64,000 bases of DNA. Origin: Paeniglutamicibacter sulfureus (GTDB taxonomy: Bacteria > Actinomycetota > Actinomycetes > Actinomycetales > Micrococcaceae). Below, piece after piece: positions 1-64,000 of the stretch (positions are counted from its first letter, which is position 1; every line of letters starts with the position of its first letter). Position numbers and translations under genes: made by a program. The notes beneath the pieces were generated by a model. The model worked only from the letters and a program-made list of their open reading frames with translations. It was not told the origin of the DNA and did not search any database. Location of the stretch: positions 680,149 through 744,148 of the forward strand of contig NZ_JAULBL010000002.1 of the NCBI RefSeq assembly GCF_030512175.1. The letters run 5' to 3'.

Positions 1-585
1 GCCTTCATCGGATACGACGCCGTGGAGGCGGGCAAGAACGGTGCCAAGGCCTTGTGCGAGGCCGTCGGCGGGAAGGGCAATGTGGCCGAGGTCCAGGGCA
101 TCTTGGGCACTTCCGTGGCACGCGACCGTTCCAATGGCTTCCGCGAGGGGATGAAGGAATGCCCCGGTGTGAAGATCGTGGCGACGCAGACGGCCAACTT
201 TGACCGCGGAAAGTCCTTGGACGTCACCAACAACATCCTCCAGGCCAACCCGTCCCTTGACGGCATCTATGCGGCCAACGACGAAATGGCCCTGGGCTCG
301 GTGGCCGCCGTGAAGTCCCGCAACCTTGTGGGCCAGGTGCAGATCGTCGGCAACGACGGCATCGGAGATGCACTGAGCGCGGTAAAGTCCGGCCAGATGT
401 ATGCGACAAACGCAGAGTCTCCCTTCGCCCTCGGCCAGGAAGTCGTGCGGATCGCCGGAGAGGTCGCCGCCGGAAACGACGTCAACAAGGAACAGGTCCT
501 GCAGGGCCGGATCGTCGTCAAGGACGATGTTCCCGGATTCTGCGACTACCTCACCGGTCTCGGCGACGCCACCACATGCAAGTAA
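1..585 (+). CDS. Sugar ABC transporter substrate-binding protein (C-terminal part)
   Basis: The reading frame is open from the first base, so the N-terminus and signal peptide lie outside the window; 194 residues remain. The text matches the second lobe and hinge of the ribose/galactose-type periplasmic binding fold (Peripla_BP_4): alternating alpha/beta, a [12 protein letters not shown] stretch typical of the ligand-binding lobe, and a late Cys pair. It would be an extracytoplasmic lipoprotein delivering a sugar to a membrane permease. deoC begins 24 bases downstream, so a (deoxy)ribose or nucleoside-derived sugar is a reasonable ligand, but that is inferred from position only. Confidence 0.85.
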
Positions 586-608
586 CAGGCAACAAGACAG
601 GAACAACG

Positions 609-1286
609 ATGACCGAGAACACCGTGGACGGCCCCGAACTGGCCGGCCTGATTGACCACACGCTGCTGACGCCAGAGGCGACCCGGCAAGATGTACTGGC
701 CGCGGCGGCCGAGGCGGCCGCGCTGGGCACCTATTCGCTTTGCGTCTCCCCGGCCATGCTGCCGCTGCCCGAAAGCACGGTTCCCGTGGTCGCAGTGTGC
801 GGATTCCCCTCCGGCAAGCATTCGGCCGCCATCAAGGCCACCGAAGCCGCCGAGGCCGTGGCCAACGGCGCCTCGGAGATCGACATGGTCATCAACCTGG
901 GCCTGGCCACGGCCGGGGACTTCGCCTCTGTGGAAGCGGAAATTGCCGCGGTCCGGGCGGCAGTGCCGGCACCGCGTGTCCTGAAGGTGATCATCGAATC
1001 GGCAGCGCTCAGCGATGCCCAGGTCATCGGCTGCTGCGAGGCATCCGAACGCGCGGGCGCCGATTTCGTCAAGACCTCCACCGGCTTCCACCCGGCGGGC
1101 GGCGCCAGCATCCACGCCGTGGAATTAATGGCCAAGACCGTGGGCGGGCGTTTGGGCGTCAAGGCCTCGGGCGGCATCCGTGACCGCGAAACCGCGCTGG
1201 CCATGATTGCTGCCGGTGCCACCCGGCTGGGGGTTTCGGGCAGCAGGAACCTGTTGCAGGGAACGGCGGCAACCTCGGGCTACTAA
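609..1286 (+). CDS. deoC: Deoxyribose-phosphate aldolase
   Basis: DeoC cleaves 2-deoxyribose 5-phosphate to glyceraldehyde 3-phosphate and acetaldehyde in the cytoplasm. The 225-residue protein has the class I aldolase TIM-barrel signatures: DHTLL near the N-terminus, the Schiff-base lysine in VKTSTG (about residue 155) and the second conserved lysine in VKASGG (about residue 185). An ATG 33 bases upstream is in frame, but the ATG at 609 follows an AGGAAC site and gives the usual DeoC length. It probably shares a transcript with the upstream sugar-binding protein, which points to salvage of deoxyribose or deoxynucleosides. A strong terminator follows. Confidence 0.95.
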
Positions 1287-1301
1287 TGCCCAATGCCAAC
1301 G

Positions 1302-1340
1302 GGAGAAGGACGGTGCGCAAGCACCGTCCTTCTCCTTTTA
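1302..1340 (+). terminator. Rho-independent terminator after deoC
   Basis: Perfect 15-bp stem (1302-1316 with 1321-1335) closed by a GCAA tetraloop and followed by TTTT. Confidence 0.9.
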
Positions 1341-1421
1341 CCGACACTCACCGAGGGCACCGGCGCCGATTCCTTGCGAGTTGACCTACCGCGGTGTCCG
1401 CCCCGGTTCTAGGCTTGGAGC

Positions 1422-2861
1422 ATGTCGCAGGAAGATCCGTCCTCCGCGGACATCGAAACGACCGACAGGCAAGCCGCCGCGAATGCAATGCCGCCCAAGA
1501 CGGGGCACCGCACATTCATGCATGTGCTGGTCAATACGGCCCTCGCGAACGTCATCACCAGCTTCCTCTGGTTTGCCCTGACCTTCTGGGTGTATCTGGA
1601 AACCCGTTCGGTGCTGGCCACCGGGCTCATTGGCGGCACCTACATGCTGCTGGTTGCGTTCTTTGGCCTGTTTTTCGGGGTGCTGGTGGACAGGTACCGC
1701 AAGCACGCGGTGATGGTGGGTTCCACGCTGTTTACCGTGGCCTGCTTTGGGGTGGCCGGGGCAATGTTCATGCTGGTTCCCGAGGCCGATCTGATGAGCC
1801 TGACCGGGATCTGGTTCTGGCTTTTTGCCCTCGTGATCCTCATTGGCGCGGTGGTCGAGCAACTGCGCAACATCGCCCTGTCCACCACCGTGACCCTGCT
1901 GGTGCCCGCGGACCGCCGGGTCAACGCCAACGGCTTGGTGGGGACGGTGCAAGGCCTTGCGTTCATGATCACCTCGGTCTTCAGCGGACTGGCCATCGGG
2001 TTCCTGGGGATGGGAGGCGCGATCATCATTGCGCTGGTGGCCTGCGGTGCGGTGCTGGTGCATCTGCTGGTCCTGCGGATTCCGGAGCCAAAGATCGTGC
2101 GGGCAGAGGGGCGCGAGAACTTCGCCGATCTCCGTGCCGGCATCGCTGCGGTGCGGGCCACCCAGGGACTGTTTGCCCTGATCCTGTTCACCACCTTCAA
2201 CAACCTGACCGGCGGGGTGTTCATGGCGCTGATGGACCCGTACGGCCTGACGATCTTCCCGGTGGAAATCTGGGGCGTGGTGCTCGGGGTGACCGCCACC
2301 GGGTTCCTGATCGGCGGCGGACTGGTGGCCAAGTTCGGCCTGGGCAAGAACCCGATCCGGACCATGCTGATCCTGGTGGCCTGCACCGGCGTGCTGGGTG
2401 CCACGTTCACGATCCGCGAGTGGTGGTGGCTTTATGCGGTGGGGATCTGGATTTTCATGATGATTATTCCCGCGGTGGAGGCGGCCGAGCAGACGGTGAT
2501 CCAGAAGGTGGTGCCGTACAAGGTCCAGGGCAGGGTGTTTGGCTTCGCCATGACGTTCGAATCGGCCGCCGCTCCGATCACCGCGTTCATGATCGCGCCG
2601 CTGGCCGAGTTCTGGATCATTCCCTACATGGCCTCCGACCCGGGCAAGCAAAGCTGGGGTTGGCTGCTAGGGGAGGGGAACGCCCGCGGGATCGCGATGG
2701 TGTTCCTGGTTTCCGGGATCGCCTCGATCATTCTTGGGCTTGCTGCACTGGCGACCAGGTCCTACCGGCGGCTCTCGATCGCCTATGCCACGGCTCCGGA
2801 GAGCGCGCCGATCGCGGAGGGCCAACAGGACGTGGAAGCCACTTCCGACGACGATTCCTGA
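1422..2861 (+). CDS. MFS permease (drug-efflux-like)
   Basis: 479 residues with about 12 hydrophobic segments after a polar N-terminal tail of about 35 residues, and an acidic C-terminal tail ending in repeated Asp. The loop after the second segment carries a VDRYRKH element that corresponds to the MFS motif A (DRxxRK). The overall pattern resembles MefA/Bcr-type proton-coupled exporters of the MFS_3 group. The substrate cannot be read from the sequence. It is a single gene between the deoC terminator and a convergent gene, so there is no operon context to narrow the function. Confidence 0.85.
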   Translation: MSQEDPSSADIETTDRQAAANAMPPKTGHRTFMHVLVNTALANVITSFLWFALTFWVYLETRSVLATGLIGGTYMLLVAFFGLFFGVLVDRYRKHAVMVGSTLFTVACFGVAGAMFMLVPEADLMSLTGIWFWLFALVILIGAVVEQLRNIALSTTVTLLVPADRRVNANGLVGTVQGLAFMITSVFSGLAIGFLGMGGAIIIALVACGAVLVHLLVLRIPEPKIVRAEGRENFADLRAGIAAVRATQGLFALILFTTFNNLTGGVFMALMDPYGLTIFPVEIWGVVLGVTATGFLIGGGLVAKFGLGKNPIRTMLILVACTGVLGATFTIREWWWLYAVGIWIFMMIIPAVEAAEQTVIQKVVPYKVQGRVFGFAMTFESAAAPITAFMIAPLAEFWIIPYMASDPGKQSWGWLLGEGNARGIAMVFLVSGIASIILGLAALATRSYRRLSIAYATAPESAPIAEGQQDVEATSDDDS

Positions 2862-2869
2862 ACGCCGAT

Positions 2870-3424
2870 TCAGGCGGGTTGATGCCCCGCACCAAGGTTG
2901 CGCTCGATCCGGCGATCCGGGACCAGCCAGAGCACGGCAACGGCCACGAAGAACGCGACGCCCAGGTAGCCCCAGACCCTGTCGTGTTCGCCGCCCAGCA
3001 GGGCGGCAAGGATCCCGAGGGTGTAGAGCACCAGGGACGCCTTGCCCTTCCGGTCCGGTCCCATGGCGCGCTTGAGCGCCGAGTCGGCGCCCTGCCCGCG
3101 GATGATCACGCGCTGCAGGATGAGGTAGGCGGCTGCCGCCGCCAAAAGATTGATGCCGTAGGTGACGACGGGCGTCCTGGCCAGGGAGCTTTCATCCATC
3201 CAGGCGGTGCTGAACGGCAGGAGGGACAGCCAGAAGAGCAGATGCAGGTTGGCCCAGAGGACTCCGCCGGTGATCTTCTCGGTGACCTGGAACATGTGGT
3301 GATGGTTATTCCAGTAGATGCCGATGTAGACGAAGCTCAGCAGGTAGGTCAGCAGGCTGGAACCGATGACCGGGAGGAGCGAAGCCAGGTCGTGGCCCTC
3401 GGGAACCTTGAGTTCCAGGACCAT
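2870..3424 (-). CDS. TMEM175/DUF1211-like potassium channel, 5'-truncated
   Basis: 184 residues with about five hydrophobic helices. The motif LELKVPEG at the N-terminus and the HHHMF element after the second helix are typical of bacterial TMEM175 proteins (DUF1211), which form potassium channels. In intact members the first helix begins with an FSD-containing signature upstream of LELKVP. Here the reading frame upstream of the ATG meets a stop codon only eight codons away and no FSD text is present in any frame. The channel is therefore probably damaged at its 5' end. It is convergent with the MFS gene, leaving only 8 bases between the stops. Confidence 0.7.
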   Translation of the reverse strand: MVLELKVPEGHDLASLLPVIGSSLLTYLLSFVYIGIYWNNHHHMFQVTEKITGGVLWANLHLLFWLSLLPFSTAWMDESSLARTPVVTYGINLLAAAAAYLILQRVIIRGQGADSALKRAMGPDRKGKASLVLYTLGILAALLGGEHDRVWGYLGVAFFVAVAVLWLVPDRRIERNLGAGHQPA

Positions 3425-3510
3425 GATCGTGATATACCGTGTCTCTCATCTGCACGAATTGCCACGGGTCGGCCGCGTCCGGCCGCCGAGGGACTCGAGA
3501 GGAGCACGAC

Positions 3511-4155
3511 ATGGAGAAGAAGACCGCCCCGGAACCGGTGCGCGACCAAGCCCGGGACCACCTGCTCACGCCGCAGAACTGCGTGTTGGCGTTGATTGAC
3601 TTCCAGCCCGAACAGTACGGGACCGTCACCTCGACCACGCGCGAGCGGATCGACCTCAACGTGGTGGCGCTGTGCCGGCTGGCCACGAAGTTCGGGGTGC
3701 CCGTGGTGCTGTCCACCGTCGGGGTGGACATGGGCGTGAACCAGGGAACCAGTCAGGTGATCAAGGACGAGTTGCCCGGTGTGAGGGAGATTGACCGCAG
3801 CGGGGTGAACGCCTGGGAGGACGCGGACTTCCGCGCGGCGATTGAGGGCACCGGGCGCCGCAAGGTGGTCATCGCGGGATTGTGGACCGAAGTCTGCCTG
3901 ACCTTCCCGACCCTGGACATGCTCGCCGAGGGCTATGGCGTCTATCCGGTGGCGGACGCCGTCGGGGGAATCTCCCAGGTCGCCCACGACCGCGCCTTCG
4001 AGAGGATGATCGCCGCCGGCGCCCAGCCGGTGACGGCGATTTCCTTCGGCTCGGAGCTCATGCGCAACTGGGCCCGCGAGGACTCGGACAAGCTGCGCGA
4101 GGTGATGCGCTGGTACTTCCCGCGCAAACAGGAACTCGACGCGGACGGCAAGTAG
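3511..4155 (+). CDS. Isochorismatase-like cysteine hydrolase
   Basis: 214 residues with the isochorismatase/nicotinamidase fold: a catalytic Asp in LALIDFQ near residue 32 and a nucleophile Cys in GLWTEVCL near residue 130. It most resembles the YcaC group of cytoplasmic amidohydrolases of unknown substrate. An upstream ATG at 3439 is in frame, but its extension has no family similarity, and the ATG at 3511 has a GAGGAG site at a suitable distance. It stands alone and the 3' neighbour is convergent. Confidence 0.88.
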   Translation: MEKKTAPEPVRDQARDHLLTPQNCVLALIDFQPEQYGTVTSTTRERIDLNVVALCRLATKFGVPVVLSTVGVDMGVNQGTSQVIKDELPGVREIDRSGVNAWEDADFRAAIEGTGRRKVVIAGLWTEVCLTFPTLDMLAEGYGVYPVADAVGGISQVAHDRAFERMIAAGAQPVTAISFGSELMRNWAREDSDKLREVMRWYFPRKQELDADGK

Positions 4156-4176
4156 GACCGCTACCCCCCCGAACGC

Positions 4177-5124
4177 TCAGCGGCGCAACCGCAGCGCACC
4201 CGATGTCCGCCGGGCCCGGGCGTACTGTCGTGCCGCAGATCTGGCGATGCCTTCCTCCCGCTTGAGAATCTTTTCGCACGCGTGCCGGGTATCCTCCCGT
4301 AGGGAAGGTTCGGCGGCCAGGGATTCGAGGAAGGCGCGGGTCATCACGCTGTCCTGGTGGTTGCCCAGGATCTTCTGCAGCCGGCGTGCCCGGTGGGCCA
4401 GGGTGGCGGCCCGTTTCGAGTGGATCCCGGCGGCGGATTCCGCGGCGTGCAGCAGCCGCTTGGTGTCCTTGCGCAGCCGGTGCAGCGCCACATCGCGGTC
4501 GTGCCCGGGTTCGGTGCGCACCATGGCCCGGTACGCGCGGTCAACGATCCTGGCCTGGTCGTTGACCGATGCCGCGACCTCGGTGCCGGCGGGGCGGCGG
4601 GCAGGTTCCCTGGCCGGGGGATCGTCCCGGAATCGCTCGAGGTCCTCCAACAGCCGACGATAGCGCCTGGACTTCAAGGCCTTGCCCACCCGCCGGTGTC
4701 CGGCGTCGAGGGCATCGCCAAGCCCGCGTTCGAGGGACTCCACGAGAACCTCGGTCCGCCACTTCGCGGGCAGCTCCTCGATGCGGTCACGGAGTCGTTC
4801 GCGCACGACCTCGGCATCCCGGGAACGGCCCAGGGCCTTGGCCAGCCATTTGAGCTCGTGGCCCAGACTCCGGCGTGGGCTTGCCTCGAAAAGATGCCCG
4901 TAGATTTCAAGGGCGGAGCGCAGTCGCCGGGTTGCCGATCTCATGTCGTGGACGGCTTTTGGGTTGCCGGAACGAACCTCGGGATCTTGGATGAGCAGTT
5001 CCTTGATTTGGTCGTCCAGGTAGCCGATGGCCACATCCAGGACGATCCCGTTTTCGCGCTTCGCCGGGTTGCCCGAGGTGTGGCCGGGCGGCGGCGGGTC
5101 GGCGGGTCCCCGGGCATTGGCCAT
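4177..5124 (-). CDS. CHAD domain protein
   Basis: A 315-residue all-helical protein with two copies of the conserved histidine / basic helix pattern that defines CHAD domains: VHDMRSATRRLRS near the N-terminus and LHRLRKDTKRLLHA in the second half. CHAD domains bind polyphosphate and often localise to polyphosphate granules. The protein has no attached CYTH domain, so it is probably a binding rather than an enzymatic protein. The ATG at 5124 is preferred because GGAAAGG sits about 9 bases upstream; an ATG three codons earlier overlaps that site. Confidence 0.88.
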   Translation of the reverse strand: MANARGPADPPPPGHTSGNPAKRENGIVLDVAIGYLDDQIKELLIQDPEVRSGNPKAVHDMRSATRRLRSALEIYGHLFEASPRRSLGHELKWLAKALGRSRDAEVVRERLRDRIEELPAKWRTEVLVESLERGLGDALDAGHRRVGKALKSRRYRRLLEDLERFRDDPPAREPARRPAGTEVAASVNDQARIVDRAYRAMVRTEPGHDRDVALHRLRKDTKRLLHAAESAAGIHSKRAATLAHRARRLQKILGNHQDSVMTRAFLESLAAEPSLREDTRHACEKILKREEGIARSAARQYARARRTSGALRLRR

Positions 5125-5240
5125 GGCGTGCATCCTTTCCCGGAACCTCGAACACGGGTGGCCTCCGCGGGCAGATCCCGGGCGGCCCGCCGCGGTTGCG
5201 TCAATCCCGATTCTAGAACCCGGAGGCCAACCCGGACATA

Positions 5241-5526
5241 CGCGGATCTGGGCAGGCAATGGGCAGCAGTCACCCGCGCCGACCCCTCGGCCGGAGGAGA
5301 CAGCATCTACCTGCCGCCCAACGGTCCGGGCGGATTCGGGATGTTCTTTCAGCCGGGAACCACGCCGCGGGCGACCGAGGTCCAGCGCTTGATCGGGCTC
5401 GGAGCCACGCACCAGTGGGACGTGCTCGACGAGGTGCCCTACGTCCGGTGGACCACCCTCGCCGATCCGGAGGGCAACCTGTTCTGCGTGGCCGAGCACC
5501 CGCCGGTGGACCAGCAACGCGCATAG
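5241..5526 (+). pseudogene. Glyoxalase/VOC protein, C-terminal remnant
   Basis: The last ~95 residues of a glyoxalase-like (VOC) domain are readable, ending in WTTLADPEGNLFCVAEHPP, the standard final strand of this family with its ADPEGN turn. No start codon with a ribosome site lies at the right place and the first half of the domain is missing. This is best read as the surviving 3' part of a gene, cut off near the start of the divergent CHAD gene. Confidence 0.6.
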
Positions 5527-5617
5527 GGACGGGCGAAGTATCGGCTGTCGAACGGAAGCGACGTCGGGCGTCGCACCGCTGACGGGCTGCTGGAAATGGA
5601 AACTTGAAGGAACTTGC

Positions 5618-5827
5618 TCAGGCCACGAGCTGGTGCTGCCGCGAGTCCACGGTGGGCGCATTTCCGGGTTGCGGTGAAGCGCTCGCCTCGGTCACCTGGT
5701 CCATGGAGATCCCATGGTCCAAGGCTGTTTGGATGATGGCGTCCAGCGCATCGGTACGCTCCCGAAGGAGTATCCGGGCGGAGGAGACGTCTTCGGTTGC
5801 TGCGCGGATCAGATCCAGCTCATGCAC
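5618..5827 (-). CDS. Small helical protein of unknown function
   Basis: 69 residues, mostly one amphipathic helix pair rich in Arg/Glu/Asp, followed by a polar tail. The N-terminus reads MHELDLIRAATEDV. No family recognised. A purine-rich AAAGGG lies upstream of the ATG. Codon usage fits the neighbourhood, so it may be a genuine small gene, but the evidence is modest. Confidence 0.4.
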   Translation of the reverse strand: MHELDLIRAATEDVSSARILLRERTDALDAIIQTALDHGISMDQVTEASASPQPGNAPTVDSRQHQLVA

Positions 5828-6154
5828 GGTTTTTCCCTTTCATTGGCTTCAAAGTTCGCATCTTGAAGGCTAGCCTGTCCACCTTTGCACGCCATGAATG
5901 GCGGGTTAAATCGAGGATTCCGATGGGTCAGGTACCCGCTCAAACTGGCTGCGCCTCGCTCAACGCCTACCTGTTGGAACGATCCGCAATGCTCCAACCA
6001 AGGGCTCCCGCCAACCCTGCCGCCGTGTGAACCGTGAGTTCGTTGTCCACGGCAGAGCCTCATTGCCGGACTCGGCATGGATTCCCAGCAAACACCAAGA
6101 AAAGAATCCTAAGTTAGGGAATGTTCCTGTTTTCATCTATCGAAGGAGGGCCTC
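5828..6154. other. Intergenic region upstream of the CsbD gene
   Basis: No convincing coding text on either strand. It should hold the divergent promoters of the small helical protein and csbD-like gene. I could not pick out a clear stress-sigma promoter. The csbD-like gene has a strong GAAGGAGG ribosome site just before its ATG. Confidence 0.5.
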
Positions 6155-6340
6155 ATGGGTCTCGATGACAAGATTGGCAACAAAGCAGAAGAAGCCGCCG
6201 GAAAGATCAAGGAAGAGACCGGCAAGGCCACCGACGACGAGAAACTGCAGGCCGAGGGGGCTGGCGAGCAGGCTGCTGCGAAGACCAAGCAGGCCGGCGA
6301 ACACCTCAAGGATGCTGCAAAGGACGTGACGGGTCACTAA
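6155..6340 (+). CDS. CsbD family stress protein
   Basis: 61 residues, highly charged and Ala/Lys/Glu-rich, with the family pattern NKAEEAAGKIKEETGKATDD. CsbD-like proteins are small, largely helical cytoplasmic proteins induced in general stress; their biochemical role is unknown. The strong AAGGAGG site implies high expression. It is a single-gene unit closed by its own hairpin. Confidence 0.92.
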   Translation: MGLDDKIGNKAEEAAGKIKEETGKATDDEKLQAEGAGEQAAAKTKQAGEHLKDAAKDVTGH

Positions 6341-6366
6341 TCCCGCCACATCGCCCAGCAACACAG

Positions 6367-6413
6367 GCTCCCCGTGCGGAGATCCAAGCAACATCGGATC
6401 CCACACGGGGAGC
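6367..6413 (+). terminator. Hairpin terminator after the CsbD gene
   Basis: Ten-base stem (6367-6376 with 6404-6413) with an inner GGATC/GGATCC-type pairing, followed by TTCCTT. Confidence 0.6.
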
Positions 6414-6767
6414 TTCCTTGTTCACCCGTCGGCAGCCGCTCCGCGCCACCGGCAGACGGACGGCGACGGTCAGGGCTAGGCCCTCGGGCAAACAGCGTGC
6501 GCAGGTGCGTCGTCTTCAATGTCCATTGGTCGGTTCAACGAACAGGGAAAGGCCTTCATTTCGGAGCTCCTGACAGATCGGATGGTGGCCGTTTCTTCCG
6601 AGGAAGCATCCGGGCAATCCACCGGTTCGACCGGGACAGTATTTCCCTGCGCGCGCAGACCATTGATAAACCCCCGGTGAAAAGCGATGATCAAGACATA
6701 GTCGCGATCGGTCGAAGTTTTGCCGACGCGGACCGATGCTCCACCCCCCGAGGGAAGGATTGGTTCC
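6414..6767. other. Intergenic region
   Basis: About 350 bases without a credible gene. Frames open here on both strands lack family similarity and ribosome sites. I see no repeat or clear RNA element. Confidence 0.4.
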
Positions 6768-7175
6768 ATGGCCATCGCCGCACTTCTCTGCTGGCTCGTC
6801 ACCGCTGCCCTGGGTCTCACGATGTTCGGTCTATGGCTGCGCAACGGCGGTCTTCGCGCTGCCCGGGGAGATGCCTCCTTCCCGACGCGACTCGTGCCGC
6901 CGCTGATCTTCGGCCACCTCTTCCTCGCGGTTGCCGGCTTGGTGGTGTGGATCATCTACATTGTCAACAAGGAGGTCCTCCTTGCCTGGACCGCGCTCGG
7001 CCTGCTGGTCCTCGTTGCAGTCCTGGGGGAGATGATGTTCCTGCGCTGGAAGAACGGCAGGACCGAAGGTACCCCGGAATCGCGGTTCCCGCTCGCGATC
7101 ATCTACGGGCACGGCCTGTTCGCTGTGGCCACAGTCGTCCTGGTGTCGCTGACCGCATTGGGCATTGGAACTTGA
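6768..7175 (+). CDS. Small integral membrane protein, four helices
   Basis: 135 residues with four hydrophobic segments separated by short charged loops, the N-terminal segment beginning directly after the start. No domain of known function recognised. The ATG at 6768 is chosen because a GGAAGG site precedes it and the first membrane helix starts at once. The downstream FAD/Rieske oxidoreductase gene is 53 bases away in the same direction, so the two may be co-transcribed and the membrane protein could be a partner in electron transfer. That is inference from spacing only. Confidence 0.65.
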   Translation: MAIAALLCWLVTAALGLTMFGLWLRNGGLRAARGDASFPTRLVPPLIFGHLFLAVAGLVVWIIYIVNKEVLLAWTALGLLVLVAVLGEMMFLRWKNGRTEGTPESRFPLAIIYGHGLFAVATVVLVSLTALGIGT

Positions 7176-7228
7176 TCCAGCCGGACAATGCCGGCATTCC
7201 GAATACTGGGCCATCTGGAGGTAAGGCA

Positions 7229-8815
7229 ATGAGTAGCGCATCGAACAGTGAACGGCTCGAAGGCGAACCAATATCACTTTGGGTTGCCACCGGCGGAACC
7301 ACCGACTATCCCGGCCCGCGCGGCGACGTGGAGGTGGACGTTGCGGTGATCGGCGGCGGTATCGCCGGATTGACGACGGCGTTGGCGCTTAAGCGCGCCG
7401 GCCGGAGCGTGGCGGTCATCGAGACCTCCAAGGTGGGCACCGGCGTCACCGGCCACACCACCGGCAAGGTCACCTCCCTGCATCGGCTCGCCTACACCGA
7501 CTTGCGCGACAGCCACGATGCGGACACCGCCCGGGTCTATGGGCAGGCCAACGAGGCAGCCATCCGCCATATCGCCGACGTGGTGGCCGCCGAAGGCACC
7601 GATTGCGACTTCCGCACGGTGGCCAACTACACCTACGCCGAATCCGACGACGCCCTGGCACGCGTGCGTGCGGAGGCCGAATTGGCCACGGAGCTTGGCC
7701 TTCCCGCCACGTTCACCACCGATGTGCCGTTGCCTTTCCCTGTCAAGGGTGCGGTCAGGTTCGACGGGCAGGCGCAGGTGCATGCCGTGAAGTATCTCCA
7801 AGGGCTCGCCCGGGCCGTCAACGGGGATGGCAGCTTCGTCTTCGAGGGGACACGTGCGAAGGACATCCAGGAGGGCTCGCCCTGCATCGTCAGCCTGGAT
7901 GGGTGCATCGTCCGGGCGCGCGACGTCGTCGTCGCCACGAATGTGCCCTTCGGCGACCAGGGGCTGTTTGACGCCCGGTGCCTCGCGCACCGTTCCTACC
8001 TCGTCGCCGCGCAGGTGGAGGATGCGCCGCTGGACGCAACGTTCATCAGCGTCGACGAACCCATGCGCTCCATCCTGACCGTCGCCGTGGACGGCAGGAA
8101 TTATGTGCTCGCCGGCGGGGAGGGGCACCGCGTCTCCGAATCCGGCGACACGGCCGAGCGCTACCGCAGGCTGGCCGCCTTCGCCCGCGAGGCCCTGGGT
8201 ACCGGCGAGATAGCCTACCGGTGGTCGACGCAGGACGGCATTCCGCTTGACGGCCTGCCCTACGTGGGTCTCATGTCTCCCACCGCCAAGCACGTGTACG
8301 TGATCACCGGCCTGCGCAAATGGGGCCTGACCAACGGAACGGCCGCGGGCCTGATTCTTGCCGACACCATCACTGGCCGGGAGAACCCGTGGGCGGAGGT
8401 TTTCAACAGCAACCGCGTCACCCCGGTGGCCAGCGCGAAGCGGCTCATCGGGGAGAACCTCAAGGTCATCGCGACCGATTTGACCAGCAAACTGGCCCGC
8501 CATCGCGACCGAGCGGAATTGGCGCCCGGCCAGGGGGAGGTGTTCGAGGCCAAGGGCGAGAGCACGGCCGTTTACAAGGATGCCGAAGGGCAGCTCCATG
8601 CCGTTTCGGCCATCTGCACGCACCTGGGCTGCACCGTTGAATTCAACTCGGCCGACACCACCTGGGACTGCCCCTGCCACGGATCCCGCTTCGCCACCGA
8701 TGGCAGCGTCATCCAGGGACCTGCCATCGACGCCCTCCAAGCCAAGCCGGTGCCCTGGGCCAACGAAGAAGAGGGGGCCGGCACCGCCGGAGACGCCACG
8801 CCCGCAGCCGACTAG
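7229..8815 (+). CDS. FAD-dependent oxidoreductase with C-terminal Rieske domain
   Basis: 528 residues. The N-terminus holds a Rossmann FAD-binding motif (GGGIAGLTTALAL) and a DadA/glycine-oxidase-like body. The C-terminal ~80 residues are a Rieske [2Fe-2S] domain with CTHLGC near residue 462 and CPCHGS near 481; the two extra Cys form the disulfide seen in cytochrome bc-type Rieske proteins. This fusion is known in actinomycetes and bacilli and is thought to oxidise an amine or amino acid with electron transfer through the cluster. Substrate unknown. The start is set by GGAGG about 9 bases upstream of the ATG. Confidence 0.88.
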   Translation: MSSASNSERLEGEPISLWVATGGTTDYPGPRGDVEVDVAVIGGGIAGLTTALALKRAGRSVAVIETSKVGTGVTGHTTGKVTSLHRLAYTDLRDSHDADTARVYGQANEAAIRHIADVVAAEGTDCDFRTVANYTYAESDDALARVRAEAELATELGLPATFTTDVPLPFPVKGAVRFDGQAQVHAVKYLQGLARAVNGDGSFVFEGTRAKDIQEGSPCIVSLDGCIVRARDVVVATNVPFGDQGLFDARCLAHRSYLVAAQVEDAPLDATFISVDEPMRSILTVAVDGRNYVLAGGEGHRVSESGDTAERYRRLAAFAREALGTGEIAYRWSTQDGIPLDGLPYVGLMSPTAKHVYVITGLRKWGLTNGTAAGLILADTITGRENPWAEVFNSNRVTPVASAKRLIGENLKVIATDLTSKLARHRDRAELAPGQGEVFEAKGESTAVYKDAEGQLHAVSAICTHLGCTVEFNSADTTWDCPCHGSRFATDGSVIQGPAIDALQAKPVPWANEEEGAGTAGDATPAAD

Positions 8816-9294
8816 GTGGAGGCGGAATGCCGGTGGCGACCCGCCGCGCCCCGTGGATTCCAAGCATGTGAGGGGCCGTCGTCGAGGCCCCCGCACCAGG
8901 GATCGGGTGCAGTGGGCTCCATGTAAACCAACAACTGTTGCTTTCACGTCGCGCCGCCCCGACTTCACCTTCGAAGCGCGGGCGGCGTCGTTTGGATCAT
9001 GCCGTCGGGAACGCCCATAAGTCTGCACGTGGGCATCAAGGGAAACCAGAACTGGAAGCGCAAGCGCCAGAAACCCCGACAGTAAGGGAACCTGACCACC
9101 TCCCAAACGCAACTTCCCTGGGAACTGGACGTGAACGGGGACCGGGCGTGCTCCGGGCGCGAAGACTTGACCGCGGGGTCGTCTGCTGGAGAGCAGAAAT
9201 TAACCGCCCGGCCACTTCACTGGGCTTGAATCAATGTCCAGCAGGTTTCCCTCTGGAGGGAAACGAAAAAAACTCATTGAGGAAAGCCCCCGAT
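8816..9294. other. Intergenic region before the phosphatase/ABC operon
   Basis: About 480 bases. A continuous frame leads into the phosphatase gene but its text before 9295 is unlike any protein family and is rejected. The promoter of the downstream operon should lie here. I see no strong hairpin or repeat. Confidence 0.4.
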
Positions 9295-10026
9295 ATGTCC
9301 CGCCCCACGGAAGCCACCACTTCGGTGCCGAACCTGCGCCGGGTCCCCTCCGCCGGTGCTGGTCGGCTGTTTAGGTCCGCTGCCCCCAGCGAACTTGAAC
9401 CCGAAGGCATGCGGGAACTCAATCGCCTCGAGGTGAGGACGGTCGTGGACCTGCGCGAGTCCTTCGAAATTGCCGAACGCCGGGGCTACGTCCCCAACGG
9501 CGCCGTGCATGTTTCCGTCCCGCTGTATCTCGGTCCACTGCCCGTGGCCACTGCCATCGAGGATGTCTACTATCGCCTGCTGACCACCCGCGGCACGGAA
9601 ATCACCAAGGCCGTGGGTGCCATCGCCGCAGGTCTGCCGACCGGCGTGCTGGTGCACTGCGCCGCGGGGAAGGACCGCACCGGCCTGGTGGTGGCCCTGG
9701 TCCTTGAAGTCGCGGGTGTCCCGCGGCAGATCCTGCTGGACGACTATGCGCGCAGCGCCAGAGACCTGCCGGCGATCTACCGCGAACGCGTGAACCACGA
9801 ATTGTCCTGTGCGCTGGGCGACAGCTCGGAATTGCAGGCCGCGCTCCACTTGCACCTGGAGAGTCCGGCGGCGGCCCTCGACGCTGCACTGGACATGGTC
9901 GAAGCGCGCTTCGGTTCGGCCGCCTGCTACCTACTGGCCCACGGGCTGGATCCGGCCGACCTGACCATTCTGCGTGAGGAGTTGGCGGGTCCCGGTGCCG
10001 CAGAGGAAGCCGGCCCGGACCTATGA
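9295..10026 (+). CDS. Tyrosine-protein-phosphatase-like hydrolase
   Basis: 243 residues with the Cys-based phosphatase loop HCAAGKDRTG about residue 120 and the upstream VVDLRES element, matching the Y_phosphatase3 family of bacterial dual-specificity or lipid phosphatases. Cytoplasmic; substrate unknown. The ATG at 9295 follows GAGGAAA. The stop overlaps the start of the metallophosphoesterase gene by 4 bases, and an ABC importer follows, so the encoded enzymes probably act on a phosphorylated compound brought in by that importer. That last step is inference. Confidence 0.85.
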   Translation: MSRPTEATTSVPNLRRVPSAGAGRLFRSAAPSELEPEGMRELNRLEVRTVVDLRESFEIAERRGYVPNGAVHVSVPLYLGPLPVATAIEDVYYRLLTTRGTEITKAVGAIAAGLPTGVLVHCAAGKDRTGLVVALVLEVAGVPRQILLDDYARSARDLPAIYRERVNHELSCALGDSSELQAALHLHLESPAAALDAALDMVEARFGSAACYLLAHGLDPADLTILREELAGPGAAEEAGPDL

Positions 10027-10856
10027 GTGCAACCGGCGCCACGTTGGTGCAATTGACGGACCTCCACTTAATGACAGGCGGAGCCCTGCTGCACGGGTGG
10101 ATCGACACCTGGGCGCGCACCGCCGAGGCGCTGGAAGCCGCCGCCCGGTTTTCCCCCGACGCCATCCTGGTGACAGGCGACATTGCCGACCGCGGTGCGC
10201 AGGTCCATGCCCGTGCGGCCAGGTTGTTTGAGCACGCGGAGAGGGAACTGCAATGCCCGGTCATCGTGGTGCCGGGCAACCATGATCCGGCTGGCTCGGT
10301 GGGTGCCAGGTTCAATCGACAGCGCATCGCCAGCGGCCCCAATCCGGCGGACACCGTGCACATGATCGGGGGCTTGCGGATCATTGGGCTGGACACCCAC
10401 GGGTTCCGCGAGGCTGCCGGCGGACTCAGCCAGCCACAGCTTCGATGGCTGTTGGCCGTGTTGGAGACTCCCGCCCCCGGCGGGACGGTACTCGCGCTGC
10501 ACCATCCACCGATTGACTGCCTGATGCCAGCCCTGGCAGGCCGCGGACTGGCCCGCCCCGGGGAACTGGCCGCCGTTCTGGCCGGCAGTGATGTCAGGGC
10601 CATCCTGTGCGGGCACTACCACCTGCCCACGTCCGGAAGCCTGGGAAGCATTCCGGTGTGGGTCGGACCGGCGGTCTCCTACAACCACAAGCTCTTCGCC
10701 ACCGACGCTCCGGCCCATGACCAGGACACCAGTTGGTTCAGCGTCATCAAGGTCGGGGCAGGGCAGCTGTCAGCAACCCCGGTACGGGTTCCACGACCCT
10801 TGGCCGTTACCGCGCCGGTGGTGACGATGCCTGCCCGGCAACCTGCCTTGCTCTGA
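10023..10856 (+). CDS. Metallophosphoesterase (CpdA/Icc-like)
   Basis: 277 residues with all calcineurin-like metal-binding motifs in order: TDLHL (D-x-H), GDIAD, PGNHD, LHHPP and GHYH. This is the class III phosphodiesterase group that includes cAMP phosphodiesterase CpdA and glycerophosphodiesterases. It is translationally coupled to the phosphatase upstream (ATGA overlap) and lies 72 bases before an Fbp-type binding protein. A role in dephosphorylating an imported phosphodiester fits the context but is not proven by the sequence. Confidence 0.88.
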   Translation: MSATGATLVQLTDLHLMTGGALLHGWIDTWARTAEALEAAARFSPDAILVTGDIADRGAQVHARAARLFEHAERELQCPVIVVPGNHDPAGSVGARFNRQRIASGPNPADTVHMIGGLRIIGLDTHGFREAAGGLSQPQLRWLLAVLETPAPGGTVLALHHPPIDCLMPALAGRGLARPGELAAVLAGSDVRAILCGHYHLPTSGSLGSIPVWVGPAVSYNHKLFATDAPAHDQDTSWFSVIKVGAGQLSATPVRVPRPLAVTAPVVTMPARQPALL

Positions 10857-10890
10857 AGATCCCCGCAAAACCCGTAACACCCACTCGCAA

Positions 10891-10912
10891 GCCGCACCCC
10901 TGGGGGTGCGGC
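10891..10912 (+). promoter_or_regulatory. Perfect GC-rich hairpin between phosphatase genes and ABC importer
   Basis: Ten-base perfect stem (10891-10900 with 10903-10912) with a 2-base loop, no T-run after it, ending about 6 bases before the AAGGAG site of the binding-protein gene. It could be an mRNA-stabilising or attenuating stem setting high expression of the binding protein relative to the upstream genes. Confidence 0.55.
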
Positions 10913-10928
10913 ACTTCAAGGAGAAGAA

Positions 10929-11945
10929 ATGAACAAGCGTATGAGCGCGATTGCCCCGTTGTTGTTGATCCCCGTGTTGGGCCTGACCGCCTGCGCCGGC
11001 GGAGCCTCCGCCGACGGGGCGGGGGAGGCAGCACCCAAGACCCTCACCGTTTACACTTCCGAGCCACAGGCCAAGATCGACCAGGTCGTCGAGGCCTTTG
11101 AAAAGGCCAACGAGGGTGTCAACGTCGAGGTCTTCCGTGCCGCCACCGGCGAGCTGAAGACCCGCATCGCCACGGAAAAGCAGGCAGGCAAGATCACCGC
11201 CGACGTCATCCTGGCGGCCGATGTCCCCACCTTCGAGGCCTATGCGGCCGACGGAGCGCTGGCCCCGCTGGACGTGGAGAACGCCGCCGCGCTGGATCCG
11301 AAGTTCGCCGACCCCGATGGCTTCTGGGTGGGCACCCGGATCATCCCCACCATCATTGCCTACAACACCGGCGCCATCACCGAAGCACCCGCCAGCTGGG
11401 CCGCGCTCACCGAGGACACCTACAAGGGCAAGATCGCCATGCCGAACCCGGACGTCTCGGGTGCAGCTGCATTCAACACCGCGGTCTGGCTCCAGGAACC
11501 GGCACTGGGCAAGTCGTGGATGGAATCGCTGGTGGCCAATGAGCCCACGGTCCTTGAAAGCAACGGTCCGGTCGGACAGGCAGTGGCCGCGGGAAGCTCC
11601 GAGGTAGGCATCGTGGTCGATTACGTGGCGCGCGAACTGGCCGCCAAGGGCTCACCCATTGCCGTGGGCTACCCGAGCGATGGCGTGCCCTACGTGTCGC
11701 AGCCCGCCGGTGTCTTTGCCGATTCCGAGAGCCAGGAGCTCGCCAACGACTTCGTTGATTTCCTGATTTCCAAGGAAGGCCAGGAGCTGGCGGTGATGCA
11801 ATCCTACCTGCCGGTTCGCTCGGATGCAGGTGTCCCTGCCGGTGCTCCGGCACTGAACGAGATCAACCTGCTGGACCCGGACCAGGCCAAGATCGCAGCC
11901 GGCCAGTCGGAAGCAGTCGAGTACTTCAACTCCCTGCTGAAGTAA
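10929..11945 (+). CDS. ABC transporter substrate-binding lipoprotein (Fbp/phosphonate type)
   Basis: 338 residues with a signal peptide ending in the lipobox LTAC, so the mature protein is a membrane-anchored lipoprotein. The body (LTVYTSEPQAKIDQVVEAFE at its start) matches the type 2 binding-protein family that includes ferric-iron-binding FbpA and 2-aminoethylphosphonate-binding PhnS. Iron binders carry a late Tyr pair; I do not see a clear one here, so an organic phosphate or phosphonate ligand is at least as likely, consistent with the two phosphatase genes upstream. First gene of a three-gene importer. Confidence 0.85.
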   Translation: MNKRMSAIAPLLLIPVLGLTACAGGASADGAGEAAPKTLTVYTSEPQAKIDQVVEAFEKANEGVNVEVFRAATGELKTRIATEKQAGKITADVILAADVPTFEAYAADGALAPLDVENAAALDPKFADPDGFWVGTRIIPTIIAYNTGAITEAPASWAALTEDTYKGKIAMPNPDVSGAAAFNTAVWLQEPALGKSWMESLVANEPTVLESNGPVGQAVAAGSSEVGIVVDYVARELAAKGSPIAVGYPSDGVPYVSQPAGVFADSESQELANDFVDFLISKEGQELAVMQSYLPVRSDAGVPAGAPALNEINLLDPDQAKIAAGQSEAVEYFNSLLK

Positions 11946-11952
11946 TACGCCC

Positions 11953-13686
11953 ATGACGACCCACACCATCGACAAAGCAGCCGCGAAACCGGAACAAGTA
12001 CACGCCGAAAGCGCAACCGCGCCGATTCTGAGGCGGCCGGCGGGCAAGAAGCTGTTCCGTGGACCCCGCCGGCCCGGGGACGGCCTCGGGGTGCTGCGCA
12101 CGGTGGTGTGGGTCGCCGTGGCGTTCCTGGTGGGGCTGCCACTGGCGGCATTGGCCGTGCAGGGAATCCAGCCTGCAGCACGGCAAGTCTTCGGGGATCC
12201 GGCGGTGGCTACGGCCGCGCTGAACTCTGTGGCCAGTGCCTCCGGCTCAGCACTGCTGGCCACCATCGCCGGCGCGTTTCTCGCCGTGGTGCTCGAACGC
12301 AGCAACGTGCCTTCCAGGGGCATGCTTCGCTGGCTGGTCATGCTGCCTTTCTTGATCCCGCCTTTCATTGGCGCCATGGCATGGATGGCACTGCTCGGTG
12401 CCAACGGCCCGGTCAACAAGTCCCTGCAGGGGCTGGGCATCGACGCCGAGATGAGCATCTTCGGCGGCTGGGGAGTGGTGTTCCTGCTCGCGGTGCATTC
12501 CTACCCCGTGGCCTACCTCGTCATTGCCGCCGCGCTGCGGCGGATCCCCGGGAACCTGGAGGAAGCGGCACGAATCTCCGGGGCGGGAACCGCCCAGGTA
12601 CTCGGCTCGGTGACCCTGCCGTTGCTGCGTCCCGGGCTGCTTGCTGCCTTCGTGCTCACCCTGGTGGGAAACCTGTCCGACTTCGGCATCCCGGCCCTGA
12701 TCGGGCTTCCCGAGCGCTACAAGACCCTGACCACGCTGGTGTATCGCTACCTGGCCTCCAGCACCACCAGCAACCCGCTGCCCGCGGTCTCGGCAATCGG
12801 CCTGGTGCTCTTGGTGCTCGCCGTGCTCACTGTTCTTGCCCAACGCCGGCTGCCTGCCGGCACGCAATGGGGTTCCGGGGCCACCGGCATCGATTTGGAG
12901 TTGGGCCGGGCCCGTCTTCCGCTGGTCATCCTGTTGTGGTCATGGGTGGGGATCATTTGCCTGGTGCCGTTGCTGGCGTTGGCCACGCAAGCGTTGCTGC
13001 CGGCCCCGGGTGTGCCTCTGACGTGGGAAAACCTGACCATGGACAACATCATTCGGGCTTCCACCTCACCCGGTGCGGTGTCCGGGATCGAGAACTCGGT
13101 GATGCTGGCAGGGGGAGCGGCGGTGTGCTGCACCGTGCTGGGAATGGGCATTGCGCTGCTGCTGACCCGCGGCAAACACCGCAGCAACGGGTCACTCGAT
13201 GTGGCGGCGACCCTGCCCCAGGCCCTGCCGGGTCTGGTGATTGCCGTGGGGTGGTTGCTGATTGCCCCCATGCTGGGAATCTTCAATACCGGTTGGGTGA
13301 TCCTGGGTGCCTACGTCATGGCATTCACCGCCCTGGTGGTCCAGGCCGTGCGCGCACCGATGGACTCCGTGTCCACCACGCTCGAGGAAGCCGCCCGCTC
13401 CGCCGGGGCAACTCCATTGCGTGCCCTGCTGGATGTCACCGCTCGCCTGGCGGGCCCGGCCGCCGTGACCGGCGGGGTCGTGGTGCTGCTGACGGCTGTG
13501 CGGGAACTGACCATTTCCATCCTGTTGGTGGCCCCCGGAAGCCAGACCCTGGGCGTGACCATCTTCAACCTGCAACAGTCGGGCGACTACGGCGGAGCCT
13601 CCGCCCTTGCCCTGGTGGTTGCACTGGTGGGAATCCTCGGACTCTCGGCCACCGCCGCGCTGGCCAACCGCCGTGCGGACAAATAA
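11953..13686 (+). CDS. ABC transporter permease, duplicated-domain (FbpB type)
   Basis: 577 residues with about 12 membrane segments in two homologous halves, the arrangement found in FbpB and ThiP-like permeases where one chain supplies both membrane domains. Each half carries an EAA loop (LEEAARISGAGT near residue 205 and LEEAARSAGATP near residue 480), the contact site for the ATPase. A polar N-terminal extension of about 45 residues precedes the first helix. The gene starts 7 bases after the binding protein stop. Confidence 0.9.
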   Translation: MTTHTIDKAAAKPEQVHAESATAPILRRPAGKKLFRGPRRPGDGLGVLRTVVWVAVAFLVGLPLAALAVQGIQPAARQVFGDPAVATAALNSVASASGSALLATIAGAFLAVVLERSNVPSRGMLRWLVMLPFLIPPFIGAMAWMALLGANGPVNKSLQGLGIDAEMSIFGGWGVVFLLAVHSYPVAYLVIAAALRRIPGNLEEAARISGAGTAQVLGSVTLPLLRPGLLAAFVLTLVGNLSDFGIPALIGLPERYKTLTTLVYRYLASSTTSNPLPAVSAIGLVLLVLAVLTVLAQRRLPAGTQWGSGATGIDLELGRARLPLVILLWSWVGIICLVPLLALATQALLPAPGVPLTWENLTMDNIIRASTSPGAVSGIENSVMLAGGAAVCCTVLGMGIALLLTRGKHRSNGSLDVAATLPQALPGLVIAVGWLLIAPMLGIFNTGWVILGAYVMAFTALVVQAVRAPMDSVSTTLEEAARSAGATPLRALLDVTARLAGPAAVTGGVVVLLTAVRELTISILLVAPGSQTLGVTIFNLQQSGDYGGASALALVVALVGILGLSATAALANRRADK

Positions 13687-13709
13687 GAATCTCCTGAAAG
13701 GAACTTCCC

Positions 13710-14852
13710 GTGGCAACCATTGAAATGACCAATCTGGGCCATGTCTACGGCGACGGGCATGTGGGCTTGGAAGGGATCGACCTGAACGTCAAGGACGGCG
13801 AGTTCCTGGCCTTGCTCGGCCCCTCCGGCTCGGGCAAGACGACACTCCTTCGGACCATCGCCGGATTCATCCGGCCGACCGCCGGAAATCTTGCGATCGG
13901 CGGACGCACCATGGCCGGGGACCGAGTGTGGGTGCCTCCCGAAAAGCGTGCGCTGGGCATGGTCTTCCAAGACCACGCCATTTGGCCGCACCTGAGCGTT
14001 GCGGGCAACGTCGGCTATCCGCTGAAACTGGAAGGCGTTCCACGGCCGCAATTGGCCAAGAGGGTGGCCGCCGTGCTGGAGCAGGTAGGTCTTGCTGAAT
14101 ATGCCAACCGGAAACCCGCGGCGCTCTCCGGTGGCCAACGCCAGCGCGTGGCCCTGGCCCGGGCGATCGTGGCCAAGCCGCAGGCGCTGCTGCTGGACGA
14201 AGCGCTTTCCGCACTCGATGAGCCCCTCCGTGCCAGACTCCGGTTGGAACTGCGTGAGCTGACCCGTGAGGAAGGGCTGACCGCGGTGCACGTGACGCAC
14301 GACCGCGCCGAGGCGCTTGGGCTTGCCGACCGGGTGGCCGTGTTGAACCAGGGAATGATCCAACAGATCGGGACCCCAAGGGAATTGCTGGAAACACCGG
14401 CAAACGCCTTTGTCGCATCGTTCGTATCGGATGCAACGCTGTTCCCCGGCACCCTGGTGGACGGGAACTTCCATGCGGACCATCCCGGGTTCCGGCTGCC
14501 GGTCCAGCACGGATTGTCCCGGGATGGGAAGACCCAAATGAGCGGTGTTCGGCCAGCGGCCGGGACGAGGTCGAGGCGAGCCGTGGCCGCGGTGGCGCCG
14601 ACTGCCATTCGGCTGGACCCCGAGGACAAGCAAACCGGGGCGGAAGCCCGGACCGGAGCGCCGCTGGCCCGAGTCACTTCCGCGCTGTACGGGCGGCATG
14701 GATATGAAACGAGCCTGGATTGGGCAGGTACACGGCTGCGCGCGCTGGTCCACGGGTGGGTTCCGCAGGAGGGCGAGTTGGTCCGCCCGGTGATCGAGCA
14801 GGCACATGTGTTCTGCGAGGAGGCGGGCACCGCCGGGGAACAAGCGGCCTGA
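13710..14852 (+). CDS. ABC transporter ATP-binding protein (Fbp/spermidine-type)
   Basis: 380 residues with Walker A GPSGSGKTT, signature LSGGQRQRVALARAI and Walker B LLLDEALSALDE, followed by the D-loop and switch His (HVTHDRAEA). The C-terminal third is a TOBE-like regulatory domain, as in FbpC and PotA. The Walker B box has Ala where most relatives have Pro (DEPLSALD). It powers the preceding permease. The gene is 24 bases downstream and the transcription unit ends at the hairpin near 15.0 kb. Confidence 0.92.
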   Translation: MATIEMTNLGHVYGDGHVGLEGIDLNVKDGEFLALLGPSGSGKTTLLRTIAGFIRPTAGNLAIGGRTMAGDRVWVPPEKRALGMVFQDHAIWPHLSVAGNVGYPLKLEGVPRPQLAKRVAAVLEQVGLAEYANRKPAALSGGQRQRVALARAIVAKPQALLLDEALSALDEPLRARLRLELRELTREEGLTAVHVTHDRAEALGLADRVAVLNQGMIQQIGTPRELLETPANAFVASFVSDATLFPGTLVDGNFHADHPGFRLPVQHGLSRDGKTQMSGVRPAAGTRSRRAVAAVAPTAIRLDPEDKQTGAEARTGAPLARVTSALYGRHGYETSLDWAGTRLRALVHGWVPQEGELVRPVIEQAHVFCEEAGTAGEQAA

Positions 14853-14980
14853 GCGAGCTGGATTGGTTCGAGGCACGCAGGAACGGTGAACAACCCGGCG
14901 GCCGATCGCCGGCTACCAACGCCTCACAGAGATGCTGGCCGCGCCCATGGCCATGTTCCGCGAAGCGCATAACTAGAAAC

Positions 14981-15024
14981 GCGAAGGAGTGAGAGCACGA
15001 GACTCCGTGCTCTCACTCCTTCGC
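14981..15024. terminator. Bidirectional terminator
   Basis: A 19-bp perfect stem (14981-14999 with 15006-15024) with a 6-base loop lies between the ABC operon and the convergent small gene at 15.1 kb. It can serve both. Confidence 0.85.
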
Positions 15025-15118
15025 GATTGATTCAGGCATCATCCGCTCCCCGCGGACAGAGGCAAATGCGAACTCGGAATCCCCGGTGCCTGTCCATGAC
15101 CACGGCCCGCGCGGAGGG

Positions 15119-15319
15119 TTAGGGGCGCTTGTCCAAGCGCTTGCGCGCTTCTTCCCGCGCGCGTTCGATCTTGTCCAGGTGCTTGCCCTTGGTGGCTTTT
15201 CCAGCCAAGACCGCTGCCTTGTCGACCACCTGGCCACCGGCCTGCCTGACCTTGGGGTTTTTCGCTGCTTCCCTAAGGATCTTGCTGAATTTACTGAAAC
15301 CTGCCACGGCGTTTCCCAC
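15119..15319 (-). CDS. MT0933-antitoxin-like small protein
   Basis: 66 residues, very basic, with the second half reading DKAAVLAGKATKGKHLDKIE, which matches the pattern of the MT0933/Rv0909 family of small proteins annotated as antitoxins. No partner toxin gene is adjacent, as is common for this family in actinomycetes. The start assigned is GTG at 15319; a second GTG four codons on has a better-spaced AGAAGG site and may be the true start. Confidence 0.6.
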   Translation of the reverse strand: MGNAVAGFSKFSKILREAAKNPKVRQAGGQVVDKAAVLAGKATKGKHLDKIERAREEARKRLDKRP

Positions 15320-15751
15320 CTTCTATCACTCGGAATCATGCGGTCGAAATTAATGATCGCATGTCTATCCAACGGATGGGGGTGCCGGATCATCCCCGGT
15401 GCCGAGGTCAACGGCCGCCGTTTCCCGCGACGACCTAATGTCGAGCATGGACGCATCCCTGAGCGGGTCACTTCCACGGACGCTCGCGGCGGCAGCGGGT
15501 GGTCGGCCAGGAACCTGGGCGGGTTCGGGGCCTCGGGACTCACTTGGCCTGATTCGCGGGCCTGCTTGATGACTGCCTTCGCATCGGAGTCGTTGAAATT
15601 GCCGATCAGGTCGTAGTTGAACATCTTCTCCACGGAAGTACCGACGGCTCAGGAACTGTGTTCCACCTCACCTCGTAGGCCCAGAAGGAATAGCGTTGCC
15701 GCGTGGCCGGTTGCACCAGGCAACCCACCCCAACGTTTGGAGTACTGCCCC
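15320..15751. other. Intergenic region with possible small gene remnant
   Basis: On the minus strand a frame opening at 15624 begins MFNYDLIGNFNDSDAKAVIK and has a GGAG site, but after about 45 residues the text loses protein character. It may be a broken small gene. On the plus strand the region should contain the promoter of the OYE gene at 15752. No repeat seen. Confidence 0.35.
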
Positions 15752-16825
15752 ATGGACCTGTTTTCCCCGCTCACCCTCGGAGACCTCGAACTGCCCAACC
15801 GACTCGTCATGGCACCGCTGACCCGCTCCCGTTCCCGCGTGGACGGCGTGCCGAACGACGACGTCGTCGAGTACTACCGCCAGCGCGCCTCGATGGGGCT
15901 GATCGTGTCCGAGGGCGTGTACCCCAGCGCCACCGGCCAGGGGTTCGTCCGCCAGCCGGGACTGGCCACCGCAGAGCAGATTGCCGGATGGAAGCGGGTC
16001 ACCGACGCCGTGCACGCCGAAGGCGGACTCATTGTCGGCCAGGTGATGCACGCCGGCCGGGTCACGCACACCGAGACCACCGGGCAGGCCCACGTCGTGG
16101 CCCCGAGCGCCATTGCCGTTGACGGGGTCACCCGGACCTACACCGGCAAGCACGCCTACCCGGTCCCGCACGCACTGGAGACCGGCGAGCTGCCCGGAAT
16201 CATCGAGGAGTTCGTGACCGGATCCCGCAATGCGATGGCCGCTGGCTTCGACGGCGTGGAACTGCACGGTGCCAATGGCTACCTGCTGCACGAGTTCCTG
16301 GCACCCAGCTCCAACACCCGCACCGACGCCTACGGTGGATCCCCTGAAAACCGGGCGCGCTTCGTCATCGAGGTGGTCACCGCCGTGGCCAACGCCATCG
16401 GGGCGGGGCGGACCGGCCTGCGCATTTCCCCCGAGCACAACGTCCAGGGCGCGTTGGAGAGCGATCCGGCAGATGTCGCGGCCACCTATGCCGCGCTCAT
16501 CGACGGGATCGCACCCCTGGGCCTGGCCGCGCTGAGCATCCTGCACGCCGATCCCGCAGGCGCACTCGTCCAGGACCTGCGCTCCCGCTTCAACGGACCT
16601 GTCCTGCTGAACACCGGGTTCCAGACCGTCACCACGTACGACGACGCGGCCGCGGTGGCAGCCAACGGCTGGGGAGATGCAGTGGTGGTCGGCCGCCCGG
16701 CGATCGCCAACCCAGACCTGGTCCGCCGCTGGCAGGAAGGCTTGCCGCTGAACGAGCCCGACGCCTCCACCTTCTACACCGAGGGTGCGGCCGGTTACAC
16801 CGACTACCCGTTCTGGCAGAACTAA
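15752..16825 (+). CDS. Old Yellow Enzyme family alkene reductase
   Basis: 357 residues, NADH:flavin oxidoreductase/12-oxophytodienoate-reductase family. The FMN barrel signatures are present: LPNRLVMAPLTRSR at the N-terminus, VELHGANGYLLHEFL with the substrate-anchoring His/Asn pair near residue 175, and the GRPAIANPDLV phosphate-binding end. It reduces activated C=C bonds with NAD(P)H. The ATG at 15752 matches the family N-terminus, with GGAG upstream. A weak GC hairpin follows (16849-16873). A fragment of a related gene lies 1.2 kb downstream. Confidence 0.93.
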   Translation: MDLFSPLTLGDLELPNRLVMAPLTRSRSRVDGVPNDDVVEYYRQRASMGLIVSEGVYPSATGQGFVRQPGLATAEQIAGWKRVTDAVHAEGGLIVGQVMHAGRVTHTETTGQAHVVAPSAIAVDGVTRTYTGKHAYPVPHALETGELPGIIEEFVTGSRNAMAAGFDGVELHGANGYLLHEFLAPSSNTRTDAYGGSPENRARFVIEVVTAVANAIGAGRTGLRISPEHNVQGALESDPADVAATYAALIDGIAPLGLAALSILHADPAGALVQDLRSRFNGPVLLNTGFQTVTTYDDAAAVAANGWGDAVVVGRPAIANPDLVRRWQEGLPLNEPDASTFYTEGAAGYTDYPFWQN

Positions 16826-16929
16826 CAGAACTAACCGCTGGTTCGGAGGCTGCCGTCGCCTGATCGGCGGCAGCGGCCACCGAAGCGGATGGATGGTACC
16901 CAGGGGGTTGGTGGCATTTTCGCGAGGAC

Positions 16930-17720
16930 TGGTTACGCTCGGGTGCGCTTTCCGGCTCGCAGCGCGAACTGAACTGGGTCACTCCCTTGTTTCTCAGCAG
17001 CGCGCCGACCAGGGCCCTGCCCGTCCGACCGTTGCCGTCGGCGAAGGGGTGGATTGTCTCGGGAGTGGGCGTGGGCGATGGCGACCTGGGTCAGGATCGG
17101 CAGGTCATCGCGGCGCATGAAGCCGACCAGGTCCCCAACGCGGTTTGGATCCCTTCGTGGCGTGGTGGAACGAAGTGTGCGGGGAATTGCCGCCGCTCCA
17201 CACCGGTGCGGTGCGCAACTCACCGGCGACCTGCGGGTGCGAGGACTGAAGCAGGGCCCGGTGCATGGACAGGATAGGGGCAGTGCCAGGTCGTCGGAAA
17301 GCGCAATGGCGGCATGCATGGCGCAGACGCTGGCGGCAATCAGTGATGCGTCGGCGCTGGAGCGGTCTCCCAGTTGGGCCAGCGCGATTTTCTTGGCCCC
17401 CGCGGTGAGGTTCTCGATTTCGGAGCTGGCCACGGATTCGCTACGCAGCAGCATGGCCTCGAAGGGGGCAGCGCTTTCGCCAGGTCCCGGTCGAAGTGGA
17501 CCATCTCAATGGTTGCCTCCTCGGCCAGGGCGAGGACCCGGGGGCTGCTGACCGGGCTTGCGTCCGCGATGGACGGCACGATGGCGGCTTGGCGGGGTCC
17601 TCGAGCCCGAAGCCGCTGAAGACGGGACGCGCTGGCATCGGCAGGCACATCCCACCGGACTTCCTCGAAATGGATCGAGGGCCAAATGGCGCGGTCGATG
17701 CCCATGGGTGCCTCTGGTGC
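16930..17720 (-). pseudogene. Fic family protein, frameshifted
   Basis: Reading the minus strand across three frames recovers a Fic protein. There is an N-terminal segment with IHFEEVRWDVP, then LLRSESVASSEIENL (the conserved region before the Fic core), then HPFADGNGRTGR at 17016-17051, the exact AMP-transfer motif. The segments lie in different frames, so at least two frameshifts separate them and no complete protein can be made. Intact members transfer AMP or similar groups to target proteins. The downstream end trails off near the OYE gene. Confidence 0.8.
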
Positions 17721-17889
17721 TGCCGATTGCTTGGCCCGGTCCCGGGTGATGGTGGGAATTCAGGGACCCTGATTTCCCATTAATAGCCGATGTTGGGAAA
17801 GCGGGGCACCCGCTTTGCCGTTGGACATAGATGGGAGTTCGACAGCGCCGCCAGGTCGCAAGGTCGGCTCCAAGGCCTTGTATACGCTG

Positions 17890-17975
17890 TTGCGGAGACC
17901 GAGATCGACGCGATCGACTCTCCACTGAGATCGGGAATCGGAATGGCCGCACAGATGATGTCGAGTTCGGATCAT
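17890..17975 (-). pseudogene. IclR regulator fragment
   Basis: About 80 bases align with 50106-50185, inside the intact IclR gene, at roughly four identities in five and in the same orientation. The rest of the gene is absent. It is a remnant of a related regulator, not a recent copy. Confidence 0.65.
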
Positions 17976-17987
17976 CGGAGTGGGTCG

Positions 17988-18085
17988 GACGCGATTGCTC
18001 CCCTGGGCCCGGCCGCGCTGAGCATCCTGCACGCGGATCCCGCCGGGGACCTCGTCCAGGACCTGCGCTCCGCGCTTAATGGCAC
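17988..18085 (+). pseudogene. Old Yellow Enzyme gene fragment
   Basis: About 95 bases match 16499-16597 of the intact OYE gene closely. The encoded text includes ALSILHADPAGDLVQDLRS. Nothing else of the gene is present nearby. Confidence 0.75.
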
Positions 18086-18110
18086 CAGCGACATAACACC
18101 AGCGATTAAC

Positions 18111-18140
18111 AGACCCAGTTCAATGGACTGGGGTCTTTTT
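18111..18140 (+). terminator. Hairpin with T-run after the scrap zone
   Basis: AGACCCAGT pairs with ACTGGGGTCT (one bulged G), followed by TTTTT. Confidence 0.6.
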
Positions 18141-18172
18141 GTCCTCGGCACCGATTAGGACTTGTTCATCTA

Positions 18173-18340
18173 CAGGCGAACGATCCTCTTGTTCATGAAT
18201 TCCTCCATGCCTAGTGCGCCCAGTCCCGCCCGACGCCGGAGCGTTTGATGCCGCCGAACGGCAGATCGCTCGCCATCTACCGTTTTCAGCGGCCGGTGAT
18301 TTACCAGAACATGCCCACGGAGTTGTTGCCGCAGGCGTTG
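18173..18340 (-). pseudogene. Aldehyde dehydrogenase C-terminal remnant
   Basis: Minus-strand frames give VLVNHRPLKT, then LPFGGIKRSGVGR, then LGALGMEEFMNKRIV, which is the usual C-terminal end of an NAD-dependent aldehyde dehydrogenase (semialdehyde type). The pieces are in different frames. The catalytic part is missing. Confidence 0.7.
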
Positions 18341-18452
18341 CAGGACGCCAACCCGTGGGGCCTTCCCCGCCAGATCATCGCGTCCTTCCCTCACGCTCGG
18401 ACGAAACATATGAGCTAAAACACAATACCGGTTGACCTAGCCCCAGAGGCAA

Positions 18453-18465
18453 TGAGAGTATCTCA
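18453..18465. promoter_or_regulatory. Possible operator upstream of importer operon
   Basis: Perfect inverted repeat TGAGA-GTA-TCTCA, 112 bases before the binding-protein start and at the edge of the A/T-rich island. It shares the GTATCT core with the motifs at 22.14, 32.42 and 35.96 kb. Confidence 0.45.
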
Positions 18466-18576
18466 TATCAAAGGTTCTTAGATCCAAGCTATTTTCATTT
18501 CATCGATTGAAGATGACCGGAAATCTTGAGTCTGGAACGGGGCTAGCCAGGTGACTCGACGAAAATAGGAAACGAC

Positions 18577-19542
18577 ATGAAGAAAAACCGTCTCGTAATA
18601 GCGGCAGTGACCGGCATTCTCGCGTTGGCATTGTCCAGCTGTGGAGGGCCGAATGAAGCACCTGCCGAGCCCGGTGCGTTGGAGAAGGCTGCGGTCAAGG
18701 TGGGAGTTATGCCTCTCGCCGATTACGGGGCCGTCTACTGGGCCAAGGACAAGGGCTTCTTTGAAAAGGCCGGACTCGACGTTGAGCTTGTTCCGTTGCA
18801 GGGTGGTCCGATCGGAGTTCAAAAGGTTGCCTCCGGCGAAATCGACTTCAGTTTTTCAAACACCATGTCATCTACCCAGGCGATTAACGGTGGAGCTCCG
18901 GTGACAACAGTCGTTCTCACCAGTAGCGTGGGGCCGGGTTCCATCGGTGTGTATGTCACCCCTGATTCCCCGATTAAGGACATCGGCGACTTGGACGGAA
19001 AAACCGTTGGCATCAATACCACCAACAACATCGGAGACGTGAGTTTCCAGAGTTTGGCGAGTTCGATGAACCTTGATACCAAACCAATCTGGGTAGAAGT
19101 TCCTTTCAACGAAATGATCTCCGGCGTCCAAGCGAATTCTATTGAAGCCGGCTACATGCCTGAGCCTTTTGGCTCGGCGGCACTGGAAGCAGGACTTCGC
19201 AAGGTAGTCGACTTGACAGAAGGACCCAACGAAAAGCTCCCCGTATCAACTTTCGTGGCAAGCAACAAGTTTGTCGAAAGCAACCCGGTCACCACCGAAG
19301 CCTTCGCGACCGCAATGTACGAGGCAGGGAACGATATTGCGTCGAAGGAAAAAGAATTTCGCCAGTGGCTTCCCGGGGTAGCCGGGGTCTCCCAAGAAGT
19401 CGCCGAGACCATGACTATTCCGGTAATGGAGCCGAAAATGGACGTAGCAAAGGTTCAATACATCGCAGATATGCTCATTAAGCAAGGAATTATCGATTCC
19501 TTCGACGCCTCTAAGTCCACATTTGTCGCAGGCTCCAAATAG
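18577..19542 (+). CDS. NitT/TauT-type ABC substrate-binding lipoprotein
   Basis: 321 residues with a signal peptide and lipobox LSSCGG. The mature part (VKVGVMPLADYGAVYWAKDK at its start) belongs to the SsuA/TauA/NMT1-like binding proteins that capture sulfonates, aromatic acids or pyrimidine precursors. It heads a four-gene importer and sits next to aromatic-degradation genes, so an aromatic acid ligand is the simplest inference. A close paralogue is encoded at the other end of the island (48.6-49.6 kb). AGGAAA precedes the ATG. Confidence 0.9.
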   Translation: MKKNRLVIAAVTGILALALSSCGGPNEAPAEPGALEKAAVKVGVMPLADYGAVYWAKDKGFFEKAGLDVELVPLQGGPIGVQKVASGEIDFSFSNTMSSTQAINGGAPVTTVVLTSSVGPGSIGVYVTPDSPIKDIGDLDGKTVGINTTNNIGDVSFQSLASSMNLDTKPIWVEVPFNEMISGVQANSIEAGYMPEPFGSAALEAGLRKVVDLTEGPNEKLPVSTFVASNKFVESNPVTTEAFATAMYEAGNDIASKEKEFRQWLPGVAGVSQEVAETMTIPVMEPKMDVAKVQYIADMLIKQGIIDSFDASKSTFVAGSK

Positions 19543-20333
19543 TGAAAATGCTTAGTCAGACGCTAACGCGCAAGCAACAGGTGATATATGGGGTGGTTGG
19601 AACGCTCGGCATCCTTGTGATGTGGGAGCTCTTCATGCGAAGTGGCATCTTTGCAAAGCCCGGTTTGCCCGTCCCTACGCAGGTATTCACGCAAGCGGGT
19701 CGCCTTCTCCAAGACGCAAATTTTTGGGAACAGGTCTTGTATACGATGGGGGTCTGGCTTCTGGGGCTTGCCATTGCGGCCATCGCCGGGGTCATTCTAG
19801 GCAGCCTGATGGGCGCCTTCTCCAAGATGTTTATTGCTTTTGAACTGCCGGTCGAGGTGTTCCGCACGCTTCCTTCGATTGCGGTTGGCCCAATCCTGGT
19901 GCTTCTGCTGGGATCGGGCGCATTGCCGATTGCAATCACCGTGGCATTGTCGAGCGTATGGCCGATACTTTTGAACACGATGTATGGCGTGCGCAGTACG
20001 GACACCACAGCCGTGGCGACGGCAAAGACCTTTGGGATCAAGCCCTTTGGCCTGCTGATGCACATCAAGTTAATTAGCGCGCTGCCATTCTCCTTTACCG
20101 GCATCCGGATTGCTGCCTCTATTGGCCTCATCGTCACCGTTAGTGCCGAACTGCTGATCGGCAGCGGCCAAGGGATAGGCGGTTTCATTTTGATTGCGAG
20201 CGCTAATGCGGTCAATCTTGATGGTGTTTACGCAGCGACTCTTATTGCCGGAGTCCTTGGTGTTGTAGTGAACATGGCGTTCGCGGCTATCGACAACTCC
20301 GTTTTCGCATGGAAGAAGGGTCTTTCACAATGA
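19542..20333 (+). CDS. ABC transporter permease (SsuC-like) 1
   Basis: 263 residues with six membrane segments and the cytoplasmic EAA-type loop (ATAKTFGIKPFGLLMHIKLI) that docks on the ATPase. Start is GTG at 19542, overlapping the binding-protein stop by one base; an ATG two codons later is an alternative. It pairs with the next permease to form a heterodimeric channel. Confidence 0.9.
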   Translation: MKMLSQTLTRKQQVIYGVVGTLGILVMWELFMRSGIFAKPGLPVPTQVFTQAGRLLQDANFWEQVLYTMGVWLLGLAIAAIAGVILGSLMGAFSKMFIAFELPVEVFRTLPSIAVGPILVLLLGSGALPIAITVALSSVWPILLNTMYGVRSTDTTAVATAKTFGIKPFGLLMHIKLISALPFSFTGIRIAASIGLIVTVSAELLIGSGQGIGGFILIASANAVNLDGVYAATLIAGVLGVVVNMAFAAIDNSVFAWKKGLSQ

Positions 20334-21244
20334 CCGTCGTAGATAACGCGAAGAGTAAAGATTCCATTAAGGATTTACGCATTTCTGCAAACGGACGCCG
20401 GATGATCCAGCCAAATCCGTCAGTGCATGCTAAATCGCAGGCTGTGAGGCAGCGGATCATCCGTGTTGGGGTTCGCCTGGTTGTGCCGATTATCCTGGTT
20501 TTGGGGTGGTTCCTGCTTTCACAGGCACCGACAAGCCAGCTGTTTGTTGCAAGTCCTTGGACCTCGTTTCTGCGAGTCATTACGGACTACTTCAGCACGG
20601 ATCCTGCCAAGCTATTCTTGGGTGAAGTGACGTATGGTCATCTCCTTCCCAGCCTTGGGCGCGCGCTGGCTGGTTTGGCCCTGGCCGTAATCGTCGGCGT
20701 CGGGGTAGGGATAGTCTTGGGCATCTCACCCGTGGTTACAGCACTCTTCCAGCCGCTGATTCATTTGGGGCGGTCGATTCCCAGCCCGGCACTTCTAGGA
20801 GTTTTCTTCCTGCTGTTCGGCACCGGCGACAGCCCTAAAATCTTCCTGATCGCATTCGGCGTGGTTTGGCCGATTCTGTTCAACACCATTGATGGTGTTG
20901 GTTCGATCGGTGAGCAGAGGTTGCAGGCGGCAGCTGTATTCAAAATCCGACGCTCGGATGTCCTGACCAAAATCATCCTGCCGGGCGCTTCCCCAAAGAT
21001 CTTTGCTGGTATTCGAACATCGATGTCGCTGTCACTCATCATCATGATCATTTCCGAACTTCAGAAATCCGAAAACGGTCTTGGATATCTCTTGGTGATG
21101 ACGCAACGGACATTTGATTACGAAGGCTTCTGGTCGATCTTGATCGTCTTGGCTGTATTGGGCGTATTACTGAACGCTATTTTCCAAATCGTAGAACGCC
21201 GGGTCCTGGCCTGGCATCGAGGAGTGACCCAACAAAATGACTAG
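20330..21244 (+). CDS. ABC transporter permease (SsuC-like) 2
   Basis: 304 residues with a cytoplasmic N-terminal extension of about 45 residues and then six membrane segments; the docking loop reads AAAVFKIRRSDVLTKIILP. The ATG at 20330 overlaps the preceding stop by 4 bases and follows AGAAGGG; an upstream in-frame ATG at 20309 lies inside the previous gene. Most NitT/TauT importers use one permease gene as a homodimer, so the two-gene arrangement here is a little unusual. Confidence 0.9.
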   Translation: MTVVDNAKSKDSIKDLRISANGRRMIQPNPSVHAKSQAVRQRIIRVGVRLVVPIILVLGWFLLSQAPTSQLFVASPWTSFLRVITDYFSTDPAKLFLGEVTYGHLLPSLGRALAGLALAVIVGVGVGIVLGISPVVTALFQPLIHLGRSIPSPALLGVFFLLFGTGDSPKIFLIAFGVVWPILFNTIDGVGSIGEQRLQAAAVFKIRRSDVLTKIILPGASPKIFAGIRTSMSLSLIIMIISELQKSENGLGYLLVMTQRTFDYEGFWSILIVLAVLGVLLNAIFQIVERRVLAWHRGVTQQND

Positions 21245-22016
21245 TTCAACCACGACTAAAATGTCCGCAGAACTCAACCTTCAAGGCATTTCCAAATCCT
21301 ATGGAACGCTGATGGCTGTCCGGAGTATTACGGCACAAATCCCCGCAGGGAAAGTGTCCGTCATTGTCGGTCCGTCGGGCTGTGGAAAATCAACGCTTCT
21401 GCGCATCATCAGTGGCCTGGATACGCCGACTGAAGGTGCAGTAGCTTTTGACGGCGAGCCGGTAGTCGGTGTTCCGGATGGCTTGGCCATGGTATTCCAG
21501 GACTACTCAAGGTCCCTGTATCCATGGATGCGCGTTGATGCAAATGTGGCCTTCCCGCTCCGGCACCTGCCCCCGGCCGAGCGCAACGAACGCGTGCGCG
21601 AGAGCATTGAAGCCGTGGGACTAAAAGGCAAGGAAAAGCTGTACCCGTGGCAGATGTCGGGTGGAATGCAGCAGCGCGCGGCCATCGCCAGGGCCCTGGC
21701 ATTCAGGCCAAAGCTGTTGTTGATGGACGAACCTTATGCGTCAGTTGATGCGCAGACCCGTTCCGACCTTGAAGATCTCTTGCTGGAGATCCAGGCAAAG
21801 CTCGAAATCACAGTTCTCGTGGTTACCCACGACATTGATGAAAGTGTGTACCTGGCGGACAAGGTGATCGTACTTTCAGCACCTCCGAGTGTGGTTGCCG
21901 AGACGGTTGAAGTGGACTTGCCGCGTCCTCGTGATCAGGTTAGAACCAAACAGGATCCGCGCTTTGTGGAGCTTCGTGCGCATGTTACCTCACTTCTGCG
22001 GGGTGGCTCGGACTAG
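21237..22016 (+). CDS. ABC transporter ATP-binding protein (SsuB/TauB-like)
   Basis: 259 residues with Walker A GPSGCGKST, signature MSGGMQQRAAIARAL, Walker B LLLMDEPYASVD and switch His in VVTHDIDE. Family of nitrate/sulfonate/aromatic-acid importers. It overlaps the second permease by 8 bases, and the transcription unit ends at the hairpin 70 bases downstream. Confidence 0.93.
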   Translation: MTSSTTTKMSAELNLQGISKSYGTLMAVRSITAQIPAGKVSVIVGPSGCGKSTLLRIISGLDTPTEGAVAFDGEPVVGVPDGLAMVFQDYSRSLYPWMRVDANVAFPLRHLPPAERNERVRESIEAVGLKGKEKLYPWQMSGGMQQRAAIARALAFRPKLLLMDEPYASVDAQTRSDLEDLLLEIQAKLEITVLVVTHDIDESVYLADKVIVLSAPPSVVAETVEVDLPRPRDQVRTKQDPRFVELRAHVTSLLRGGSD

Positions 22017-22086
22017 ACGAATAGGGCAACTTCGTATTCAACTTTGGGAAAAGTGGCGCAGGTTGGATCAGTGACCCACTCGCTTG

Positions 22087-22116
22087 AAGGGGTCTCCATC
22101 GCGATGGAGACCCCTT
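22087..22116 (+). terminator. Terminator of the importer operon
   Basis: Perfect 14-base inverted repeat (22087-22100 with 22103-22116). It ends in CTT without a long T-run. Confidence 0.75.
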
Positions 22117-22129
22117 CGTGGCATTTCTC

Positions 22130-22160
22130 TTGACACAAAGTATCTTATTACTGGTATTCT
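22130..22160 (+). promoter_or_regulatory. Promoter of the main catabolic operon
   Basis: TTGACA at 22130 and TATTCT at 22155 with a 19-base spacer that contains AGTATCTTATT. The same block, with two substitutions, occurs at 35950-35980 in front of the second VOC gene, which argues that it is functional. The TCTTA core inside the spacer is a candidate MarR site. Confidence 0.7.
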
Positions 22161-22229
22161 TTTGACATGACCTAAGTCACGACGAGGTGGATGTCGTGAA
22201 CGGGTTCTCTGAAACGAAACGAGCAGACA

Positions 22230-23789
22230 ATGACGATGATGGCAGATAGCACGATGCTGAGCAGTGTCTTGGTCCTGGATGACGTCGTAAAAGACATGAC
22301 AACATTGCGCCAGCTAGTCTCCACGCCCGATGAAATCTTCGTCGCCGGCGTGTGGAAGCGCGGAGAGGGCGCTGCTATCAACTCGGTGAACCCCGCGACC
22401 GGAGAGGTCTTCGCCTCATTGCACGGAGCCACCGTTGAAGATGTGGAACTTGCCGTCCAGGGAGCCACCAAATCGCTTTCGGCCTCCGGCTGGGCGACTT
22501 GGCTCCCGCATGAACGCGCGATTGTTTTGCACCGGATTGCTTCCAAGATCCAAGAAAACGCAGATCTGATTGCCGCCCTGCAGACACTCGACACGGGCAA
22601 AACCCTACGCGAGACGCGCGCATTGGCGATGAGTGCCGCTGGGACCTTCAAGTTTGCTGCTGCAGCCGTGGAAACACTGGAAGATGCCATTACCCCTTCA
22701 CGGGGCGAAAACTTGACCATGTCCATTTATGAACCCTTGGGTATCGTCGGAGCAATCACTCCCTGGAATTCCCCGATTGCCAGCGATGCGCAGAAGCTCG
22801 CACCGGCCTTGGCGGCGGGAAACGCCGTTATCGTGAAGCCCCCTGTGTGGGCACCATGGGTCTCCCTTTTGTTGGCCCGACTTTGCGAAGAGGCCGGACT
22901 CCCGGAAGGGCTGCTCTCGGTTCTGCCCGGTCCGGGCCGAAGCGTCGGAGACGCCCTAGCTCGACACCCGAAGGTTGGAAAAATTTCCTTCACCGGTGGA
23001 ACGTCTACCGGGAGGGCGCTTGGACACGTAGCGGCCGAAAAGATTATGCCGATCACGCTTGAATTGGGCGGAAAGTCTCCGACCATTATTTTTGCGGATG
23101 CCGATATCGATCAAGCCATCGCAGGTGTGCTGTACGGGATATTTTCCTCCACCGGACAAAGCTGCATTGCCGGTTCGCGGGTCTTCATCCATAAGTCCAT
23201 CTACGCCGAAGTTGTTGATCGTCTTGTTGTCGCTACGCGCGCTCTTCGCGTGGGCCCAGGATCCGATCCCCGCACGCAGGTCGGACCATTGGTTGCGCAC
23301 GCACATAGAGACGAAGTCGCGGCTATGGTCGAGGCGGCACGTGAAGCCGGGGCGCAAATCCTTTGCGGGGGTGGTGCGCCGCACGGGGAAGCCATGGCAG
23401 CCGGTGCCTACTACATGCCGACGATCATTGCCGGAGTCGGGAACGACGCCTTGATTTGCCAGGAAGAGATCTTCGGTCCAGTGGCGGTGGTGCTCCCCTT
23501 CGATGACGAATCTGACTTGGTGGCACAGGCCAACGACACAGTATTCGGCCTGGCCTGCGGGATCTGGACCGCAGATTACAGGCGAGCATTGCGTACGGCG
23601 AAGGCTATAGCCGCGGGAACAGTGTGGGTGAACACCTACAAACAATTCAGCATTTCGACCCCTTTCAGCGGCACCAAGGATAGCGGACTTGGGACTGAAA
23701 AGGGCCGTGAAGGCATCCGGTCGTACATGAGGCAGAAGAGCATCTACCTGGACCTCTCGGGAACTCCTCTTCCGTGGGCCAAGCAATAA
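22230..23789 (+). CDS. NAD(P)-dependent aldehyde dehydrogenase
   Basis: 519 residues with the family core: cofactor-binding GIVGAITPWN, FTGGTSTGRA, the general-base Glu in LELGGKSP near residue 280 and the nucleophile Cys in GQSCIAGSR near residue 314. It is similar to the semialdehyde dehydrogenases of meta-cleavage pathways (2-hydroxymuconic or 2-aminomuconic semialdehyde). A RidA gene follows directly, and the aminomuconate pathway uses exactly an ALDH plus a RidA-type deaminase, so oxidation of an amino-semialdehyde is plausible. First gene of the long operon. Confidence 0.9.
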   Translation: MTMMADSTMLSSVLVLDDVVKDMTTLRQLVSTPDEIFVAGVWKRGEGAAINSVNPATGEVFASLHGATVEDVELAVQGATKSLSASGWATWLPHERAIVLHRIASKIQENADLIAALQTLDTGKTLRETRALAMSAAGTFKFAAAAVETLEDAITPSRGENLTMSIYEPLGIVGAITPWNSPIASDAQKLAPALAAGNAVIVKPPVWAPWVSLLLARLCEEAGLPEGLLSVLPGPGRSVGDALARHPKVGKISFTGGTSTGRALGHVAAEKIMPITLELGGKSPTIIFADADIDQAIAGVLYGIFSSTGQSCIAGSRVFIHKSIYAEVVDRLVVATRALRVGPGSDPRTQVGPLVAHAHRDEVAAMVEAAREAGAQILCGGGAPHGEAMAAGAYYMPTIIAGVGNDALICQEEIFGPVAVVLPFDDESDLVAQANDTVFGLACGIWTADYRRALRTAKAIAAGTVWVNTYKQFSISTPFSGTKDSGLGTEKGREGIRSYMRQKSIYLDLSGTPLPWAKQ

Positions 23790-23840
23790 TCCTCCTTCAT
23801 CAGTAACAAAAACATCCAAAAAGTTTACGAAAGGCCAAAA

Positions 23841-24185
23841 ATGAGCGCTCATCCCTATAGTCCGGCTTTCGAGGTCGGCGGATTCGGCTTTGTCTCCGGC
23901 GCGTTGTCGATCGATGCGGACGGCGTGGCGGTGGGAGGACGTACAGAAGCCATAGACGCAGCCATGACGCGACTTTCCGAACGGCTGGCCACCATTGGAA
24001 TGACCTTGTCTCAAATTGTGAAAACCACCTATTTCGTCACGGATGTAAGTCTGCGAGACGAAGCGAACAAGCACTATGAAGCAACCTTTTCCGAACCGCG
24101 TCCGGCTCGTTCGTTCGTCGAGGTTTCAGCGCTGCCCTATGGTGCCACCGTTGAAATTGAAGCAATCGCGCACGGACGAAAGTGA
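23841..24185 (+). CDS. RidA/YjgF family deaminase
   Basis: 114 residues with the RidA pattern: YSPAFEVGGFGFVSGALS at the N-terminus, KTTYFVTD in the middle, and RPARSFVEVSALPYGATVEI with the imine-binding Arg and the final Glu. Members hydrolyse reactive enamines and imines to keto compounds and ammonia; 2-aminomuconate deaminase is a catabolic relative. Position between an ALDH and the reductase favours a pathway role over housekeeping. A second RidA-like gene lies at the operon end. Confidence 0.9.
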   Translation: MSAHPYSPAFEVGGFGFVSGALSIDADGVAVGGRTEAIDAAMTRLSERLATIGMTLSQIVKTTYFVTDVSLRDEANKHYEATFSEPRPARSFVEVSALPYGATVEIEAIAHGRK

Positions 24186-24191
24186 AATGGA

Positions 24192-25199
24192 ATGAGCATC
24201 GCGGGTTTAGAAACAGAAATTGAATCCACTACCGCTATTGACACACCAAGCAGTCTGCGTTCCCTGCGGCTTCAGATACTGGGCTGGGAAGCTGAAGGTA
24301 TCATCAGTCTCCGGTTCACGGATCCTATGGGCGGCACGCTTCCGGTATGGAAGCCGGGTGCGCACCTTAGCCTCCAGCTGGCCAACGGCCTTGTGCGTGA
24401 ATACTCGCTCTGCTCGGACCCCACGGACACCTCGGGATGGACTGTTGCGGTCTTGAAGGTGCCTGATTCCCGTGGAGGCTCGAAGTCAATCCACGAAGAA
24501 TTGAGGGTCGGCTCCATTGTCACCGTAGACGGTCCTAAGAACAACTTTGCCATCGAGCCCTCCGCACACTATGTATTTGTAGCCGGCGGCATTGGTATCA
24601 CTCCGATCATTTCCATGGTTCGGGAAGTCGCGTCTGCGGGAGCGTCATGGTCGCTTCTTTACACCGGACGATCGCGTTCAAGCATGGCGTTCCTTGACGA
24701 GATCGCTTCCCTTCCAGCCAACCACGTCACCATTCATGCAGATGACGAAGCCAACGGAAAGTTTCCCGATCTTGTGGCCGCCGTCGGAAGCATTTCTGCA
24801 GACACTCTCGTTTATGTTTGTGGCCCGGAGCCATTGATGAACGCAGTGGCAGGTTCAATGGCCGACGAGTCTCAGCTGCGGATCGAAAGGTTCAAGGCGC
24901 CGGAAGTTGTCGTCGACCCGAACGCGGAAGAAAACTCCTTTGACGTTATCTGCCAAAGTAGCGGGGAACGGGTCACTGTAGGGCCAGATACCTCCGTCCT
25001 GGACGCTCTCCAAGAGGCGGGATTGGACATGCCGAGCTCTTGCACAGAGGGAATTTGCGGTACCTGCGAGGTCGGGGTCATCCGTGGGGACGTGGATCAT
25101 CGGGACTTCCTCCTGAGCCCGGCCGAACAAACCGCAAACAAGACCATGTTCATCTGTGTTTCGCGCTGCCGTTCCGCGGAACTCGTCCTGGACATTTAG
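24192..25199 (+). CDS. Ferredoxin-NAD(P) reductase, phthalate-dioxygenase-reductase type
   Basis: 335 residues. The order is FMN/FAD-binding barrel with REYSLCSDP, NAD-binding domain (FVAGGIGITPIISMV) and a C-terminal plant-type [2Fe-2S] domain with CTEGICGTC and a last Cys in MFICVSRC. This FMN/NAD/ferredoxin order defines reductases of class IA Rieske oxygenases such as phthalate dioxygenase and vanillate demethylase. Its partner is almost certainly the Rieske oxygenase at 29.7 kb in the same operon. Confidence 0.92.
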   Translation: MSIAGLETEIESTTAIDTPSSLRSLRLQILGWEAEGIISLRFTDPMGGTLPVWKPGAHLSLQLANGLVREYSLCSDPTDTSGWTVAVLKVPDSRGGSKSIHEELRVGSIVTVDGPKNNFAIEPSAHYVFVAGGIGITPIISMVREVASAGASWSLLYTGRSRSSMAFLDEIASLPANHVTIHADDEANGKFPDLVAAVGSISADTLVYVCGPEPLMNAVAGSMADESQLRIERFKAPEVVVDPNAEENSFDVICQSSGERVTVGPDTSVLDALQEAGLDMPSSCTEGICGTCEVGVIRGDVDHRDFLLSPAEQTANKTMFICVSRCRSAELVLDI

Positions 25200-25253
25200 G
25201 CAATTCATTAATTCTGTCGCACCATCCTCCAGCCAAGAAAGAACACTGACCAA

Positions 25254-26240
25254 ATGAATTTCTTTGCAGCAGAGCCTGTTTGCAATCTGCGTGCCCTGCG
25301 TTCGGTATCCCTGAAGATGCCGGAGTTGACGTCGACGAAGGATTTTTACCACGAGGTTTGGGGTCTTTCCACCGTTGAGGAGGATGGGGACAAGTTTTGG
25401 TTGCGGGGTACGGGGGACGAGCACCATATCCTGAGGCTTGAGAAGGGTGAGCAGAATGCCTTGGGCAGTATTTCCTTTGCTCTTGCTACACCGCGGGATG
25501 TTGATGAGGCGGCCAGGAGGCTGGAGGAGCTGGGGATTCCGTTGTTCCGCGAGCCCGGTCCGTTGGATGATGCCGCGGGCGGGTATGGCTTGCAGCTGGT
25601 GGATCCGGAGGGGCGCCTGGTGGAGCTTTCCGCGGACGTTTTTGCCGTGGCCAAGCAGGAGCCGGCCGGGAGGCGTGCCATTCCACGCAAGATTGCCCAC
25701 GTCGTGCTGAACACCGTTGATATCGATCGGGCCACTGCCTTTTACACCCAAGTGTTGGGCATGCGGATTTCGGATTGGTCGGAGCACCAGATGGCTTTTT
25801 TGCGGTGCAACTCCGAACACCACGTGATTGCGTTCAACCAGGCCCCGTGGACGGCGGTGAACCATGTTGCCTACGAGATGCAGAGCATTGACCACTTCAT
25901 GCGGGGGATCGGGAGCTTGAAGACCAACGGGATCACCCCGCAGTGGGGTCCCGGGCGCCATGGCCCGGGTGACAACACCTTCTCGTACTTCACCGATCCG
26001 GCGGGCCTGGTCTGCGAGTACACCTCGGAGGTAGCTCAGGTGGATGAGGACAGCTGGCTGTGCCGGACGTGGAAGCGGACCCCGGAATTGTCAGATCAGT
26101 GGGGGACCGCTGGTCCTCCGACCACTGAGGTGCGTTCGGCGATGGCGGGAATCCCTGATCAGGGGTACCGTTCCCTGGTGGTTCCCGGTGACCCCGGCTA
26201 TTTCTCGGTTCCGGAGTTGAGCGATGTCAATACACACTAA
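25254..26240 (+). CDS. Two-domain VOC extradiol-type dioxygenase, copy 1
   Basis: 328 residues with two vicinal-oxygen-chelate domains. The second carries the probable iron ligands: His in IAHVVLNTVD, His in VNHVAYEMQ and Glu in LVCEYTSE, as in catechol 2,3-dioxygenase relatives, plus HGPGDNTFSYFTDPAG. It should open a dihydroxy- or aminohydroxy-aromatic ring with O2. The coding sequence is repeated without a difference that I could find at 36224. Codon choice is G-rich at third positions compared with neighbouring genes. The last 17 bases overlap the hydrolase gene start. Confidence 0.88.
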   Translation: MNFFAAEPVCNLRALRSVSLKMPELTSTKDFYHEVWGLSTVEEDGDKFWLRGTGDEHHILRLEKGEQNALGSISFALATPRDVDEAARRLEELGIPLFREPGPLDDAAGGYGLQLVDPEGRLVELSADVFAVAKQEPAGRRAIPRKIAHVVLNTVDIDRATAFYTQVLGMRISDWSEHQMAFLRCNSEHHVIAFNQAPWTAVNHVAYEMQSIDHFMRGIGSLKTNGITPQWGPGRHGPGDNTFSYFTDPAGLVCEYTSEVAQVDEDSWLCRTWKRTPELSDQWGTAGPPTTEVRSAMAGIPDQGYRSLVVPGDPGYFSVPELSDVNTH

Positions 26241-26245
26241 CGGCT
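25254..26245 (+). repeat. Exact 992-bp repeat, copy 1
   Basis: Identical to 36224-37215 by eye. Similarity starts at the ATG and stops five bases after the stop codon. This copy includes the authentic start of the overlapping hydrolase gene. Confidence 0.95.
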
Positions 26246-27078
26246 TCTCTCCCGATACCGAACACGAGAACTTATCCACCACTGAACTACGTCTGGACCA
26301 ACCAAGGACTTTGACGACTTCGGAAGGCTTAGCGCTAGTCATCCGCGGTGCTGGGACCCCTGTGTTCCTCATGCACGGGATCGGCGGCAGTGCGCTGTCC
26401 TGTGGTGGCCTCGCCCAGGAGTTGGCAGCGGAAGGCTTCCAAACGATTTGTTGGGATGCTCCCGGCTACGGGGATTCGAAGAATCCAAAGCCGGATGTCG
26501 AACACGCTGAAGCGGCATTAAGGGCACTGGACGAGCTAGGGGTTGCCAGCGTGCATCTTATTGGAACGTCGTGGGGCGGCGTTATTGCTACCCGCATTGC
26601 AGCACAGAACCCGGTACGCGTGCTTTCAGTGATCTTGATGGACAGTACACGAGGATCAGGAAGAACCGAAGAATCTGCGGACAATATGCTGGCACGGTTG
26701 CCGGAGCTGGAAGCGCTTGGTGCCACCGCATTCGCCGCTAAACGTGCCGCAAAACTAGTCTCACCCATGGCAGGCGAAGAGGTGGTTGCGGCGGTGCGCA
26801 ATGACATGTCTCGCATCCGAATCCCGGGGTACGGTGCCGCTGCACGGATGATGGCAACCTCCGATACCTCGGAGGACTTAAAAAGAATCACCACTCCGGC
26901 ACTGGTGCTCGTCGGAGAACACGATATTGTCACCGGGGTGGCTGAATCCGAGGTCTTGGCCGAATTGATTCCGGGCGCCGAATTTGCAGTGGTTCCGGAA
27001 GCCGGGCACGCAGCAATCCAGGAAAAACCCCGTGACGTCGCCGCCTTGATCTTGAACTTTTGGAAGAAGTCATCATGA
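26224..27078 (+). CDS. Alpha/beta hydrolase (meta-cleavage-product hydrolase-like)
   Basis: 284 residues with the alpha/beta fold triad: Ser in GTSWGG near residue 118, Asp in VGEHDIV and His in EAGHAAIQEKP. The lid-region pattern fits MhpC/HsaD-type C-C bond hydrolases or aromatic ester hydrolases. It overlaps the VOC dioxygenase gene by 17 bases, which supports hydrolysis of the ring-cleavage product. The next gene starts within its stop codon (ATGA). Confidence 0.88.
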   Translation: MSIHTNGFSPDTEHENLSTTELRLDQPRTLTTSEGLALVIRGAGTPVFLMHGIGGSALSCGGLAQELAAEGFQTICWDAPGYGDSKNPKPDVEHAEAALRALDELGVASVHLIGTSWGGVIATRIAAQNPVRVLSVILMDSTRGSGRTEESADNMLARLPELEALGATAFAAKRAAKLVSPMAGEEVVAAVRNDMSRIRIPGYGAAARMMATSDTSEDLKRITTPALVLVGEHDIVTGVAESEVLAELIPGAEFAVVPEAGHAAIQEKPRDVAALILNFWKKSS

Positions 27079-27818
27079 ATCGTTTGATCGTTGTTACAGG
27101 TGCCGGCCGCGGCCTCGGATTTAGCATCGCCCAACGTCTTGCAAGCAAAGGTAAGCGCATAGTCATTGCCGAGAAAAGTGCGGAGCTTGCACAATCTGCC
27201 GCTTCAACACTGCAGGGCCTGGGTTATGACGTGGTCTCCCACGTCACCGACATCGCCGAAAAGGGATCCGTCATGGACCTCGCGTCCTTTGTGGATTCCC
27301 TGGGAGGAGCCGACGGACTGGTCAACAATGCGGCCATGGCCGACGGTGTCGGCGGGGACACCTTCTGGGAACTGGACGAAGATTTCTTCAAACGCGTGAT
27401 GAATGTAAACGCCTATGGCACTTGGCTGGTCAGTAAACACCTCGTTGGGCAAATGATAGGCAAGAAATCAGGGGCAATCGTCAACATCGCCTCGGATGCC
27501 GCGCTCTTTGGATCCCCACGGCTCGTTCACTATGTTGGTTCCAAAGGGGCAGTCATGTCCATGACGAGGACCATGGCCAGGGATGCCGGTGAATATGGAG
27601 TCCGAATTAACGCGGTTGCACCCGGACTGACACGGGTGGAGGCCACCGAGACAGTTCCAGTCGAACGCTACAAGCTCTATGAAAACAATCGAGTGCTCAA
27701 GCGAGAACAGACACCGGATGACGTTGCAGGCGCAGTCGAATTTCTACTCTCCGACGAAGCGGCGTTCATCACTGGCCAAACGCTGGTGGTTGACGGCGGA
27801 TTTGTCATGGGCCACTAG
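27075..27818 (+). CDS. Short-chain dehydrogenase/reductase 1
   Basis: 247 residues, classical SDR: cofactor motif TGAGRGLG, NNA motif in GLVNNAAMADG, catalytic Ser in IVNIASDAA and YVGSKGA (Tyr-x-x-x-Lys). Ends in the usual LVVDGG sequence. The ATG at 27075 is translationally coupled to the hydrolase. It would oxidise an alcohol or diol, or reduce a ketone, in the pathway; a dihydrodiol dehydrogenase acting after the Rieske oxygenase is one possibility. Confidence 0.9.
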   Translation: MNRLIVVTGAGRGLGFSIAQRLASKGKRIVIAEKSAELAQSAASTLQGLGYDVVSHVTDIAEKGSVMDLASFVDSLGGADGLVNNAAMADGVGGDTFWELDEDFFKRVMNVNAYGTWLVSKHLVGQMIGKKSGAIVNIASDAALFGSPRLVHYVGSKGAVMSMTRTMARDAGEYGVRINAVAPGLTRVEATETVPVERYKLYENNRVLKREQTPDDVAGAVEFLLSDEAAFITGQTLVVDGGFVMGH

Positions 27819-27901
27819 CTTCACACGTACGCTCATCCGACACTGAAGACTTGGGGCCGGCCGATTCCGTCCTCCCCGTTTATTACCAAGGAGAATTACT
27901 G

Positions 27902-28690
27902 ATGGATCTGCAGCTTAAAGACCGGACAGTTATCGTCACGGGGGCAAGCTCCGGAGTCGGGCTCGCCACGGCCCGCTATTTGTTGGGCGAAGGTGCCCGC
28001 GTGGCTGCCTGCGCCCGCGACATGCAGCGGTTGTCTGCGGCGTTTGAAGAATTCACTTTTGCGGATCCGGATCAGATACTGCTTGGCACCTGCGACGTGA
28101 CGGACAAGTCCAAGACTGATGCCTTCGTCGCCCTGACCAATGACCGCTTTGGCGGTATTGACGGCTTGGTGTGTAATGCCGGTCGCTCTCTGATGGCGAC
28201 CTTGGATGAGACCAGCGAAGAACAATTCCGCGAGGAATTTGAGCTGAAGATCTTCGGTGCCTGGAACATGGTTCGTTCGGCACGGGGCGAATTGGCGCGC
28301 TCGGGCCAAGGCTCGATTGTCAACGTCAATGCGATCCTGTCCCGCCAGCCGGAAACCCGTCTGGCGGCAACCTCAGCGGCTCGGGCCGCGCTATTGAACC
28401 TTACCCATTCGCTCTCCGCGGACCTTGCACCCGAAGGAACCCGAGTCAATTCGGTGCTCCTTGGCTTGATCGACACCGGACAATGGCGCCGCCGGTTCGA
28501 AGTGGCTAATACCACGCAGAGTTACGAAGAGTGGAGCGCAGAGATCGCATTGGACCGCGGTATCGGAATGGGACGTTTCGGGACCGCCGAGGAAGTGGCC
28601 TATCACATCGTCACCATGCTATCCCCGCTCAGTGGTTTTACCACCGGTGCCTCGGTGGATGTCGGTGGTGGTGTTGGCCGCTACATCTAA
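27902..28690 (+). CDS. SDR family protein 2 lacking the catalytic Tyr/Lys
   Basis: 262 residues. The cofactor motif TGASSGVG and CNAGRS are normal, but the active-site stretch reads NAILSRQPETRLAATSAARA: where classical SDRs have Tyr-x-x-x-Lys it has Thr and Arg. The fold and length are otherwise intact and a strong AAGGAG precedes the ATG. It may use an alternative acid/base or work as a non-redox member. Same operon, 83 bases after the first SDR. Confidence 0.85.
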   Translation: MDLQLKDRTVIVTGASSGVGLATARYLLGEGARVAACARDMQRLSAAFEEFTFADPDQILLGTCDVTDKSKTDAFVALTNDRFGGIDGLVCNAGRSLMATLDETSEEQFREEFELKIFGAWNMVRSARGELARSGQGSIVNVNAILSRQPETRLAATSAARAALLNLTHSLSADLAPEGTRVNSVLLGLIDTGQWRRRFEVANTTQSYEEWSAEIALDRGIGMGRFGTAEEVAYHIVTMLSPLSGFTTGASVDVGGGVGRYI

Positions 28691-28705
28691 GCCCGGCCTC
28701 CGCTG

Positions 28706-28727
28706 ACCCTCGAACTTGCTCGAGGGT
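28706..28727 (+). terminator. Small hairpin after SDR 2
   Basis: ACCCTCGA pairs with TCGAGGGT across a 6-base loop, no T-run. It may be an internal stem or weak terminator that separates two parts of the operon. Confidence 0.4.
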
Positions 28728-28864
28728 GCATCAGCAATAAGACCGAGTGCGGAATTTCCGGCACCCTTGATTTTGGTGCAATGCATGCGAAAAAGACCAG
28801 CAGGAGAAGCTGTTTCGCTGGTATATGTCTCTTTACAGATTTCTGAACGAAGAAAGAATGCCTA

Positions 28865-29482
28865 ATGACAAGCTTTGACCTCGGCTTCGAGGATCTCGAT
28901 CTTGAACCGGTTTCCACCACCAACAACCAGAAATTTGGCGTTGTGTGCTTGCCCGCACGCAACGACTCCGCATCCTGGTACATGAATCAGGTTAGTGCCT
29001 TGAACGCCTCCACATGGAATGCGGAGATGCCCGAGGAAGATGAAGCCTCGATCGGCCGATGGGTGGAAGCAGCCGCTGCCCATCTCAGGGCAGCCGGTGA
29101 TCGCCCAGTAAACGTCATCGCGTCGGGCGAGACCGCCCTGGGGGCAATTCTGCTGGCAGCTGCGCATCCAGAACTCATGACGAGCCTAATTCTCGGTGAT
29201 CCGGAGGTGGACGTCACCAGCGAGCTTTTCACTCGGGCAGTTAAGCGCATCCGGACGCCAACGCTTGTCATCGCTGCAACACCCGAGAGGGACACCGACA
29301 TTTCAATTTCCCAGGGCATCGCCGGTGGAATCGACAATGGGGTCTTCGTCATCATCGATGATTGTGCCGTTCCGGCTCACCACAACAAACACGATTCGTT
29401 CAATGAATGGACAAGTTCATTTATCAGGATCGCCGAAGGTCTACATACCTTTGGCCAGTCGCAGGAGGAAAATAATGTCTGA
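28865..29482 (+). CDS. Short alpha/beta-hydrolase-like protein without clear nucleophile
   Basis: 205 residues, shorter than typical alpha/beta hydrolases. The region that should be the nucleophile elbow reads VIASGETALGAILLAAAHPEL, without a G-x-S-x-G; the downstream strand and HHNKHDS segment resemble the C-terminal half of the fold. It may be a non-catalytic or subunit-like protein. It is followed with an 8-base overlap by the 72-residue protein and then the Rieske oxygenase, suggesting a conserved functional trio. Confidence 0.65.
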   Translation: MTSFDLGFEDLDLEPVSTTNNQKFGVVCLPARNDSASWYMNQVSALNASTWNAEMPEEDEASIGRWVEAAAAHLRAAGDRPVNVIASGETALGAILLAAAHPELMTSLILGDPEVDVTSELFTRAVKRIRTPTLVIAATPERDTDISISQGIAGGIDNGVFVIIDDCAVPAHHNKHDSFNEWTSSFIRIAEGLHTFGQSQEENNV

Positions 29483-29693
29483 ACAGTACCTGGAACCCAA
29501 CCAGACTCGTAATGGCCCCGCCACGGCCTACGAATTGAAGCTAGCTGGTTCGTTGTCGGAGGTCTTTTCCACCGGTACACACGACTTGCCTGGAATCATC
29601 AACGGGCTCAACGCCTTGGGCCTGCATGCCCCAGGCGGTACCGCCTGGAACGAAGAGAATTTTCGCGCTGAAATGAAACGATTGGGAGCATAG
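29475..29693 (+). CDS. Small recombinase-like helix-turn-helix protein
   Basis: 72 residues. The second half (GLNALGLHAPGGTAWNEENF) resembles the DNA-reading module of serine recombinases (LNxxGxxTPxGxxW), but no catalytic recombinase domain is present. Similar tiny proteins are, as far as I recall, annotated beside Rieske oxygenase genes. AGGAGG lies upstream of the ATG and the gene is locked between the hydrolase-like gene and the oxygenase, 3 bases from its start. A role in regulation or oxygenase assembly is conjecture. Confidence 0.7.
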   Translation: MSEQYLEPNQTRNGPATAYELKLAGSLSEVFSTGTHDLPGIINGLNALGLHAPGGTAWNEENFRAEMKRLGA

Positions 29694-29696
29694 ATC

Positions 29697-30794
29697 ATGA
29701 CAACTTCAACAGTGTCCGCAGTCGCGGGTCGCGCCAAGGGTACAGGACTCAAGAAGCGCTACGTTGTGGGAACCCGGAGGGAACTCGACGCCGGGGAACT
29801 AGCGGCAACAGGCCTCCGGGACCGCTGGTACCCCATTTATCCCTCGCGTTTCGTGGGTGTAGGTGACATGGTCAAGGTCAAGCGACTGAACGTCGATTGG
29901 CTGTTGTTTCGGGATTCGACCGGACAGATCCGTATGCTTGAAGACCGTTGCCCGCACCGCAGCGCACCGCTATCGGTTGGCCAGCACCTAGGTGACCGGG
30001 TGGCATGTAAGTACCACGGTGTCCAAATCGATGGTGAAGGCAAGGTAGTTTCCGTCCCCGGCATGCCGGGCTGTGCCCTTGAGGGCAAGATCGCGACCCC
30101 GTCGCTGAAGGTGTTCGAAGCCGCTGATACGATCTTTGCATTCGTTCCGCTGACAGTGGACTCGGTCCCAACTGAATTTGAACTGCCCGAGCGGTTGGCT
30201 AACCCTGATGTTTCTTGGTTCCCGAACTATGCGGAATGGGCCGGGCCATGGCGCTTCTACATGGACAACGTGCTGGATCCAATGCATGGTGCATTCCTGC
30301 ATAGTGACTCGCATTCAATGTTTGGCGGGGACACCAGCGCCAGGTTCCGCATCCGCGAGACCGAACGTGGATTCTTCTTTGAAAAGACGGATCAGCGCGG
30401 CGTGAACTTTGACTGGGTCGAGTTTGTGCGTGGCGCGATGGACCACGTGGACCTCGAAATTCCATACGGGCCCTCCGCGGGGCCCGGCGGAACATTCGGC
30501 ATTGTCGGAATGTCGACGCCCATTGATGCCGAAAACTCCGCCATCTTCCACTGGCGTACCCGGACGGTATCCGATTGGGAGCGGGATGTATGGCGATTCA
30601 TGTACAAAACGGTGCTTGAGGAAAAGCACTGGGCGGTACTTGAACAGGACCGTGCAGTCCTGGAGGTCCTGGCGGCAGACGCCGACAAGGAAGAAAACAT
30701 GTATCAGCATGACCTGGGTGTTGCACGCATCCGCCGACTGTACGCTGCGGACGCAGTGGAACAGGCGGCCGTCATTGCCGGTGGCTCCGCCTAA
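29697..30794 (+). CDS. Rieske-type aromatic ring-hydroxylating oxygenase, alpha subunit
   Basis: 365 residues. The N-terminal Rieske centre is CPHRSAP near residue 84 and CKYHG near 103; the C-terminal catalytic domain has the mononuclear iron site DNVLDPMHGAFLH near residue 195 with the bridging Asp. Size and layout match homotrimeric class IA oxygenases (phthalate, vanillate, and similar acids) that need only one reductase, and the operon supplies just that at 24.2 kb. No small beta subunit gene is present. The substrate is not readable. Confidence 0.93.
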   Translation: MTTSTVSAVAGRAKGTGLKKRYVVGTRRELDAGELAATGLRDRWYPIYPSRFVGVGDMVKVKRLNVDWLLFRDSTGQIRMLEDRCPHRSAPLSVGQHLGDRVACKYHGVQIDGEGKVVSVPGMPGCALEGKIATPSLKVFEAADTIFAFVPLTVDSVPTEFELPERLANPDVSWFPNYAEWAGPWRFYMDNVLDPMHGAFLHSDSHSMFGGDTSARFRIRETERGFFFEKTDQRGVNFDWVEFVRGAMDHVDLEIPYGPSAGPGGTFGIVGMSTPIDAENSAIFHWRTRTVSDWERDVWRFMYKTVLEEKHWAVLEQDRAVLEVLAADADKEENMYQHDLGVARIRRLYAADAVEQAAVIAGGSA

Positions 30795-31163
30795 ATGAGG
30801 CAACAATCTCCGGGGTCCGTCGTTGATGGCAACGGCGGGCCTTCGGATTCCGCCATGATGATTACGGTCTTGTTGCGACACGACCAAACCCAACATTTGG
30901 AACAGATCCAGGCTTCGTTGGAAGAACGAGACTGGTGGAACGGGTTTCCTCCGAACGGATGCGAAATCGTTTCCTGGGTTGTCGCCATGGGAATCGGCCA
31001 AATAGTCACCCTGCGCTTTCCCGCATGCAACCTCAACGAGGTCAATGTGGAACTTGAGCGTCGTGCATGGGGTGTCTTTTCCACCGAATTCTACCCAACC
31101 TACGACTTTCTTCCGGTTCGGGAGCGGCTGAAGCGGGAATCGAACGAGCGGACGGGGCGATGA
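30795..31163 (+). CDS. Conserved small protein, possible dimeric ferredoxin-fold
   Basis: 122 residues. After about 20 polar residues the text reads MMITVLLRHDQTQHLEQIQA and later EFYPTYDF. The alternation of strand and helix is like muconolactone-isomerase or other dimeric alpha/beta-barrel proteins, but I cannot name a family. Its ATG begins at the base after the Rieske stop, and its own stop overlaps the next start (ATGA), so it is tightly coupled to the oxygenase. It may be an isomerase or accessory. Confidence 0.6.
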   Translation: MRQQSPGSVVDGNGGPSDSAMMITVLLRHDQTQHLEQIQASLEERDWWNGFPPNGCEIVSWVVAMGIGQIVTLRFPACNLNEVNVELERRAWGVFSTEFYPTYDFLPVRERLKRESNERTGR

Positions 31164-31546
31164 ACGCAGCCACTCCAGGGGGCGTCCCTGCCCCTCCGAA
31201 ACCAATGATGTTCAGCAACGCCAGGGTCCATCACGGTCACTTCACTATCTCGGGAATGCATGCCGGGGGATCGGACGCCCAAGGAACCTACGAGCAGGCG
31301 GTGGAAACGTTCCGCCGCATAGAGCTACTGGCAGCTGAATGTGGTGCTTCCCTAGACGACATCATGGCGCTTCGCATCTACTTGCTGGACATCGACGAAA
31401 AGGGTGAAGTGGGCAGGGCCCGGGCCGAGGTGTTTTCAGGGGCGTTCCCCTGTTCGACGCTAGTCGAGGTTTCTGCATTGGTGGAACCGCAGCTGAGAGT
31501 GGAAATTGAGGCTCAAGGTATCGTTGGCTCCGCGGCATCGCAGTAG
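31160..31546 (+). CDS. Second RidA-like protein
   Basis: 128 residues. The RidA fold is readable from GHFTISGMHAGG to STLVEVSALVEPQLRVEIEA, with the final Glu, but the imine-binding Arg position found in housekeeping RidA (RxxV/SxVEV) is Cys-Ser here. It is thus more divergent than the first RidA of the operon and may act on a different imine or enamine, or not be a deaminase at all. Last gene of the long operon. Confidence 0.8.
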   Translation: MNAATPGGVPAPPKPMMFSNARVHHGHFTISGMHAGGSDAQGTYEQAVETFRRIELLAAECGASLDDIMALRIYLLDIDEKGEVGRARAEVFSGAFPCSTLVEVSALVEPQLRVEIEAQGIVGSAASQ

Positions 31547-31772
31547 AAGTTCCTCGACAGTCACCAAAACAACGCGAAAGCGAAACCATTCGAATCGGCC
31601 GGCGAGATCCACCCCGTAGATGGGGGAATCGCCGGCGGGTTTGAAAGTTTGGTGGAATGCAGCGGATAACAGGGCAAGTGCCAACTGGCCCGTGAGTGAA
31701 TCTGAGTGTGCCTTGTCCGTCGTGCCACTCAAGAAATGCCGAGAACTGTAACTGAGTTTTGGGTCGGATGAG

Positions 31773-31816
31773 ACACCAATGGTCCGGTCCCCACTGGGGA
31801 CCCGACCATTGGTGTG
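31773..31816. terminator. Bidirectional terminator between RidA 2 and cupin 1
   Basis: A 20-base inverted repeat (31773-31792 with 31797-31816) with one mismatch. It lies just after the convergent cupin stop. Confidence 0.8.
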
Positions 31817-32361
31817 TTGCGCTGTGGTTAGCGGGTGACGCCGTGCATTTCGGAGGATGGCGGGTAGAAGGGGAGGGCTGGCTTTTTGGCTCCGATGATG
31901 ACGCAGATGATGGCGTCGGTTTCGGAGACGGTGCGGAGGCTGCGGGGGACGCCGGCCGGGACGCGGATGAGGTCGCGGTAGCCCAGGATACGGCTGGCTT
32001 TCTTGGTGCCGTCTTCGACATCGTGGACACTGAATTCCACTTCGCCTTCGAGGACGAAGAAGACCTCTTCGACGTCGGGGTGGGTGTGCTCGGGGCCGAC
32101 GCATCCGGCGGGGAGCACCATGTTGGAGAAGGTGAAGTTTTCTGCCTGAAGGATGTTGTTGTCGTCGGAGTGGTCACCGGTGGCGCCGGATCCGATGTAG
32201 CGGACCTGTCCGCGGCGGAACTTTTCGCCCATTTTGGTCTGGAACTTGAGGGTGTCGAAGTCGACGATTCGGCTTTCGCTGGAGGCGATTGAGGAATCGA
32301 TCAATTCCTCGAGTGCGGTTGTCGTTTCGGTGGTGGTTTCGTTCATGACTGGACCTTTCTC
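31817..32361 (-). repeat. 545-bp repeat, copy 1 (cupin gene)
   Basis: Matches 46078-46622 with no gaps and only about three substitutions, two near its low-coordinate edge and one inside the gene (32278 versus 46539). It covers the whole cupin coding region and its ribosome site. Confidence 0.95.
31828..32346 (-). CDS. Cupin domain protein, copy 1
   Basis: 172 residues with an N-terminal Thr/Glu-rich stretch and a C-terminal small cupin: PEHTHPDVEEVFFVLEGEVEF supplies the His-x-His and Glu of motif 1, and VPAGVPRSL is motif 2. Such proteins are often metal-dependent dioxygenases, isomerases or ligand sensors; the substrate is not evident. A divergent MarR gene shares the upstream region. The other copy differs by nearly nothing until its last residues (ends VTR here and VTHKPQRKT there). 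Confidence 0.85.
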   Translation of the reverse strand: MNETTTETTTALEELIDSSIASSESRIVDFDTLKFQTKMGEKFRRGQVRYIGSGATGDHSDDNNILQAENFTFSNMVLPAGCVGPEHTHPDVEEVFFVLEGEVEFSVHDVEDGTKKASRILGYRDLIRVPAGVPRSLRTVSETDAIICVIIGAKKPALPFYPPSSEMHGVTR

Positions 32362-32544
32362 GGCACATGCATCGGTTCTGAAGCTTTACCCGAAGGCCTA
32401 GCTTCTGACATATAAGTATCTTAAGACTAAGTTACATTGCTGACGTTGGCAAGGCTCTTTTTTGACGATCTTGTAAACCCTTCCGCTCGCTGTGAGACTT
32501 AGGATTGAGATTGATAATTGGCGACGAATGCTAGGGGCGAATCA
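32347..32544. promoter_or_regulatory. Divergent control region, cupin 1 / MarR 1
   Basis: Contains ATAAGTATCTTAAGACTAAG at 32411-32430, with a CTTAAG centre and two TCTTA/TAAGA half-sites, a plausible MarR operator. The MarR start is preceded by AGGGG. Confidence 0.6.
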
Positions 32545-33087
32545 GTGGGCAAGACAACGTCAGCGGTGGAAAATGACGCGGTAGATGCGATCATGGCAGA
32601 CTGGGCCCGGGAACGACCGGAATTGGACCCGAGTACGCTGGCGGTTTTTGGGCGCCTTCCCCGCCTGGTTGCCCAGCAGCGAATAATCCAAAATGTGAAC
32701 TACAAGGAGCATGGCTTATCCCTTGCTTCCTTTGACGTGTTGGCGAATCTTCGTCGGTCGGGAGCCCCGCACCGCAAGACTGCCGGGGAATTGGCAAGCT
32801 CCTCCATGTTGACCACGGGAGGCATTACCTTCCGACTGGACCGGATGGAGGAACAGGGCCTGATCGAACGTGTGCGCACACCGAGCGACCGCCGGGTTGT
32901 ATATGCCCAGCTGACGGCCCAGGGCAAGAAGGTCATTGATGAAATCATCGAGAAGCATTTTGAGACCCAGCAGAAAATGCTTGGAGGGCTATCGCCCGAC
33001 GAAACAAGGAAACTCGCCGCGCTCCTTCGGAAAGCCGAATCTTCAATTAACGAATATGCAGATCACATCGCTAATTCGGTTGAGTAG
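32545..33087 (+). CDS. MarR family regulator 1
   Basis: 180 residues with the winged-helix core: FDVLANLRRSG, ELASSSMLTTGGITFRLDRM (recognition helix) and the wing RVRTPSDRRVVYAQLT. MarR proteins repress catabolic genes until an aromatic ligand binds. The GTG at 32545 with AGGGG is preferred over a TTG 27 bases upstream; the second MarR gene also uses GTG. The central 197 bases are nearly the same as in MarR 2, while both ends differ strongly. Divergent from the cupin gene. Confidence 0.92.
   Translation: MGKTTSAVENDAVDAIMADWARERPELDPSTLAVFGRLPRLVAQQRIIQNVNYKEHGLSLASFDVLANLRRSGAPHRKTAGELASSSMLTTGGITFRLDRMEEQGLIERVRTPSDRRVVYAQLTAQGKKVIDEIIEKHFETQQKMLGGLSPDETRKLAALLRKAESSINEYADHIANSVE
32722..32918 (+). 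repeat. MarR core repeat, copy 1
   Basis: 197 bases matching 46994-47190 with three substitutions. Sequence on both sides diverges abruptly. Confidence 0.9.
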
Positions 33088-33778
33088 GGAATGCGGGATT
33101 CGCCATCGAGTGACTGGGTGCGTGTAGCTCACTGACGTCTGGGGGCAGCTAGGTCTTCTTTGTGGCCAAGGAATATGGCATGGCAGGGAGTTGGGCCAGC
33201 CGGCGCGGAGTGCGTTGAATGACCCTAGCCGCGGTGTTCGGCAGTTTCTGGCGGGTAGCTGATCCCGCGCCATCGACTCGCCAGATATTCGAGCAGGGAA
33301 TGGCGCGGGCCGATCCCCTAAGCTTCTGGCCGGGGCCGCTTTGGGGGCGTGGCGGTATTTTCGGGGCACCTCCCCGCGGCGTGGGACTGCGATTTGTCCC
33401 TCGCATGAGAGCGCCCCGGCAACCTGGAACTGGTGTCCAGCTGCAAAATTTAGGGTTGACCGGGTCCGGGTCTGGCGATAAGTTCCGGCAGTGGCCGGCG
33501 CTTGCCAATGGTGCCGCACGTGCACGGGAATCTCACAGTGTCAGCCCACTTCGCGTGCAAGTGACGTCTGGAAAAATCTGAGGGTCGTGCCCGCCGGCGG
33601 TTGGGGGCCCGCGGAAAGCGCTGGGAGCTTCGCGGTCGGCTCGCTTCCACATGGCGCTTGTGCGGATGGCGCAATGTCGACACACCTCACGTCCGGTGGA
33701 CGCTCCCGGTATCGGATCCCGGCATCCGGACTATGCGCTCGCGAGGATACGACGGTTTGGGAGTCCGCTTCATTGACC
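33088..33778. other. Long intergenic region
   Basis: About 690 bases. GC-rich, with short open frames on both strands, none with family similarity or a ribosome site. Unlike its A/T-richer neighbours it resembles the base composition of the chromosome outside the island. No repeat or strong hairpin seen. Confidence 0.4.
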
Positions 33779-33813
33779 ATATTTGAATGATGTGTTCAAA
33801 TATAAACACATCA
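33779..33813. promoter_or_regulatory. Two interlaced perfect palindromes upstream of the flavin monooxygenase
   Basis: ATATTTGAA (33779-33787) pairs with TTCAAATAT (33795-33803), and TGATGTGTT (33788-33796) pairs with AACACATCA (33805-33813). The two 9-bp inverted repeats overlap by a half-site, ending 16 bases before the ATG. A likely operator for the adjacent IclR regulator. Confidence 0.7.
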
Positions 33814-33829
33814 ACTGAGGGAGAAGATA

Positions 33830-34981
33830 ATGTCCAGGATCGGAATCAGTGGCGCTGGAATCGGTGGGCTCGCTGCAGCCATTGCGTTAAGCCGAAGGGG
33901 GCACGATGTGGTTGTTTTTGAGCAGGCACCAAAATTTGCCAGGGTGGGTGCCGACATTAACCTCACCCCGAACGCGGTAAACGCGCTGGATGGACTGGGC
34001 GTTGGGGAAGAGCTGCGTAAGACCGCTGCGCGGCCGACGCACCGAATCAGCCGCACCTGGGATACGGGCGAAGAAACCTCGAGACTGGAAATGTCCCAAG
34101 CGGCAGAGGACCAGTATGGTGCACCCCAACTGACTATGCACCGGGCGGATCTTCTGACGGCCATGGAGACTGCACTTCCGCGTGGGATCGTTGAGCTGGG
34201 ACGCAAGCTTGTCTCGGCAACACAGGACGGATCCGTAGTGAACCTGGAGTTCGCCGACGGGAATAAGGACACCGTTGACGTCCTTGTCGGCGCCGACGGC
34301 ATCCACTCGGCCGTGCGCGAGTCGATCTTCGGCCCCGAACACCCTACCTTCACCGGCGTCGTAGCCTACCGAGCGGTTGTACCTGTTTCACGCTTGGGAG
34401 ATCTGCCCAACGTCGAGGCATTCACCAAGTGGTGGGGCGATGACAAGGACACCCAGATCGTCACCTTCCCGCTGAACAGCGGCAAGGACGTCTTCATCTT
34501 TGCCACGACACCGCAGGATTCCTGGCGTGAAGAGTCATGGACGCTTCCAGGATCTGTTGAGGAATTGCGTGAATCCTATGCAAGCTTCCACCCCGAGGCG
34601 CGTCAGCTACTTGGCGCATGCGATGAGGTGCTGAAATCTGCGCTCTACGTCCGCGACCCATTACCTAGCTGGGGGCAGGGGCGGATCACCTTGCTCGGCG
34701 ACGCGTGCCACCCGATGATGCCGTTTATGGCACAGGGTGCAGGGCAGGCGATCGAAGATGGAATCGTCTTGGCTCGTTATCTCGACGCTGTCGGCGACGG
34801 CTCGGTCGAGCAAGCCCTGCTGGACTATGCAGACATGCGTCGGGAACGCACAGCAAAAATCCAAATGGGATCCCGGGAAAACAGCTGGCTCAAGACCGGT
34901 GGGACTGCGGATTGGGTGTATGAATACGACGCTTGGAACGTGCCGTTGGGACGATCTGCCCAAATTGAGCGAGTTTCCTGA
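33830..34981 (+). CDS. FAD-dependent aromatic hydroxylase (salicylate/6-hydroxynicotinate monooxygenase-like)
   Basis: 383 residues with the flavoprotein monooxygenase motifs: GAGIGGLAAAIAL at the N-terminus, the DG motif in VLVGADGIHSAVRE near residue 160 and GDACHPMMPFMAQGAGQAIEDG near residue 290. It is closest in style to salicylate 1-hydroxylase and 6-hydroxynicotinate 3-monooxygenase. It would hydroxylate, perhaps with decarboxylation, an aromatic acid or hydroxypyridine. GGGAGAAG precedes the ATG. Confidence 0.9.
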   Translation: MSRIGISGAGIGGLAAAIALSRRGHDVVVFEQAPKFARVGADINLTPNAVNALDGLGVGEELRKTAARPTHRISRTWDTGEETSRLEMSQAAEDQYGAPQLTMHRADLLTAMETALPRGIVELGRKLVSATQDGSVVNLEFADGNKDTVDVLVGADGIHSAVRESIFGPEHPTFTGVVAYRAVVPVSRLGDLPNVEAFTKWWGDDKDTQIVTFPLNSGKDVFIFATTPQDSWREESWTLPGSVEELRESYASFHPEARQLLGACDEVLKSALYVRDPLPSWGQGRITLLGDACHPMMPFMAQGAGQAIEDGIVLARYLDAVGDGSVEQALLDYADMRRERTAKIQMGSRENSWLKTGGTADWVYEYDAWNVPLGRSAQIERVS

Positions 34982-34994
34982 AATACTTGATCCG

Positions 34995-35771
34995 GTGACT
35001 ACCGATACCCCCGCAGACTCGCCGACGTTACGCACATTCCGCCTCTTGCAACACATTGCGTCCGGCGGCAAAACCGCCAATCTCAGCGAACTGTCACGCG
35101 AAACGGGCATCAATCGCGCCACTGCCATGCGGCTATTGGAGGATTTGGAAGAAGCCGGCGTCATTGAGCGTGGCCGAGGTGGGCACCGACCGGGTATCGA
35201 ACTGCTGAAGCTGGCGGCCACGTCCCTGAGCGGGCAAGACCTTCCGGGTCTGGCGCGCTCAGTGATGGAACGTTTGGGTGCACAGCTGGGGCTGACTGTG
35301 TATCTAGCGATCAGGCAGGGACGCAATATCCTCTACCTGCTCCGCGAAGTTCCTCAAACGCCCCTGGTGAGCAACATTTCCATAGGAAGTGTGATCCCGG
35401 CCCACCTAACGACACCCGGACGTGTGCTGCTGGCCCAATGCTCGGAAAAAGAGATCGAGGAGCTGCTGGGCCCGGATCCCTTGGAGAAAGCGAACTCCCA
35501 AGGACCCTCAACGCTTGCCGAATTGCGGCCCTTGTTGGGGGCGGCAAGAGCTGATGGCTGTGCCTGGAGCGAATCGGGATTTGAAGCGGGGATTAGTTCC
35601 TGTGCAGCCCCTGTCCTAGGCAGGGATGGTCAGGCAATAGCCGCAATCAGTGTGGTGGGACCGAGCGAATCATTTGCGCCGGACGGCGATCGTCACTTTA
35701 GGGGCGTAGTGCAGGGGAGTGTCATCGGAGCGGCCCGTGACCTCTCCGATCTACTACGCGGGATTCAATAA
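34995..35771 (+). CDS. IclR family regulator
   Basis: 258 residues: N-terminal helix-turn-helix (LSELSRETGINRATAMRLLEDL) and the C-terminal effector-binding domain ending in AISVVGPSES. IclR proteins commonly control aromatic catabolism. It begins 13 bases after the monooxygenase stop at a GTG; an in-frame ATG at 34920 inside that gene is the alternative. It probably controls the monooxygenase through the interlaced palindromes upstream. Confidence 0.85.
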   Translation: MTTDTPADSPTLRTFRLLQHIASGGKTANLSELSRETGINRATAMRLLEDLEEAGVIERGRGGHRPGIELLKLAATSLSGQDLPGLARSVMERLGAQLGLTVYLAIRQGRNILYLLREVPQTPLVSNISIGSVIPAHLTTPGRVLLAQCSEKEIEELLGPDPLEKANSQGPSTLAELRPLLGAARADGCAWSESGFEAGISSCAAPVLGRDGQAIAAISVVGPSESFAPDGDRHFRGVVQGSVIGAARDLSDLLRGIQ

Positions 35772-35949
35772 AGCAGGTCTCTGTGCATTGTCCGCACCAG
35801 CCGGACGCGGATGAAGGCAACGCCAAGCTAATAGTGGCTTTCACCCACCTTCTTGGAAGTGTGCGAGGCAGTATGGCCTCGTAGCACCGCTGCATCTTCA
35901 ATTAATCGCCTCCTGCGGAGAAGCTGTACCGACACGGTTAAATTTAATC

Positions 35950-35980
35950 TTGACACAAAGTATCTTATTGCTGATATTCT
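35950..35980 (+). promoter_or_regulatory. Promoter shared with the main operon
   Basis: TTGACA at 35950 and TATTCT at 35975 with the same 19-base spacer carrying AGTATCTTATT as at 22130-22160. It drives the second VOC gene. The rest of the 35.77-36.22 kb gap holds no recognisable gene. Confidence 0.7.
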
Positions 35981-36223
35981 TTGGGTGTGGTCGACCAATC
36001 AGGGTGTCGCCGTGGCTTGAGTTGGTCGTGCAAGAACCTGCGGCCTGGGTAGGGTCCCGACAAGAGGACGAGAAGGCTGTCATCCCGAACATTTCCAAAA
36101 ACCCTGACCATCAGAATTTTTCACTAAAAGAAGAGGAGCGGGACCCATGGTTCACCTTCGCTTCGTACTCAATTAGTAGAACTCAAAACGAGTCCACCTT
36201 GGCCCCGAAAGAAGGCTGGAACC

Positions 36224-37210
36224 ATGAATTTCTTTGCAGCAGAGCCTGTTTGCAATCTGCGTGCCCTGCGTTCGGTATCCCTGAAGATGCCGGAGTTGAC
36301 GTCGACGAAGGATTTTTACCACGAGGTTTGGGGTCTTTCCACCGTTGAGGAGGATGGGGACAAGTTTTGGTTGCGGGGTACGGGGGACGAGCACCATATC
36401 CTGAGGCTTGAGAAGGGTGAGCAGAATGCCTTGGGCAGTATTTCCTTTGCTCTTGCTACACCGCGGGATGTTGATGAGGCGGCCAGGAGGCTGGAGGAGC
36501 TGGGGATTCCGTTGTTCCGCGAGCCCGGTCCGTTGGATGATGCCGCGGGCGGGTATGGCTTGCAGCTGGTGGATCCGGAGGGGCGCCTGGTGGAGCTTTC
36601 CGCGGACGTTTTTGCCGTGGCCAAGCAGGAGCCGGCCGGGAGGCGTGCCATTCCACGCAAGATTGCCCACGTCGTGCTGAACACCGTTGATATCGATCGG
36701 GCCACTGCCTTTTACACCCAAGTGTTGGGCATGCGGATTTCGGATTGGTCGGAGCACCAGATGGCTTTTTTGCGGTGCAACTCCGAACACCACGTGATTG
36801 CGTTCAACCAGGCCCCGTGGACGGCGGTGAACCATGTTGCCTACGAGATGCAGAGCATTGACCACTTCATGCGGGGGATCGGGAGCTTGAAGACCAACGG
36901 GATCACCCCGCAGTGGGGTCCCGGGCGCCATGGCCCGGGTGACAACACCTTCTCGTACTTCACCGATCCGGCGGGCCTGGTCTGCGAGTACACCTCGGAG
37001 GTAGCTCAGGTGGATGAGGACAGCTGGCTGTGCCGGACGTGGAAGCGGACCCCGGAATTGTCAGATCAGTGGGGGACCGCTGGTCCTCCGACCACTGAGG
37101 TGCGTTCGGCGATGGCGGGAATCCCTGATCAGGGGTACCGTTCCCTGGTGGTTCCCGGTGACCCCGGCTATTTCTCGGTTCCGGAGTTGAGCGATGTCAA
37201 TACACACTAA
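36224..37210 (+). CDS. Two-domain VOC extradiol-type dioxygenase, copy 2
   Basis: The same 328-residue protein as at 25254, with the same putative iron ligands and no difference that I could find. It has its own ribosome site (GAAGGCTGG before the ATG) and its own promoter. It stands as a single gene followed by a 215-base gap and the ThDP enzyme gene, in contrast to copy 1, which is embedded in an operon. It could raise dosage or decouple the ring-opening step from the rest of the pathway. Confidence 0.88.
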   Translation: MNFFAAEPVCNLRALRSVSLKMPELTSTKDFYHEVWGLSTVEEDGDKFWLRGTGDEHHILRLEKGEQNALGSISFALATPRDVDEAARRLEELGIPLFREPGPLDDAAGGYGLQLVDPEGRLVELSADVFAVAKQEPAGRRAIPRKIAHVVLNTVDIDRATAFYTQVLGMRISDWSEHQMAFLRCNSEHHVIAFNQAPWTAVNHVAYEMQSIDHFMRGIGSLKTNGITPQWGPGRHGPGDNTFSYFTDPAGLVCEYTSEVAQVDEDSWLCRTWKRTPELSDQWGTAGPPTTEVRSAMAGIPDQGYRSLVVPGDPGYFSVPELSDVNTH

Positions 37211-37215
37211 CGGCT
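36224..37215 (+). repeat. Exact 992-bp repeat, copy 2
   Basis: Carries the first seven codons of the copy-1 hydrolase gene after its own end, where the frame now ends at once in TGA. Confidence 0.95.
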
Positions 37216-37425
37216 GACTTCTGCCCGAACCCGCAGCCACTAATTTGGCGAAGCGGCCCATCCGGGATCTTTGCTCCCAACCCCTCCGCGTCGTTGGAGT
37301 CACCAGCTCCAAAATAAACGGGGTGCGACAACGGAAACGGGAAGAAGCATTGTTCATGTTCCCAAACCTGGGACCACATACACTCCCTAACTTTTAGTCC
37401 ATAGTGCCATGAAAGAGACCACAAA

Positions 37426-39093
37426 ATGTCAGTAGAACTGTCACCAGAAATCCAGAAGGAAGCCACCGGCGGCGATGTCTTGGTTCAAGTCATGCGAAGG
37501 CACGGAGTTGACACCGCATTCGGTGTCATCAGCATCCACAATTTGCCACTGGTTGAAGCGGTCGACCGGGAACTAAATTTCGTTGCTGTTCGCCACGAGG
37601 CAGCGGCAGTCAATGCCGCCGACGCCTACTCGCGGGCTTCAGGGAAAGTTGGTGTAGCGATAACCAGTACGGGGACGGGAGCAGGTAACGCCGCCGGATC
37701 AATGATCGAAGCGCTCACCGCCGGAAGTCGTGTCTTGCACATCACCGGCCAGATCGACAGCGAATTTATGGGCTCTAATCGCGGGGTGATCCATGAGGTT
37801 CCGCGGCAGCTTGAAATGTTGGAATCAGTTTCGGGTTGGGCCAGGACCATTTTCAACGCTAAAGACGTGGAAGCGGATCTCGAAGAGGCTATTAGCCATC
37901 TGGGGACCGCACCATACTCTCCTGCCAGCATTGAATGGCCCACAGACTTGCAGTATCTTTCGGCACCCGAAGAACAGCGCCCCATTGAACAAACCGCGAT
38001 CACGAAGCCAGAGATTGACCAAGCTTCTGTGGCACGGACAGTGGAATTGCTATCTCGCGCAAAGCGGCCGCTGATTTGGGTCGGCGGAGGGGCCGCGGGT
38101 GCCGAAAAAGAACTGAGCAGATTACTTGAACGATTCGGTGCCGGCCTGCTGACCAGTAACTCTGGTCGTGGAATTGTTCCGGAAGATAACGAACGGGTAA
38201 TCGGCAACTTTGCCACAACGCCGGAAGCTACCGCATTGATCGCTGATTGCGACCTCTTCTTGAGCATCGGTACGCATTTCCGCTCCAACGAGACTAAGCA
38301 CTATGCGATGGCTCTTCCCACACCCCATATCCAGATCAACATTGATCCTGCGGCAATCGGCCGCGTCTACCCAGCAGACATTGGTCTGGTCGGAGATTCC
38401 AGCCGAGTGCTGGAAGCGATCGACGAATCGGAATGGTCCAGTGCGCCCGATGCGCAATGGGCTAGTCGAATCAAGCAAACGCGAGACACCGTGCGCAAGA
38501 ACTTGACTGAATATATCGGCGGCTACGCAGAGATCTGTAAAAGCCTGCGTCGACAGCTCGACCGAGAATCGGTGGTAGCTCGCGACGTCACCATCCCCTC
38601 CAGCCAGTGGGGTAATCGACTGCTGGAAATGTATTCAAGGGACACCAATATATTTCCAGTCGGCGGAGGTATCGGTCAGGGGCTAGCCATGGGAATCGGA
38701 GCTGCTCATGCCCGTCCCGGAGTTCCAACAGCCGTCATGGTTGGAGACGGCGGACTTGCAGTGCACCTTGGCGAGCTGGCCTCGTTGGCTGGTTCCGGCG
38801 CATGGTGCGTGGTACTGGTTTTCAACGACAGCGGATACGGCGTGCTGCGCAATATGCAGCAGGCCAACGGGTTTGCCCAGGCCGCAGTCGATCTTCACAC
38901 ACCCGACTTCAAGTTGCTCTCGGAATCGTTGAACTTACCGTTCTGGAGGGTTCGCGGAGCGGGAACATTCGACCAAGCACTATCCGAGGCGCTGGCAATC
39001 TGCGGACCAGCCGTGATTGAGATCGATGTTACGGCGCTGGACCCTGTGCCAGGGTCATTCGTGCCACCGGTTCACATCCCAACCCGAAGCTGA
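37426..39093 (+). CDS. ThDP-dependent decarboxylase/ligase (benzoylformate-decarboxylase/acetolactate-synthase-like)
   Basis: 555 residues in three domains: N-terminal Pyr domain with the activating Glu in VRHEAAAVNAADAY, a central domain and the C-terminal PP domain with the ThDP motif GDGGLAVHLGEL...FNDSGYGVL. The motif ends in Asn-Asp rather than Asn-Asn. Family members decarboxylate 2-oxo acids or join two of them. In an aromatic pathway, benzoylformate-like or 2-oxo acid cleavage is plausible. The gene stands alone between a VOC gene and an IS remnant. Confidence 0.88.
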   Translation: MSVELSPEIQKEATGGDVLVQVMRRHGVDTAFGVISIHNLPLVEAVDRELNFVAVRHEAAAVNAADAYSRASGKVGVAITSTGTGAGNAAGSMIEALTAGSRVLHITGQIDSEFMGSNRGVIHEVPRQLEMLESVSGWARTIFNAKDVEADLEEAISHLGTAPYSPASIEWPTDLQYLSAPEEQRPIEQTAITKPEIDQASVARTVELLSRAKRPLIWVGGGAAGAEKELSRLLERFGAGLLTSNSGRGIVPEDNERVIGNFATTPEATALIADCDLFLSIGTHFRSNETKHYAMALPTPHIQINIDPAAIGRVYPADIGLVGDSSRVLEAIDESEWSSAPDAQWASRIKQTRDTVRKNLTEYIGGYAEICKSLRRQLDRESVVARDVTIPSSQWGNRLLEMYSRDTNIFPVGGGIGQGLAMGIGAAHARPGVPTAVMVGDGGLAVHLGELASLAGSGAWCVVLVFNDSGYGVLRNMQQANGFAQAAVDLHTPDFKLLSESLNLPFWRVRGAGTFDQALSEALAICGPAVIEIDVTALDPVPGSFVPPVHIPTRS

Positions 39094-39361
39094 ACGCCAA
39101 AAACGTAAGTGTTTGTAGCTCTTGTGACTCTTGAGTGGGCGTGACCCCCGATCCTTAACGTCCACACGCCGCTTCCTGCCTAGCGTTCCAGCGCCACTGC
39201 GCGCCGTGGAGGTCGAAAGTCGGGGCCGTGTCACCTGGGGATCTGGTATCCGGGGTGGTGGTGGCGGGATGCTGGTGATGCTTGCCGTGTTTGACGCCTG
39301 TCTCTTCTTGGTAGGTTGTCCGGCTCGTAGCCTAGCGTGGTGCAGAGGGTTCCACGGGAAT

Positions 39362-40446
39362 CTACTCTTCTATGTCTGTCAAGCTGGGTTCTCCACTGCT
39401 GCGGCGGCATTGAGCACCCGGTAAACGCGCCGCGCCAAATAGCTGTTTGATGCACCGGCGGGTTTCCCTGTCGGATTTACCCTCGCCGCGTCGTTTCTCC
39501 ACGTACGCGCGGGTTTCTGGATCATGGGTTATTCGACACCTCGCGACCGTATGCAAGGCGCTGTTCAGGGACCTGTCGCCACCGCGATTCAATCGGTGCA
39601 GGATCGTGTTCCCGGAGGATGCGGGGATTGGGTTCACCCCGGCCAGGGATGCGAATCCCGCCTCGCTACTGAGACGGCCATCGTGCGACCACGCGCTCAG
39701 GCACGTCGCTGCGGTCACCGGACCTAATCCCTTCAATTCCAGGAGTGGTGCGGCTTCGCTGGCCTGGAGCAGCTCGTCCAGGTACTTCTCATTGGCCGGC
39801 AGTTTCTCATTGAGCTCCAAGACATGTCAGTCAGCCGCACGGCCTCGGTGCGGGCAATGGACAGGAGAGTTCTTCCTCGCGGTAGCGCCACTTTGAGACC
39901 TCGGTGATCTGGGTGCCGGTGAGTCTCTTGCGGGAATCGATACCCAGGTCGTTGCCCGTACCAGGGCGTTGAGCGCGTTGACCGATCCGGTGCGGGCCTT
40001 GGTCATGGATTCCCGGGCGGTGACGAGGATCCGCAGATCTTGGCGCACCCCGTCATTCAGGCGGGGGTGACGCAGTTTCTCCAACCGGCAGGGGCAGGGT
40101 GGACAAGGCGATTTGGTGGGCGCCCAGGGCTGATTTACCCACTCCGCGGTGCTTCTTGGCATCCATTGGTGCCTCGGCGAAATCTGTGGGTCGTCACGAT
40201 GCCGGCCAGGATCGCTTCGTAGGGCGCGGCGCCCTCGATCGTCGAGAGGGTGTCGGCATCTGCGTTGGTGCGGCGGGCGACCCATGTGATGGCCCGGTTG
40301 ATGCCGGCCCCGGTGGTGGGGAACTTGCGGGTTTCCAGCAGCACGCCGGTGTTGGCGTCGAGGATTGCGTAGACGTGGTGGCGAGCGTGGGTGTCGACGC
40401 CCACAATAAATGGGTGGGAATGCGCGACGATAGGTGTGACGGTCAC
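39362..40446 (-). pseudogene. IS110 family transposase, decayed
   Basis: Three minus-strand segments in different frames reconstruct an IS110 transposase. The N-terminal DEDD domain starts FIVGVDTHARHHVYAIL with the first catalytic Asp; a middle piece follows; the C-terminal IS116 domain reads LKGLGPVTAATCL and LAGVNPIPASSGNT. Frameshifts separate them, so it is inactive. The start is a GTG near 40446. It marks an insertion between the ThDP gene and the Mo-hydroxylase operon. No clear inverted ends were found, which is usual for this family. Confidence 0.85.
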
Positions 40447-40572
40447 GGCACCTTTCCGTTGGTGATGGACATGCTTCTGCTGGCCGTCACACGGGCGCGT
40501 TAAGTGAGGACCTGAGGGCAAAATCGCGAACCGCTATCCGTCGAGCTATCCTGACATGATGTTGATTTATGT

Positions 40573-40609
40573 CACATTAAATCTTAGGATAAAGATAGTT
40601 AGTAATGTG
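40573..40609. promoter_or_regulatory. Possible operator upstream of the Mo hydroxylase
   Basis: CACATTA and TAATGTG form a perfect 7-base inverted repeat around ATCTTAGGATAAAGATAG, which contains the TCTTA half-site shared by other promoters in the island. 48 bases before the first gene. Confidence 0.55.
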
Positions 40610-40656
40610 CTAGATCTTCCTGGGTGGCGTCGGCGTCAGCCCATGACAGGAGCAAT

Positions 40657-41538
40657 ATGCGTACCCAACTGCTTGGTTCCGGGCTGATCGCCCAGAGCCA
40701 ATCATCATTGCCGCCTTTCGTACTACATCGTCCGGCATCACTGCCTGAGGCAATGGAAACGGCGCTCCGGAAGCCAAACGCGCTCATTGTGGCAGGATGT
40801 TCCGACCTCGTGGCCCAGTTCCGTGAAGGGTTGGTGCCCGATGAGGTGGTGTCCCTTCAGCGGGTTCCTGAATTGACCGAGATTTCCCACGAAAACGGTG
40901 TGTTGAGCATCGGGTCCATGGTTACCCACCACAGGGGTAGTACCAGCCCAGTAGTTAGGGAAGTATCCCTTGCGCTGGCAGAAGCCTGGAAATCGATCGC
41001 TACCGTGCGCATTCGCTTCAAGGCAACGATCGGCGGCAACCTCATGTCCCGCCGCCATCGCTATGAAATGCCGATCATCTTATCCGCGGTGGATGCAGAA
41101 ATGCATTTTTGTGGCGAATCGGGGGACCGTCGGCTACCGGTTTCCGCGTTGTGGGACGCGGAAAAGACCCCGTCGGGCTTGCTGACCAAAGTGACAGTTG
41201 AAACCGATTCACTGGACTGGTTCGGCTACGACCGTTCCATGCGCCCGCTCACGACGGTGGCATTGTCCATTCGATCGGAGGGGCCCGCAGGATTGAGGAT
41301 CACGGCCACGTGTGGCAGTGAATACCGCAAGACTTTCATCATGAGCCATGTCCAGGAGGTGGCCGGGGTCTGGGAGCTCGATGCGCGATCAGTGGCTTCC
41401 ACGCTTGTGGGGCAGCTTCCCGAAGAGGCCGCCGATTATTCCGGAACGATTGACTATCGCCGCCATCTGGTCGGAGTGTTGTGCCGCAGGCTCCTTCAAT
41501 CAGCCATTGCAACCGCAAACGAGAGAACGACACTATGA
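40657..41538 (+). CDS. Molybdenum hydroxylase, FAD subunit (CoxM-like)
   Basis: 293 residues with the FAD_binding_5/CO_deh_flav_C layout: VAGCSDLVAQFREG near the N-terminus and the second flavin loop ATIGGNLMSRR near residue 130. First of three coupled genes for an enzyme of the xanthine-dehydrogenase/CO-dehydrogenase family. In catabolic operons such enzymes hydroxylate N-heteroaromatic rings with water as the oxygen source. AGGAG precedes the ATG, and the next gene overlaps by ATGA. Confidence 0.92.
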   Translation: MRTQLLGSGLIAQSQSSLPPFVLHRPASLPEAMETALRKPNALIVAGCSDLVAQFREGLVPDEVVSLQRVPELTEISHENGVLSIGSMVTHHRGSTSPVVREVSLALAEAWKSIATVRIRFKATIGGNLMSRRHRYEMPIILSAVDAEMHFCGESGDRRLPVSALWDAEKTPSGLLTKVTVETDSLDWFGYDRSMRPLTTVALSIRSEGPAGLRITATCGSEYRKTFIMSHVQEVAGVWELDARSVASTLVGQLPEEAADYSGTIDYRRHLVGVLCRRLLQSAIATANERTTL

Positions 41539-42104
41539 CCGTCCAGAATTCCACCGAGTGCGGCTCTGGCTGCCAGAACTGCGCCGATGGCAACACGGCC
41601 AATGGCCGCAGTGTCGAGATTGAGTTCACTCTCAATGGGGAAAGCCAGCAACACGTCATCCCCACCAACGTCACGTTGCTTGATTTGTTGCGTGATCGAT
41701 GCGGCAAGCGCGGAGTCCGGTCGTCGTGCGAACGAAGCGTGTGCGGTGCGTGCACGGTGTTGATCGATGACGTGCCTGTTGCATCCTGTGCGACGTTCGC
41801 CTTTGACGTCGACGGTTCCAAGGTAGAAACGGTCGAGAGCCTGGAGATGTCTGACGGCACGCTGAACCCGGTTCAGGAGGCATTCCGCCAGTGCGGAGGT
41901 TACCAGTGCGGGTTCTGTACTTCCGGAATGCTGATGCTCACCACGGGATTGCTTCGGGAAAACCCCGCTCCGGAACGCATCGAAATCAGGGACTGGATTA
42001 GCTCAAACACCTGCCGTTGCACGGGCTACGAAATGATCATGGAATCGGTGGAACGCGCGGCAGAGCTCACACGTGAAGCAGGAACGGAAGGTGCATGGGC
42101 ATGA
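41535..42104 (+). CDS. Molybdenum hydroxylase, [2Fe-2S] subunit (CoxS-like)
   Basis: 189 residues. The plant-type cluster motif is CERSVCGACTVLIDD with a distal Cys, and the second, helical cluster motif is CGFCTSG...CRCTGY. An N-terminal Cys-rich tail (TECGSGCQNCADGN) is an unusual extra of about 25 residues. It relays electrons from the Mo site to FAD. Overlaps both neighbours, so subunit stoichiometry is probably controlled by translational coupling. Confidence 0.93.
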   Translation: MTVQNSTECGSGCQNCADGNTANGRSVEIEFTLNGESQQHVIPTNVTLLDLLRDRCGKRGVRSSCERSVCGACTVLIDDVPVASCATFAFDVDGSKVETVESLEMSDGTLNPVQEAFRQCGGYQCGFCTSGMLMLTTGLLRENPAPERIEIRDWISSNTCRCTGYEMIMESVERAAELTREAGTEGAWA

Positions 42105-44428
42105 CCGCCATCATTGAGGCATCGGTTCAGGCAACCGGGCCGATTGTCGGGAGCGACCGCCCCCGCCTGGATGCAATCCAAAAGGTCACTGGCAGAGCCA
42201 GCTACACGGTGGACGTACGCCGGCCGGGAATGCTGCACGCAAAGGTCCTGCGTAGCCCGCACGCCCACGCACGCATCCTTGGCATCGACACATCCGATGC
42301 CCTGGCGCTCGAAGGCGTGGAGGCTGTACTTACAGGTGACGATGTTCGCCAACTTGCCAAGTACGGTTCCTTCGTCAAGGACCAGGCGGTCTTGGCTCTG
42401 GATGTGGTCCGTTATGTAGGGGATCCAGTCGTGGCGGTGGCGGCCGTTGACGAGCGCACGGCAAGTGCCGCGTTGGACCTGATCCGGGTGGAGTACGAAA
42501 TTCTGCCCGCAGTCTTTGACATTAAATCCGCGATGGATCCCGAATCACCGTTGATTCATGCCGACCGGGTCGTGGCGAATGTACCTCACTATGGCCCTGG
42601 CACGTCGGGTTTTACCCACTCCGCACACAACGTTAACTATGAGTTTCGCTATGAAACCGGTCCCGAGTCGGTGTGGGATGAATGTGACCATATTTTTGAG
42701 GACACGTTCACCTTTGGTCGGATGAACCATATGCACCTAGAGCCCTTTGTTTCGGTGGCAGAAGCAACCGATGAACAAATCGAAATCTGGACTTCCACCC
42801 AGGCCCCGTTCCAGATCCGTTTGGAACTCTCCGGAGTCTTCGGTCTTCCAGATAACAAGGTCCGGGTCCATGCTCCGATGCTTGGCGGCGGGTTCGGTGC
42901 AAAGCACGGACCGCATGCCGAGGCAATCGCGATCGGACTCTCGCAACGTGCCAATGGCAGGCCGGTGCGCTTCTGCATGACAACAGAAGAAGTTTTCCTT
43001 TCCTTGACCCAGCACGAAGCGATCCTCACCTTAACCACCGGGGTGAATTCCGATGGCGAATTTATTGCCAGGAACTCACGGGTCTGGCTCAACAGCGGCG
43101 CCTATGCGGACCTATCGCCGTTAGTGGTCGAAAAGGCTGGCTACCGGATGGCAGGTGCCTACCGCTGGAAACGCATTGATTCCATCTGTCAAGGGGTTGT
43201 CACCAACACTGTTCCTGCAGGTGCCTTCCGCGGGTTTGGGGGGACCCAGGCTTCTTGGGCGAGCGAACGCCAGGTGGATCTTGTGGCTGAACGTTTGGGA
43301 ATGTCCCCGTTTGAGCTTCGACTCAAGAACTTGAAGGATCTGGGCGAGGCCTATGTCCCCGGGGAAACCCCGGTCGACTCAGACCTTAAGCTTGGACTTA
43401 ACCTTGTCGCAGACACAATCGGATACAAGGACCGGCAGAGAACTCCGGGCCGCGGTATGGGTGTGGCCATCGGGATGAAGGATGGCGGTGGCGTGAACAA
43501 GCCGGCGCAGGCCCGGGTGAAGATCAGCAGCAACGGCTCTGTATTTTTGAATTGCGCCCTGACCGAAATGGGGCAGGGCGGGCACTCCGCTATGTGCCAG
43601 ATAGTTGCCGAAGTCTTGGGGTGCGAACCCGTCGACGTCACCTATGCTGCGATCGACACCGACAATTCCCCGTACTGCCAGGGCACCAATGCCTCGTCGG
43701 GAATTGCTGTTATGGGCCGTGCGGTTCGCCAGGCAGCGGAAAAAGCCAAACGCGCAGTGCTTGACTACGCTGCTGAGCAGTTGGACAGGGAAAGCGCGGA
43801 ACTCAGCTTGGTCGGGTGGTCTGTTGAGGACAGCGAGGGTGTGGGCCATCCACTCAAGAAACTGGTCATGCAGAACTTTGGTGCGCTCGGATTCGAATTC
43901 ATTGGGGAAGGGTTCTTCAAGGCAACTCGCTCCACGGAATCACCGCTGGAAGCCCCCTGCGTATTTTGGGAAATAGGCTGGGCCGCGGCCGAGGTCGATG
44001 TGGATCTCGAAACCGGGAAAGTCACGCTCCTTCAATTGGTTGTCAGCGGCGATGCAGGAAAGGTCATCAACAAGATCGGCTGCCGAGGCCAGGACGAAGG
44101 TGCCGCGGTGTTCGGTTTGGGGCAGGCGCTGTTTGAGGAGCTGCGCTTCGAGGACGGTGTGCTGCTCAACGCGGAGGCGCTGCTCTACCGGGTCCCCCTC
44201 GCCGAGGACATCCCGGAAACTTTCACGTCCATTACGCAGGCACAGGGGCATGGAGGAGGACCTTTTGGTGCCAAGGGCATGGGAGAAGGGACAATGCTTC
44301 CAATTGCTCCGGCCATTGCCCAGGCCGTCGCGGATGCCACCGGCGCACAGCTCACCGGACTGCCCATGACGCCCCAGCGGGTATACATGGCCTTGCAAGC
44401 CGTCGGCAACGATTCCGGGGCATACTGA
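42095..44428 (+). CDS. Molybdenum hydroxylase, Mo-cofactor subunit (CoxL-like)
   Basis: 777 residues with the molybdopterin-binding loops GGGFGAKHG, GAFRGFGGTQ, GQGGHSAM and the catalytic-Glu loop KGMGEGTMLPIAPAI near the C-terminus. It lacks the CO-dehydrogenase active-site AYXCSFR signature, so it is a hydroxylase of the quinoline/nicotinate/isoquinoline type rather than a CO dehydrogenase. The ATG at 42095 overlaps the FeS gene by 10 bases; a second ATG two codons later is possible. Confidence 0.92.
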   Translation: MGMTAIIEASVQATGPIVGSDRPRLDAIQKVTGRASYTVDVRRPGMLHAKVLRSPHAHARILGIDTSDALALEGVEAVLTGDDVRQLAKYGSFVKDQAVLALDVVRYVGDPVVAVAAVDERTASAALDLIRVEYEILPAVFDIKSAMDPESPLIHADRVVANVPHYGPGTSGFTHSAHNVNYEFRYETGPESVWDECDHIFEDTFTFGRMNHMHLEPFVSVAEATDEQIEIWTSTQAPFQIRLELSGVFGLPDNKVRVHAPMLGGGFGAKHGPHAEAIAIGLSQRANGRPVRFCMTTEEVFLSLTQHEAILTLTTGVNSDGEFIARNSRVWLNSGAYADLSPLVVEKAGYRMAGAYRWKRIDSICQGVVTNTVPAGAFRGFGGTQASWASERQVDLVAERLGMSPFELRLKNLKDLGEAYVPGETPVDSDLKLGLNLVADTIGYKDRQRTPGRGMGVAIGMKDGGGVNKPAQARVKISSNGSVFLNCALTEMGQGGHSAMCQIVAEVLGCEPVDVTYAAIDTDNSPYCQGTNASSGIAVMGRAVRQAAEKAKRAVLDYAAEQLDRESAELSLVGWSVEDSEGVGHPLKKLVMQNFGALGFEFIGEGFFKATRSTESPLEAPCVFWEIGWAAAEVDVDLETGKVTLLQLVVSGDAGKVINKIGCRGQDEGAAVFGLGQALFEELRFEDGVLLNAEALLYRVPLAEDIPETFTSITQAQGHGGGPFGAKGMGEGTMLPIAPAIAQAVADATGAQLTGLPMTPQRVYMALQAVGNDSGAY

Positions 44429-44433
44429 ATTCC

Positions 44434-45639
44434 ATGCGTGAGGTAATGAAAGGCCTCGAAAGGGCGCAGGCCACCGGCGAATGTCTAGCCCTGGCCACAG
44501 TGGTACGAACCGAAAAATCGGCTCCACGGGCCATTGGCACCTCGATGTTTGTCACCGAATCGGGCCAACCCGTTGGTTCGGTTTCCGGTGGGTGCGTGGA
44601 GGCGGCGGTGATGGCCGCCGCAGAAGATGTGCTGGAATCCGGGATGCCGGAACTGCACAGTTTCGGAATCAGCGATGACCTCGGGCTTGAAATCGGCCTG
44701 ACCTGTGGCGGCACCATCGAAATCCTCATCCAACCTTACGAACCGGCGACCCGGTCCGACTTTGCCGCATTGCAACAGGCCTTGGCGTCGAACATCGATT
44801 GTGCCATGGTGACGGTCTTCGACGGGCCCCAGGGATTGCCCGGCCGGTCCGAATTGGTACTGCGCGGTGAAGAAGTTTCGGGGCTCCTCGACGGGGCTGG
44901 GCTCTCCACCCAAACGGTTGATGAGGCCTCGCGCCGCGTAGCGGATGCATTGGCCAAGGGAAGGTCGGCTTCGATCAGGGTGGCTGGGGTCGTTTCCATG
45001 CTCATTGACGTGTATAAAAGCCCGCGCAACCTGCTGATCTTTGGAGCCATAGATTTCACCACGTCCTTGGCCGAACTCGGCCGGTTCTTGGGATTCCATG
45101 TCATTGTTTGTGACGCCCGTTCGGTCTTCGCCACGCCTGAACGGATTCCAGCGGCTCATCAAATTGTGATCGAACAGCCGTGGCGGTACCTGGAACGGCA
45201 AATCAATGAAAAGAGCCTCCCCCTAGACACGGCCGTTTGCGTACTGACCCATGATTCCAAGTTCGATATCCCCGTATTGGACATGGCCTTGAAGCATGGC
45301 TTCTCCTATGTGGGGGCGATGGGGTCCCGGCGCACCGATGGCGAACGGCGGGGAAAGCTGACGTCGATGGGACATGGTTCCGAAACCCTGTCATCGCTTC
45401 GCTCTCCCATCGGACTGGACTTGGGGGCGCGCACCCCCCATGAGACGGCTTTGTCAATCATGGCCGAGATTGTGGCAAGTACGTCCGGAACCTCCGGCCT
45501 GCCCCTGCACCGCATTGACGTACCAATACACGAGAGGGATGAAGCTGCCGCAGGAACCACGGGATCCTTGGCATCCAAGGCAGGGCACTGGGCGCCGGAC
45601 TGTACCGATGTGCAAAGTGCAGAGCGGAACATTCGCTGA
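44434..45639 (+). CDS. XdhC/CoxI family Mo-cofactor maturation factor
   Basis: 401 residues. The N-terminal XdhC_CoxI domain has SGGCVEAAV and the CGGTIEILIQP element; the second half is the XdhC Rossmann domain, with YVGAMGSRRT and IGLDLGARTPHETALSI. XdhC proteins bind the molybdenum cofactor and load or sulfurate it for the enzyme. It follows the large subunit by 5 bases, as expected for a dedicated chaperone. It has a polar C-terminal tail of about 50 residues not normally needed. Confidence 0.92.
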   Translation: MREVMKGLERAQATGECLALATVVRTEKSAPRAIGTSMFVTESGQPVGSVSGGCVEAAVMAAAEDVLESGMPELHSFGISDDLGLEIGLTCGGTIEILIQPYEPATRSDFAALQQALASNIDCAMVTVFDGPQGLPGRSELVLRGEEVSGLLDGAGLSTQTVDEASRRVADALAKGRSASIRVAGVVSMLIDVYKSPRNLLIFGAIDFTTSLAELGRFLGFHVIVCDARSVFATPERIPAAHQIVIEQPWRYLERQINEKSLPLDTAVCVLTHDSKFDIPVLDMALKHGFSYVGAMGSRRTDGERRGKLTSMGHGSETLSSLRSPIGLDLGARTPHETALSIMAEIVASTSGTSGLPLHRIDVPIHERDEAAAGTTGSLASKAGHWAPDCTDVQSAERNIR

Positions 45640-46027
45640 GGCGAGAGTTCGGATTGTTCGACCGCCTCCCGGATAGTGAACATAGTTGCAAGCGAGCTAT
45701 TTACCGGGGTGGTAATCATTCGTTCCGGCCGACGGTGGGAAGGCTCGGTTCTGGCGTTTCAGTGCTCGTACCAGCTTGGACCCGTCATGGGTGCTGAACG
45801 GAGCAAACTGGGCAGGCCAAGCGCGCACCAAAACTCTTCGGTTTGGGATAACTGTGGGTCTTCGGCCATTTTCGAGGAACCCGAAGCAATCACGCGCAAA
45901 CGCCGAGACGCGGCGCCAGCTCGTGGCTAAGGTTGATGTGGATACTCCAGACCGCAAACGCGAACAGCCGGTCCCGGTTTACCGTCCCTCGGTTGGTCCT
46001 GCAAATATTCGTGAAGCCCTGGAATGT
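45640..46027. other. Intergenic region
   Basis: About 390 bases with short open frames only. None show a known family or a ribosome site. No repeat apart from the terminator arm at its end. Confidence 0.4.
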
Positions 46028-46079
46028 AAGACATGAAGAGCGGTTCTGGTTGGTATTCCAGAACCGCTCTTCATGTCTT
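46028..46079. terminator. Bidirectional terminator at the cupin 2 end
   Basis: A 22-bp perfect stem (46028-46049 with 46058-46079), the longest in the window. Its right arm overlaps the last codons of the cupin 2 gene. Confidence 0.85.
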
Positions 46080-46607
46080 GCGCTGTGGTTTGTGGGTGAC
46101 GCCGTGCATTTCGGAGGATGGCGGGTAGAAGGGGAGGGCTGGCTTTTTGGCTCCGATGATGACGCAGATGATGGCGTCGGTTTCGGAGACGGTGCGGAGG
46201 CTGCGGGGGACGCCGGCCGGGACGCGGATGAGGTCGCGGTAGCCCAGGATACGGCTGGCTTTCTTGGTGCCGTCTTCGACATCGTGGACACTGAATTCCA
46301 CTTCGCCTTCGAGGACGAAGAAGACCTCTTCGACGTCGGGGTGGGTGTGCTCGGGGCCGACGCATCCGGCGGGGAGCACCATGTTGGAGAAGGTGAAGTT
46401 TTCTGCCTGAAGGATGTTGTTGTCGTCGGAGTGGTCACCGGTGGCGCCGGATCCGATGTAGCGGACCTGTCCGCGGCGGAACTTTTCGCCCATTTTGGTC
46501 TGGAACTTGAGGGTGTCGAAGTCGACGATTCGGCTTTCACTGGAGGCGATTGAGGAATCGATCAATTCCTCGAGTGCGGTTGTCGTTTCGGTGGTGGTTT
46601 CGTTCAT
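46071..46607 (-). CDS. Cupin domain protein, copy 2
   Basis: 178 residues, the same protein as cupin 1 except for its last few residues (VTHKPQRKT instead of VTR), caused by two substitutions at the old stop that let the frame read on into the terminator stem. The metal-binding cupin motifs are unchanged. It is again divergent from a MarR gene, so the cupin/MarR pair as a unit has been duplicated in the island. Confidence 0.85.
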   Translation of the reverse strand: MNETTTETTTALEELIDSSIASSESRIVDFDTLKFQTKMGEKFRRGQVRYIGSGATGDHSDDNNILQAENFTFSNMVLPAGCVGPEHTHPDVEEVFFVLEGEVEFSVHDVEDGTKKASRILGYRDLIRVPAGVPRSLRTVSETDAIICVIIGAKKPALPFYPPSSEMHGVTHKPQRKT

Positions 46608-46622
46608 GACTGGACCTTTCTC
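46078..46622 (-). repeat. 545-bp repeat, copy 2 (cupin gene)
   Basis: Matches 31817-32361. Beyond 46622 the divergent promoter region is unrelated. Confidence 0.95.
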
Positions 46623-46810
46623 AAGATGCGGTGTCCTGAGAATGTGGCGAAAAATTTGTGAATTCCCCAGAGATCCATTCTGTCGCTTCTGGTTGTCTCG
46701 AAAGTAAGGCGCCTGATGTTCGCGGACAAGCCTTTCGGATAAGTGATCCGATCAAGGGTTGGACTGGGAGACTTAGGGCTAAGATAGTTCTATGAAGACT
46801 AAGGAGTGCC
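46608..46810. promoter_or_regulatory. Divergent control region, cupin 2 / MarR 2
   Basis: Contains CTTAGGGCTAAGATAG around 46772-46787 with TAAGA half-sites, then AAGGAG before the GTG of the MarR gene. The rest is unlike the first divergent region. Confidence 0.55.
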
Positions 46811-47365
46811 GTGAGTACTGAACAGCAAGCCAGCCGCCTCGAGGGCGACTCGGTTGACGATATTTTGGAAGATTGGAAGCGCGAGCGACCAGATCTGGAC
46901 GCCGAAACGATCGGCGTCTTTGGGCGGCTCCCCAGGGTTGTTGCCCAGCAGCGGGCCATGCAAAACGAGAACTACGAGGAGTTCGGGCTAACACTTGCTT
47001 CCTTTGACGTGTTGGCGAATCTTCGTCGGTCGGGAGCCCCGCACCGCAAGACTGCCGGGGAATTGGCAAGCTCCTCCATGCTGACCACGGGAGGCATTAC
47101 CTTCCGACTGGACCGGATGGAGGAACAAGGCCTGATCGAACGTGTGCGCACACCGAGCGACCGCCGGGTTGTATATGCCCAGTTGACGGCTCGCGGCAAG
47201 GAGATTATTGATGCAATCATCGCCAGGCACCTTGAAACACAGCGCCACATGTTGGGCGACATGGAACCTGCAGAAATCGCACAGTTGGCGATGTTGCTGA
47301 AGAAGGCTGGGAATTCGATTGCAGCCTACGAGAAGAGCCTCACGCTTTCCGAACTTGCGGTCTAA
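46811..47365 (+). CDS. MarR family regulator 2
   Basis: 184 residues. The winged-helix core is practically that of MarR 1 (same recognition helix and wing), whereas the N-terminal 60 and C-terminal 55 residues share only moderate similarity. The two regulators should therefore bind the same DNA site but may sense different ligands, since the outer helices form the dimer and ligand pocket. Its stop overlaps the next gene by one base. AAGGAG precedes the GTG. Confidence 0.92.
   Translation: MSTEQQASRLEGDSVDDILEDWKRERPDLDAETIGVFGRLPRVVAQQRAMQNENYEEFGLTLASFDVLANLRRSGAPHRKTAGELASSSMLTTGGITFRLDRMEEQGLIERVRTPSDRRVVYAQLTARGKEIIDAIIARHLETQRHMLGDMEPAEIAQLAMLLKKAGNSIAAYEKSLTLSELAV
46994..47190 (+). repeat. 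MarR core repeat, copy 2
   Basis: Matches 32722-32918 with three substitutions. Confidence 0.9.
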
Positions 47366-48204
47366 TGACAGCAACTGACGCCGGACCTGTAGACGGGAAC
47401 GAAATGAAGGCACAGACCGCAAGCCGGATCGGCGTCATCGGGCATGGTGCTGTCGGATCACGGGTGGCGGCAGACCTGGCCGCAGGACGGGTCAACGGCG
47501 CCGTACTGGCGGGGATCGTTGTGCGGGGAGTGTTGGTCGATGCTCCTGCGCCACAGCTTGACTTGGCGCAAGCGTTGGAGCAATGCGATCTCATCGTGGA
47601 ATGCGCCGGACAGGAAGCACTGCTTGCCCATGGAAAGGCGATACTCTGTGCTGGAGTTGACCTGTTGATCACTTCCATGGGGGCACTGGCCGACTCGAGG
47701 TTCTTACAGAGCCTGGAAGCGGCAGGTCCGGGCAGGCTTTTTCTGACGTCCGGTGCCATTGGAGGCCTTGACCTGCTGGCGTCCGGTGCCCGCTCCGACG
47801 GATACGATAGCGTCGTGGTGACCACGAAGAAACTGCCGTCTTCGTTGCTTCAGCCATGGATGGTCCAGGCCCAGATCGACGAACTCACCGCTGCCACCGA
47901 ACCTGTGGAAATTTTCTCCGGCTCCGCGCGCGATGCCGCACGACTTTTCCCTAAGTCACTCAATGTGGCCGCCGCCGTGGCTATGGCCATTGGGGATTGG
48001 GAGGTGGTCAGCGTGAGGCTCATAGGTGATCCGACGGCCGAATTAACTGAGCATGTGATCGAAGCAAACGGTCCCAGCGGGGAATATTGCTTCGTCATCC
48101 GCAACAAACCCTCGCCGGAAAATCCGCGTACCAGTGGTGTGGTTCCGTTCTCGGTGCTCCGCTCCCTGGAATCGATTGTTGGCGTTCGCGGGGGCTTGAT
48201 CTAG
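47365..48204 (+). CDS. Aspartate-dehydrogenase-like (NadX/DUF108) protein
   Basis: 279 residues. The N-terminal Rossmann motif is GVIGHGAVGSRVAADL, followed by LIVECAGQEAL and LTSGAIGGLDLLAS; the C-terminal DUF108-like domain has KSLNVAAAVAMA. Such proteins oxidise L-aspartate or related amino acids with NAD(P). In a catabolic island this suggests handling of an amino or imino acid product or reductive fixation of released ammonia; that is inference. It overlaps MarR 2 by one base, so the regulator and enzyme are co-expressed. An ATG 13 codons on is an alternative start. Confidence 0.85.
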   Translation: MTATDAGPVDGNEMKAQTASRIGVIGHGAVGSRVAADLAAGRVNGAVLAGIVVRGVLVDAPAPQLDLAQALEQCDLIVECAGQEALLAHGKAILCAGVDLLITSMGALADSRFLQSLEAAGPGRLFLTSGAIGGLDLLASGARSDGYDSVVVTTKKLPSSLLQPWMVQAQIDELTAATEPVEIFSGSARDAARLFPKSLNVAAAVAMAIGDWEVVSVRLIGDPTAELTEHVIEANGPSGEYCFVIRNKPSPENPRTSGVVPFSVLRSLESIVGVRGGLI

Positions 48205-48632
48205 GGCGCATCTTCTTACTCGGCATCCTCGCCCGCAGCATTCTAGAAGTGTCCTGCAAGAGGGGCGGTGTCCTAGTGGTGGGTCAGTGACGGTTTGTCG
48301 CAGCCAGCGGAATGCTCCGCCATTGCTGGAGAGTGTCTATTCTGCGATCACGACATTGACTCGTGTGCGGGCCGCCCCTTCGCAGGTCACCGGCCGTCAG
48401 CGCGCCTATTCCATGTTGCGGTTTGATCGCATCGAAAGGTGTTGAGCTACGCGTGGTAGCGTTCCAAGACATGGCATACCACCGGGCGTCGTCGGAAAAC
48501 GTCTCGCGATCCGGGAACACAAGGAGTACCGGCGCCGTGGGACAGAGTGTGCGCCAACTCCGAGGTCCTTAGAGCTCGGGGTTGGCGCGCCAGTGAGAGG
48601 CAATATTCTGTTTGGATGTTGCGACTAAAGGA
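48205..48632. other. Intergenic region at the island's right part
   Basis: About 430 bases between two convergent genes. Only short frames without family similarity are present. No convincing hairpin or repeat. Confidence 0.4.
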
Positions 48633-49604
48633 TTACTTCAGGTACGTGTGCTGACTTACGTCGGATTCCTTTATGATGCCCTGTTCGACGAGCATGTCGG
48701 TTACGGCTTGCAACTTTTCGACCTTCATCTCCGACTCGAAGACCGGCAGCGCCATTTCAGCTGCGACTTCGGGGGTGACGCCGGCAACGCCGGGTAGCCA
48801 TTCGCGGAATTCGGCCTCCTTGGCGGCGATATCGTTCCCGGCTGCATACATGGCGTCTACGAAGGCCACCACGGTTTTCGGATTCTTCTCGACGAAGCTG
48901 TCGCTGGCGACGAATGTTGCCGCGGTCAATTCCGCATTGGGTCCTTGGGTGAGGTCTACAACTTCTCTCAACCCGGATTCCCTGGCAGCCGATGCAAAAG
49001 GCTCAGGAAGATAGCCGGCATCGATGGAATCTGCTTGGACGCCAGCCGCTATCTCATTGAAGGGTACTTCGATCCAGTTCGGCTTGATGTCTAGGTGCAT
49101 AGACGAGGCAAGGTTTTTGAACGTGACGTCCCCGATATTGTTGGTCGTGTTTACGCCGACCGTCTTGCCTGCGAGGTCCTCGAGGTCCTCGATTGGCGAA
49201 TCTTGCTTGACGAAGATCAGGTTGCTGTGGGGGCCTAGGCTGCTGCTAGAAACCACAGTCGTGACCGGCGCGCCCCCAGCGGTCGCGATAGCAGTGGATA
49301 TTGAGTTCGCGAAGCTGAAATCCAGCTCGCCCGAGGCGACTTTCTGCACCCCGATTGGACCGCCCTGGAGCGGCTGAACTTCCACACTGAGGCCGACCTT
49401 TTCAAAGAATCCATGATCGTCTGCCCAGTAGACGGCGGCATAGTCTGCCAATGGTAGAACACCAACGGTCAACTGTGTTTTCTCCAACTGGCCGTCGCCG
49501 CCGGGGGATGGTGCTTGCGCCGCGGTTGGCCCACTGCAGCTCGCCAATGCAAACGTGAGGGCCAAGCAGGCCAGCCCAGCGCTGGCCGTGATGTGTTTCT
49601 TCAT
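48633..49604 (-). CDS. Second NitT/TauT-type substrate-binding lipoprotein (orphan)
   Basis: 323 residues with signal peptide and lipobox LASCSG. The mature region is a clear paralogue of the binding protein at 18.6 kb (both share VGVLPLADYAAVYWA-like and VNTTNNIGDV segments). No permease or ATPase is next to it, so it probably feeds the same importer 27 kb away, broadening its ligand range. An inverted repeat with TCTTA/TAAGA half-sites lies upstream. Confidence 0.9.
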   Translation of the reverse strand: MKKHITASAGLACLALTFALASCSGPTAAQAPSPGGDGQLEKTQLTVGVLPLADYAAVYWADDHGFFEKVGLSVEVQPLQGGPIGVQKVASGELDFSFANSISTAIATAGGAPVTTVVSSSSLGPHSNLIFVKQDSPIEDLEDLAGKTVGVNTTNNIGDVTFKNLASSMHLDIKPNWIEVPFNEIAAGVQADSIDAGYLPEPFASAARESGLREVVDLTQGPNAELTAATFVASDSFVEKNPKTVVAFVDAMYAAGNDIAAKEAEFREWLPGVAGVTPEVAAEMALPVFESEMKVEKLQAVTDMLVEQGIIKESDVSQHTYLK

Positions 49605-49841
49605 CCTCGTGTCCTAATCTATATGGCCGGATAACCTGAGTGCAGCCCTAGGCCGATTGATGGCTCGAATTGAATAGCTTCGAACCAAGTAACTTTGCAC
49701 AAAGAACCTTTGTGTTAAAGGATTCTTGCCCAGGAGAGGCTCTGGGTCAATAGGCGATTGTGAATGGAGCCACTTCCGGGGTCCACGGGTTGGATCGGGG
49801 ACTTAGCAGAAATCTGCTATCTATTGCATCAAGGGCCCATA

Positions 49842-49859
49842 AATCTTAGACTTAAGATT
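49842..49859. promoter_or_regulatory. Operator-like palindrome upstream of orphan binding protein
   Basis: AATCTTA-GACT-TAAGATT, a perfect 7-base inverted repeat. It is the most symmetric example of the TCTTA/TAAGA motif of the island. The remaining 49605-49990 bases hold no gene. Confidence 0.65.
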
Positions 49860-49990
49860 CCGAAATCTAATCTAAGGTGAGGTCGTGCTTCGCAATGTCC
49901 GCCTGGAAGGTCAAAATGGATCCCCATAATTGCACCAGCGCGGCCACACCGCAGTGTGCTCTTGCCCGGAGTTGAAGCGTCAGGTCGGAG

Positions 49991-50758
49991 TCAGTCCCAG
50001 GAGTCCTTGAATCCCGGCGGCAGGCAGCTGGTGATCTGGGGCGCGTGTGAGTTCAGCAGGGCCACCAGGTCCGAGATCCGTTCCGGGGGCATGTAGACGC
50101 TGGGGGCCGAGACCGAGATCGAAGCGACCGGCTGGCCGCTGAGATCGGGAATGGGGATGGCCACGCAGATGATGCCCAGTTCGTTTTCCTGGTTGTCCAG
50201 CGAGTAGCCGCGTTCGCGGACCAGGGTCAGCTCGCGGTCGAAGTCTTCCACCGTCTTGAGGGAGTAGTCGGTGATGGTGGCGGTGGGATCGAAGTGGGTC
50301 AGCGCCTCGGCGCGTGGCCGCAGCGAAAGGATCATCTTTCCCATCGCGGTGTTCTGGGCACGCAGCCGGCCGCCGGGTCGCGATGCCATTTCAATGCCGC
50401 GGGTTCCGCGCGCCTTGGCGAGATAGAGGACGTCGTCCGCCTCCAGGATGCCCAGGTGCGTGGTGTCGCGGGTGGCCACGGCGATCTCGGCCAACCGGGA
50501 CTGGATTTCCTCCGGCAGGTTCAGGCTGCTTTGCGTCTGGGCGCCGAGCTCCATCAGCTTGAGGCCGAGCTTGTAGCGGTTGTCCGGGCCCAGGGAGAGG
50601 TAGCGTCCGGCCACCAGCGACGTCAGCATTCGGTGGGTGGATGAGCGGCTGAGGCCTGCCGCTGCGGCGATCTCATCGAGCCTGTCGACACCCGCTGCAA
50701 CGTGGTCTAGCAGATCGAGGCCTCGCTCGAGAGTCTTGGCTCCGGTCGTTTTTTCCAT
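49991..50758 (-). CDS. IclR family regulator of the sugar-acid operon
   Basis: 255 residues with N-terminal helix-turn-helix (LDEIAAAAGLSRSSTHRMLTSL) and the IclR effector domain (GILEADDVLYLAK, AIPIPDLSGQPVASISVS). It is divergent from an operon for sugar-acid use, which is the usual setting of KdgR-type regulators responding to 2-keto-3-deoxygluconate. GC-rich coding again resembles region 1, so the island has ended by here. A diverged fragment of a related gene lies at 17.9 kb. Confidence 0.9.
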   Translation of the reverse strand: MEKTTGAKTLERGLDLLDHVAAGVDRLDEIAAAAGLSRSSTHRMLTSLVAGRYLSLGPDNRYKLGLKLMELGAQTQSSLNLPEEIQSRLAEIAVATRDTTHLGILEADDVLYLAKARGTRGIEMASRPGGRLRAQNTAMGKMILSLRPRAEALTHFDPTATITDYSLKTVEDFDRELTLVRERGYSLDNQENELGIICVAIPIPDLSGQPVASISVSAPSVYMPPERISDLVALLNSHAPQITSCLPPGFKDSWD

Positions 50759-50916
50759 GCCAACAGTCTTGCATGACTTGGGCCTTTCCTTGCCGGGCCC
50801 CCGGCGGATGTGACCGGGGTTGCAATTCGGGGTGTGAGGTGGCTTATAGTTGACTTTATTGAAAGTGGGACGTCATCCCGATAATAGGGATGGCACAATT
50901 CTTTGGATTGGTGACT

Positions 50917-52296
50917 ATGAACGAGAACAACGGTGTTCCGGCCAGCGGAACAGTGACGGCTGGCCCTCAGCCCGCCGCCACGACGCTGCGGCATGACCAG
51001 AAGAACGTCCGACGCGCCGCTTGGGCAGGCCTGGTCGGCACGGCCCTTGAGCAGTACGACTTCGTGATCTACGGGACCGCGTCGGCGATCATCTTCAACA
51101 CGATCTTCTTCCCCAACGTCAGCCCGGCCGTGGGCATCATCGCCTCCTTCGGCGCCTACGCAGTGGGCTTCGGCGCACGCCCGCTCGGCGGGTTGTTCTT
51201 CTCCCGCTACGGCGACCGCCTGGGACGCAAGTGGGTGCTGGTCTGCACGCTGATGCTCATGGGCGTTGCCACCTTCGCGATCGGCCTGCTGCCGACCTAC
51301 GCCCAGGCCGGTGTCTGGGCGCCGATCCTGCTGGTGGCCTGCCGCTTCCTGCAGGGCTTCGGCGCCGGTGCCGAACAGGCCGGCGGCGTGGTGCTACTGA
51401 CCGAGCTCGCCGCGAAGGGCAAGCGCGGACGCTTCGCCTCGCTGGTCTTCGTTGGTGCCGCCGCCGGCACCGCCATGGGCGCCGTCGTCTGGATGCTGGT
51501 GCAGCTGATGCCGAGGGAAGCGCTGCTGTCCTACGGCTGGCGCCTGGTCTTCTTCTCCTCGATCTTCGTCACCATCGCCGCTTGGCTGATCCGCCGCAAC
51601 CTCAAGGAATCCCCGGTCATGGCGGAGCTCAAGGCCGAGGTCGGCATGGCCGAACGCCAGAAGACCCCCGCCGCCGACGTGTTCAAGAACGGCCGCCGCG
51701 GCCTGTTCAGCGTCTTCTTCATGAACGTGGGCGCCAACGCCCACTCCTACATCTTCCAGACCTTCATGGGCTCCTACCTGATCACCTACCTCGCGGTGGA
51801 CTCCACCTTCATCCCCAAGGTGCTGTTCATCGGCGCCATGTTCGCCTGCGTCTCGGCCTGGATCGCCGGCAACCTCTCGGATAAGTTCGGACGCCGCCCG
51901 CTCTACCTGGGCATTACCGGGTTCCTGCTACTCTTCCCGTTCCCCGCCTTCATGCTGCTGAACACCGGCAACCTGTTCTGGATCGGCGTGGTCATCGTGC
52001 TCGGCTTCATCTTCGCCGCGCAGGGCACCGTGGGAGTGCAGGCAGCCTACTTCCCGGAGCTATTCGGTTCCCGCTACCGCTACGCCGGCGTGGCCCTGGG
52101 ACGCGAGTTCTCCTCGGTCTTCGGCGGCGGCATCGCCCCGCTGATCTGCTCCGCCCTGGTCACCTGGGCCTCGGGTTCCTGGATCCCCGTGGCCATCTAC
52201 ATGATGTTGATGATGGCCATCACCTTCATCGCCGCCCTCAAGGCCCCCGAAACCCGGGACCGCGACCTACTCACGGAAGAAGACGCCCACAAATGA
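50917..52296 (+). CDS. MHS-type MFS sugar-acid/metabolite importer
   Basis: 459 residues with 12 membrane segments. GLVGTALEQYDFVIYG near the start and GDRLGRKWVLV after helix 2 (motif A) are characteristic of the metabolite:H+ symporter subfamily (KgtP, ProP, ShiA type), which takes up organic acids. The ATG at 50917 is preferred because the family similarity starts after it; an ATG nine codons upstream has a poor site. The following five genes imply a sugar-acid substrate. Confidence 0.88.
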   Translation: MNENNGVPASGTVTAGPQPAATTLRHDQKNVRRAAWAGLVGTALEQYDFVIYGTASAIIFNTIFFPNVSPAVGIIASFGAYAVGFGARPLGGLFFSRYGDRLGRKWVLVCTLMLMGVATFAIGLLPTYAQAGVWAPILLVACRFLQGFGAGAEQAGGVVLLTELAAKGKRGRFASLVFVGAAAGTAMGAVVWMLVQLMPREALLSYGWRLVFFSSIFVTIAAWLIRRNLKESPVMAELKAEVGMAERQKTPAADVFKNGRRGLFSVFFMNVGANAHSYIFQTFMGSYLITYLAVDSTFIPKVLFIGAMFACVSAWIAGNLSDKFGRRPLYLGITGFLLLFPFPAFMLLNTGNLFWIGVVIVLGFIFAAQGTVGVQAAYFPELFGSRYRYAGVALGREFSSVFGGGIAPLICSALVTWASGSWIPVAIYMMLMMAITFIAALKAPETRDRDLLTEEDAHK

Positions 52297-53270
52297 GCAT
52301 CCGCATCTTGATCACCGACTGCGACCACGACTCGATCGCCGTCGAGCAGGAAGTCGCCGCCGCGGCCGGCGTCGAGCTGGTCCTGGCCCAGTGCCACACC
52401 GAGGACGAGGTCATCGCCGCGGCAGCCGACTTCGACGGAATCGTGGTGCAGTACGCGCCGATCACCGCACTCGTCATGGACGCCCTGCCCAGGCTCAGGG
52501 CCATTGGCCGCTACGGCGTGGGAGTCGACACCCTGGACATCGAGGCAGCCACCGCACGCGGGATCGTGGTCTCCAACGTCCCGGACTACGGCACCGAGGA
52601 CGTCTCCGACCATGCGATCTGCCTGGCCGCCACCCTGGCCCGCGGGATCACCCGCCTGGACCGCGAGCTGCGCGCCGGCTCCTTCTCCCTGGAATCGGTC
52701 AAGCCGCTGCGCCGCATCCGCGGACGCGTCTTCGGCGTGATCGGCCTGGGCATGATCGGCGCAGCCACCGGCCGCAAGGCCAAGGGCCTGGGCTACCAGG
52801 TCATCGGCTCTGACCCGGCCCGCGAGGTAGGCACCACCACGCAGGAGGGCATTGAGGTGCTCACCATGGACCAGGTCCTCGAGCAAGCCGACGTCATCTC
52901 CCTGCACGTGCCGCTGAATGCGCACACCCACCACCTGGTCAACGACGACTTCCTGGCCATGGCCAAGGACGGCGCGGTGCTCATCAACACCTGCCGCGGC
53001 GGTGTCGTCGAATCGGCCGCCGTGGTGCGCGCCCTGCGCAGCGGCAAGCTCTACGGCGCCGGTCTGGACGTCTTCGAGGAAGAACCACTTCCCAAGGATT
53101 CGGACCTGCTCACCGAGCCCAACGCGGTGCTGACCCCGCACGCGGCCTGGTACTCCGAGGAGTCCTATACCGAACTGAAGTCACGCGCCCTGGGCAACGT
53201 CATTGACGTGTGCCAGGGCAAGGAACCACGCAACATCTACAACCCGGCAGCACTCGCTGTTGCCCGCTAG
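52293..53270 (+). CDS. D-isomer 2-hydroxyacid dehydrogenase
   Basis: 325 residues. NAD-binding motif GLGMIGAATGRKAKG near residue 155, RGGVVESAAVV with the catalytic Arg region, and the final His in TPHAAWYSEES. It is similar to C-terminal-binding-protein-like and glyoxylate/2-ketogluconate reductases. It would reduce a 2-keto acid or oxidise a D-2-hydroxy acid of the imported compound. Overlaps the importer gene by 4 bases (ATGA). Confidence 0.9.
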   Translation: MSIRILITDCDHDSIAVEQEVAAAAGVELVLAQCHTEDEVIAAAADFDGIVVQYAPITALVMDALPRLRAIGRYGVGVDTLDIEAATARGIVVSNVPDYGTEDVSDHAICLAATLARGITRLDRELRAGSFSLESVKPLRRIRGRVFGVIGLGMIGAATGRKAKGLGYQVIGSDPAREVGTTTQEGIEVLTMDQVLEQADVISLHVPLNAHTHHLVNDDFLAMAKDGAVLINTCRGGVVESAAVVRALRSGKLYGAGLDVFEEEPLPKDSDLLTEPNAVLTPHAAWYSEESYTELKSRALGNVIDVCQGKEPRNIYNPAALAVAR

Positions 53271-53280
53271 GAGCTCTACC

Positions 53281-54057
53281 GTGTCCACCCACACGACCCA
53301 GACCGGGGGAGTCTTTGACATCACCGGTCGCACCGCAGTGATCACGGGAGCCTCCCGCGGCATCGGACTGCACATTGCCTCAGGTCTCATGCGCCAGGGC
53401 GCCAACGTGATCACGCTGCAGCGCGGCGAGCTCGCTCCCGAGCTGGCCGAACTTGCGCAGGAAACCGGGCGAACCGCGCATGCCATCGCGGTGGACCTGA
53501 GCGACGAGGAATCGGTCGCCAGCGCCGCCGCGCAGGCGCTGGCCTTGGGGCAGGTGGACATCCTGGTGAACAATGCAGGAACCCAGATCCGCCATGACGC
53601 GGTCGAATTCCCGTTGGTGGACTTCGACACCGTGATGAACGTGAACACCCGCGCGGTGTTCCAACTCTGCCAACTCTTTGGCGCCCCGATGCTCGAACGT
53701 GGGAACGGCAAGATCATCAACCTCGCCTCGATGCTCACCTTCCAGGGAGGCTTCCGGGTTCCCGCCTACGCGGCCTCCAAGGGCGCGGTGGCGCAGTTGA
53801 CCAAGGCCCTGTGTAACGAGTGGGCGGGACGCGGAGTGAACGTGAACGCTGTGGCCCCCGGCTACATCGCCACCGACATGAACGAGGCGCTACTGAATGA
53901 TGGGGCACGCAACGAACAGATCCTGGTGCGCATCCCGGCAGGACGCTGGGGCAACCCGGATGACCTTGCAGGCGCGGTGCTCTTCCTGGCAAGCCCCGCG
54001 GCCGACTATATCCACGGCACGGTTCTTCCGGTGGACGGCGGGTGGCTGTCGCGATGA
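53281..54057 (+). CDS. SDR sugar-acid dehydrogenase (KduD/gluconate-5-dehydrogenase-like)
   Basis: 258 residues with TGASRGIG, NNAGTQIR, the catalytic Ser in INLASML and YAASKGAV (Tyr-x-x-x-Lys), and a final VDGGW. Similar to 2-deoxy-D-gluconate 3-dehydrogenase and gluconate 5-dehydrogenase. The GTG at 53281 has AGGAG at the right spacing and lies after the previous stop; the frame extends upstream but into that gene. Confidence 0.9.
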   Translation: MSTHTTQTGGVFDITGRTAVITGASRGIGLHIASGLMRQGANVITLQRGELAPELAELAQETGRTAHAIAVDLSDEESVASAAAQALALGQVDILVNNAGTQIRHDAVEFPLVDFDTVMNVNTRAVFQLCQLFGAPMLERGNGKIINLASMLTFQGGFRVPAYAASKGAVAQLTKALCNEWAGRGVNVNAVAPGYIATDMNEALLNDGARNEQILVRIPAGRWGNPDDLAGAVLFLASPAADYIHGTVLPVDGGWLSR

Positions 54058-54719
54058 GCACGAATACGAATCGTCCGGCACCCGGTGCGCTACTGCGCGA
54101 AACCCCGATCGTGGCGGTGCTGCGTGCCAAACATGCGAGTGAATACGCCCCGGTCATCGACGCACTGGTCGCAGGAGGGGTCACCAGCATCGAGCTGACG
54201 CTGAGCACCGCCGGCGTCTTCGAAGAACTGCCGTCCCTGCGCGCCCGCTACGGAACCGCGGCCGACGTCGGAGTCGGCACCGTCACCACGGTCGAGGAGG
54301 CAGAGGCCGCCATTGCCGGCGGCGCCGGCTTCATTGTCACCCCGATCACCGACCCAGCAATCGTTGTCGCCGCAGTGGCGGCGGGCATCCCGGTCTACCC
54401 GGGCGGCATGACCCCCACCGAGCTGTTCGCCGGCTGGAAGGCCGGGGCCACCGCGGTGAAGGTCTTCCCAGCATCCCAGGTGGGCCCCGGGTTCCTCAAG
54501 GACCTGCGCGGTCCCTTCCCTGATATGCAAGGGATCCCTTCGGGAGGCGTCGGCGTGACCGAGGCCGTTGAGTGGATCCGTGCCGGGGCTCTCGCGGTGA
54601 GCGTGGGCGGCCCGCTGCTCGGAGACGCGTTCAAGGGCGGGAACCTGGACGAGCTCACGGCCAGGGCCAAGGCCCTGGTCGCCGCCGTCGCGGCCGCCCG
54701 AGACGAGGAAAAGGCATGA
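54054..54719 (+). CDS. eda: 2-keto-3-deoxy-6-phosphogluconate aldolase
   Basis: 221 residues of the class I KDPG/KHG aldolase family: IVAVLRAKHA at the N-terminus, Glu in SIELTLST near residue 45, PGGMTPTEL and the Schiff-base Lys in AVKVFPASQVG near residue 140. It splits 2-keto-3-deoxy-6-phosphogluconate to pyruvate and glyceraldehyde 3-phosphate. ATGA overlaps on both sides with the SDR and kinase genes give tight coupling. Confidence 0.93.
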   Translation: MSTNTNRPAPGALLRETPIVAVLRAKHASEYAPVIDALVAGGVTSIELTLSTAGVFEELPSLRARYGTAADVGVGTVTTVEEAEAAIAGGAGFIVTPITDPAIVVAAVAAGIPVYPGGMTPTELFAGWKAGATAVKVFPASQVGPGFLKDLRGPFPDMQGIPSGGVGVTEAVEWIRAGALAVSVGGPLLGDAFKGGNLDELTARAKALVAAVAAARDEEKA

Positions 54720-55675
54720 GCCAGGAAAAGCACACCGACGTGGTGACCCTGGGGGAGACCATGGCGCTGATGCGCGGCACCAGTGCGGGCCCGCTGGCGC
54801 ATGCCGCCACCCTGGGACTGGGCATGGGCGGCTCCGAGTCGAACTTCGCCATCGCGCTGCGCCGGTTGGGAACCTCGGTGTCCTGGATCGGGCGGCTCGG
54901 GGCGGACAGCCTTGGCGACCTGGTGCAGCGCGAGATCCGGGCCGAGGATGTGAAAACCGTGGTGGTCCGCGACGAGTCGGCCCCCACGGGCCTGATGATC
55001 AAGGAACGCCGCACCGAAACCCACCAAAAGGTCTGGTACTACCGCGCCGGTTCCGCCGGTTCGAAGCTGTGCGCCGCCGACCTTCCGGTGTCGCTGATCT
55101 CGGGCGCCCGGTTGCTGCACCTGACCGGGATCACCCCCGCGCTGTCGGCAGAAGCCGCCGGTGCGGTGGACGCAGCCATCGCGATGGCGCACGCCGCCGG
55201 GGTGCTGGTGTCTTTCGATTTGAACTACCGTGCGGCGCTGTGGAGCGAGGACGCGGCGGGCAAGGCCTACCGCGAGATCCTGCCCAAGGTCGACGTGGTG
55301 TTCGCCGGGGACGAGGAAGCCGCCATTGCCGTGGGTCCGAACGAGGATCCCATGGAGCTGGCCCGCCGGATCGCTGCGCTGGGTCCTCGCCAGGTCATCA
55401 TCAAGCTTGGCGGTGCCGGCTGCGCGGCGCTGATTGACGGCAACGAGTTCCGGCTGGACGCCGTGAAGGTCCCGGTCCTTGACACCGTCGGCGCCGGCGA
55501 CGCATTTGTCGCCGGATACATTGCCGAGTTGCTGAACGGCCTGGATCCGCACCAGCGCTTGGAAACCGCCGTTCGTACCGGTGCCTTTGCCTGCATGGTC
55601 CCGGGCGACTGGGAAGGCATGCCGCGACGCGACGAGCTCGGGCTGCTCGAGCACACCGAACCGGTGGCCCGCTAA
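54716..55675 (+). CDS. kdgK: PfkB family 2-keto-3-deoxygluconate kinase
   Basis: 319 residues with PfkB signatures: GMGGSESNFAIALRRLG near the N-terminus and DTVGAGDAFVAGY with the catalytic Asp near residue 260. Neighbouring the aldolase, it should phosphorylate 2-keto-3-deoxygluconate to the aldolase substrate. Overlaps the aldolase gene by 4 bases. Confidence 0.9.
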   Translation: MSQEKHTDVVTLGETMALMRGTSAGPLAHAATLGLGMGGSESNFAIALRRLGTSVSWIGRLGADSLGDLVQREIRAEDVKTVVVRDESAPTGLMIKERRTETHQKVWYYRAGSAGSKLCAADLPVSLISGARLLHLTGITPALSAEAAGAVDAAIAMAHAAGVLVSFDLNYRAALWSEDAAGKAYREILPKVDVVFAGDEEAAIAVGPNEDPMELARRIAALGPRQVIIKLGGAGCAALIDGNEFRLDAVKVPVLDTVGAGDAFVAGYIAELLNGLDPHQRLETAVRTGAFACMVPGDWEGMPRRDELGLLEHTEPVAR

Positions 55676-55733
55676 GAAACTCCCCGACAGGGCCAGCAGG
55701 CAAGACCAGACAGAGAATAACCAAGGAGTTGTA

Positions 55734-56756
55734 GTGAAGGCAGTAGTGGTGCACGGACCCAAGGACCTGCGTGTGGAAGATATCCCGGAATCCCCGATTG
55801 GACCCGGGGAAGTGGCCGTGGATATCGCCTACGGAGGGATCTGCGGGTCCGATCTGCACTATTGGCAGCATGGCCGCAACGGGTCCTTCGAGGTCAAGGA
55901 ACCGCTGGTCCTGGGCCACGAGGTGGTGGGCCGGGTGCGTGAGCTCGGTGAGGGCGTCACCGGCTGGAGCGTCGGGGACGCCGTCGCGATCCACCCGGCA
56001 ACTCCGTGCCCCGAGCCAGGGGCAAAACCAACGGGCATGCACCTGGTCCAGGGCGGCACCTACCTGGGCAGCGCCAGTACCACGCCGCACACCCAGGGAG
56101 GACTGGTCGAGGTGCTGCACGTCCAGGCGCAACAGCTGCGCCGGCTGCCGGAGGGCCTGGACCTGCGAACCGCGGCGTTGGCCGAACCCCTGGCGATTGC
56201 CTTGCACGGAATCGACCGGGCTGCGGGCCGTATTGAGGGTTCACGGTGCTTCGTCAGTGGTGCCGGACCGATCGGTCTGCTGGCCGCGGCGGTCTTGAAA
56301 CTGCGCGGTGCGGCATACGTTGCGATCTCGGACCTGCAGTCCCGCGCCCTCGAGGTGGCCAGCTCCATAGGCGTTGAAGAGACCTTCAACATCCTGCACG
56401 GGGATGGCCCCGAAAAGCTCGGCTACGACGTGAGCGTCGAGGCGGCAGGAGCAGCGGCCAGCCTGCAGGTCGTGCTGGATGCGACACGACGCGGAGGAAC
56501 CGTGGTGCAGCTGGGGATCCTGCCCCGCGACGCCGTGTCGATCTCACTCTCCGAGCTGGGTCTGCGTGAGCTGACGGTGTTTGGTTCGCAGCGCTTCGAG
56601 ACGGAGCTGGACGAGGCGGTGGAATTGTTGGCCGAGCACCCTGTCTTGGCCCAGGTCATCAGCCACGACTTCCCGCTCCACGAGGCCCAGGCGGCCTTCA
56701 CCATGGCGCTGGATTCGGCCGCGTCCTCGAAAATTTTAATCAAGGTGATTCACTAG
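55734..56756 (+). CDS. Zinc-dependent sorbitol/L-idonate 5-dehydrogenase-like protein
   Basis: 340 residues, medium-chain dehydrogenase. Catalytic zinc ligands lie in GGICGSDLHYW (Cys) and LGHEVVG (His-Glu); the cofactor motif is VSGAGPIGLLAAAV near residue 170. The loop that in many relatives has four structural-zinc Cys keeps only one (TPCPEP), so the structural zinc is probably absent. It is closest in style to L-idonate 5-dehydrogenase. The GTG start is set by AAGGAG 5 bases upstream. It is the last gene of the operon. Confidence 0.88.
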   Translation: MKAVVVHGPKDLRVEDIPESPIGPGEVAVDIAYGGICGSDLHYWQHGRNGSFEVKEPLVLGHEVVGRVRELGEGVTGWSVGDAVAIHPATPCPEPGAKPTGMHLVQGGTYLGSASTTPHTQGGLVEVLHVQAQQLRRLPEGLDLRTAALAEPLAIALHGIDRAAGRIEGSRCFVSGAGPIGLLAAAVLKLRGAAYVAISDLQSRALEVASSIGVEETFNILHGDGPEKLGYDVSVEAAGAAASLQVVLDATRRGGTVVQLGILPRDAVSISLSELGLRELTVFGSQRFETELDEAVELLAEHPVLAQVISHDFPLHEAQAAFTMALDSAASSKILIKVIH

Positions 56757-56997
56757 AAGTAACAAGCAGCATAACCCCTATGTGTAAGCAAGCATCCACC
56801 GATCGCTATTCAGCAGTTTCGATTCCATGCGTGGCAACGAAGGAATCTCTGAAGAGCGATGAAGTGGGATATGCCCCAACTTAGAGTGGACAGGTCTACC
56901 GAGTCCTCAACTCACATGTCAGGTACTTGAACAACGCTTGGCAGACATAGAAGGGTCTCAAAGTCCGAGAGCCGTCATGGAGGTAGCGAATGGTGGA

Positions 56998-58146
56998 CTA
57001 TTCCTGTCGGTCTGAGGCTCTAAGAGCCTCAGCAATACGTTGCCCAATGGCGACACCGAGTGGGATAGGTACTGCGTTTCCAATTTGTCGGACTATGTCT
57101 GTCATGGAACCAATAAATCTATATTCATCGGGGAATCCTTGGAGTAAAGCGCCTTCAAATGGAGTGATGGAACGATGCAGTTCCGGGTGCAGGTATCGCC
57201 CCTTTTCCGGTTTTATAAATTCTGTTCGGATCGTAACCGAGGGCTTGTTCCAGTGGAGTCTTCCCATCACGTCACCGGACCCAGATTTGTGTTTTTTCCA
57301 ACATTCGGAAAGAAGTACAGTGGGGATATCGAACCTATTACCGCCGAGTGGAATGCTTTTGAATCTCTCGAGAGATTTCTGGGAAAAATTACGAGATACA
57401 TGAAGCTCCCGTGCCGTAAATGGCCCACCCGTTACCTTGCCGGCGACGGAGATCTTCCGGGAAGGTAAGAGAGCAACATCTCCCACATGGCTGATGGCGT
57501 CGCTTACAGTTCGCCAAGTGGACTCATCTGCGTGGGTCGGTTCGGGGTGTGATAGAGGAGCCTGTCCTATCCGCGTGCCAAGAACTATTACGCGCTTGCG
57601 GACCTGTGCCGCACCAAATTGAGCGGAATTTAGAATCCGGGCCTCGAACGTATAGTTGTGTAGAATTCCGTCTTCTCCAGTCATAGCTCTTAGGAGTTTA
57701 AACTGGGGTGAAGATAAGAACGCAGGAACATTTTCCATAACGAAATAGCGTGGCTGCGCTTGGTAAACAGCTTCCGCATACTCTCGCCAGAGAGAATTGC
57801 GTTCGTCCTCCACGTCGCGTTTACCAAGAGTCGAAAAACCCTGGCACGGAGGTCCTCCAATGACGAGATCCACTTGGGGAACGCCAGTTTTTCCGTCCCT
57901 CTTTGCCTCAGCTTTCTCGCGCAACCATGATTGGATGGAACCGGTGTGTACGTGAGCAGCATGGTTCAGCGCGTATCCGGCAGCTGCGCGTGGATCCATC
58001 TCCACGGCTTCTAATGTGCTCATACCAGGCAGGCCTCGCCGAATCCCTTCACTAAGTCCGCCGACTCCCGCGAAAAGGTCGAGCATTGTCCACTGTTCTG
58101 ACTTCTGGGTGGAAACTGGGGGAAGACCGTCCGGCAAATCTCGCAT
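56998..58146 (-). CDS. C5-cytosine DNA methyltransferase
   Basis: 382 residues with the ordered m5C motifs: I DLFAGVGG near residue 23, IV GGPPCQGFS with the nucleophile Cys at residue 101, VI ENVP near 139, VIII QVRKR at 181 and X QIGNAVP near 357. The target-recognition region lies between motifs VIII and X. It methylates cytosine in a specific site, probably protecting DNA from the product of the divergent gene. A/T-richer than its left neighbours, a sign of acquisition. The ATG matches the start of the family core closely. Confidence 0.95.
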   Translation of the reverse strand: MRDLPDGLPPVSTQKSEQWTMLDLFAGVGGLSEGIRRGLPGMSTLEAVEMDPRAAAGYALNHAAHVHTGSIQSWLREKAEAKRDGKTGVPQVDLVIGGPPCQGFSTLGKRDVEDERNSLWREYAEAVYQAQPRYFVMENVPAFLSSPQFKLLRAMTGEDGILHNYTFEARILNSAQFGAAQVRKRVIVLGTRIGQAPLSHPEPTHADESTWRTVSDAISHVGDVALLPSRKISVAGKVTGGPFTARELHVSRNFSQKSLERFKSIPLGGNRFDIPTVLLSECWKKHKSGSGDVMGRLHWNKPSVTIRTEFIKPEKGRYLHPELHRSITPFEGALLQGFPDEYRFIGSMTDIVRQIGNAVPIPLGVAIGQRIAEALRASDRQE

Positions 58147-58433
58147 GCTCCAAGTTTAAGGGACCATTATCGGTACTGATGGCCGGCGCGCCGTGCAGTG
58201 TGGATAGCCTCACAGTCTGATTGGAGTAGGACGCGTTCAAGCGGTGAATTTAAAGAGAGGATCCAGTTTTTGGACCAATCGTTTGAGATTTTGTGAGTTT
58301 GCGCCCTATGTAGGGATGATACGTCGGCATGGAGCCGGGGAACTTGGAAGCAATAGTGAGAAACTGGTTACGATTTGACTGGGCACTACCATCAAGCCGT
58401 AAAAGGCGGCTGATGCAATCACTGGAGGCCAGT

Positions 58434-60107
58434 ATGAATGAACAACTAACACTTTCGTTTGAACCGAAGACTATCGAACACTTGGGTCTCCAGATGTATT
58501 CGACATTGCCCGCTGCACTGGCAGAGTTGGTCGCGAATTCTTACGACGCGGATGCTAAGACTGTCACGATAGCAATTGAGGTTGATCCCGACAGCGGGAA
58601 AGAATTCATTTCCGTTGAAGACGACGGTCACGGAATGTCGATCGGAGACCTTAACGAGAAGTATTTGCGCATTGGCAGAAATCGGCGGGCGGATGTTCTC
58701 CAAACGAAGAGTGAGAGCGGTCTCCGAAACGTGTCTGGGAAAAAAGGTATTGGTAAATTGGCGCTATTCGGTATTGGCCGGTTCATTAGAATCAAAACAT
58801 CTAGGAGTGGTATCGAGGAAGCAACCGTCGTAGAACTTGTATGGGCGGACATGATGGCGAGCGAAAATCGGGAGTATCACCCTCATTCAATGACGATTAG
58901 TCAGGAAGCAGCATCGAGCGGGACACGGATCGAAATTCGCGACCTCACTAAGAAATCAAAAACAAAAATTGATGAACTCGCAAAGAGTCTCTCTAGACTT
59001 TTTGATTATTCTAGTTCAGACTTTAAATTGTTTGTTGCAAGCGGCGGCGATTGCAGAGAAGTAACTCCTGATCTTCGTTTTGATGACGACGATATTCAAT
59101 TTGTTTGGTCGATTCCAGAATCATTGCCGAGAGATAACGAGGCAAGAGAGTATTTTCGGCTTTTAGGAATTACCGGTACGGTAGTAGCTACGCATAAGAC
59201 GCTTAGACAGTCACTTCGTGGCGTAACGGTTTATGTGAATGGCCGTAGGGCAAATGATGCAGAATTCTATGGCGCGGCGGAATCTAGCTACGCATTTTCA
59301 TATCTTTCCGGAACACTGAACGCCGACTACTTGGATGATTTAACTGACGACGTGATTTCGACTGATCGTAGTTCGATCAATTGGGAGATGGCAGAGACCG
59401 ATGAACTGAGGAAGCAGATTGTTCGCGCCTTATCGTGGGTAGCGTCTGATTGGCGTCGTCAGCGAAATGAATTGAAAAAGAGGCAGACGGAACGTCGTAC
59501 GGGTAGAGATCTTTCAAGTTGGGTAGCCAAGCAACGCGGTGACGACGGGGCGCAACTTGGAGCACTGCTCGACGACCTCACGTCGGATGATATTGAGATG
59601 AGTAGCGGAACACTAGACAGGGTCCTTTCAAGGGTAGGGAACTTGGTTCCTGAGTATGCGAGGCTTCACTGGCGTCATCTGCACCCCGAAGTGAAGAAGG
59701 CTTCGAAAGATGATTATGAGCGTCAGGACTACCTTCGAGCCGTTGATGAAGTTGTAAAAGAGTATTCTGCAGCGGTTAGGCAAAAGTCGGGCGTAACCGC
59801 AGCCACGGACGATGCAATAATGAGCGGGGCGTATGGGCTTAGCAATCTCAAACTGGACATCTTCGCGATGTATTTAGAAGGAGAGGACGGAACGCGTTTG
59901 ACTTCTTCAACTGGGGATAATATGCGCAGAGGTCAGATGCTCCTGTCCCAAGGAGTCGTTGCAGCTTTTCGCAACCCTCTTGTTCACACGCCTAAATCGG
60001 TTATCGAAGCCACTGGAATTATTGACGACGAGGATTGCTTGGATATATTGAGCGTTGTTTCGCACTTATGGAATAGACTTGATAATGCTGTTGTCAGTTC
60101 GAACTAG
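58434..60107 (+). CDS. GHKL/MORC-type ATPase, probable restriction or defence effector
   Basis: 557 residues. The N-terminal third is a GHKL ATPase: N-box ELVANSYDADA near residue 30, G1 EDDGHGMS near 62 and G2 KKGIGKLALFGIG near 100, the MORC/Hsp90-like signature. The rest is alpha-rich with Lys/Arg-Glu repeats (RRQRNELKKRQTERR) and no recognised nuclease motif. Methyltransferase-linked MORC-like ATPases are known from restriction-modification systems; I recall a BbrUII/HgiDII restriction family of this form. The ATG at 58434 has GGAGG 6 bases before it; an upstream in-frame ATG at 58329 is less likely. Confidence 0.85.
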   Translation: MNEQLTLSFEPKTIEHLGLQMYSTLPAALAELVANSYDADAKTVTIAIEVDPDSGKEFISVEDDGHGMSIGDLNEKYLRIGRNRRADVLQTKSESGLRNVSGKKGIGKLALFGIGRFIRIKTSRSGIEEATVVELVWADMMASENREYHPHSMTISQEAASSGTRIEIRDLTKKSKTKIDELAKSLSRLFDYSSSDFKLFVASGGDCREVTPDLRFDDDDIQFVWSIPESLPRDNEAREYFRLLGITGTVVATHKTLRQSLRGVTVYVNGRRANDAEFYGAAESSYAFSYLSGTLNADYLDDLTDDVISTDRSSINWEMAETDELRKQIVRALSWVASDWRRQRNELKKRQTERRTGRDLSSWVAKQRGDDGAQLGALLDDLTSDDIEMSSGTLDRVLSRVGNLVPEYARLHWRHLHPEVKKASKDDYERQDYLRAVDEVVKEYSAAVRQKSGVTAATDDAIMSGAYGLSNLKLDIFAMYLEGEDGTRLTSSTGDNMRRGQMLLSQGVVAAFRNPLVHTPKSVIEATGIIDDEDCLDILSVVSHLWNRLDNAVVSSN

Positions 60108-60413
60108 CTGCCCTAGATTATTTCAAAGATGTAATTTGCAGTATCCCTCTTCTTCCAGGCCTTGTAGAGTCACATGCATTCCTTATTGTGCCAACGGACT
60201 GTGAGTGTGACCTGAATGCCAAGCTCGTTTGCCGTGACAGCAACTTCTCAATTGAATATTTGACTCTTTGGGGGCCAGCAATATTGCGATTGGTGCCACC
60301 ACGAAAAAGCGGGAATATTGTCCTTGGGGGCCATCCGTCGCGTTCTTGGGAGCCACCAAATAGGCTCCTTCCACCATATGAGGGCCACACGGCGGAAGGA
60401 ACAGTTTCAATGG
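60108..60413. other. Intergenic sequence with repeated GGGGGCCA-like units
   Basis: No real gene. From about 60268 on, similar short units recur (TTGGGGGCCA at two sites, TGAGGGCCAC, TTGGGAGCCACC, with AATATTG twice). It may be the end of an older IS21-like element. The newer IS21 element begins at 60414. Confidence 0.4.
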
Positions 60414-60549
60414 TGGCAAACATGCCTACCCGGTACGGATGTTCCGCGTAAGTGGTACGGATTTTCCGGGTAGGCGGTACCGGGCCATGGATCCTGGCGG
60501 TTATCCCGGCACCACCTAATGTTTCCGCCGGTGGATGTGCAGAAGGTAT

Positions 60550-61365
60550 TTACTCCCAGAAATCCTCGCTGGCGCGGGCCTGGTCGTGCTTGGTCCGGCG
60601 CATGTCGCGGTCGCCCATCAGGATCCAGCGGGTGTTGTTTGCCAGCCTGTTGAAGATGGAGTCTGCCGCCACCCGGTCGGGCAGGGCCTGGACCCAGTAG
60701 CTGGGATTGGTTTGGGCGGCGATGACGGTCGGGAGACGGTGCTCGCGGTCGGCGAGGATCGCGAAGAGGTCGCTGGCCGCGTTCTGGTCGATACCCACGG
60801 TCAAAAAGTCGTCCAATATTAACAGGTCAATGTCGGTGAGCTTGTTGAGCAGTTCCTGGTGCACGATGGAGTCGCTGCGCGTGGCAATCAGCTTGCGGGC
60901 CAGGTCATCCATCCTGCTATAGAACACGGTGTGCCCCGACTGGCAGGCCGCGTTTCCGATGGCGCAAACCAGGTAGGTCTTTCCGCCGCCTGAGGGCGAG
61001 ATGACGATCAGGTTCATCGGATCGGCATTCCACTGGTGGGTGGCATATTTGTTCATGCTCCGCTCGCTGATGGACCGGCCGTCGAGGTAGTCGATCTCGG
61101 CCAGCGAGGCGCCGGGGATGGGGAACCGCGCCTGGCGCGAACGCTTGGCAACGCTTTCGGATCGCCGTTCGGTCAAGATGTCATCGGCCGCAGCATTGAA
61201 CAGGCCTTCCGCGGTGAGGTGGTGGTTGGCCTCGTCGTTGGCGAGTTCCTCGAACTTCGAGGCCAGGCGGGTGATCCGCAGGGCCTTGAACTTTTCGTGG
61301 GCTTCGGGGCTAAACATTGCGCTGGCCACCGATCTTGTAGTGATCCGCCCCGCGCGCCCTGACAC
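60550..61365 (-). CDS. istB: IS21 transposition helper ATPase
   Basis: 271 residues, AAA+ ATPase of the IstB/DnaC family: Walker A SPSGGGKTYL near residue 125, Walker B LLILDDFLT near residue 180 and an Arg-rich C-terminus. It supports the transposase in target selection. Intact. The ATG at 61317 inside the frame is an alternative start. 14 bases separate it from the istA stop. Confidence 0.92.
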   Translation of the reverse strand: MSGRAGRITTRSVASAMFSPEAHEKFKALRITRLASKFEELANDEANHHLTAEGLFNAAADDILTERRSESVAKRSRQARFPIPGASLAEIDYLDGRSISERSMNKYATHQWNADPMNLIVISPSGGGKTYLVCAIGNAACQSGHTVFYSRMDDLARKLIATRSDSIVHQELLNKLTDIDLLILDDFLTVGIDQNAASDLFAILADREHRLPTVIAAQTNPSYWVQALPDRVAADSIFNRLANNTRWILMGDRDMRRTKHDQARASEDFWE

Positions 61366-61379
61366 CGGGCTGACCGATG

Positions 61380-62913
61380 TCAGGGGTGGTGTTCTTCTCG
61401 TTGCTGGCCGCTGGCCGCTGGCACCGGCGGGCCGCCGGCTTGGGCATCACTTGCAATGGCGGCCATGATCCTTTTGAGCGTGCCGTAGGTGGGATGCCCG
61501 CCCAGGTTCAGCGCCTGCTGGCTGGCTGCTTCCAACCGGGCCTTGTTCTTCTTCCCCAGCCCGGTGAGGATGTTCTTGCAGGGCAGGTAGCCCTGCGCCT
61601 CGATCGGGTAGCGGTCCAGGACCTGGGTGATCACCTGGACGGTGGACGGACCGAAGCTGCGTGCCAAATCGAGGAACCATGGCCGGGACCAGAGCCCGTC
61701 AATATTGCGGTGTTGCTTCGGGACATGCTCCAGGACCGTGGAGTATTGTCCCTTGCGCCCGATTTTTCGGGCGTGCTCGCGAACGATCTGCTGCCCGTCG
61801 AAGATCGTGACGGTGCTACTGGTGAGCCGCACCCGCAGTGTCCTGCCCGCCAGCTGGTAGGGAACTGAGTAGTACTGATAGTCCGAACCGACATGGTAAT
61901 TCCTGCCTAGTTTAAGTTCCTTCCATTCCACCGATTCGAAGGGCAGCTGCGGCAACGGCATCAGGAAGGGAGCCTCTTCGGCATCGAAGCGTTGCTGCCG
62001 TGTGGTGCCGTCGGGGCGGTGGATCCGTTCGTTGGCGTCCACCAGGCGCTCGGCGATGGCCTCGTTCAGCTCGGCGAAGGTGGTCCAGGTTTCCTCGGCC
62101 AGGTAGCCGATGACCCGCTTTTCGACGGTGTTCACCATCGACTCGACGTGGGCCTTCTGCCGCGGGCGATAGGGGCGGCCGGGACGATCGCGGTGCCGTA
62201 GTGCTCGGCCAGCTCCCGGTATCTGGCGGTCACCACCCGCTCGGTGTCCCCGCGTTGTCGCCGGTGCACCGCGCTTGTGGCGTTATCGGGCACGATGATC
62301 TGCGTAACGCCGCTGATGAACGCCAGCGCGTTCACGTGCGCCTGGTTCCAGGCGTCCTGCTTCATGTTCGCAAAGGCCTGGCAGAACACCAGTCCCGAAT
62401 ACGGCAAGGAGGCAACAAATAGGTAGGCCTTGTGAATCTGGCCGGTGACAGCATCCTGCACCTCCATGGTGTCCCCGACCCAGTCGACGAACATCGACTT
62501 GCCCGGCTCGTGGCGCAGCGTCGCGACGACGTCGTTGGATTCGGCAAAGCGGCCGAAAAGTTCGGCAAACTGCGAATACTGATACTTCTTCCCGGGATTT
62601 CCTGCGGCATCCATGTAGCGGGTCCAGGCCTGTTGGATGGTGAAATGCCGGTTCGTTTTCATCGCGGCGAATACTCAACCTTGGAAAAGTCGGGCTGCGC
62701 ATATTCCGAGGACACGTTGCTGCGCCCGTCGGGGAACAATGCGGCAGTATCCGTCTTGCTCATTGTCCCGAATTGTTCCGCGGTGATGGCGCCGGCTTCG
62801 ATGGTTTTCTTCACCATCGACACATCGCGGCGTGAGCAATTCGCTGATGCGGTGATCTCCGTGTAGCTGCGGTGCTTGAACATCAACGACATGATCGCAC
62901 TGTGGTCCACCAT
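61380..62913 (-). pseudogene. istA: IS21 transposase, frameshifted
   Basis: Three frames are needed to read one transposase. The N-terminal part (62913-62659) starts MVDHSAIMSLMF; the catalytic core (62662-62132) has the first two DDE Asp in MFVDWVGDTME and IVPDNATS; the last part (62138-61380) starts after a one-base slip near 62180, within a C-rich run, just before KAHVESMV with the third acidic residue. The first junction is an ATGA overlap. As written no complete IstA can be made, unless a junction is a programmed shift or sequence error. Confidence 0.85.
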
Positions 62914-63066
62914 TGCGTTTCTCCTGTCTCGGATTCACGGCGCCTGTTGCGCGGTGAATCCTCTCAGCGAAACACGGAAGAACCCGAAGCGGTACCGCCT
63001 ACGCGGAAATGGCGTACCGGGTACGCGGAATGGGCGTACCGCCTAGGCATATTTGCCATTCAATGG

Positions 63067-63260
63067 TACGTAGAATCAAGGCGAAGCATCACGTCCGTTC
63101 TCGAGGCGGCCCAGCAGCGAGGCGCCGGCTGGGACGAGGTGCGGGAGAAATCCGAGAGCGAGGTGTATGCCGTGCTGTTCCCGGGCCGCGGCGACCACCA
63201 GAGCGTTTTCGCCCAGCCGGACTCGGTGCCCAGAGCCCTGAACACCGGCCTCCGGGACCG
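63067..63260 (+). pseudogene. IS21-like transposase relic, N-terminal fragment
   Basis: The frame reads ITSVLEAAQQRGAGWDEV and then AVLFPGRGDHQSVFAQPDS, matching the region after the helix-turn-helix of an IstA-type protein (LFP...QPD). It runs on the plus strand, opposite to the intact element, and has no catalytic core after it. The IS21 element inserted right beside or inside it. Confidence 0.65.
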
Positions 63261-64000
63261 CGCATGCCCACATCTCGCTCAGCCCATTAAGGAGATGGAG
63301 AACACCAGGTCCGCCAGGTTACAACGGGGCCGAGTCAAGGATCGAAGCACTGCCACTTCCCCGGAATTCGATTACCGCCTGCCCGGAGGACTCACTACCC
63401 GGTCGCCAGAACAGCACTACCATCAGACGCTATTTGGCAGAGTTACACACTGCCCGGAGGGGGCGCTACCAAGTCACCGGAATACCACTACTAGGAGGGG
63501 CTATTTGGCAGAAAGCGAGGAAGTAATGCTTGCCACGGCTCAATTAACTCAGCGTACGAACCATCATCTCTGTTCGCTTCCAGAGTGGTGAATCCATAAC
63601 AGGCTGGACCACCAACAACTATGAGCCCCGGCAAGCAGTACCGAATCTACACACCGAATCTACGACACTTCGACGGTGGGAGCGTGGGGTCGGTCTGGAG
63701 CCATGACGCTGAACCCAGCTTTTCCCTTCGGTGCGGCAGCATGGGGAAGAGCCCAGGAGAATAGCGTCACGATATTCTCTGGATTGACCACGCCTGGAGG
63801 CAATGCGCTGGGATCCGAAACTGCCGCGTGGCCGTCCCATTGATCTGCTGCGAGTGTAATGATGACTGCCCCCGTCGTTCGGGAAGAAGGGTCGTTGGGC
63901 CCCTTTTTCTTAGTGAAGTCCTCTTCCAGCGGCATTCGTGTCCATCTAGACGATCCAGAGAAATCCCCCCGCTCGCGTCTGTTTCGTTCAATTATAGGGA
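63261..64000. other. Unassigned sequence at the window end
   Basis: A degraded, repeat-bearing stretch. GCTATTTGGCAGA occurs twice (about 63428 and 63500) and TGCCCGGAGG twice, like partial copies of an element end. A minus-strand frame at 63660-63935 shows some protein-like character (VVNPENIVTLFSWALP) but no family. No gene can be supported. Confidence 0.35.

Follow-up and report, generated by a model that had tools for sequence, protein, structure and literature searches.

The genome of Paeniglutamicibacter sulfureus (GCF_030512175.1, contig NZ_JAULBL010000002.1) carries an island of ~32,000 bases that may well encode a pathway degrading bicyclic N-heteroaromatic acids, most likely tryptophan-derived quinoline-2-carboxylates, a reading to which we give a probability of roughly 0.5. 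The island lies in the 64,000-nt window analysed here (positions 680,149-744,148, forward strand). This soil-type actinobacterium has probably acquired it horizontally, as a version of a conserved, modular N-heteroaromatic-acid pathway. Somewhat more tentatively, the cluster would supply the genes still lacking for the quinoline pathway of kynurenic acid, entered by converging routes from kynurenate, xanthurenate, and quinaldate.

Extent and gene content of the island

The GC content is 0.54-0.60 over ~18-50 kb of the window and 0.63-0.68 at 1-18 and 50-56 kb. On the right, homology to the window restarts at 49990-49995 in three relatives of the genus, while on the left it stops at 16825 in one relative, the sole case with that side aligned. 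Among the 15 genomes of the genus, a search at E 1e-40 places the Rieske oxygenase gene in its own genome and in none of the 14 others. All enzyme classes named in the original prediction return significant family matches, the second alpha/beta hydrolase (28865) giving a weak one. The features are as follows, with counts referring to the 80 actinobacterial loci examined.

18577..19542, +, ABC importer substrate-binding protein (SBP) 1, NMT1/SsuA type; family match
19542..20333, +, ABC permease 1; homologues adjoin the core in other genera
20309..21244, +, ABC permease 2; homologues adjoin the core in other genera
21237..22016, +, ABC ATPase; matched at 79-80% identity in five superclusters from Nocardia, Gordonia, and Rhodococcus
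22230..23789, +, aldehyde dehydrogenase (ALDH), core; family match, 68/80 loci
23841..24185, +, RidA 1 (enamine/imine deaminase family); TIGR00004, 33/80 loci
24192..25199, +, reductase combining an NAD-binding and a C-terminal [2Fe-2S] domain (FNR-2Fe2S), predicted to pass electrons to the Rieske oxygenase; 77/80 loci
25254..26240, +, VOC extradiol dioxygenase copy 1, two-domain; PF00903, 70/80 loci
26224..27078, +, alpha/beta hydrolase, core; family match, 72/80 loci
27072..27818, +, SDR1, predicted cis-dihydrodiol dehydrogenase; family match, 74/80 loci
27896..28690, +, SDR2; PRK07062, 341 bits against a cut-off of 266
28865..29482, +, second, divergent alpha/beta-hydrolase-like protein; weak PcaD-type match, none in Pfam, 30/80 loci
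29475..29693, +, small HTH_62 protein (PF20552); immediately before Rieske in 80/80 loci
29697..30794, +, single-subunit Rieske oxygenase, VanA type (VanA_C); family match and motifs
30855..31163, +, small conserved protein, function unassigned by Pfam (no match); 28/80 loci
31157..31546, +, RidA 2; PF01042, 26/80 loci
31828..32346, -, cupin protein copy 1; 70/80 loci
32518..33087, +, MarR regulator A; family match, shares 70% identity with MarR B
33830..34981, +, flavin monooxygenase module; closest among solved structures is 6-hydroxynicotinate 3-monooxygenase
34914..35771, +, IclR regulator; family match
36224..37210, +, VOC extradiol dioxygenase copy 2; DNA identical to copy 1
37426..39093, +, ThDP enzyme, predicted 2-oxoacid decarboxylase; PRK07064, 694 bits against a cut-off of 495, 75/80 loci
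39362..40521, -, interrupted IS110-type transposase, outside the pathway; Pfam C-terminal part above and N-terminal part below cut-off
40624..41538, +, Mo hydroxylase FAD subunit (CoxM-like); family match
41481..42104, +, Mo hydroxylase [2Fe-2S] subunit (CoxS-like); family match
42095..44428, +, Mo hydroxylase molybdopterin subunit (CoxL/XdhA-like); family match
44434..45639, +, XdhC-family maturation factor; family match
46071..46607, -, cupin protein copy 2; 99.3% identity to copy 1 over 549 bp
46811..47365, +, MarR regulator B (PecS/UrtR type); structure model with a mean pLDDT of 91.8
47365..48204, +, aspartate dehydrogenase-like protein (AspDH); family match, 46/80 loci
48633..49604, -, SBP 2, paralogue of SBP 1; better match than SBP 1 to the SBP of the five superclusters

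Several genes are paired. An exact 992-bp repeat (25254-26245 and 36224-37215) doubles the VOC gene, the cupin gene is present twice, the two MarR genes share 87.5% DNA identity over 345 bp, and the two substrate-binding proteins are related. These four pairs, like the IclR gene at 34914 and the IS110 remnant, had gone unmentioned in the original prediction.

Conserved core and apparently exchangeable entry modules

Twelve genes (ALDH, cupin, reductase, extradiol VOC, alpha/beta hydrolase, SDR1, SDR2, ThDP, HTH_62, Rieske, AspDH, and MarR) were taken as the core. At least nine of them are clustered in 71 of the 80 loci. The SDR1-SDR2-ThDP run is found in 71 loci, as is the HTH_62-Rieske run, and the core is also present in Klebsiella, Acinetobacter, Caballeronia, and alphaproteobacteria. 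In a family sample, 47 of 48 VOC-bearing genomes possess the Rieske gene, and in 42 the two lie no more than 15 kb apart. RidA genes of either kind occur in 40 loci and the flavin enzyme in 11, while the Mo enzyme is missing from many; some loci are truncated by a contig end. The same core, with its add-on modules, is encountered as one unit across many genera: the island is no random composite, and the earlier description of it as "composite" was misleading. No description of such a core with swappable entry modules, spanning actinobacteria and proteobacteria, was found in the open-access literature. A Pseudosulfitobacter cluster is adjoined by acyl-CoA dehydrogenase and CoA transferase genes, which, to the detriment of the kynurenate reading, do not make up a clear glutarate operon; an NCS2 nucleobase-type permease lies near the Paracoccus cluster.

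The Rieske [2Fe-2S] motif is found in 80/80 loci and the D-H-H and EQD motif in 79/80, and in three proteobacterial clusters the SDR1 gene lies immediately 3' of the Rieske gene. At the level of enzyme class, a ring-dihydroxylating oxygenase, its donor, and a cis-diol dehydrogenase are predicted to occur together (Rieske 80, reductase 77, SDR1 74 of 80). For the VOC enzyme, the putative Fe ligands H149, H204, and E255 are invariant in 26/26 sequences, consistent with an extradiol dioxygenase bearing an intact Fe site, as are H189/H190, H236, and Y245; the roles of all these residues are presumed by analogy with known extradiol enzymes. Homoprotocatechuate 2,3-dioxygenase provides its second-best fold matches.

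The flavin monooxygenase, a relative of 6-hydroxynicotinate 3-monooxygenase (E 3.6e-83), is encoded by half of the Rieske-bearing genomes (22 of 44) and by 20 of the 48 genomes of the overlapping family sample; in 17 of these 20 its gene lies no more than 15 kb from VOC. The Mo hydroxylase occurs in 8 of the 44 and adjoins the core in 7. Five superclusters of Nocardia, Gordonia, and Rhodococcus share the gene order MarR-SBP-permeases-ATPase-CoxMSL-AspDH; relatives of the importer adjoin the core in loci L039 and L050, and the ATPase also in L032. A Vibrio nigripulchritudo plasmid retains the lower pathway with the flavin monooxygenase and SDR2, although its flavin monooxygenase and ThDP frames appear interrupted or split in the record. 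Its 30-kb region returned no Rieske or HTH_62 match, nor was SDR1 found there, the sole SDR1-like match being the SDR2 gene. This Rieske-less example is a single species, for which one of two plasmid records was read. Since the flavin enzyme here takes the place of Rieske and SDR1, the two look like alternative routes into one catechol.

In both fold and sequence, MarR B is matched best by the UrtR/PecS/MftR/HucR group (PecS, E 1.9e-32; MftR, 9.9e-30), whereas the Variovorax auxin MarR gives 4.2e-7. Residues W22, D66, R99, R111, and H140 are invariant in 26/26 sequences and align with the same residues in PecS, and the W, D, R, and R positions presumably correspond to urate-pocket residues of HucR. 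The His of the urate pocket is described in PMC12893000, and urate responsiveness of PecS, MftR, and HucR in PMC5487221 and PMC12893000. Judged from their sequences, both MarR regulators belong with the urate-sensing PecS/UrtR type.

Proposed pathway and competing readings

From families, motifs, clustering, module co-occurrence, and one module replacement, we infer as follows which substrates are used, in what order the lower steps run, and what they yield. The acid would be taken up by the ABC importer. Quinaldate would be hydroxylated at C4 by the Mo hydroxylase to kynurenate, which the Rieske oxygenase and its reductase would convert to the 7,8-dihydrodiol and SDR1 would oxidize to 7,8-dihydroxykynurenate; xanthurenate (8-hydroxykynurenate) would reach the same compound via the flavin monooxygenase. 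The VOC enzyme would then cut the benzene ring beside the ring-fusion carbon, yielding 4,6-dihydroxypicolinate bearing an oxo-acid side chain. This chain may be reduced by SDR2 and decarboxylated by the ThDP enzyme, the aldehyde then being oxidized by ALDH, and the remaining pyridine ring may be opened by the hydrolases and the cupin to iminosuccinate and a C5 diacid. AspDH would convert iminosuccinate to aspartate, with RidA assisting hydrolysis to oxaloacetate and ammonia, and the ligand of the MarR regulators would be one of the bicyclic compounds of the pathway. The hydroxylations that set kynurenate, xanthurenate, and quinaldate apart are precisely those carried out by the three enzyme types, and the post-cleavage intermediates call for decarboxylation of a 2-oxoacid and oxidation of an aldehyde. 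The kynurenate pathway is, tentatively, the best fit. Against this reading, a genomic link to tryptophan-to-kynurenine genes was not seen: five dioxygenase queries gave no match in 103 loci and regions, and of 52 genomes or records, 23 encode tryptophan dioxygenase (PF03301). The absence of RidA, AspDH, the flavin enzyme, and the Mo enzyme from many loci also weighs against it.

The claims of a nitrogen-containing aromatic acid and of N-heterocycle logic draw class-level support from the NicC-like flavin enzyme, the Mo hydroxylase, RidA, AspDH, and the MarR type, and this part of the original interpretation holds at that level, unlike its composite and auxin parts. The same modular logic, Rieske or flavin hydroxylation and then extradiol cleavage, might act on another bicyclic N-heteroaromatic acid (for instance a different hydroxyquinoline, a carboxylate of indole or benzazole, or a compound resembling a purine or pteridine), the enzyme evidence being all at class level. 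We consider this unlikely, yet the strongest competitor: the UrtR-type MarR and the permease near the Paracoccus cluster would suit a purine-like substrate, but purine breakdown offers no evident task for an extradiol enzyme, and Rieske with SDR1, the flavin substitute, and the Mo enzyme closely match the chemistry of the three tryptophan quinolines.

Improbable is a monocyclic aromatic amine or aminophenol pathway, with cleavage to an amino-muconic semialdehyde, oxidation by ALDH, and deamination by a RidA-family protein. The island does encode ALDH, an extradiol enzyme, and two RidA-family proteins, and known aminomuconate deaminases are RidA-family proteins. However, the ThDP enzyme and AspDH would lack an obvious role, and the island ring-cleavage enzyme is of the VOC type, whereas known 2-aminophenol 1,6-dioxygenases belong to the LigB-type (type II) extradiol class. 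The proposed aminomuconate role of ALDH plus RidA is a weaker possibility, with RidA in just 40/80 loci against 68 for ALDH and 70 for VOC.

Catabolism of auxin (indole-3-acetate) to anthranilate by way of 2-aminobenzoylformate, also proposed originally, is very improbable. As outlined in PMC9613470 and PMC10374108, the iad locus does share with the island a Rieske oxygenase and its reductase, regulators of the MarR family, and a substrate-binding protein, but extradiol and Mo enzymes are absent from the descriptions given there. For Variovorax, PMC10374108 describes IadDE, a Rieske enzyme of alpha and beta subunits, together with the FMN-type reductase IadC, whereas no beta subunit was recognised next to the Rieske alpha among the island proteins scanned. 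The iad reading finds no support, given an IadD/IadE pair (by description) against a single-subunit VanA-type Rieske, and a different MarR subfamily (for MarR B, 2e-32 with PecS against 4e-7 with the Variovorax MarR). Least probable of all is a chance pile-up of unrelated catabolic genes through mobile elements, which the low GC, the IS110 remnant, and the exact VOC and near-exact cupin duplications would suit, but which the clustering of the same gene set in other genera contradicts.

If the quinoline-2-carboxylate assignment is true, it would supply gene sequences for at least three kynurenate-pathway enzymes that, to our knowledge, have been known as activities alone since the 1960s. Common soil actinobacteria and opportunists (Klebsiella, Acinetobacter) could then consume host-made neuroactive tryptophan metabolites, and genomes and metagenomes could be searched for bacteria destroying kynurenate, xanthurenate, and quinaldate, compounds tracked in neurology, immunology, and gut research.

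Relation to known systems

The UrtR/PecS/MftR/HucR regulators resemble MarR B in fold, sequence, and pocket positions and differ in the neighbour genes, which are catabolic around MarR B. The iad locus of Variovorax and Bradyrhizobium likewise combines Rieske and reductase, two MarR, and a substrate-binding protein and acts on an indole acid, but the island has in addition the extradiol, ThDP, AspDH, and Mo enzymes. With the nicotinate pathway (NicC) it shares a related flavin monooxygenase, here an accessory module only; NicX-type ring opening, maleamate amidase, and isomerase were not recognised among the island proteins, scanned without a NicX-specific model. Among solved structures, those closest to the Mo subunit (1rm6, then 1t3q) fall with 4-hydroxybenzoyl-CoA reductase and quinoline 2-oxidoreductase of the xanthine oxidase family, a class-level likeness and not substrate evidence.

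No gene-level description of the kynurenate quinoline pathway was found in the open-access literature. The enzyme classes of the island fit what we take to be its kynurenate 7,8-hydroxylase, dihydrodiol dehydrogenase, and 7,8-dihydroxykynurenate dioxygenase activities. A 1961 title in the reference list of PMC5770815 reports conversion of kynurenate to glutamate, alanine, and acetate by Pseudomonas extracts, which differs from the aspartate and glutarate predicted here. The Pseudomonas pathway, the subject of titles by Hayaishi and co-workers (1961) and Dagley and Johnson (1963), resembles the one predicted here in the dihydroxylation of the carbocyclic ring, its extradiol cleavage, and the breakdown of a dihydroxypicolinate.

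Gene content and borders of the island

The island most probably encodes a modular, conserved pathway acting on an N-heteroaromatic acid (probability of about 0.85), a reading that is firmer than the assignment of its substrate. NCBIfam and Pfam scans of the island proteins bear out the gene list of the original prediction, which had placed a catabolic island, probably for a nitrogen-containing aromatic acid, at 18577-49604. The Rieske oxygenase is of the single-subunit VanA_C type, and its reductase comprises NAD-binding and C-terminal 2Fe-2S domains. SDR2 exceeds the PRK07062 cut-off and the ThDP enzyme that of PRK07064. The window carries the conserved gene set in a rearranged order, with the following features:

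Features of the island (positions in the window)
29475-29693: HTH_62 protein (PF20552, 104 bits), 72 residues, directly before the Rieske gene
25254-26245 and 36224-37215: VOC gene (extradiol-type dioxygenase), duplicated as an exact 992-bp copy
31813-32361 and 46074-46622: cupin gene, duplicated, 99.3% identical over 549 bp
39362-40521, minus strand: interrupted IS110-type transposase, between the ThDP and CoxM genes

The identical VOC segment starts at the start codon itself and stops five bases past the stop codon; it is a recent copy or a gene conversion with unusually gene-exact borders. Each cupin copy adjoins one MarR gene, the two MarR genes being 87.5% alike over 345 bp, and a unit of cupin plus MarR was apparently copied inside the island. 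The IS110 remnant sits where the window leaves the conserved order of the supercluster, that is, the core joined to the Mo hydroxylase module.

In this 4.55 Mb genome, GC content is 0.54-0.60 over ~18-50 kb of the window versus 0.63-0.68 at 1-18 and 50-56 kb. Three genus relatives regain homology to the window at 49990-49995; one of them aligns on the left side as well, as far as 16825, with different DNA between both borders. The Rieske gene is present in one of 15 genus genomes, namely its own, and is missing from a genome of the same species; at E 1e-30 it occurs in two of 297 genomes sampled from the order, its own being one. Given the low GC, the breaks in homology and this rarity, the ~18-50 kb region reads as an acquired island. 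The right flank (50890-55675) resembles a sugar-acid catabolic cluster, with an MFS transporter, a 2-hydroxyacid dehydrogenase, a KduD-like SDR falling under the KduD cut-off and, by eye, KDPG aldolase and 2-keto-3-deoxygluconate kinase; its initial 2.4 kb are 91-95% conserved in three genus relatives. Further on, a second low-GC patch (56998-62662; GC 0.49 at 58-60 kb) contains ORFs that, judged by eye, are DNA cytosine methyltransferase-, GHKL-type ATPase- and IS21 istA/istB-like.

Conservation of the core

A GTDB genome scan, for which six Rieske proteins were aligned, returned at least 587 relatives in at least 595 candidate stretches, the best 80 of which were examined. A core gene counted as present if its match spanned 40% of the length and its identity was 40% or higher (35% for the hydrolase). 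At least nine of the twelve core genes are found in 71 of these best 80 loci. Per gene, the counts are HTH_62 80, Rieske 80, reductase 77, ThDP 75, SDR1 74, SDR2 73, hydrolase 72, cupin 70, VOC 70, ALDH 68, MarR 57 and AspDH 46, and for accessory genes RidA1 33, second hydrolase 30, small protein 28, RidA2 26 and flavin monooxygenase 11, either RidA gene being present in 40 of the 80; all are lower bounds, several loci stopping at contig ends. HTH_62 lies immediately 5' of the Rieske gene in all of these best 80 loci, and 71 of them possess both the SDR1-SDR2-ThDP and HTH_62-Rieske runs. The recurrent order, ALDH-RidA-cupin-reductase-VOC-hydrolase-SDR1-SDR2-ThDP-hydrolase2-HTH_62-Rieske-small protein-RidA2, is seen in Williamsia, Rhodococcus, Nocardia, Gordonia and Blastococcus, with variants in Arthrobacter (cupin placed elsewhere), Janibacter (devoid of RidA1) and Streptomyces (rearranged).

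A search of a plasmid collection with the Rieske protein reported 26 records, from which 11 regions were fetched, including an unannotated Streptomyces region read by similarity. The core was found in the regions from Klebsiella, Acinetobacter, Caballeronia, Novosphingobium (no SDR1 match found in this region), Nitratireductor, Pseudosulfitobacter and Paracoccus, that of Caballeronia M1242 being cut by the record end. Electron-transfer partners vary in these proteobacteria: ferredoxin with ferredoxin reductase, a VanB-type reductase, or an FAD-dependent oxidoreductase accompanied by a flavodoxin-domain protein. A candidate glutarate operon 3' of the Pseudosulfitobacter cluster was rejected because its dehydrogenase resembles glutaryl-CoA dehydrogenase less than it does acryloyl-CoA reductase and short-chain enzymes, and because its CoA transferase is ambiguous.

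Predicted catalytic residues are retained as well. VOC residues H149, H204 and E255, together with H189/H190, H236 and Y245, are invariant in 26 of 26 VOC sequences; by analogy with the type I extradiol enzyme 2,3-dihydroxybiphenyl dioxygenase, we take the first three to be iron ligands and the others to be acid-base residues. The VOC model (mean pLDDT 80.2) matches best an uncharacterised Novosphingobium protein, followed by homoprotocatechuate 2,3-dioxygenase. Of the best 80 loci, all 80 contain the Rieske [2Fe-2S] motif and 79 the motifs for mononuclear iron.

Mo hydroxylase and flavin monooxygenase modules

In 44 of the 46 genomes behind the Rieske loci, the large subunit of the Mo hydroxylase has an orthologue (59-70% identity) in eight, adjoining the core in seven of these, and the flavin monooxygenase has a homologue in 22 at E 1e-90. 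Five fetched superclusters share the order MarR-SBP-permease-permease-ATPase-CoxM-CoxS-CoxL-AspDH, where SBP is the substrate-binding protein of the ABC importer; in four, from Nocardia and Rhodococcus rhodnii, ALDH and the core follow this run, and in Gordonia ABSL11-1 the core precedes it. Environmental type strains with the supercluster intact include Rhodococcus rhodnii, Nocardia grenadensis and Gordonia sp. ABSL11-1. The nearest relatives of the Mo subunit, 4-hydroxybenzoyl-CoA reductase and then quinoline 2-oxidoreductase, tell little about its substrate. The flavin monooxygenase has 6-hydroxynicotinate 3-monooxygenase as its nearest relative.

A second sample, overlapping the first, comprised 301 genomes drawn from the family around a Rhodococcus. 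The VOC gene is present in 48; 47 of these possess the Rieske gene, at most 15 kb from VOC in 42, and 20 possess the flavin monooxygenase, at most 15 kb from VOC in 17. No actinobacterium with the flavin monooxygenase and without Rieske was found among the 48, the sole Rieske-less genome having a VOC match that is partial and lacking the flavin enzyme. In a sample of the class, VOC occurs in seven of 394 genomes, its own included.

Searching plasmids with the cupin gave 25 records, two of them from Vibrio nigripulchritudo and both outside the 26 Rieske records. The one region read (L137) comprises cupin, hydrolase, VOC, SDR2, ThDP, AspDH and ALDH genes and a flavin monooxygenase match (60% identity), and returns no match to Rieske, HTH_62 or SDR1, the sole SDR1-like hit (23%) being the SDR2 gene itself. 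Its ThDP gene is annotated as two pieces and the flavin monooxygenase frame looks interrupted; this Rieske-less version also carries TRAP transporter genes. Since HTH_62 accompanies every one of the 80 Rieske genes and both are missing here, the 'recombinase-like' HTH_62 protein probably acts alongside this group of oxygenases rather than as part of a recombinase. Caballeronia M1242 and Nitratireductor likewise carry flavin monooxygenases (60-63% identity) next to their core genes. Read most simply, the flavin monooxygenase and the pair of Rieske and SDR1, the predicted cis-dihydrodiol dehydrogenase, are alternative routes to one catechol, the VOC substrate.

Candidate substrate and comparison with known systems

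Xanthurenate is 8-hydroxy kynurenate and quinaldate is 4-deoxy kynurenate. Rieske plus SDR1, the flavin monooxygenase and the Mo hydroxylase would provide exactly the three hydroxylations that separate kynurenate, xanthurenate and quinaldate, all three entries converging on 7,8-dihydroxykynurenate, whose extradiol cleavage would yield a dihydroxypicolinate with a 2-oxoacid side chain. After cleavage, the intermediates of the quinoline pathway are oxopropyl, formylethyl and carboxyethyl dihydroxypicolinates, which would require a ThDP decarboxylase and an ALDH, both core genes. Hydrolysis of the remaining ring would free its nitrogen as part of iminosuccinate, a four-carbon dicarboxylate, and so account for AspDH and RidA. 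Betaproteobacteria are said to break down tryptophan through kynurenate, and Delftia/Comamonas acidovorans to use the quinoline pathway for tryptophan.

Several points count against a kynurenate-family substrate. Five dioxygenase queries returned no tryptophan dioxygenase in 103 loci or regions (one, L125, is not a core region), and no link of this enzyme to the core was found; no glutarate genes were recognised beside the core at the one promising place, the Pseudosulfitobacter cluster. Early studies are Hayaishi 1961, Horibata 1961, Kaihara & Price 1962 and Dagley & Johnson 1963, and a 1961 title names glutamate, alanine and acetate as products, likewise counted against this assignment. With these three points against it, a kynurenate-family substrate is inferred at roughly even odds. 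Oral kynurenate is described as mostly recovered as quinaldic or 8-hydroxyquinaldic acid, most probably via gut microbes, and its microbial catabolism as known from Pseudomonas and Aerococcus, the passages concerned naming no genes (PMC5770815). A search of the open-access literature with product names and kynurenate terms found no gene-level description of this set.

Auxin (iad) catabolism, offered by the original prediction as an alternative fit, is rejected as unlikely from architecture and subfamily, the Rieske oxygenase being single-subunit and the regulator MarR B not of the Variovorax type. In both sequence and fold, the best matches of MarR B (model mean pLDDT 91.8) are PecS and MftR, the Variovorax auxin MarR matching far worse. 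Aligned with PecS, residues W22, D66, R99, R111 and H140 occur unchanged in all 26 regulators compared, from the window and from Rieske/VOC genomes, and we take the first four to be the urate-pocket residues of HucR. A HucR histidine is reported in contact with urate (PMC12893000), to which H140 appears, from the alignment, to correspond. This conservation of urate-pocket-type positions points to a planar bicyclic compound as the ligand of MarR B.
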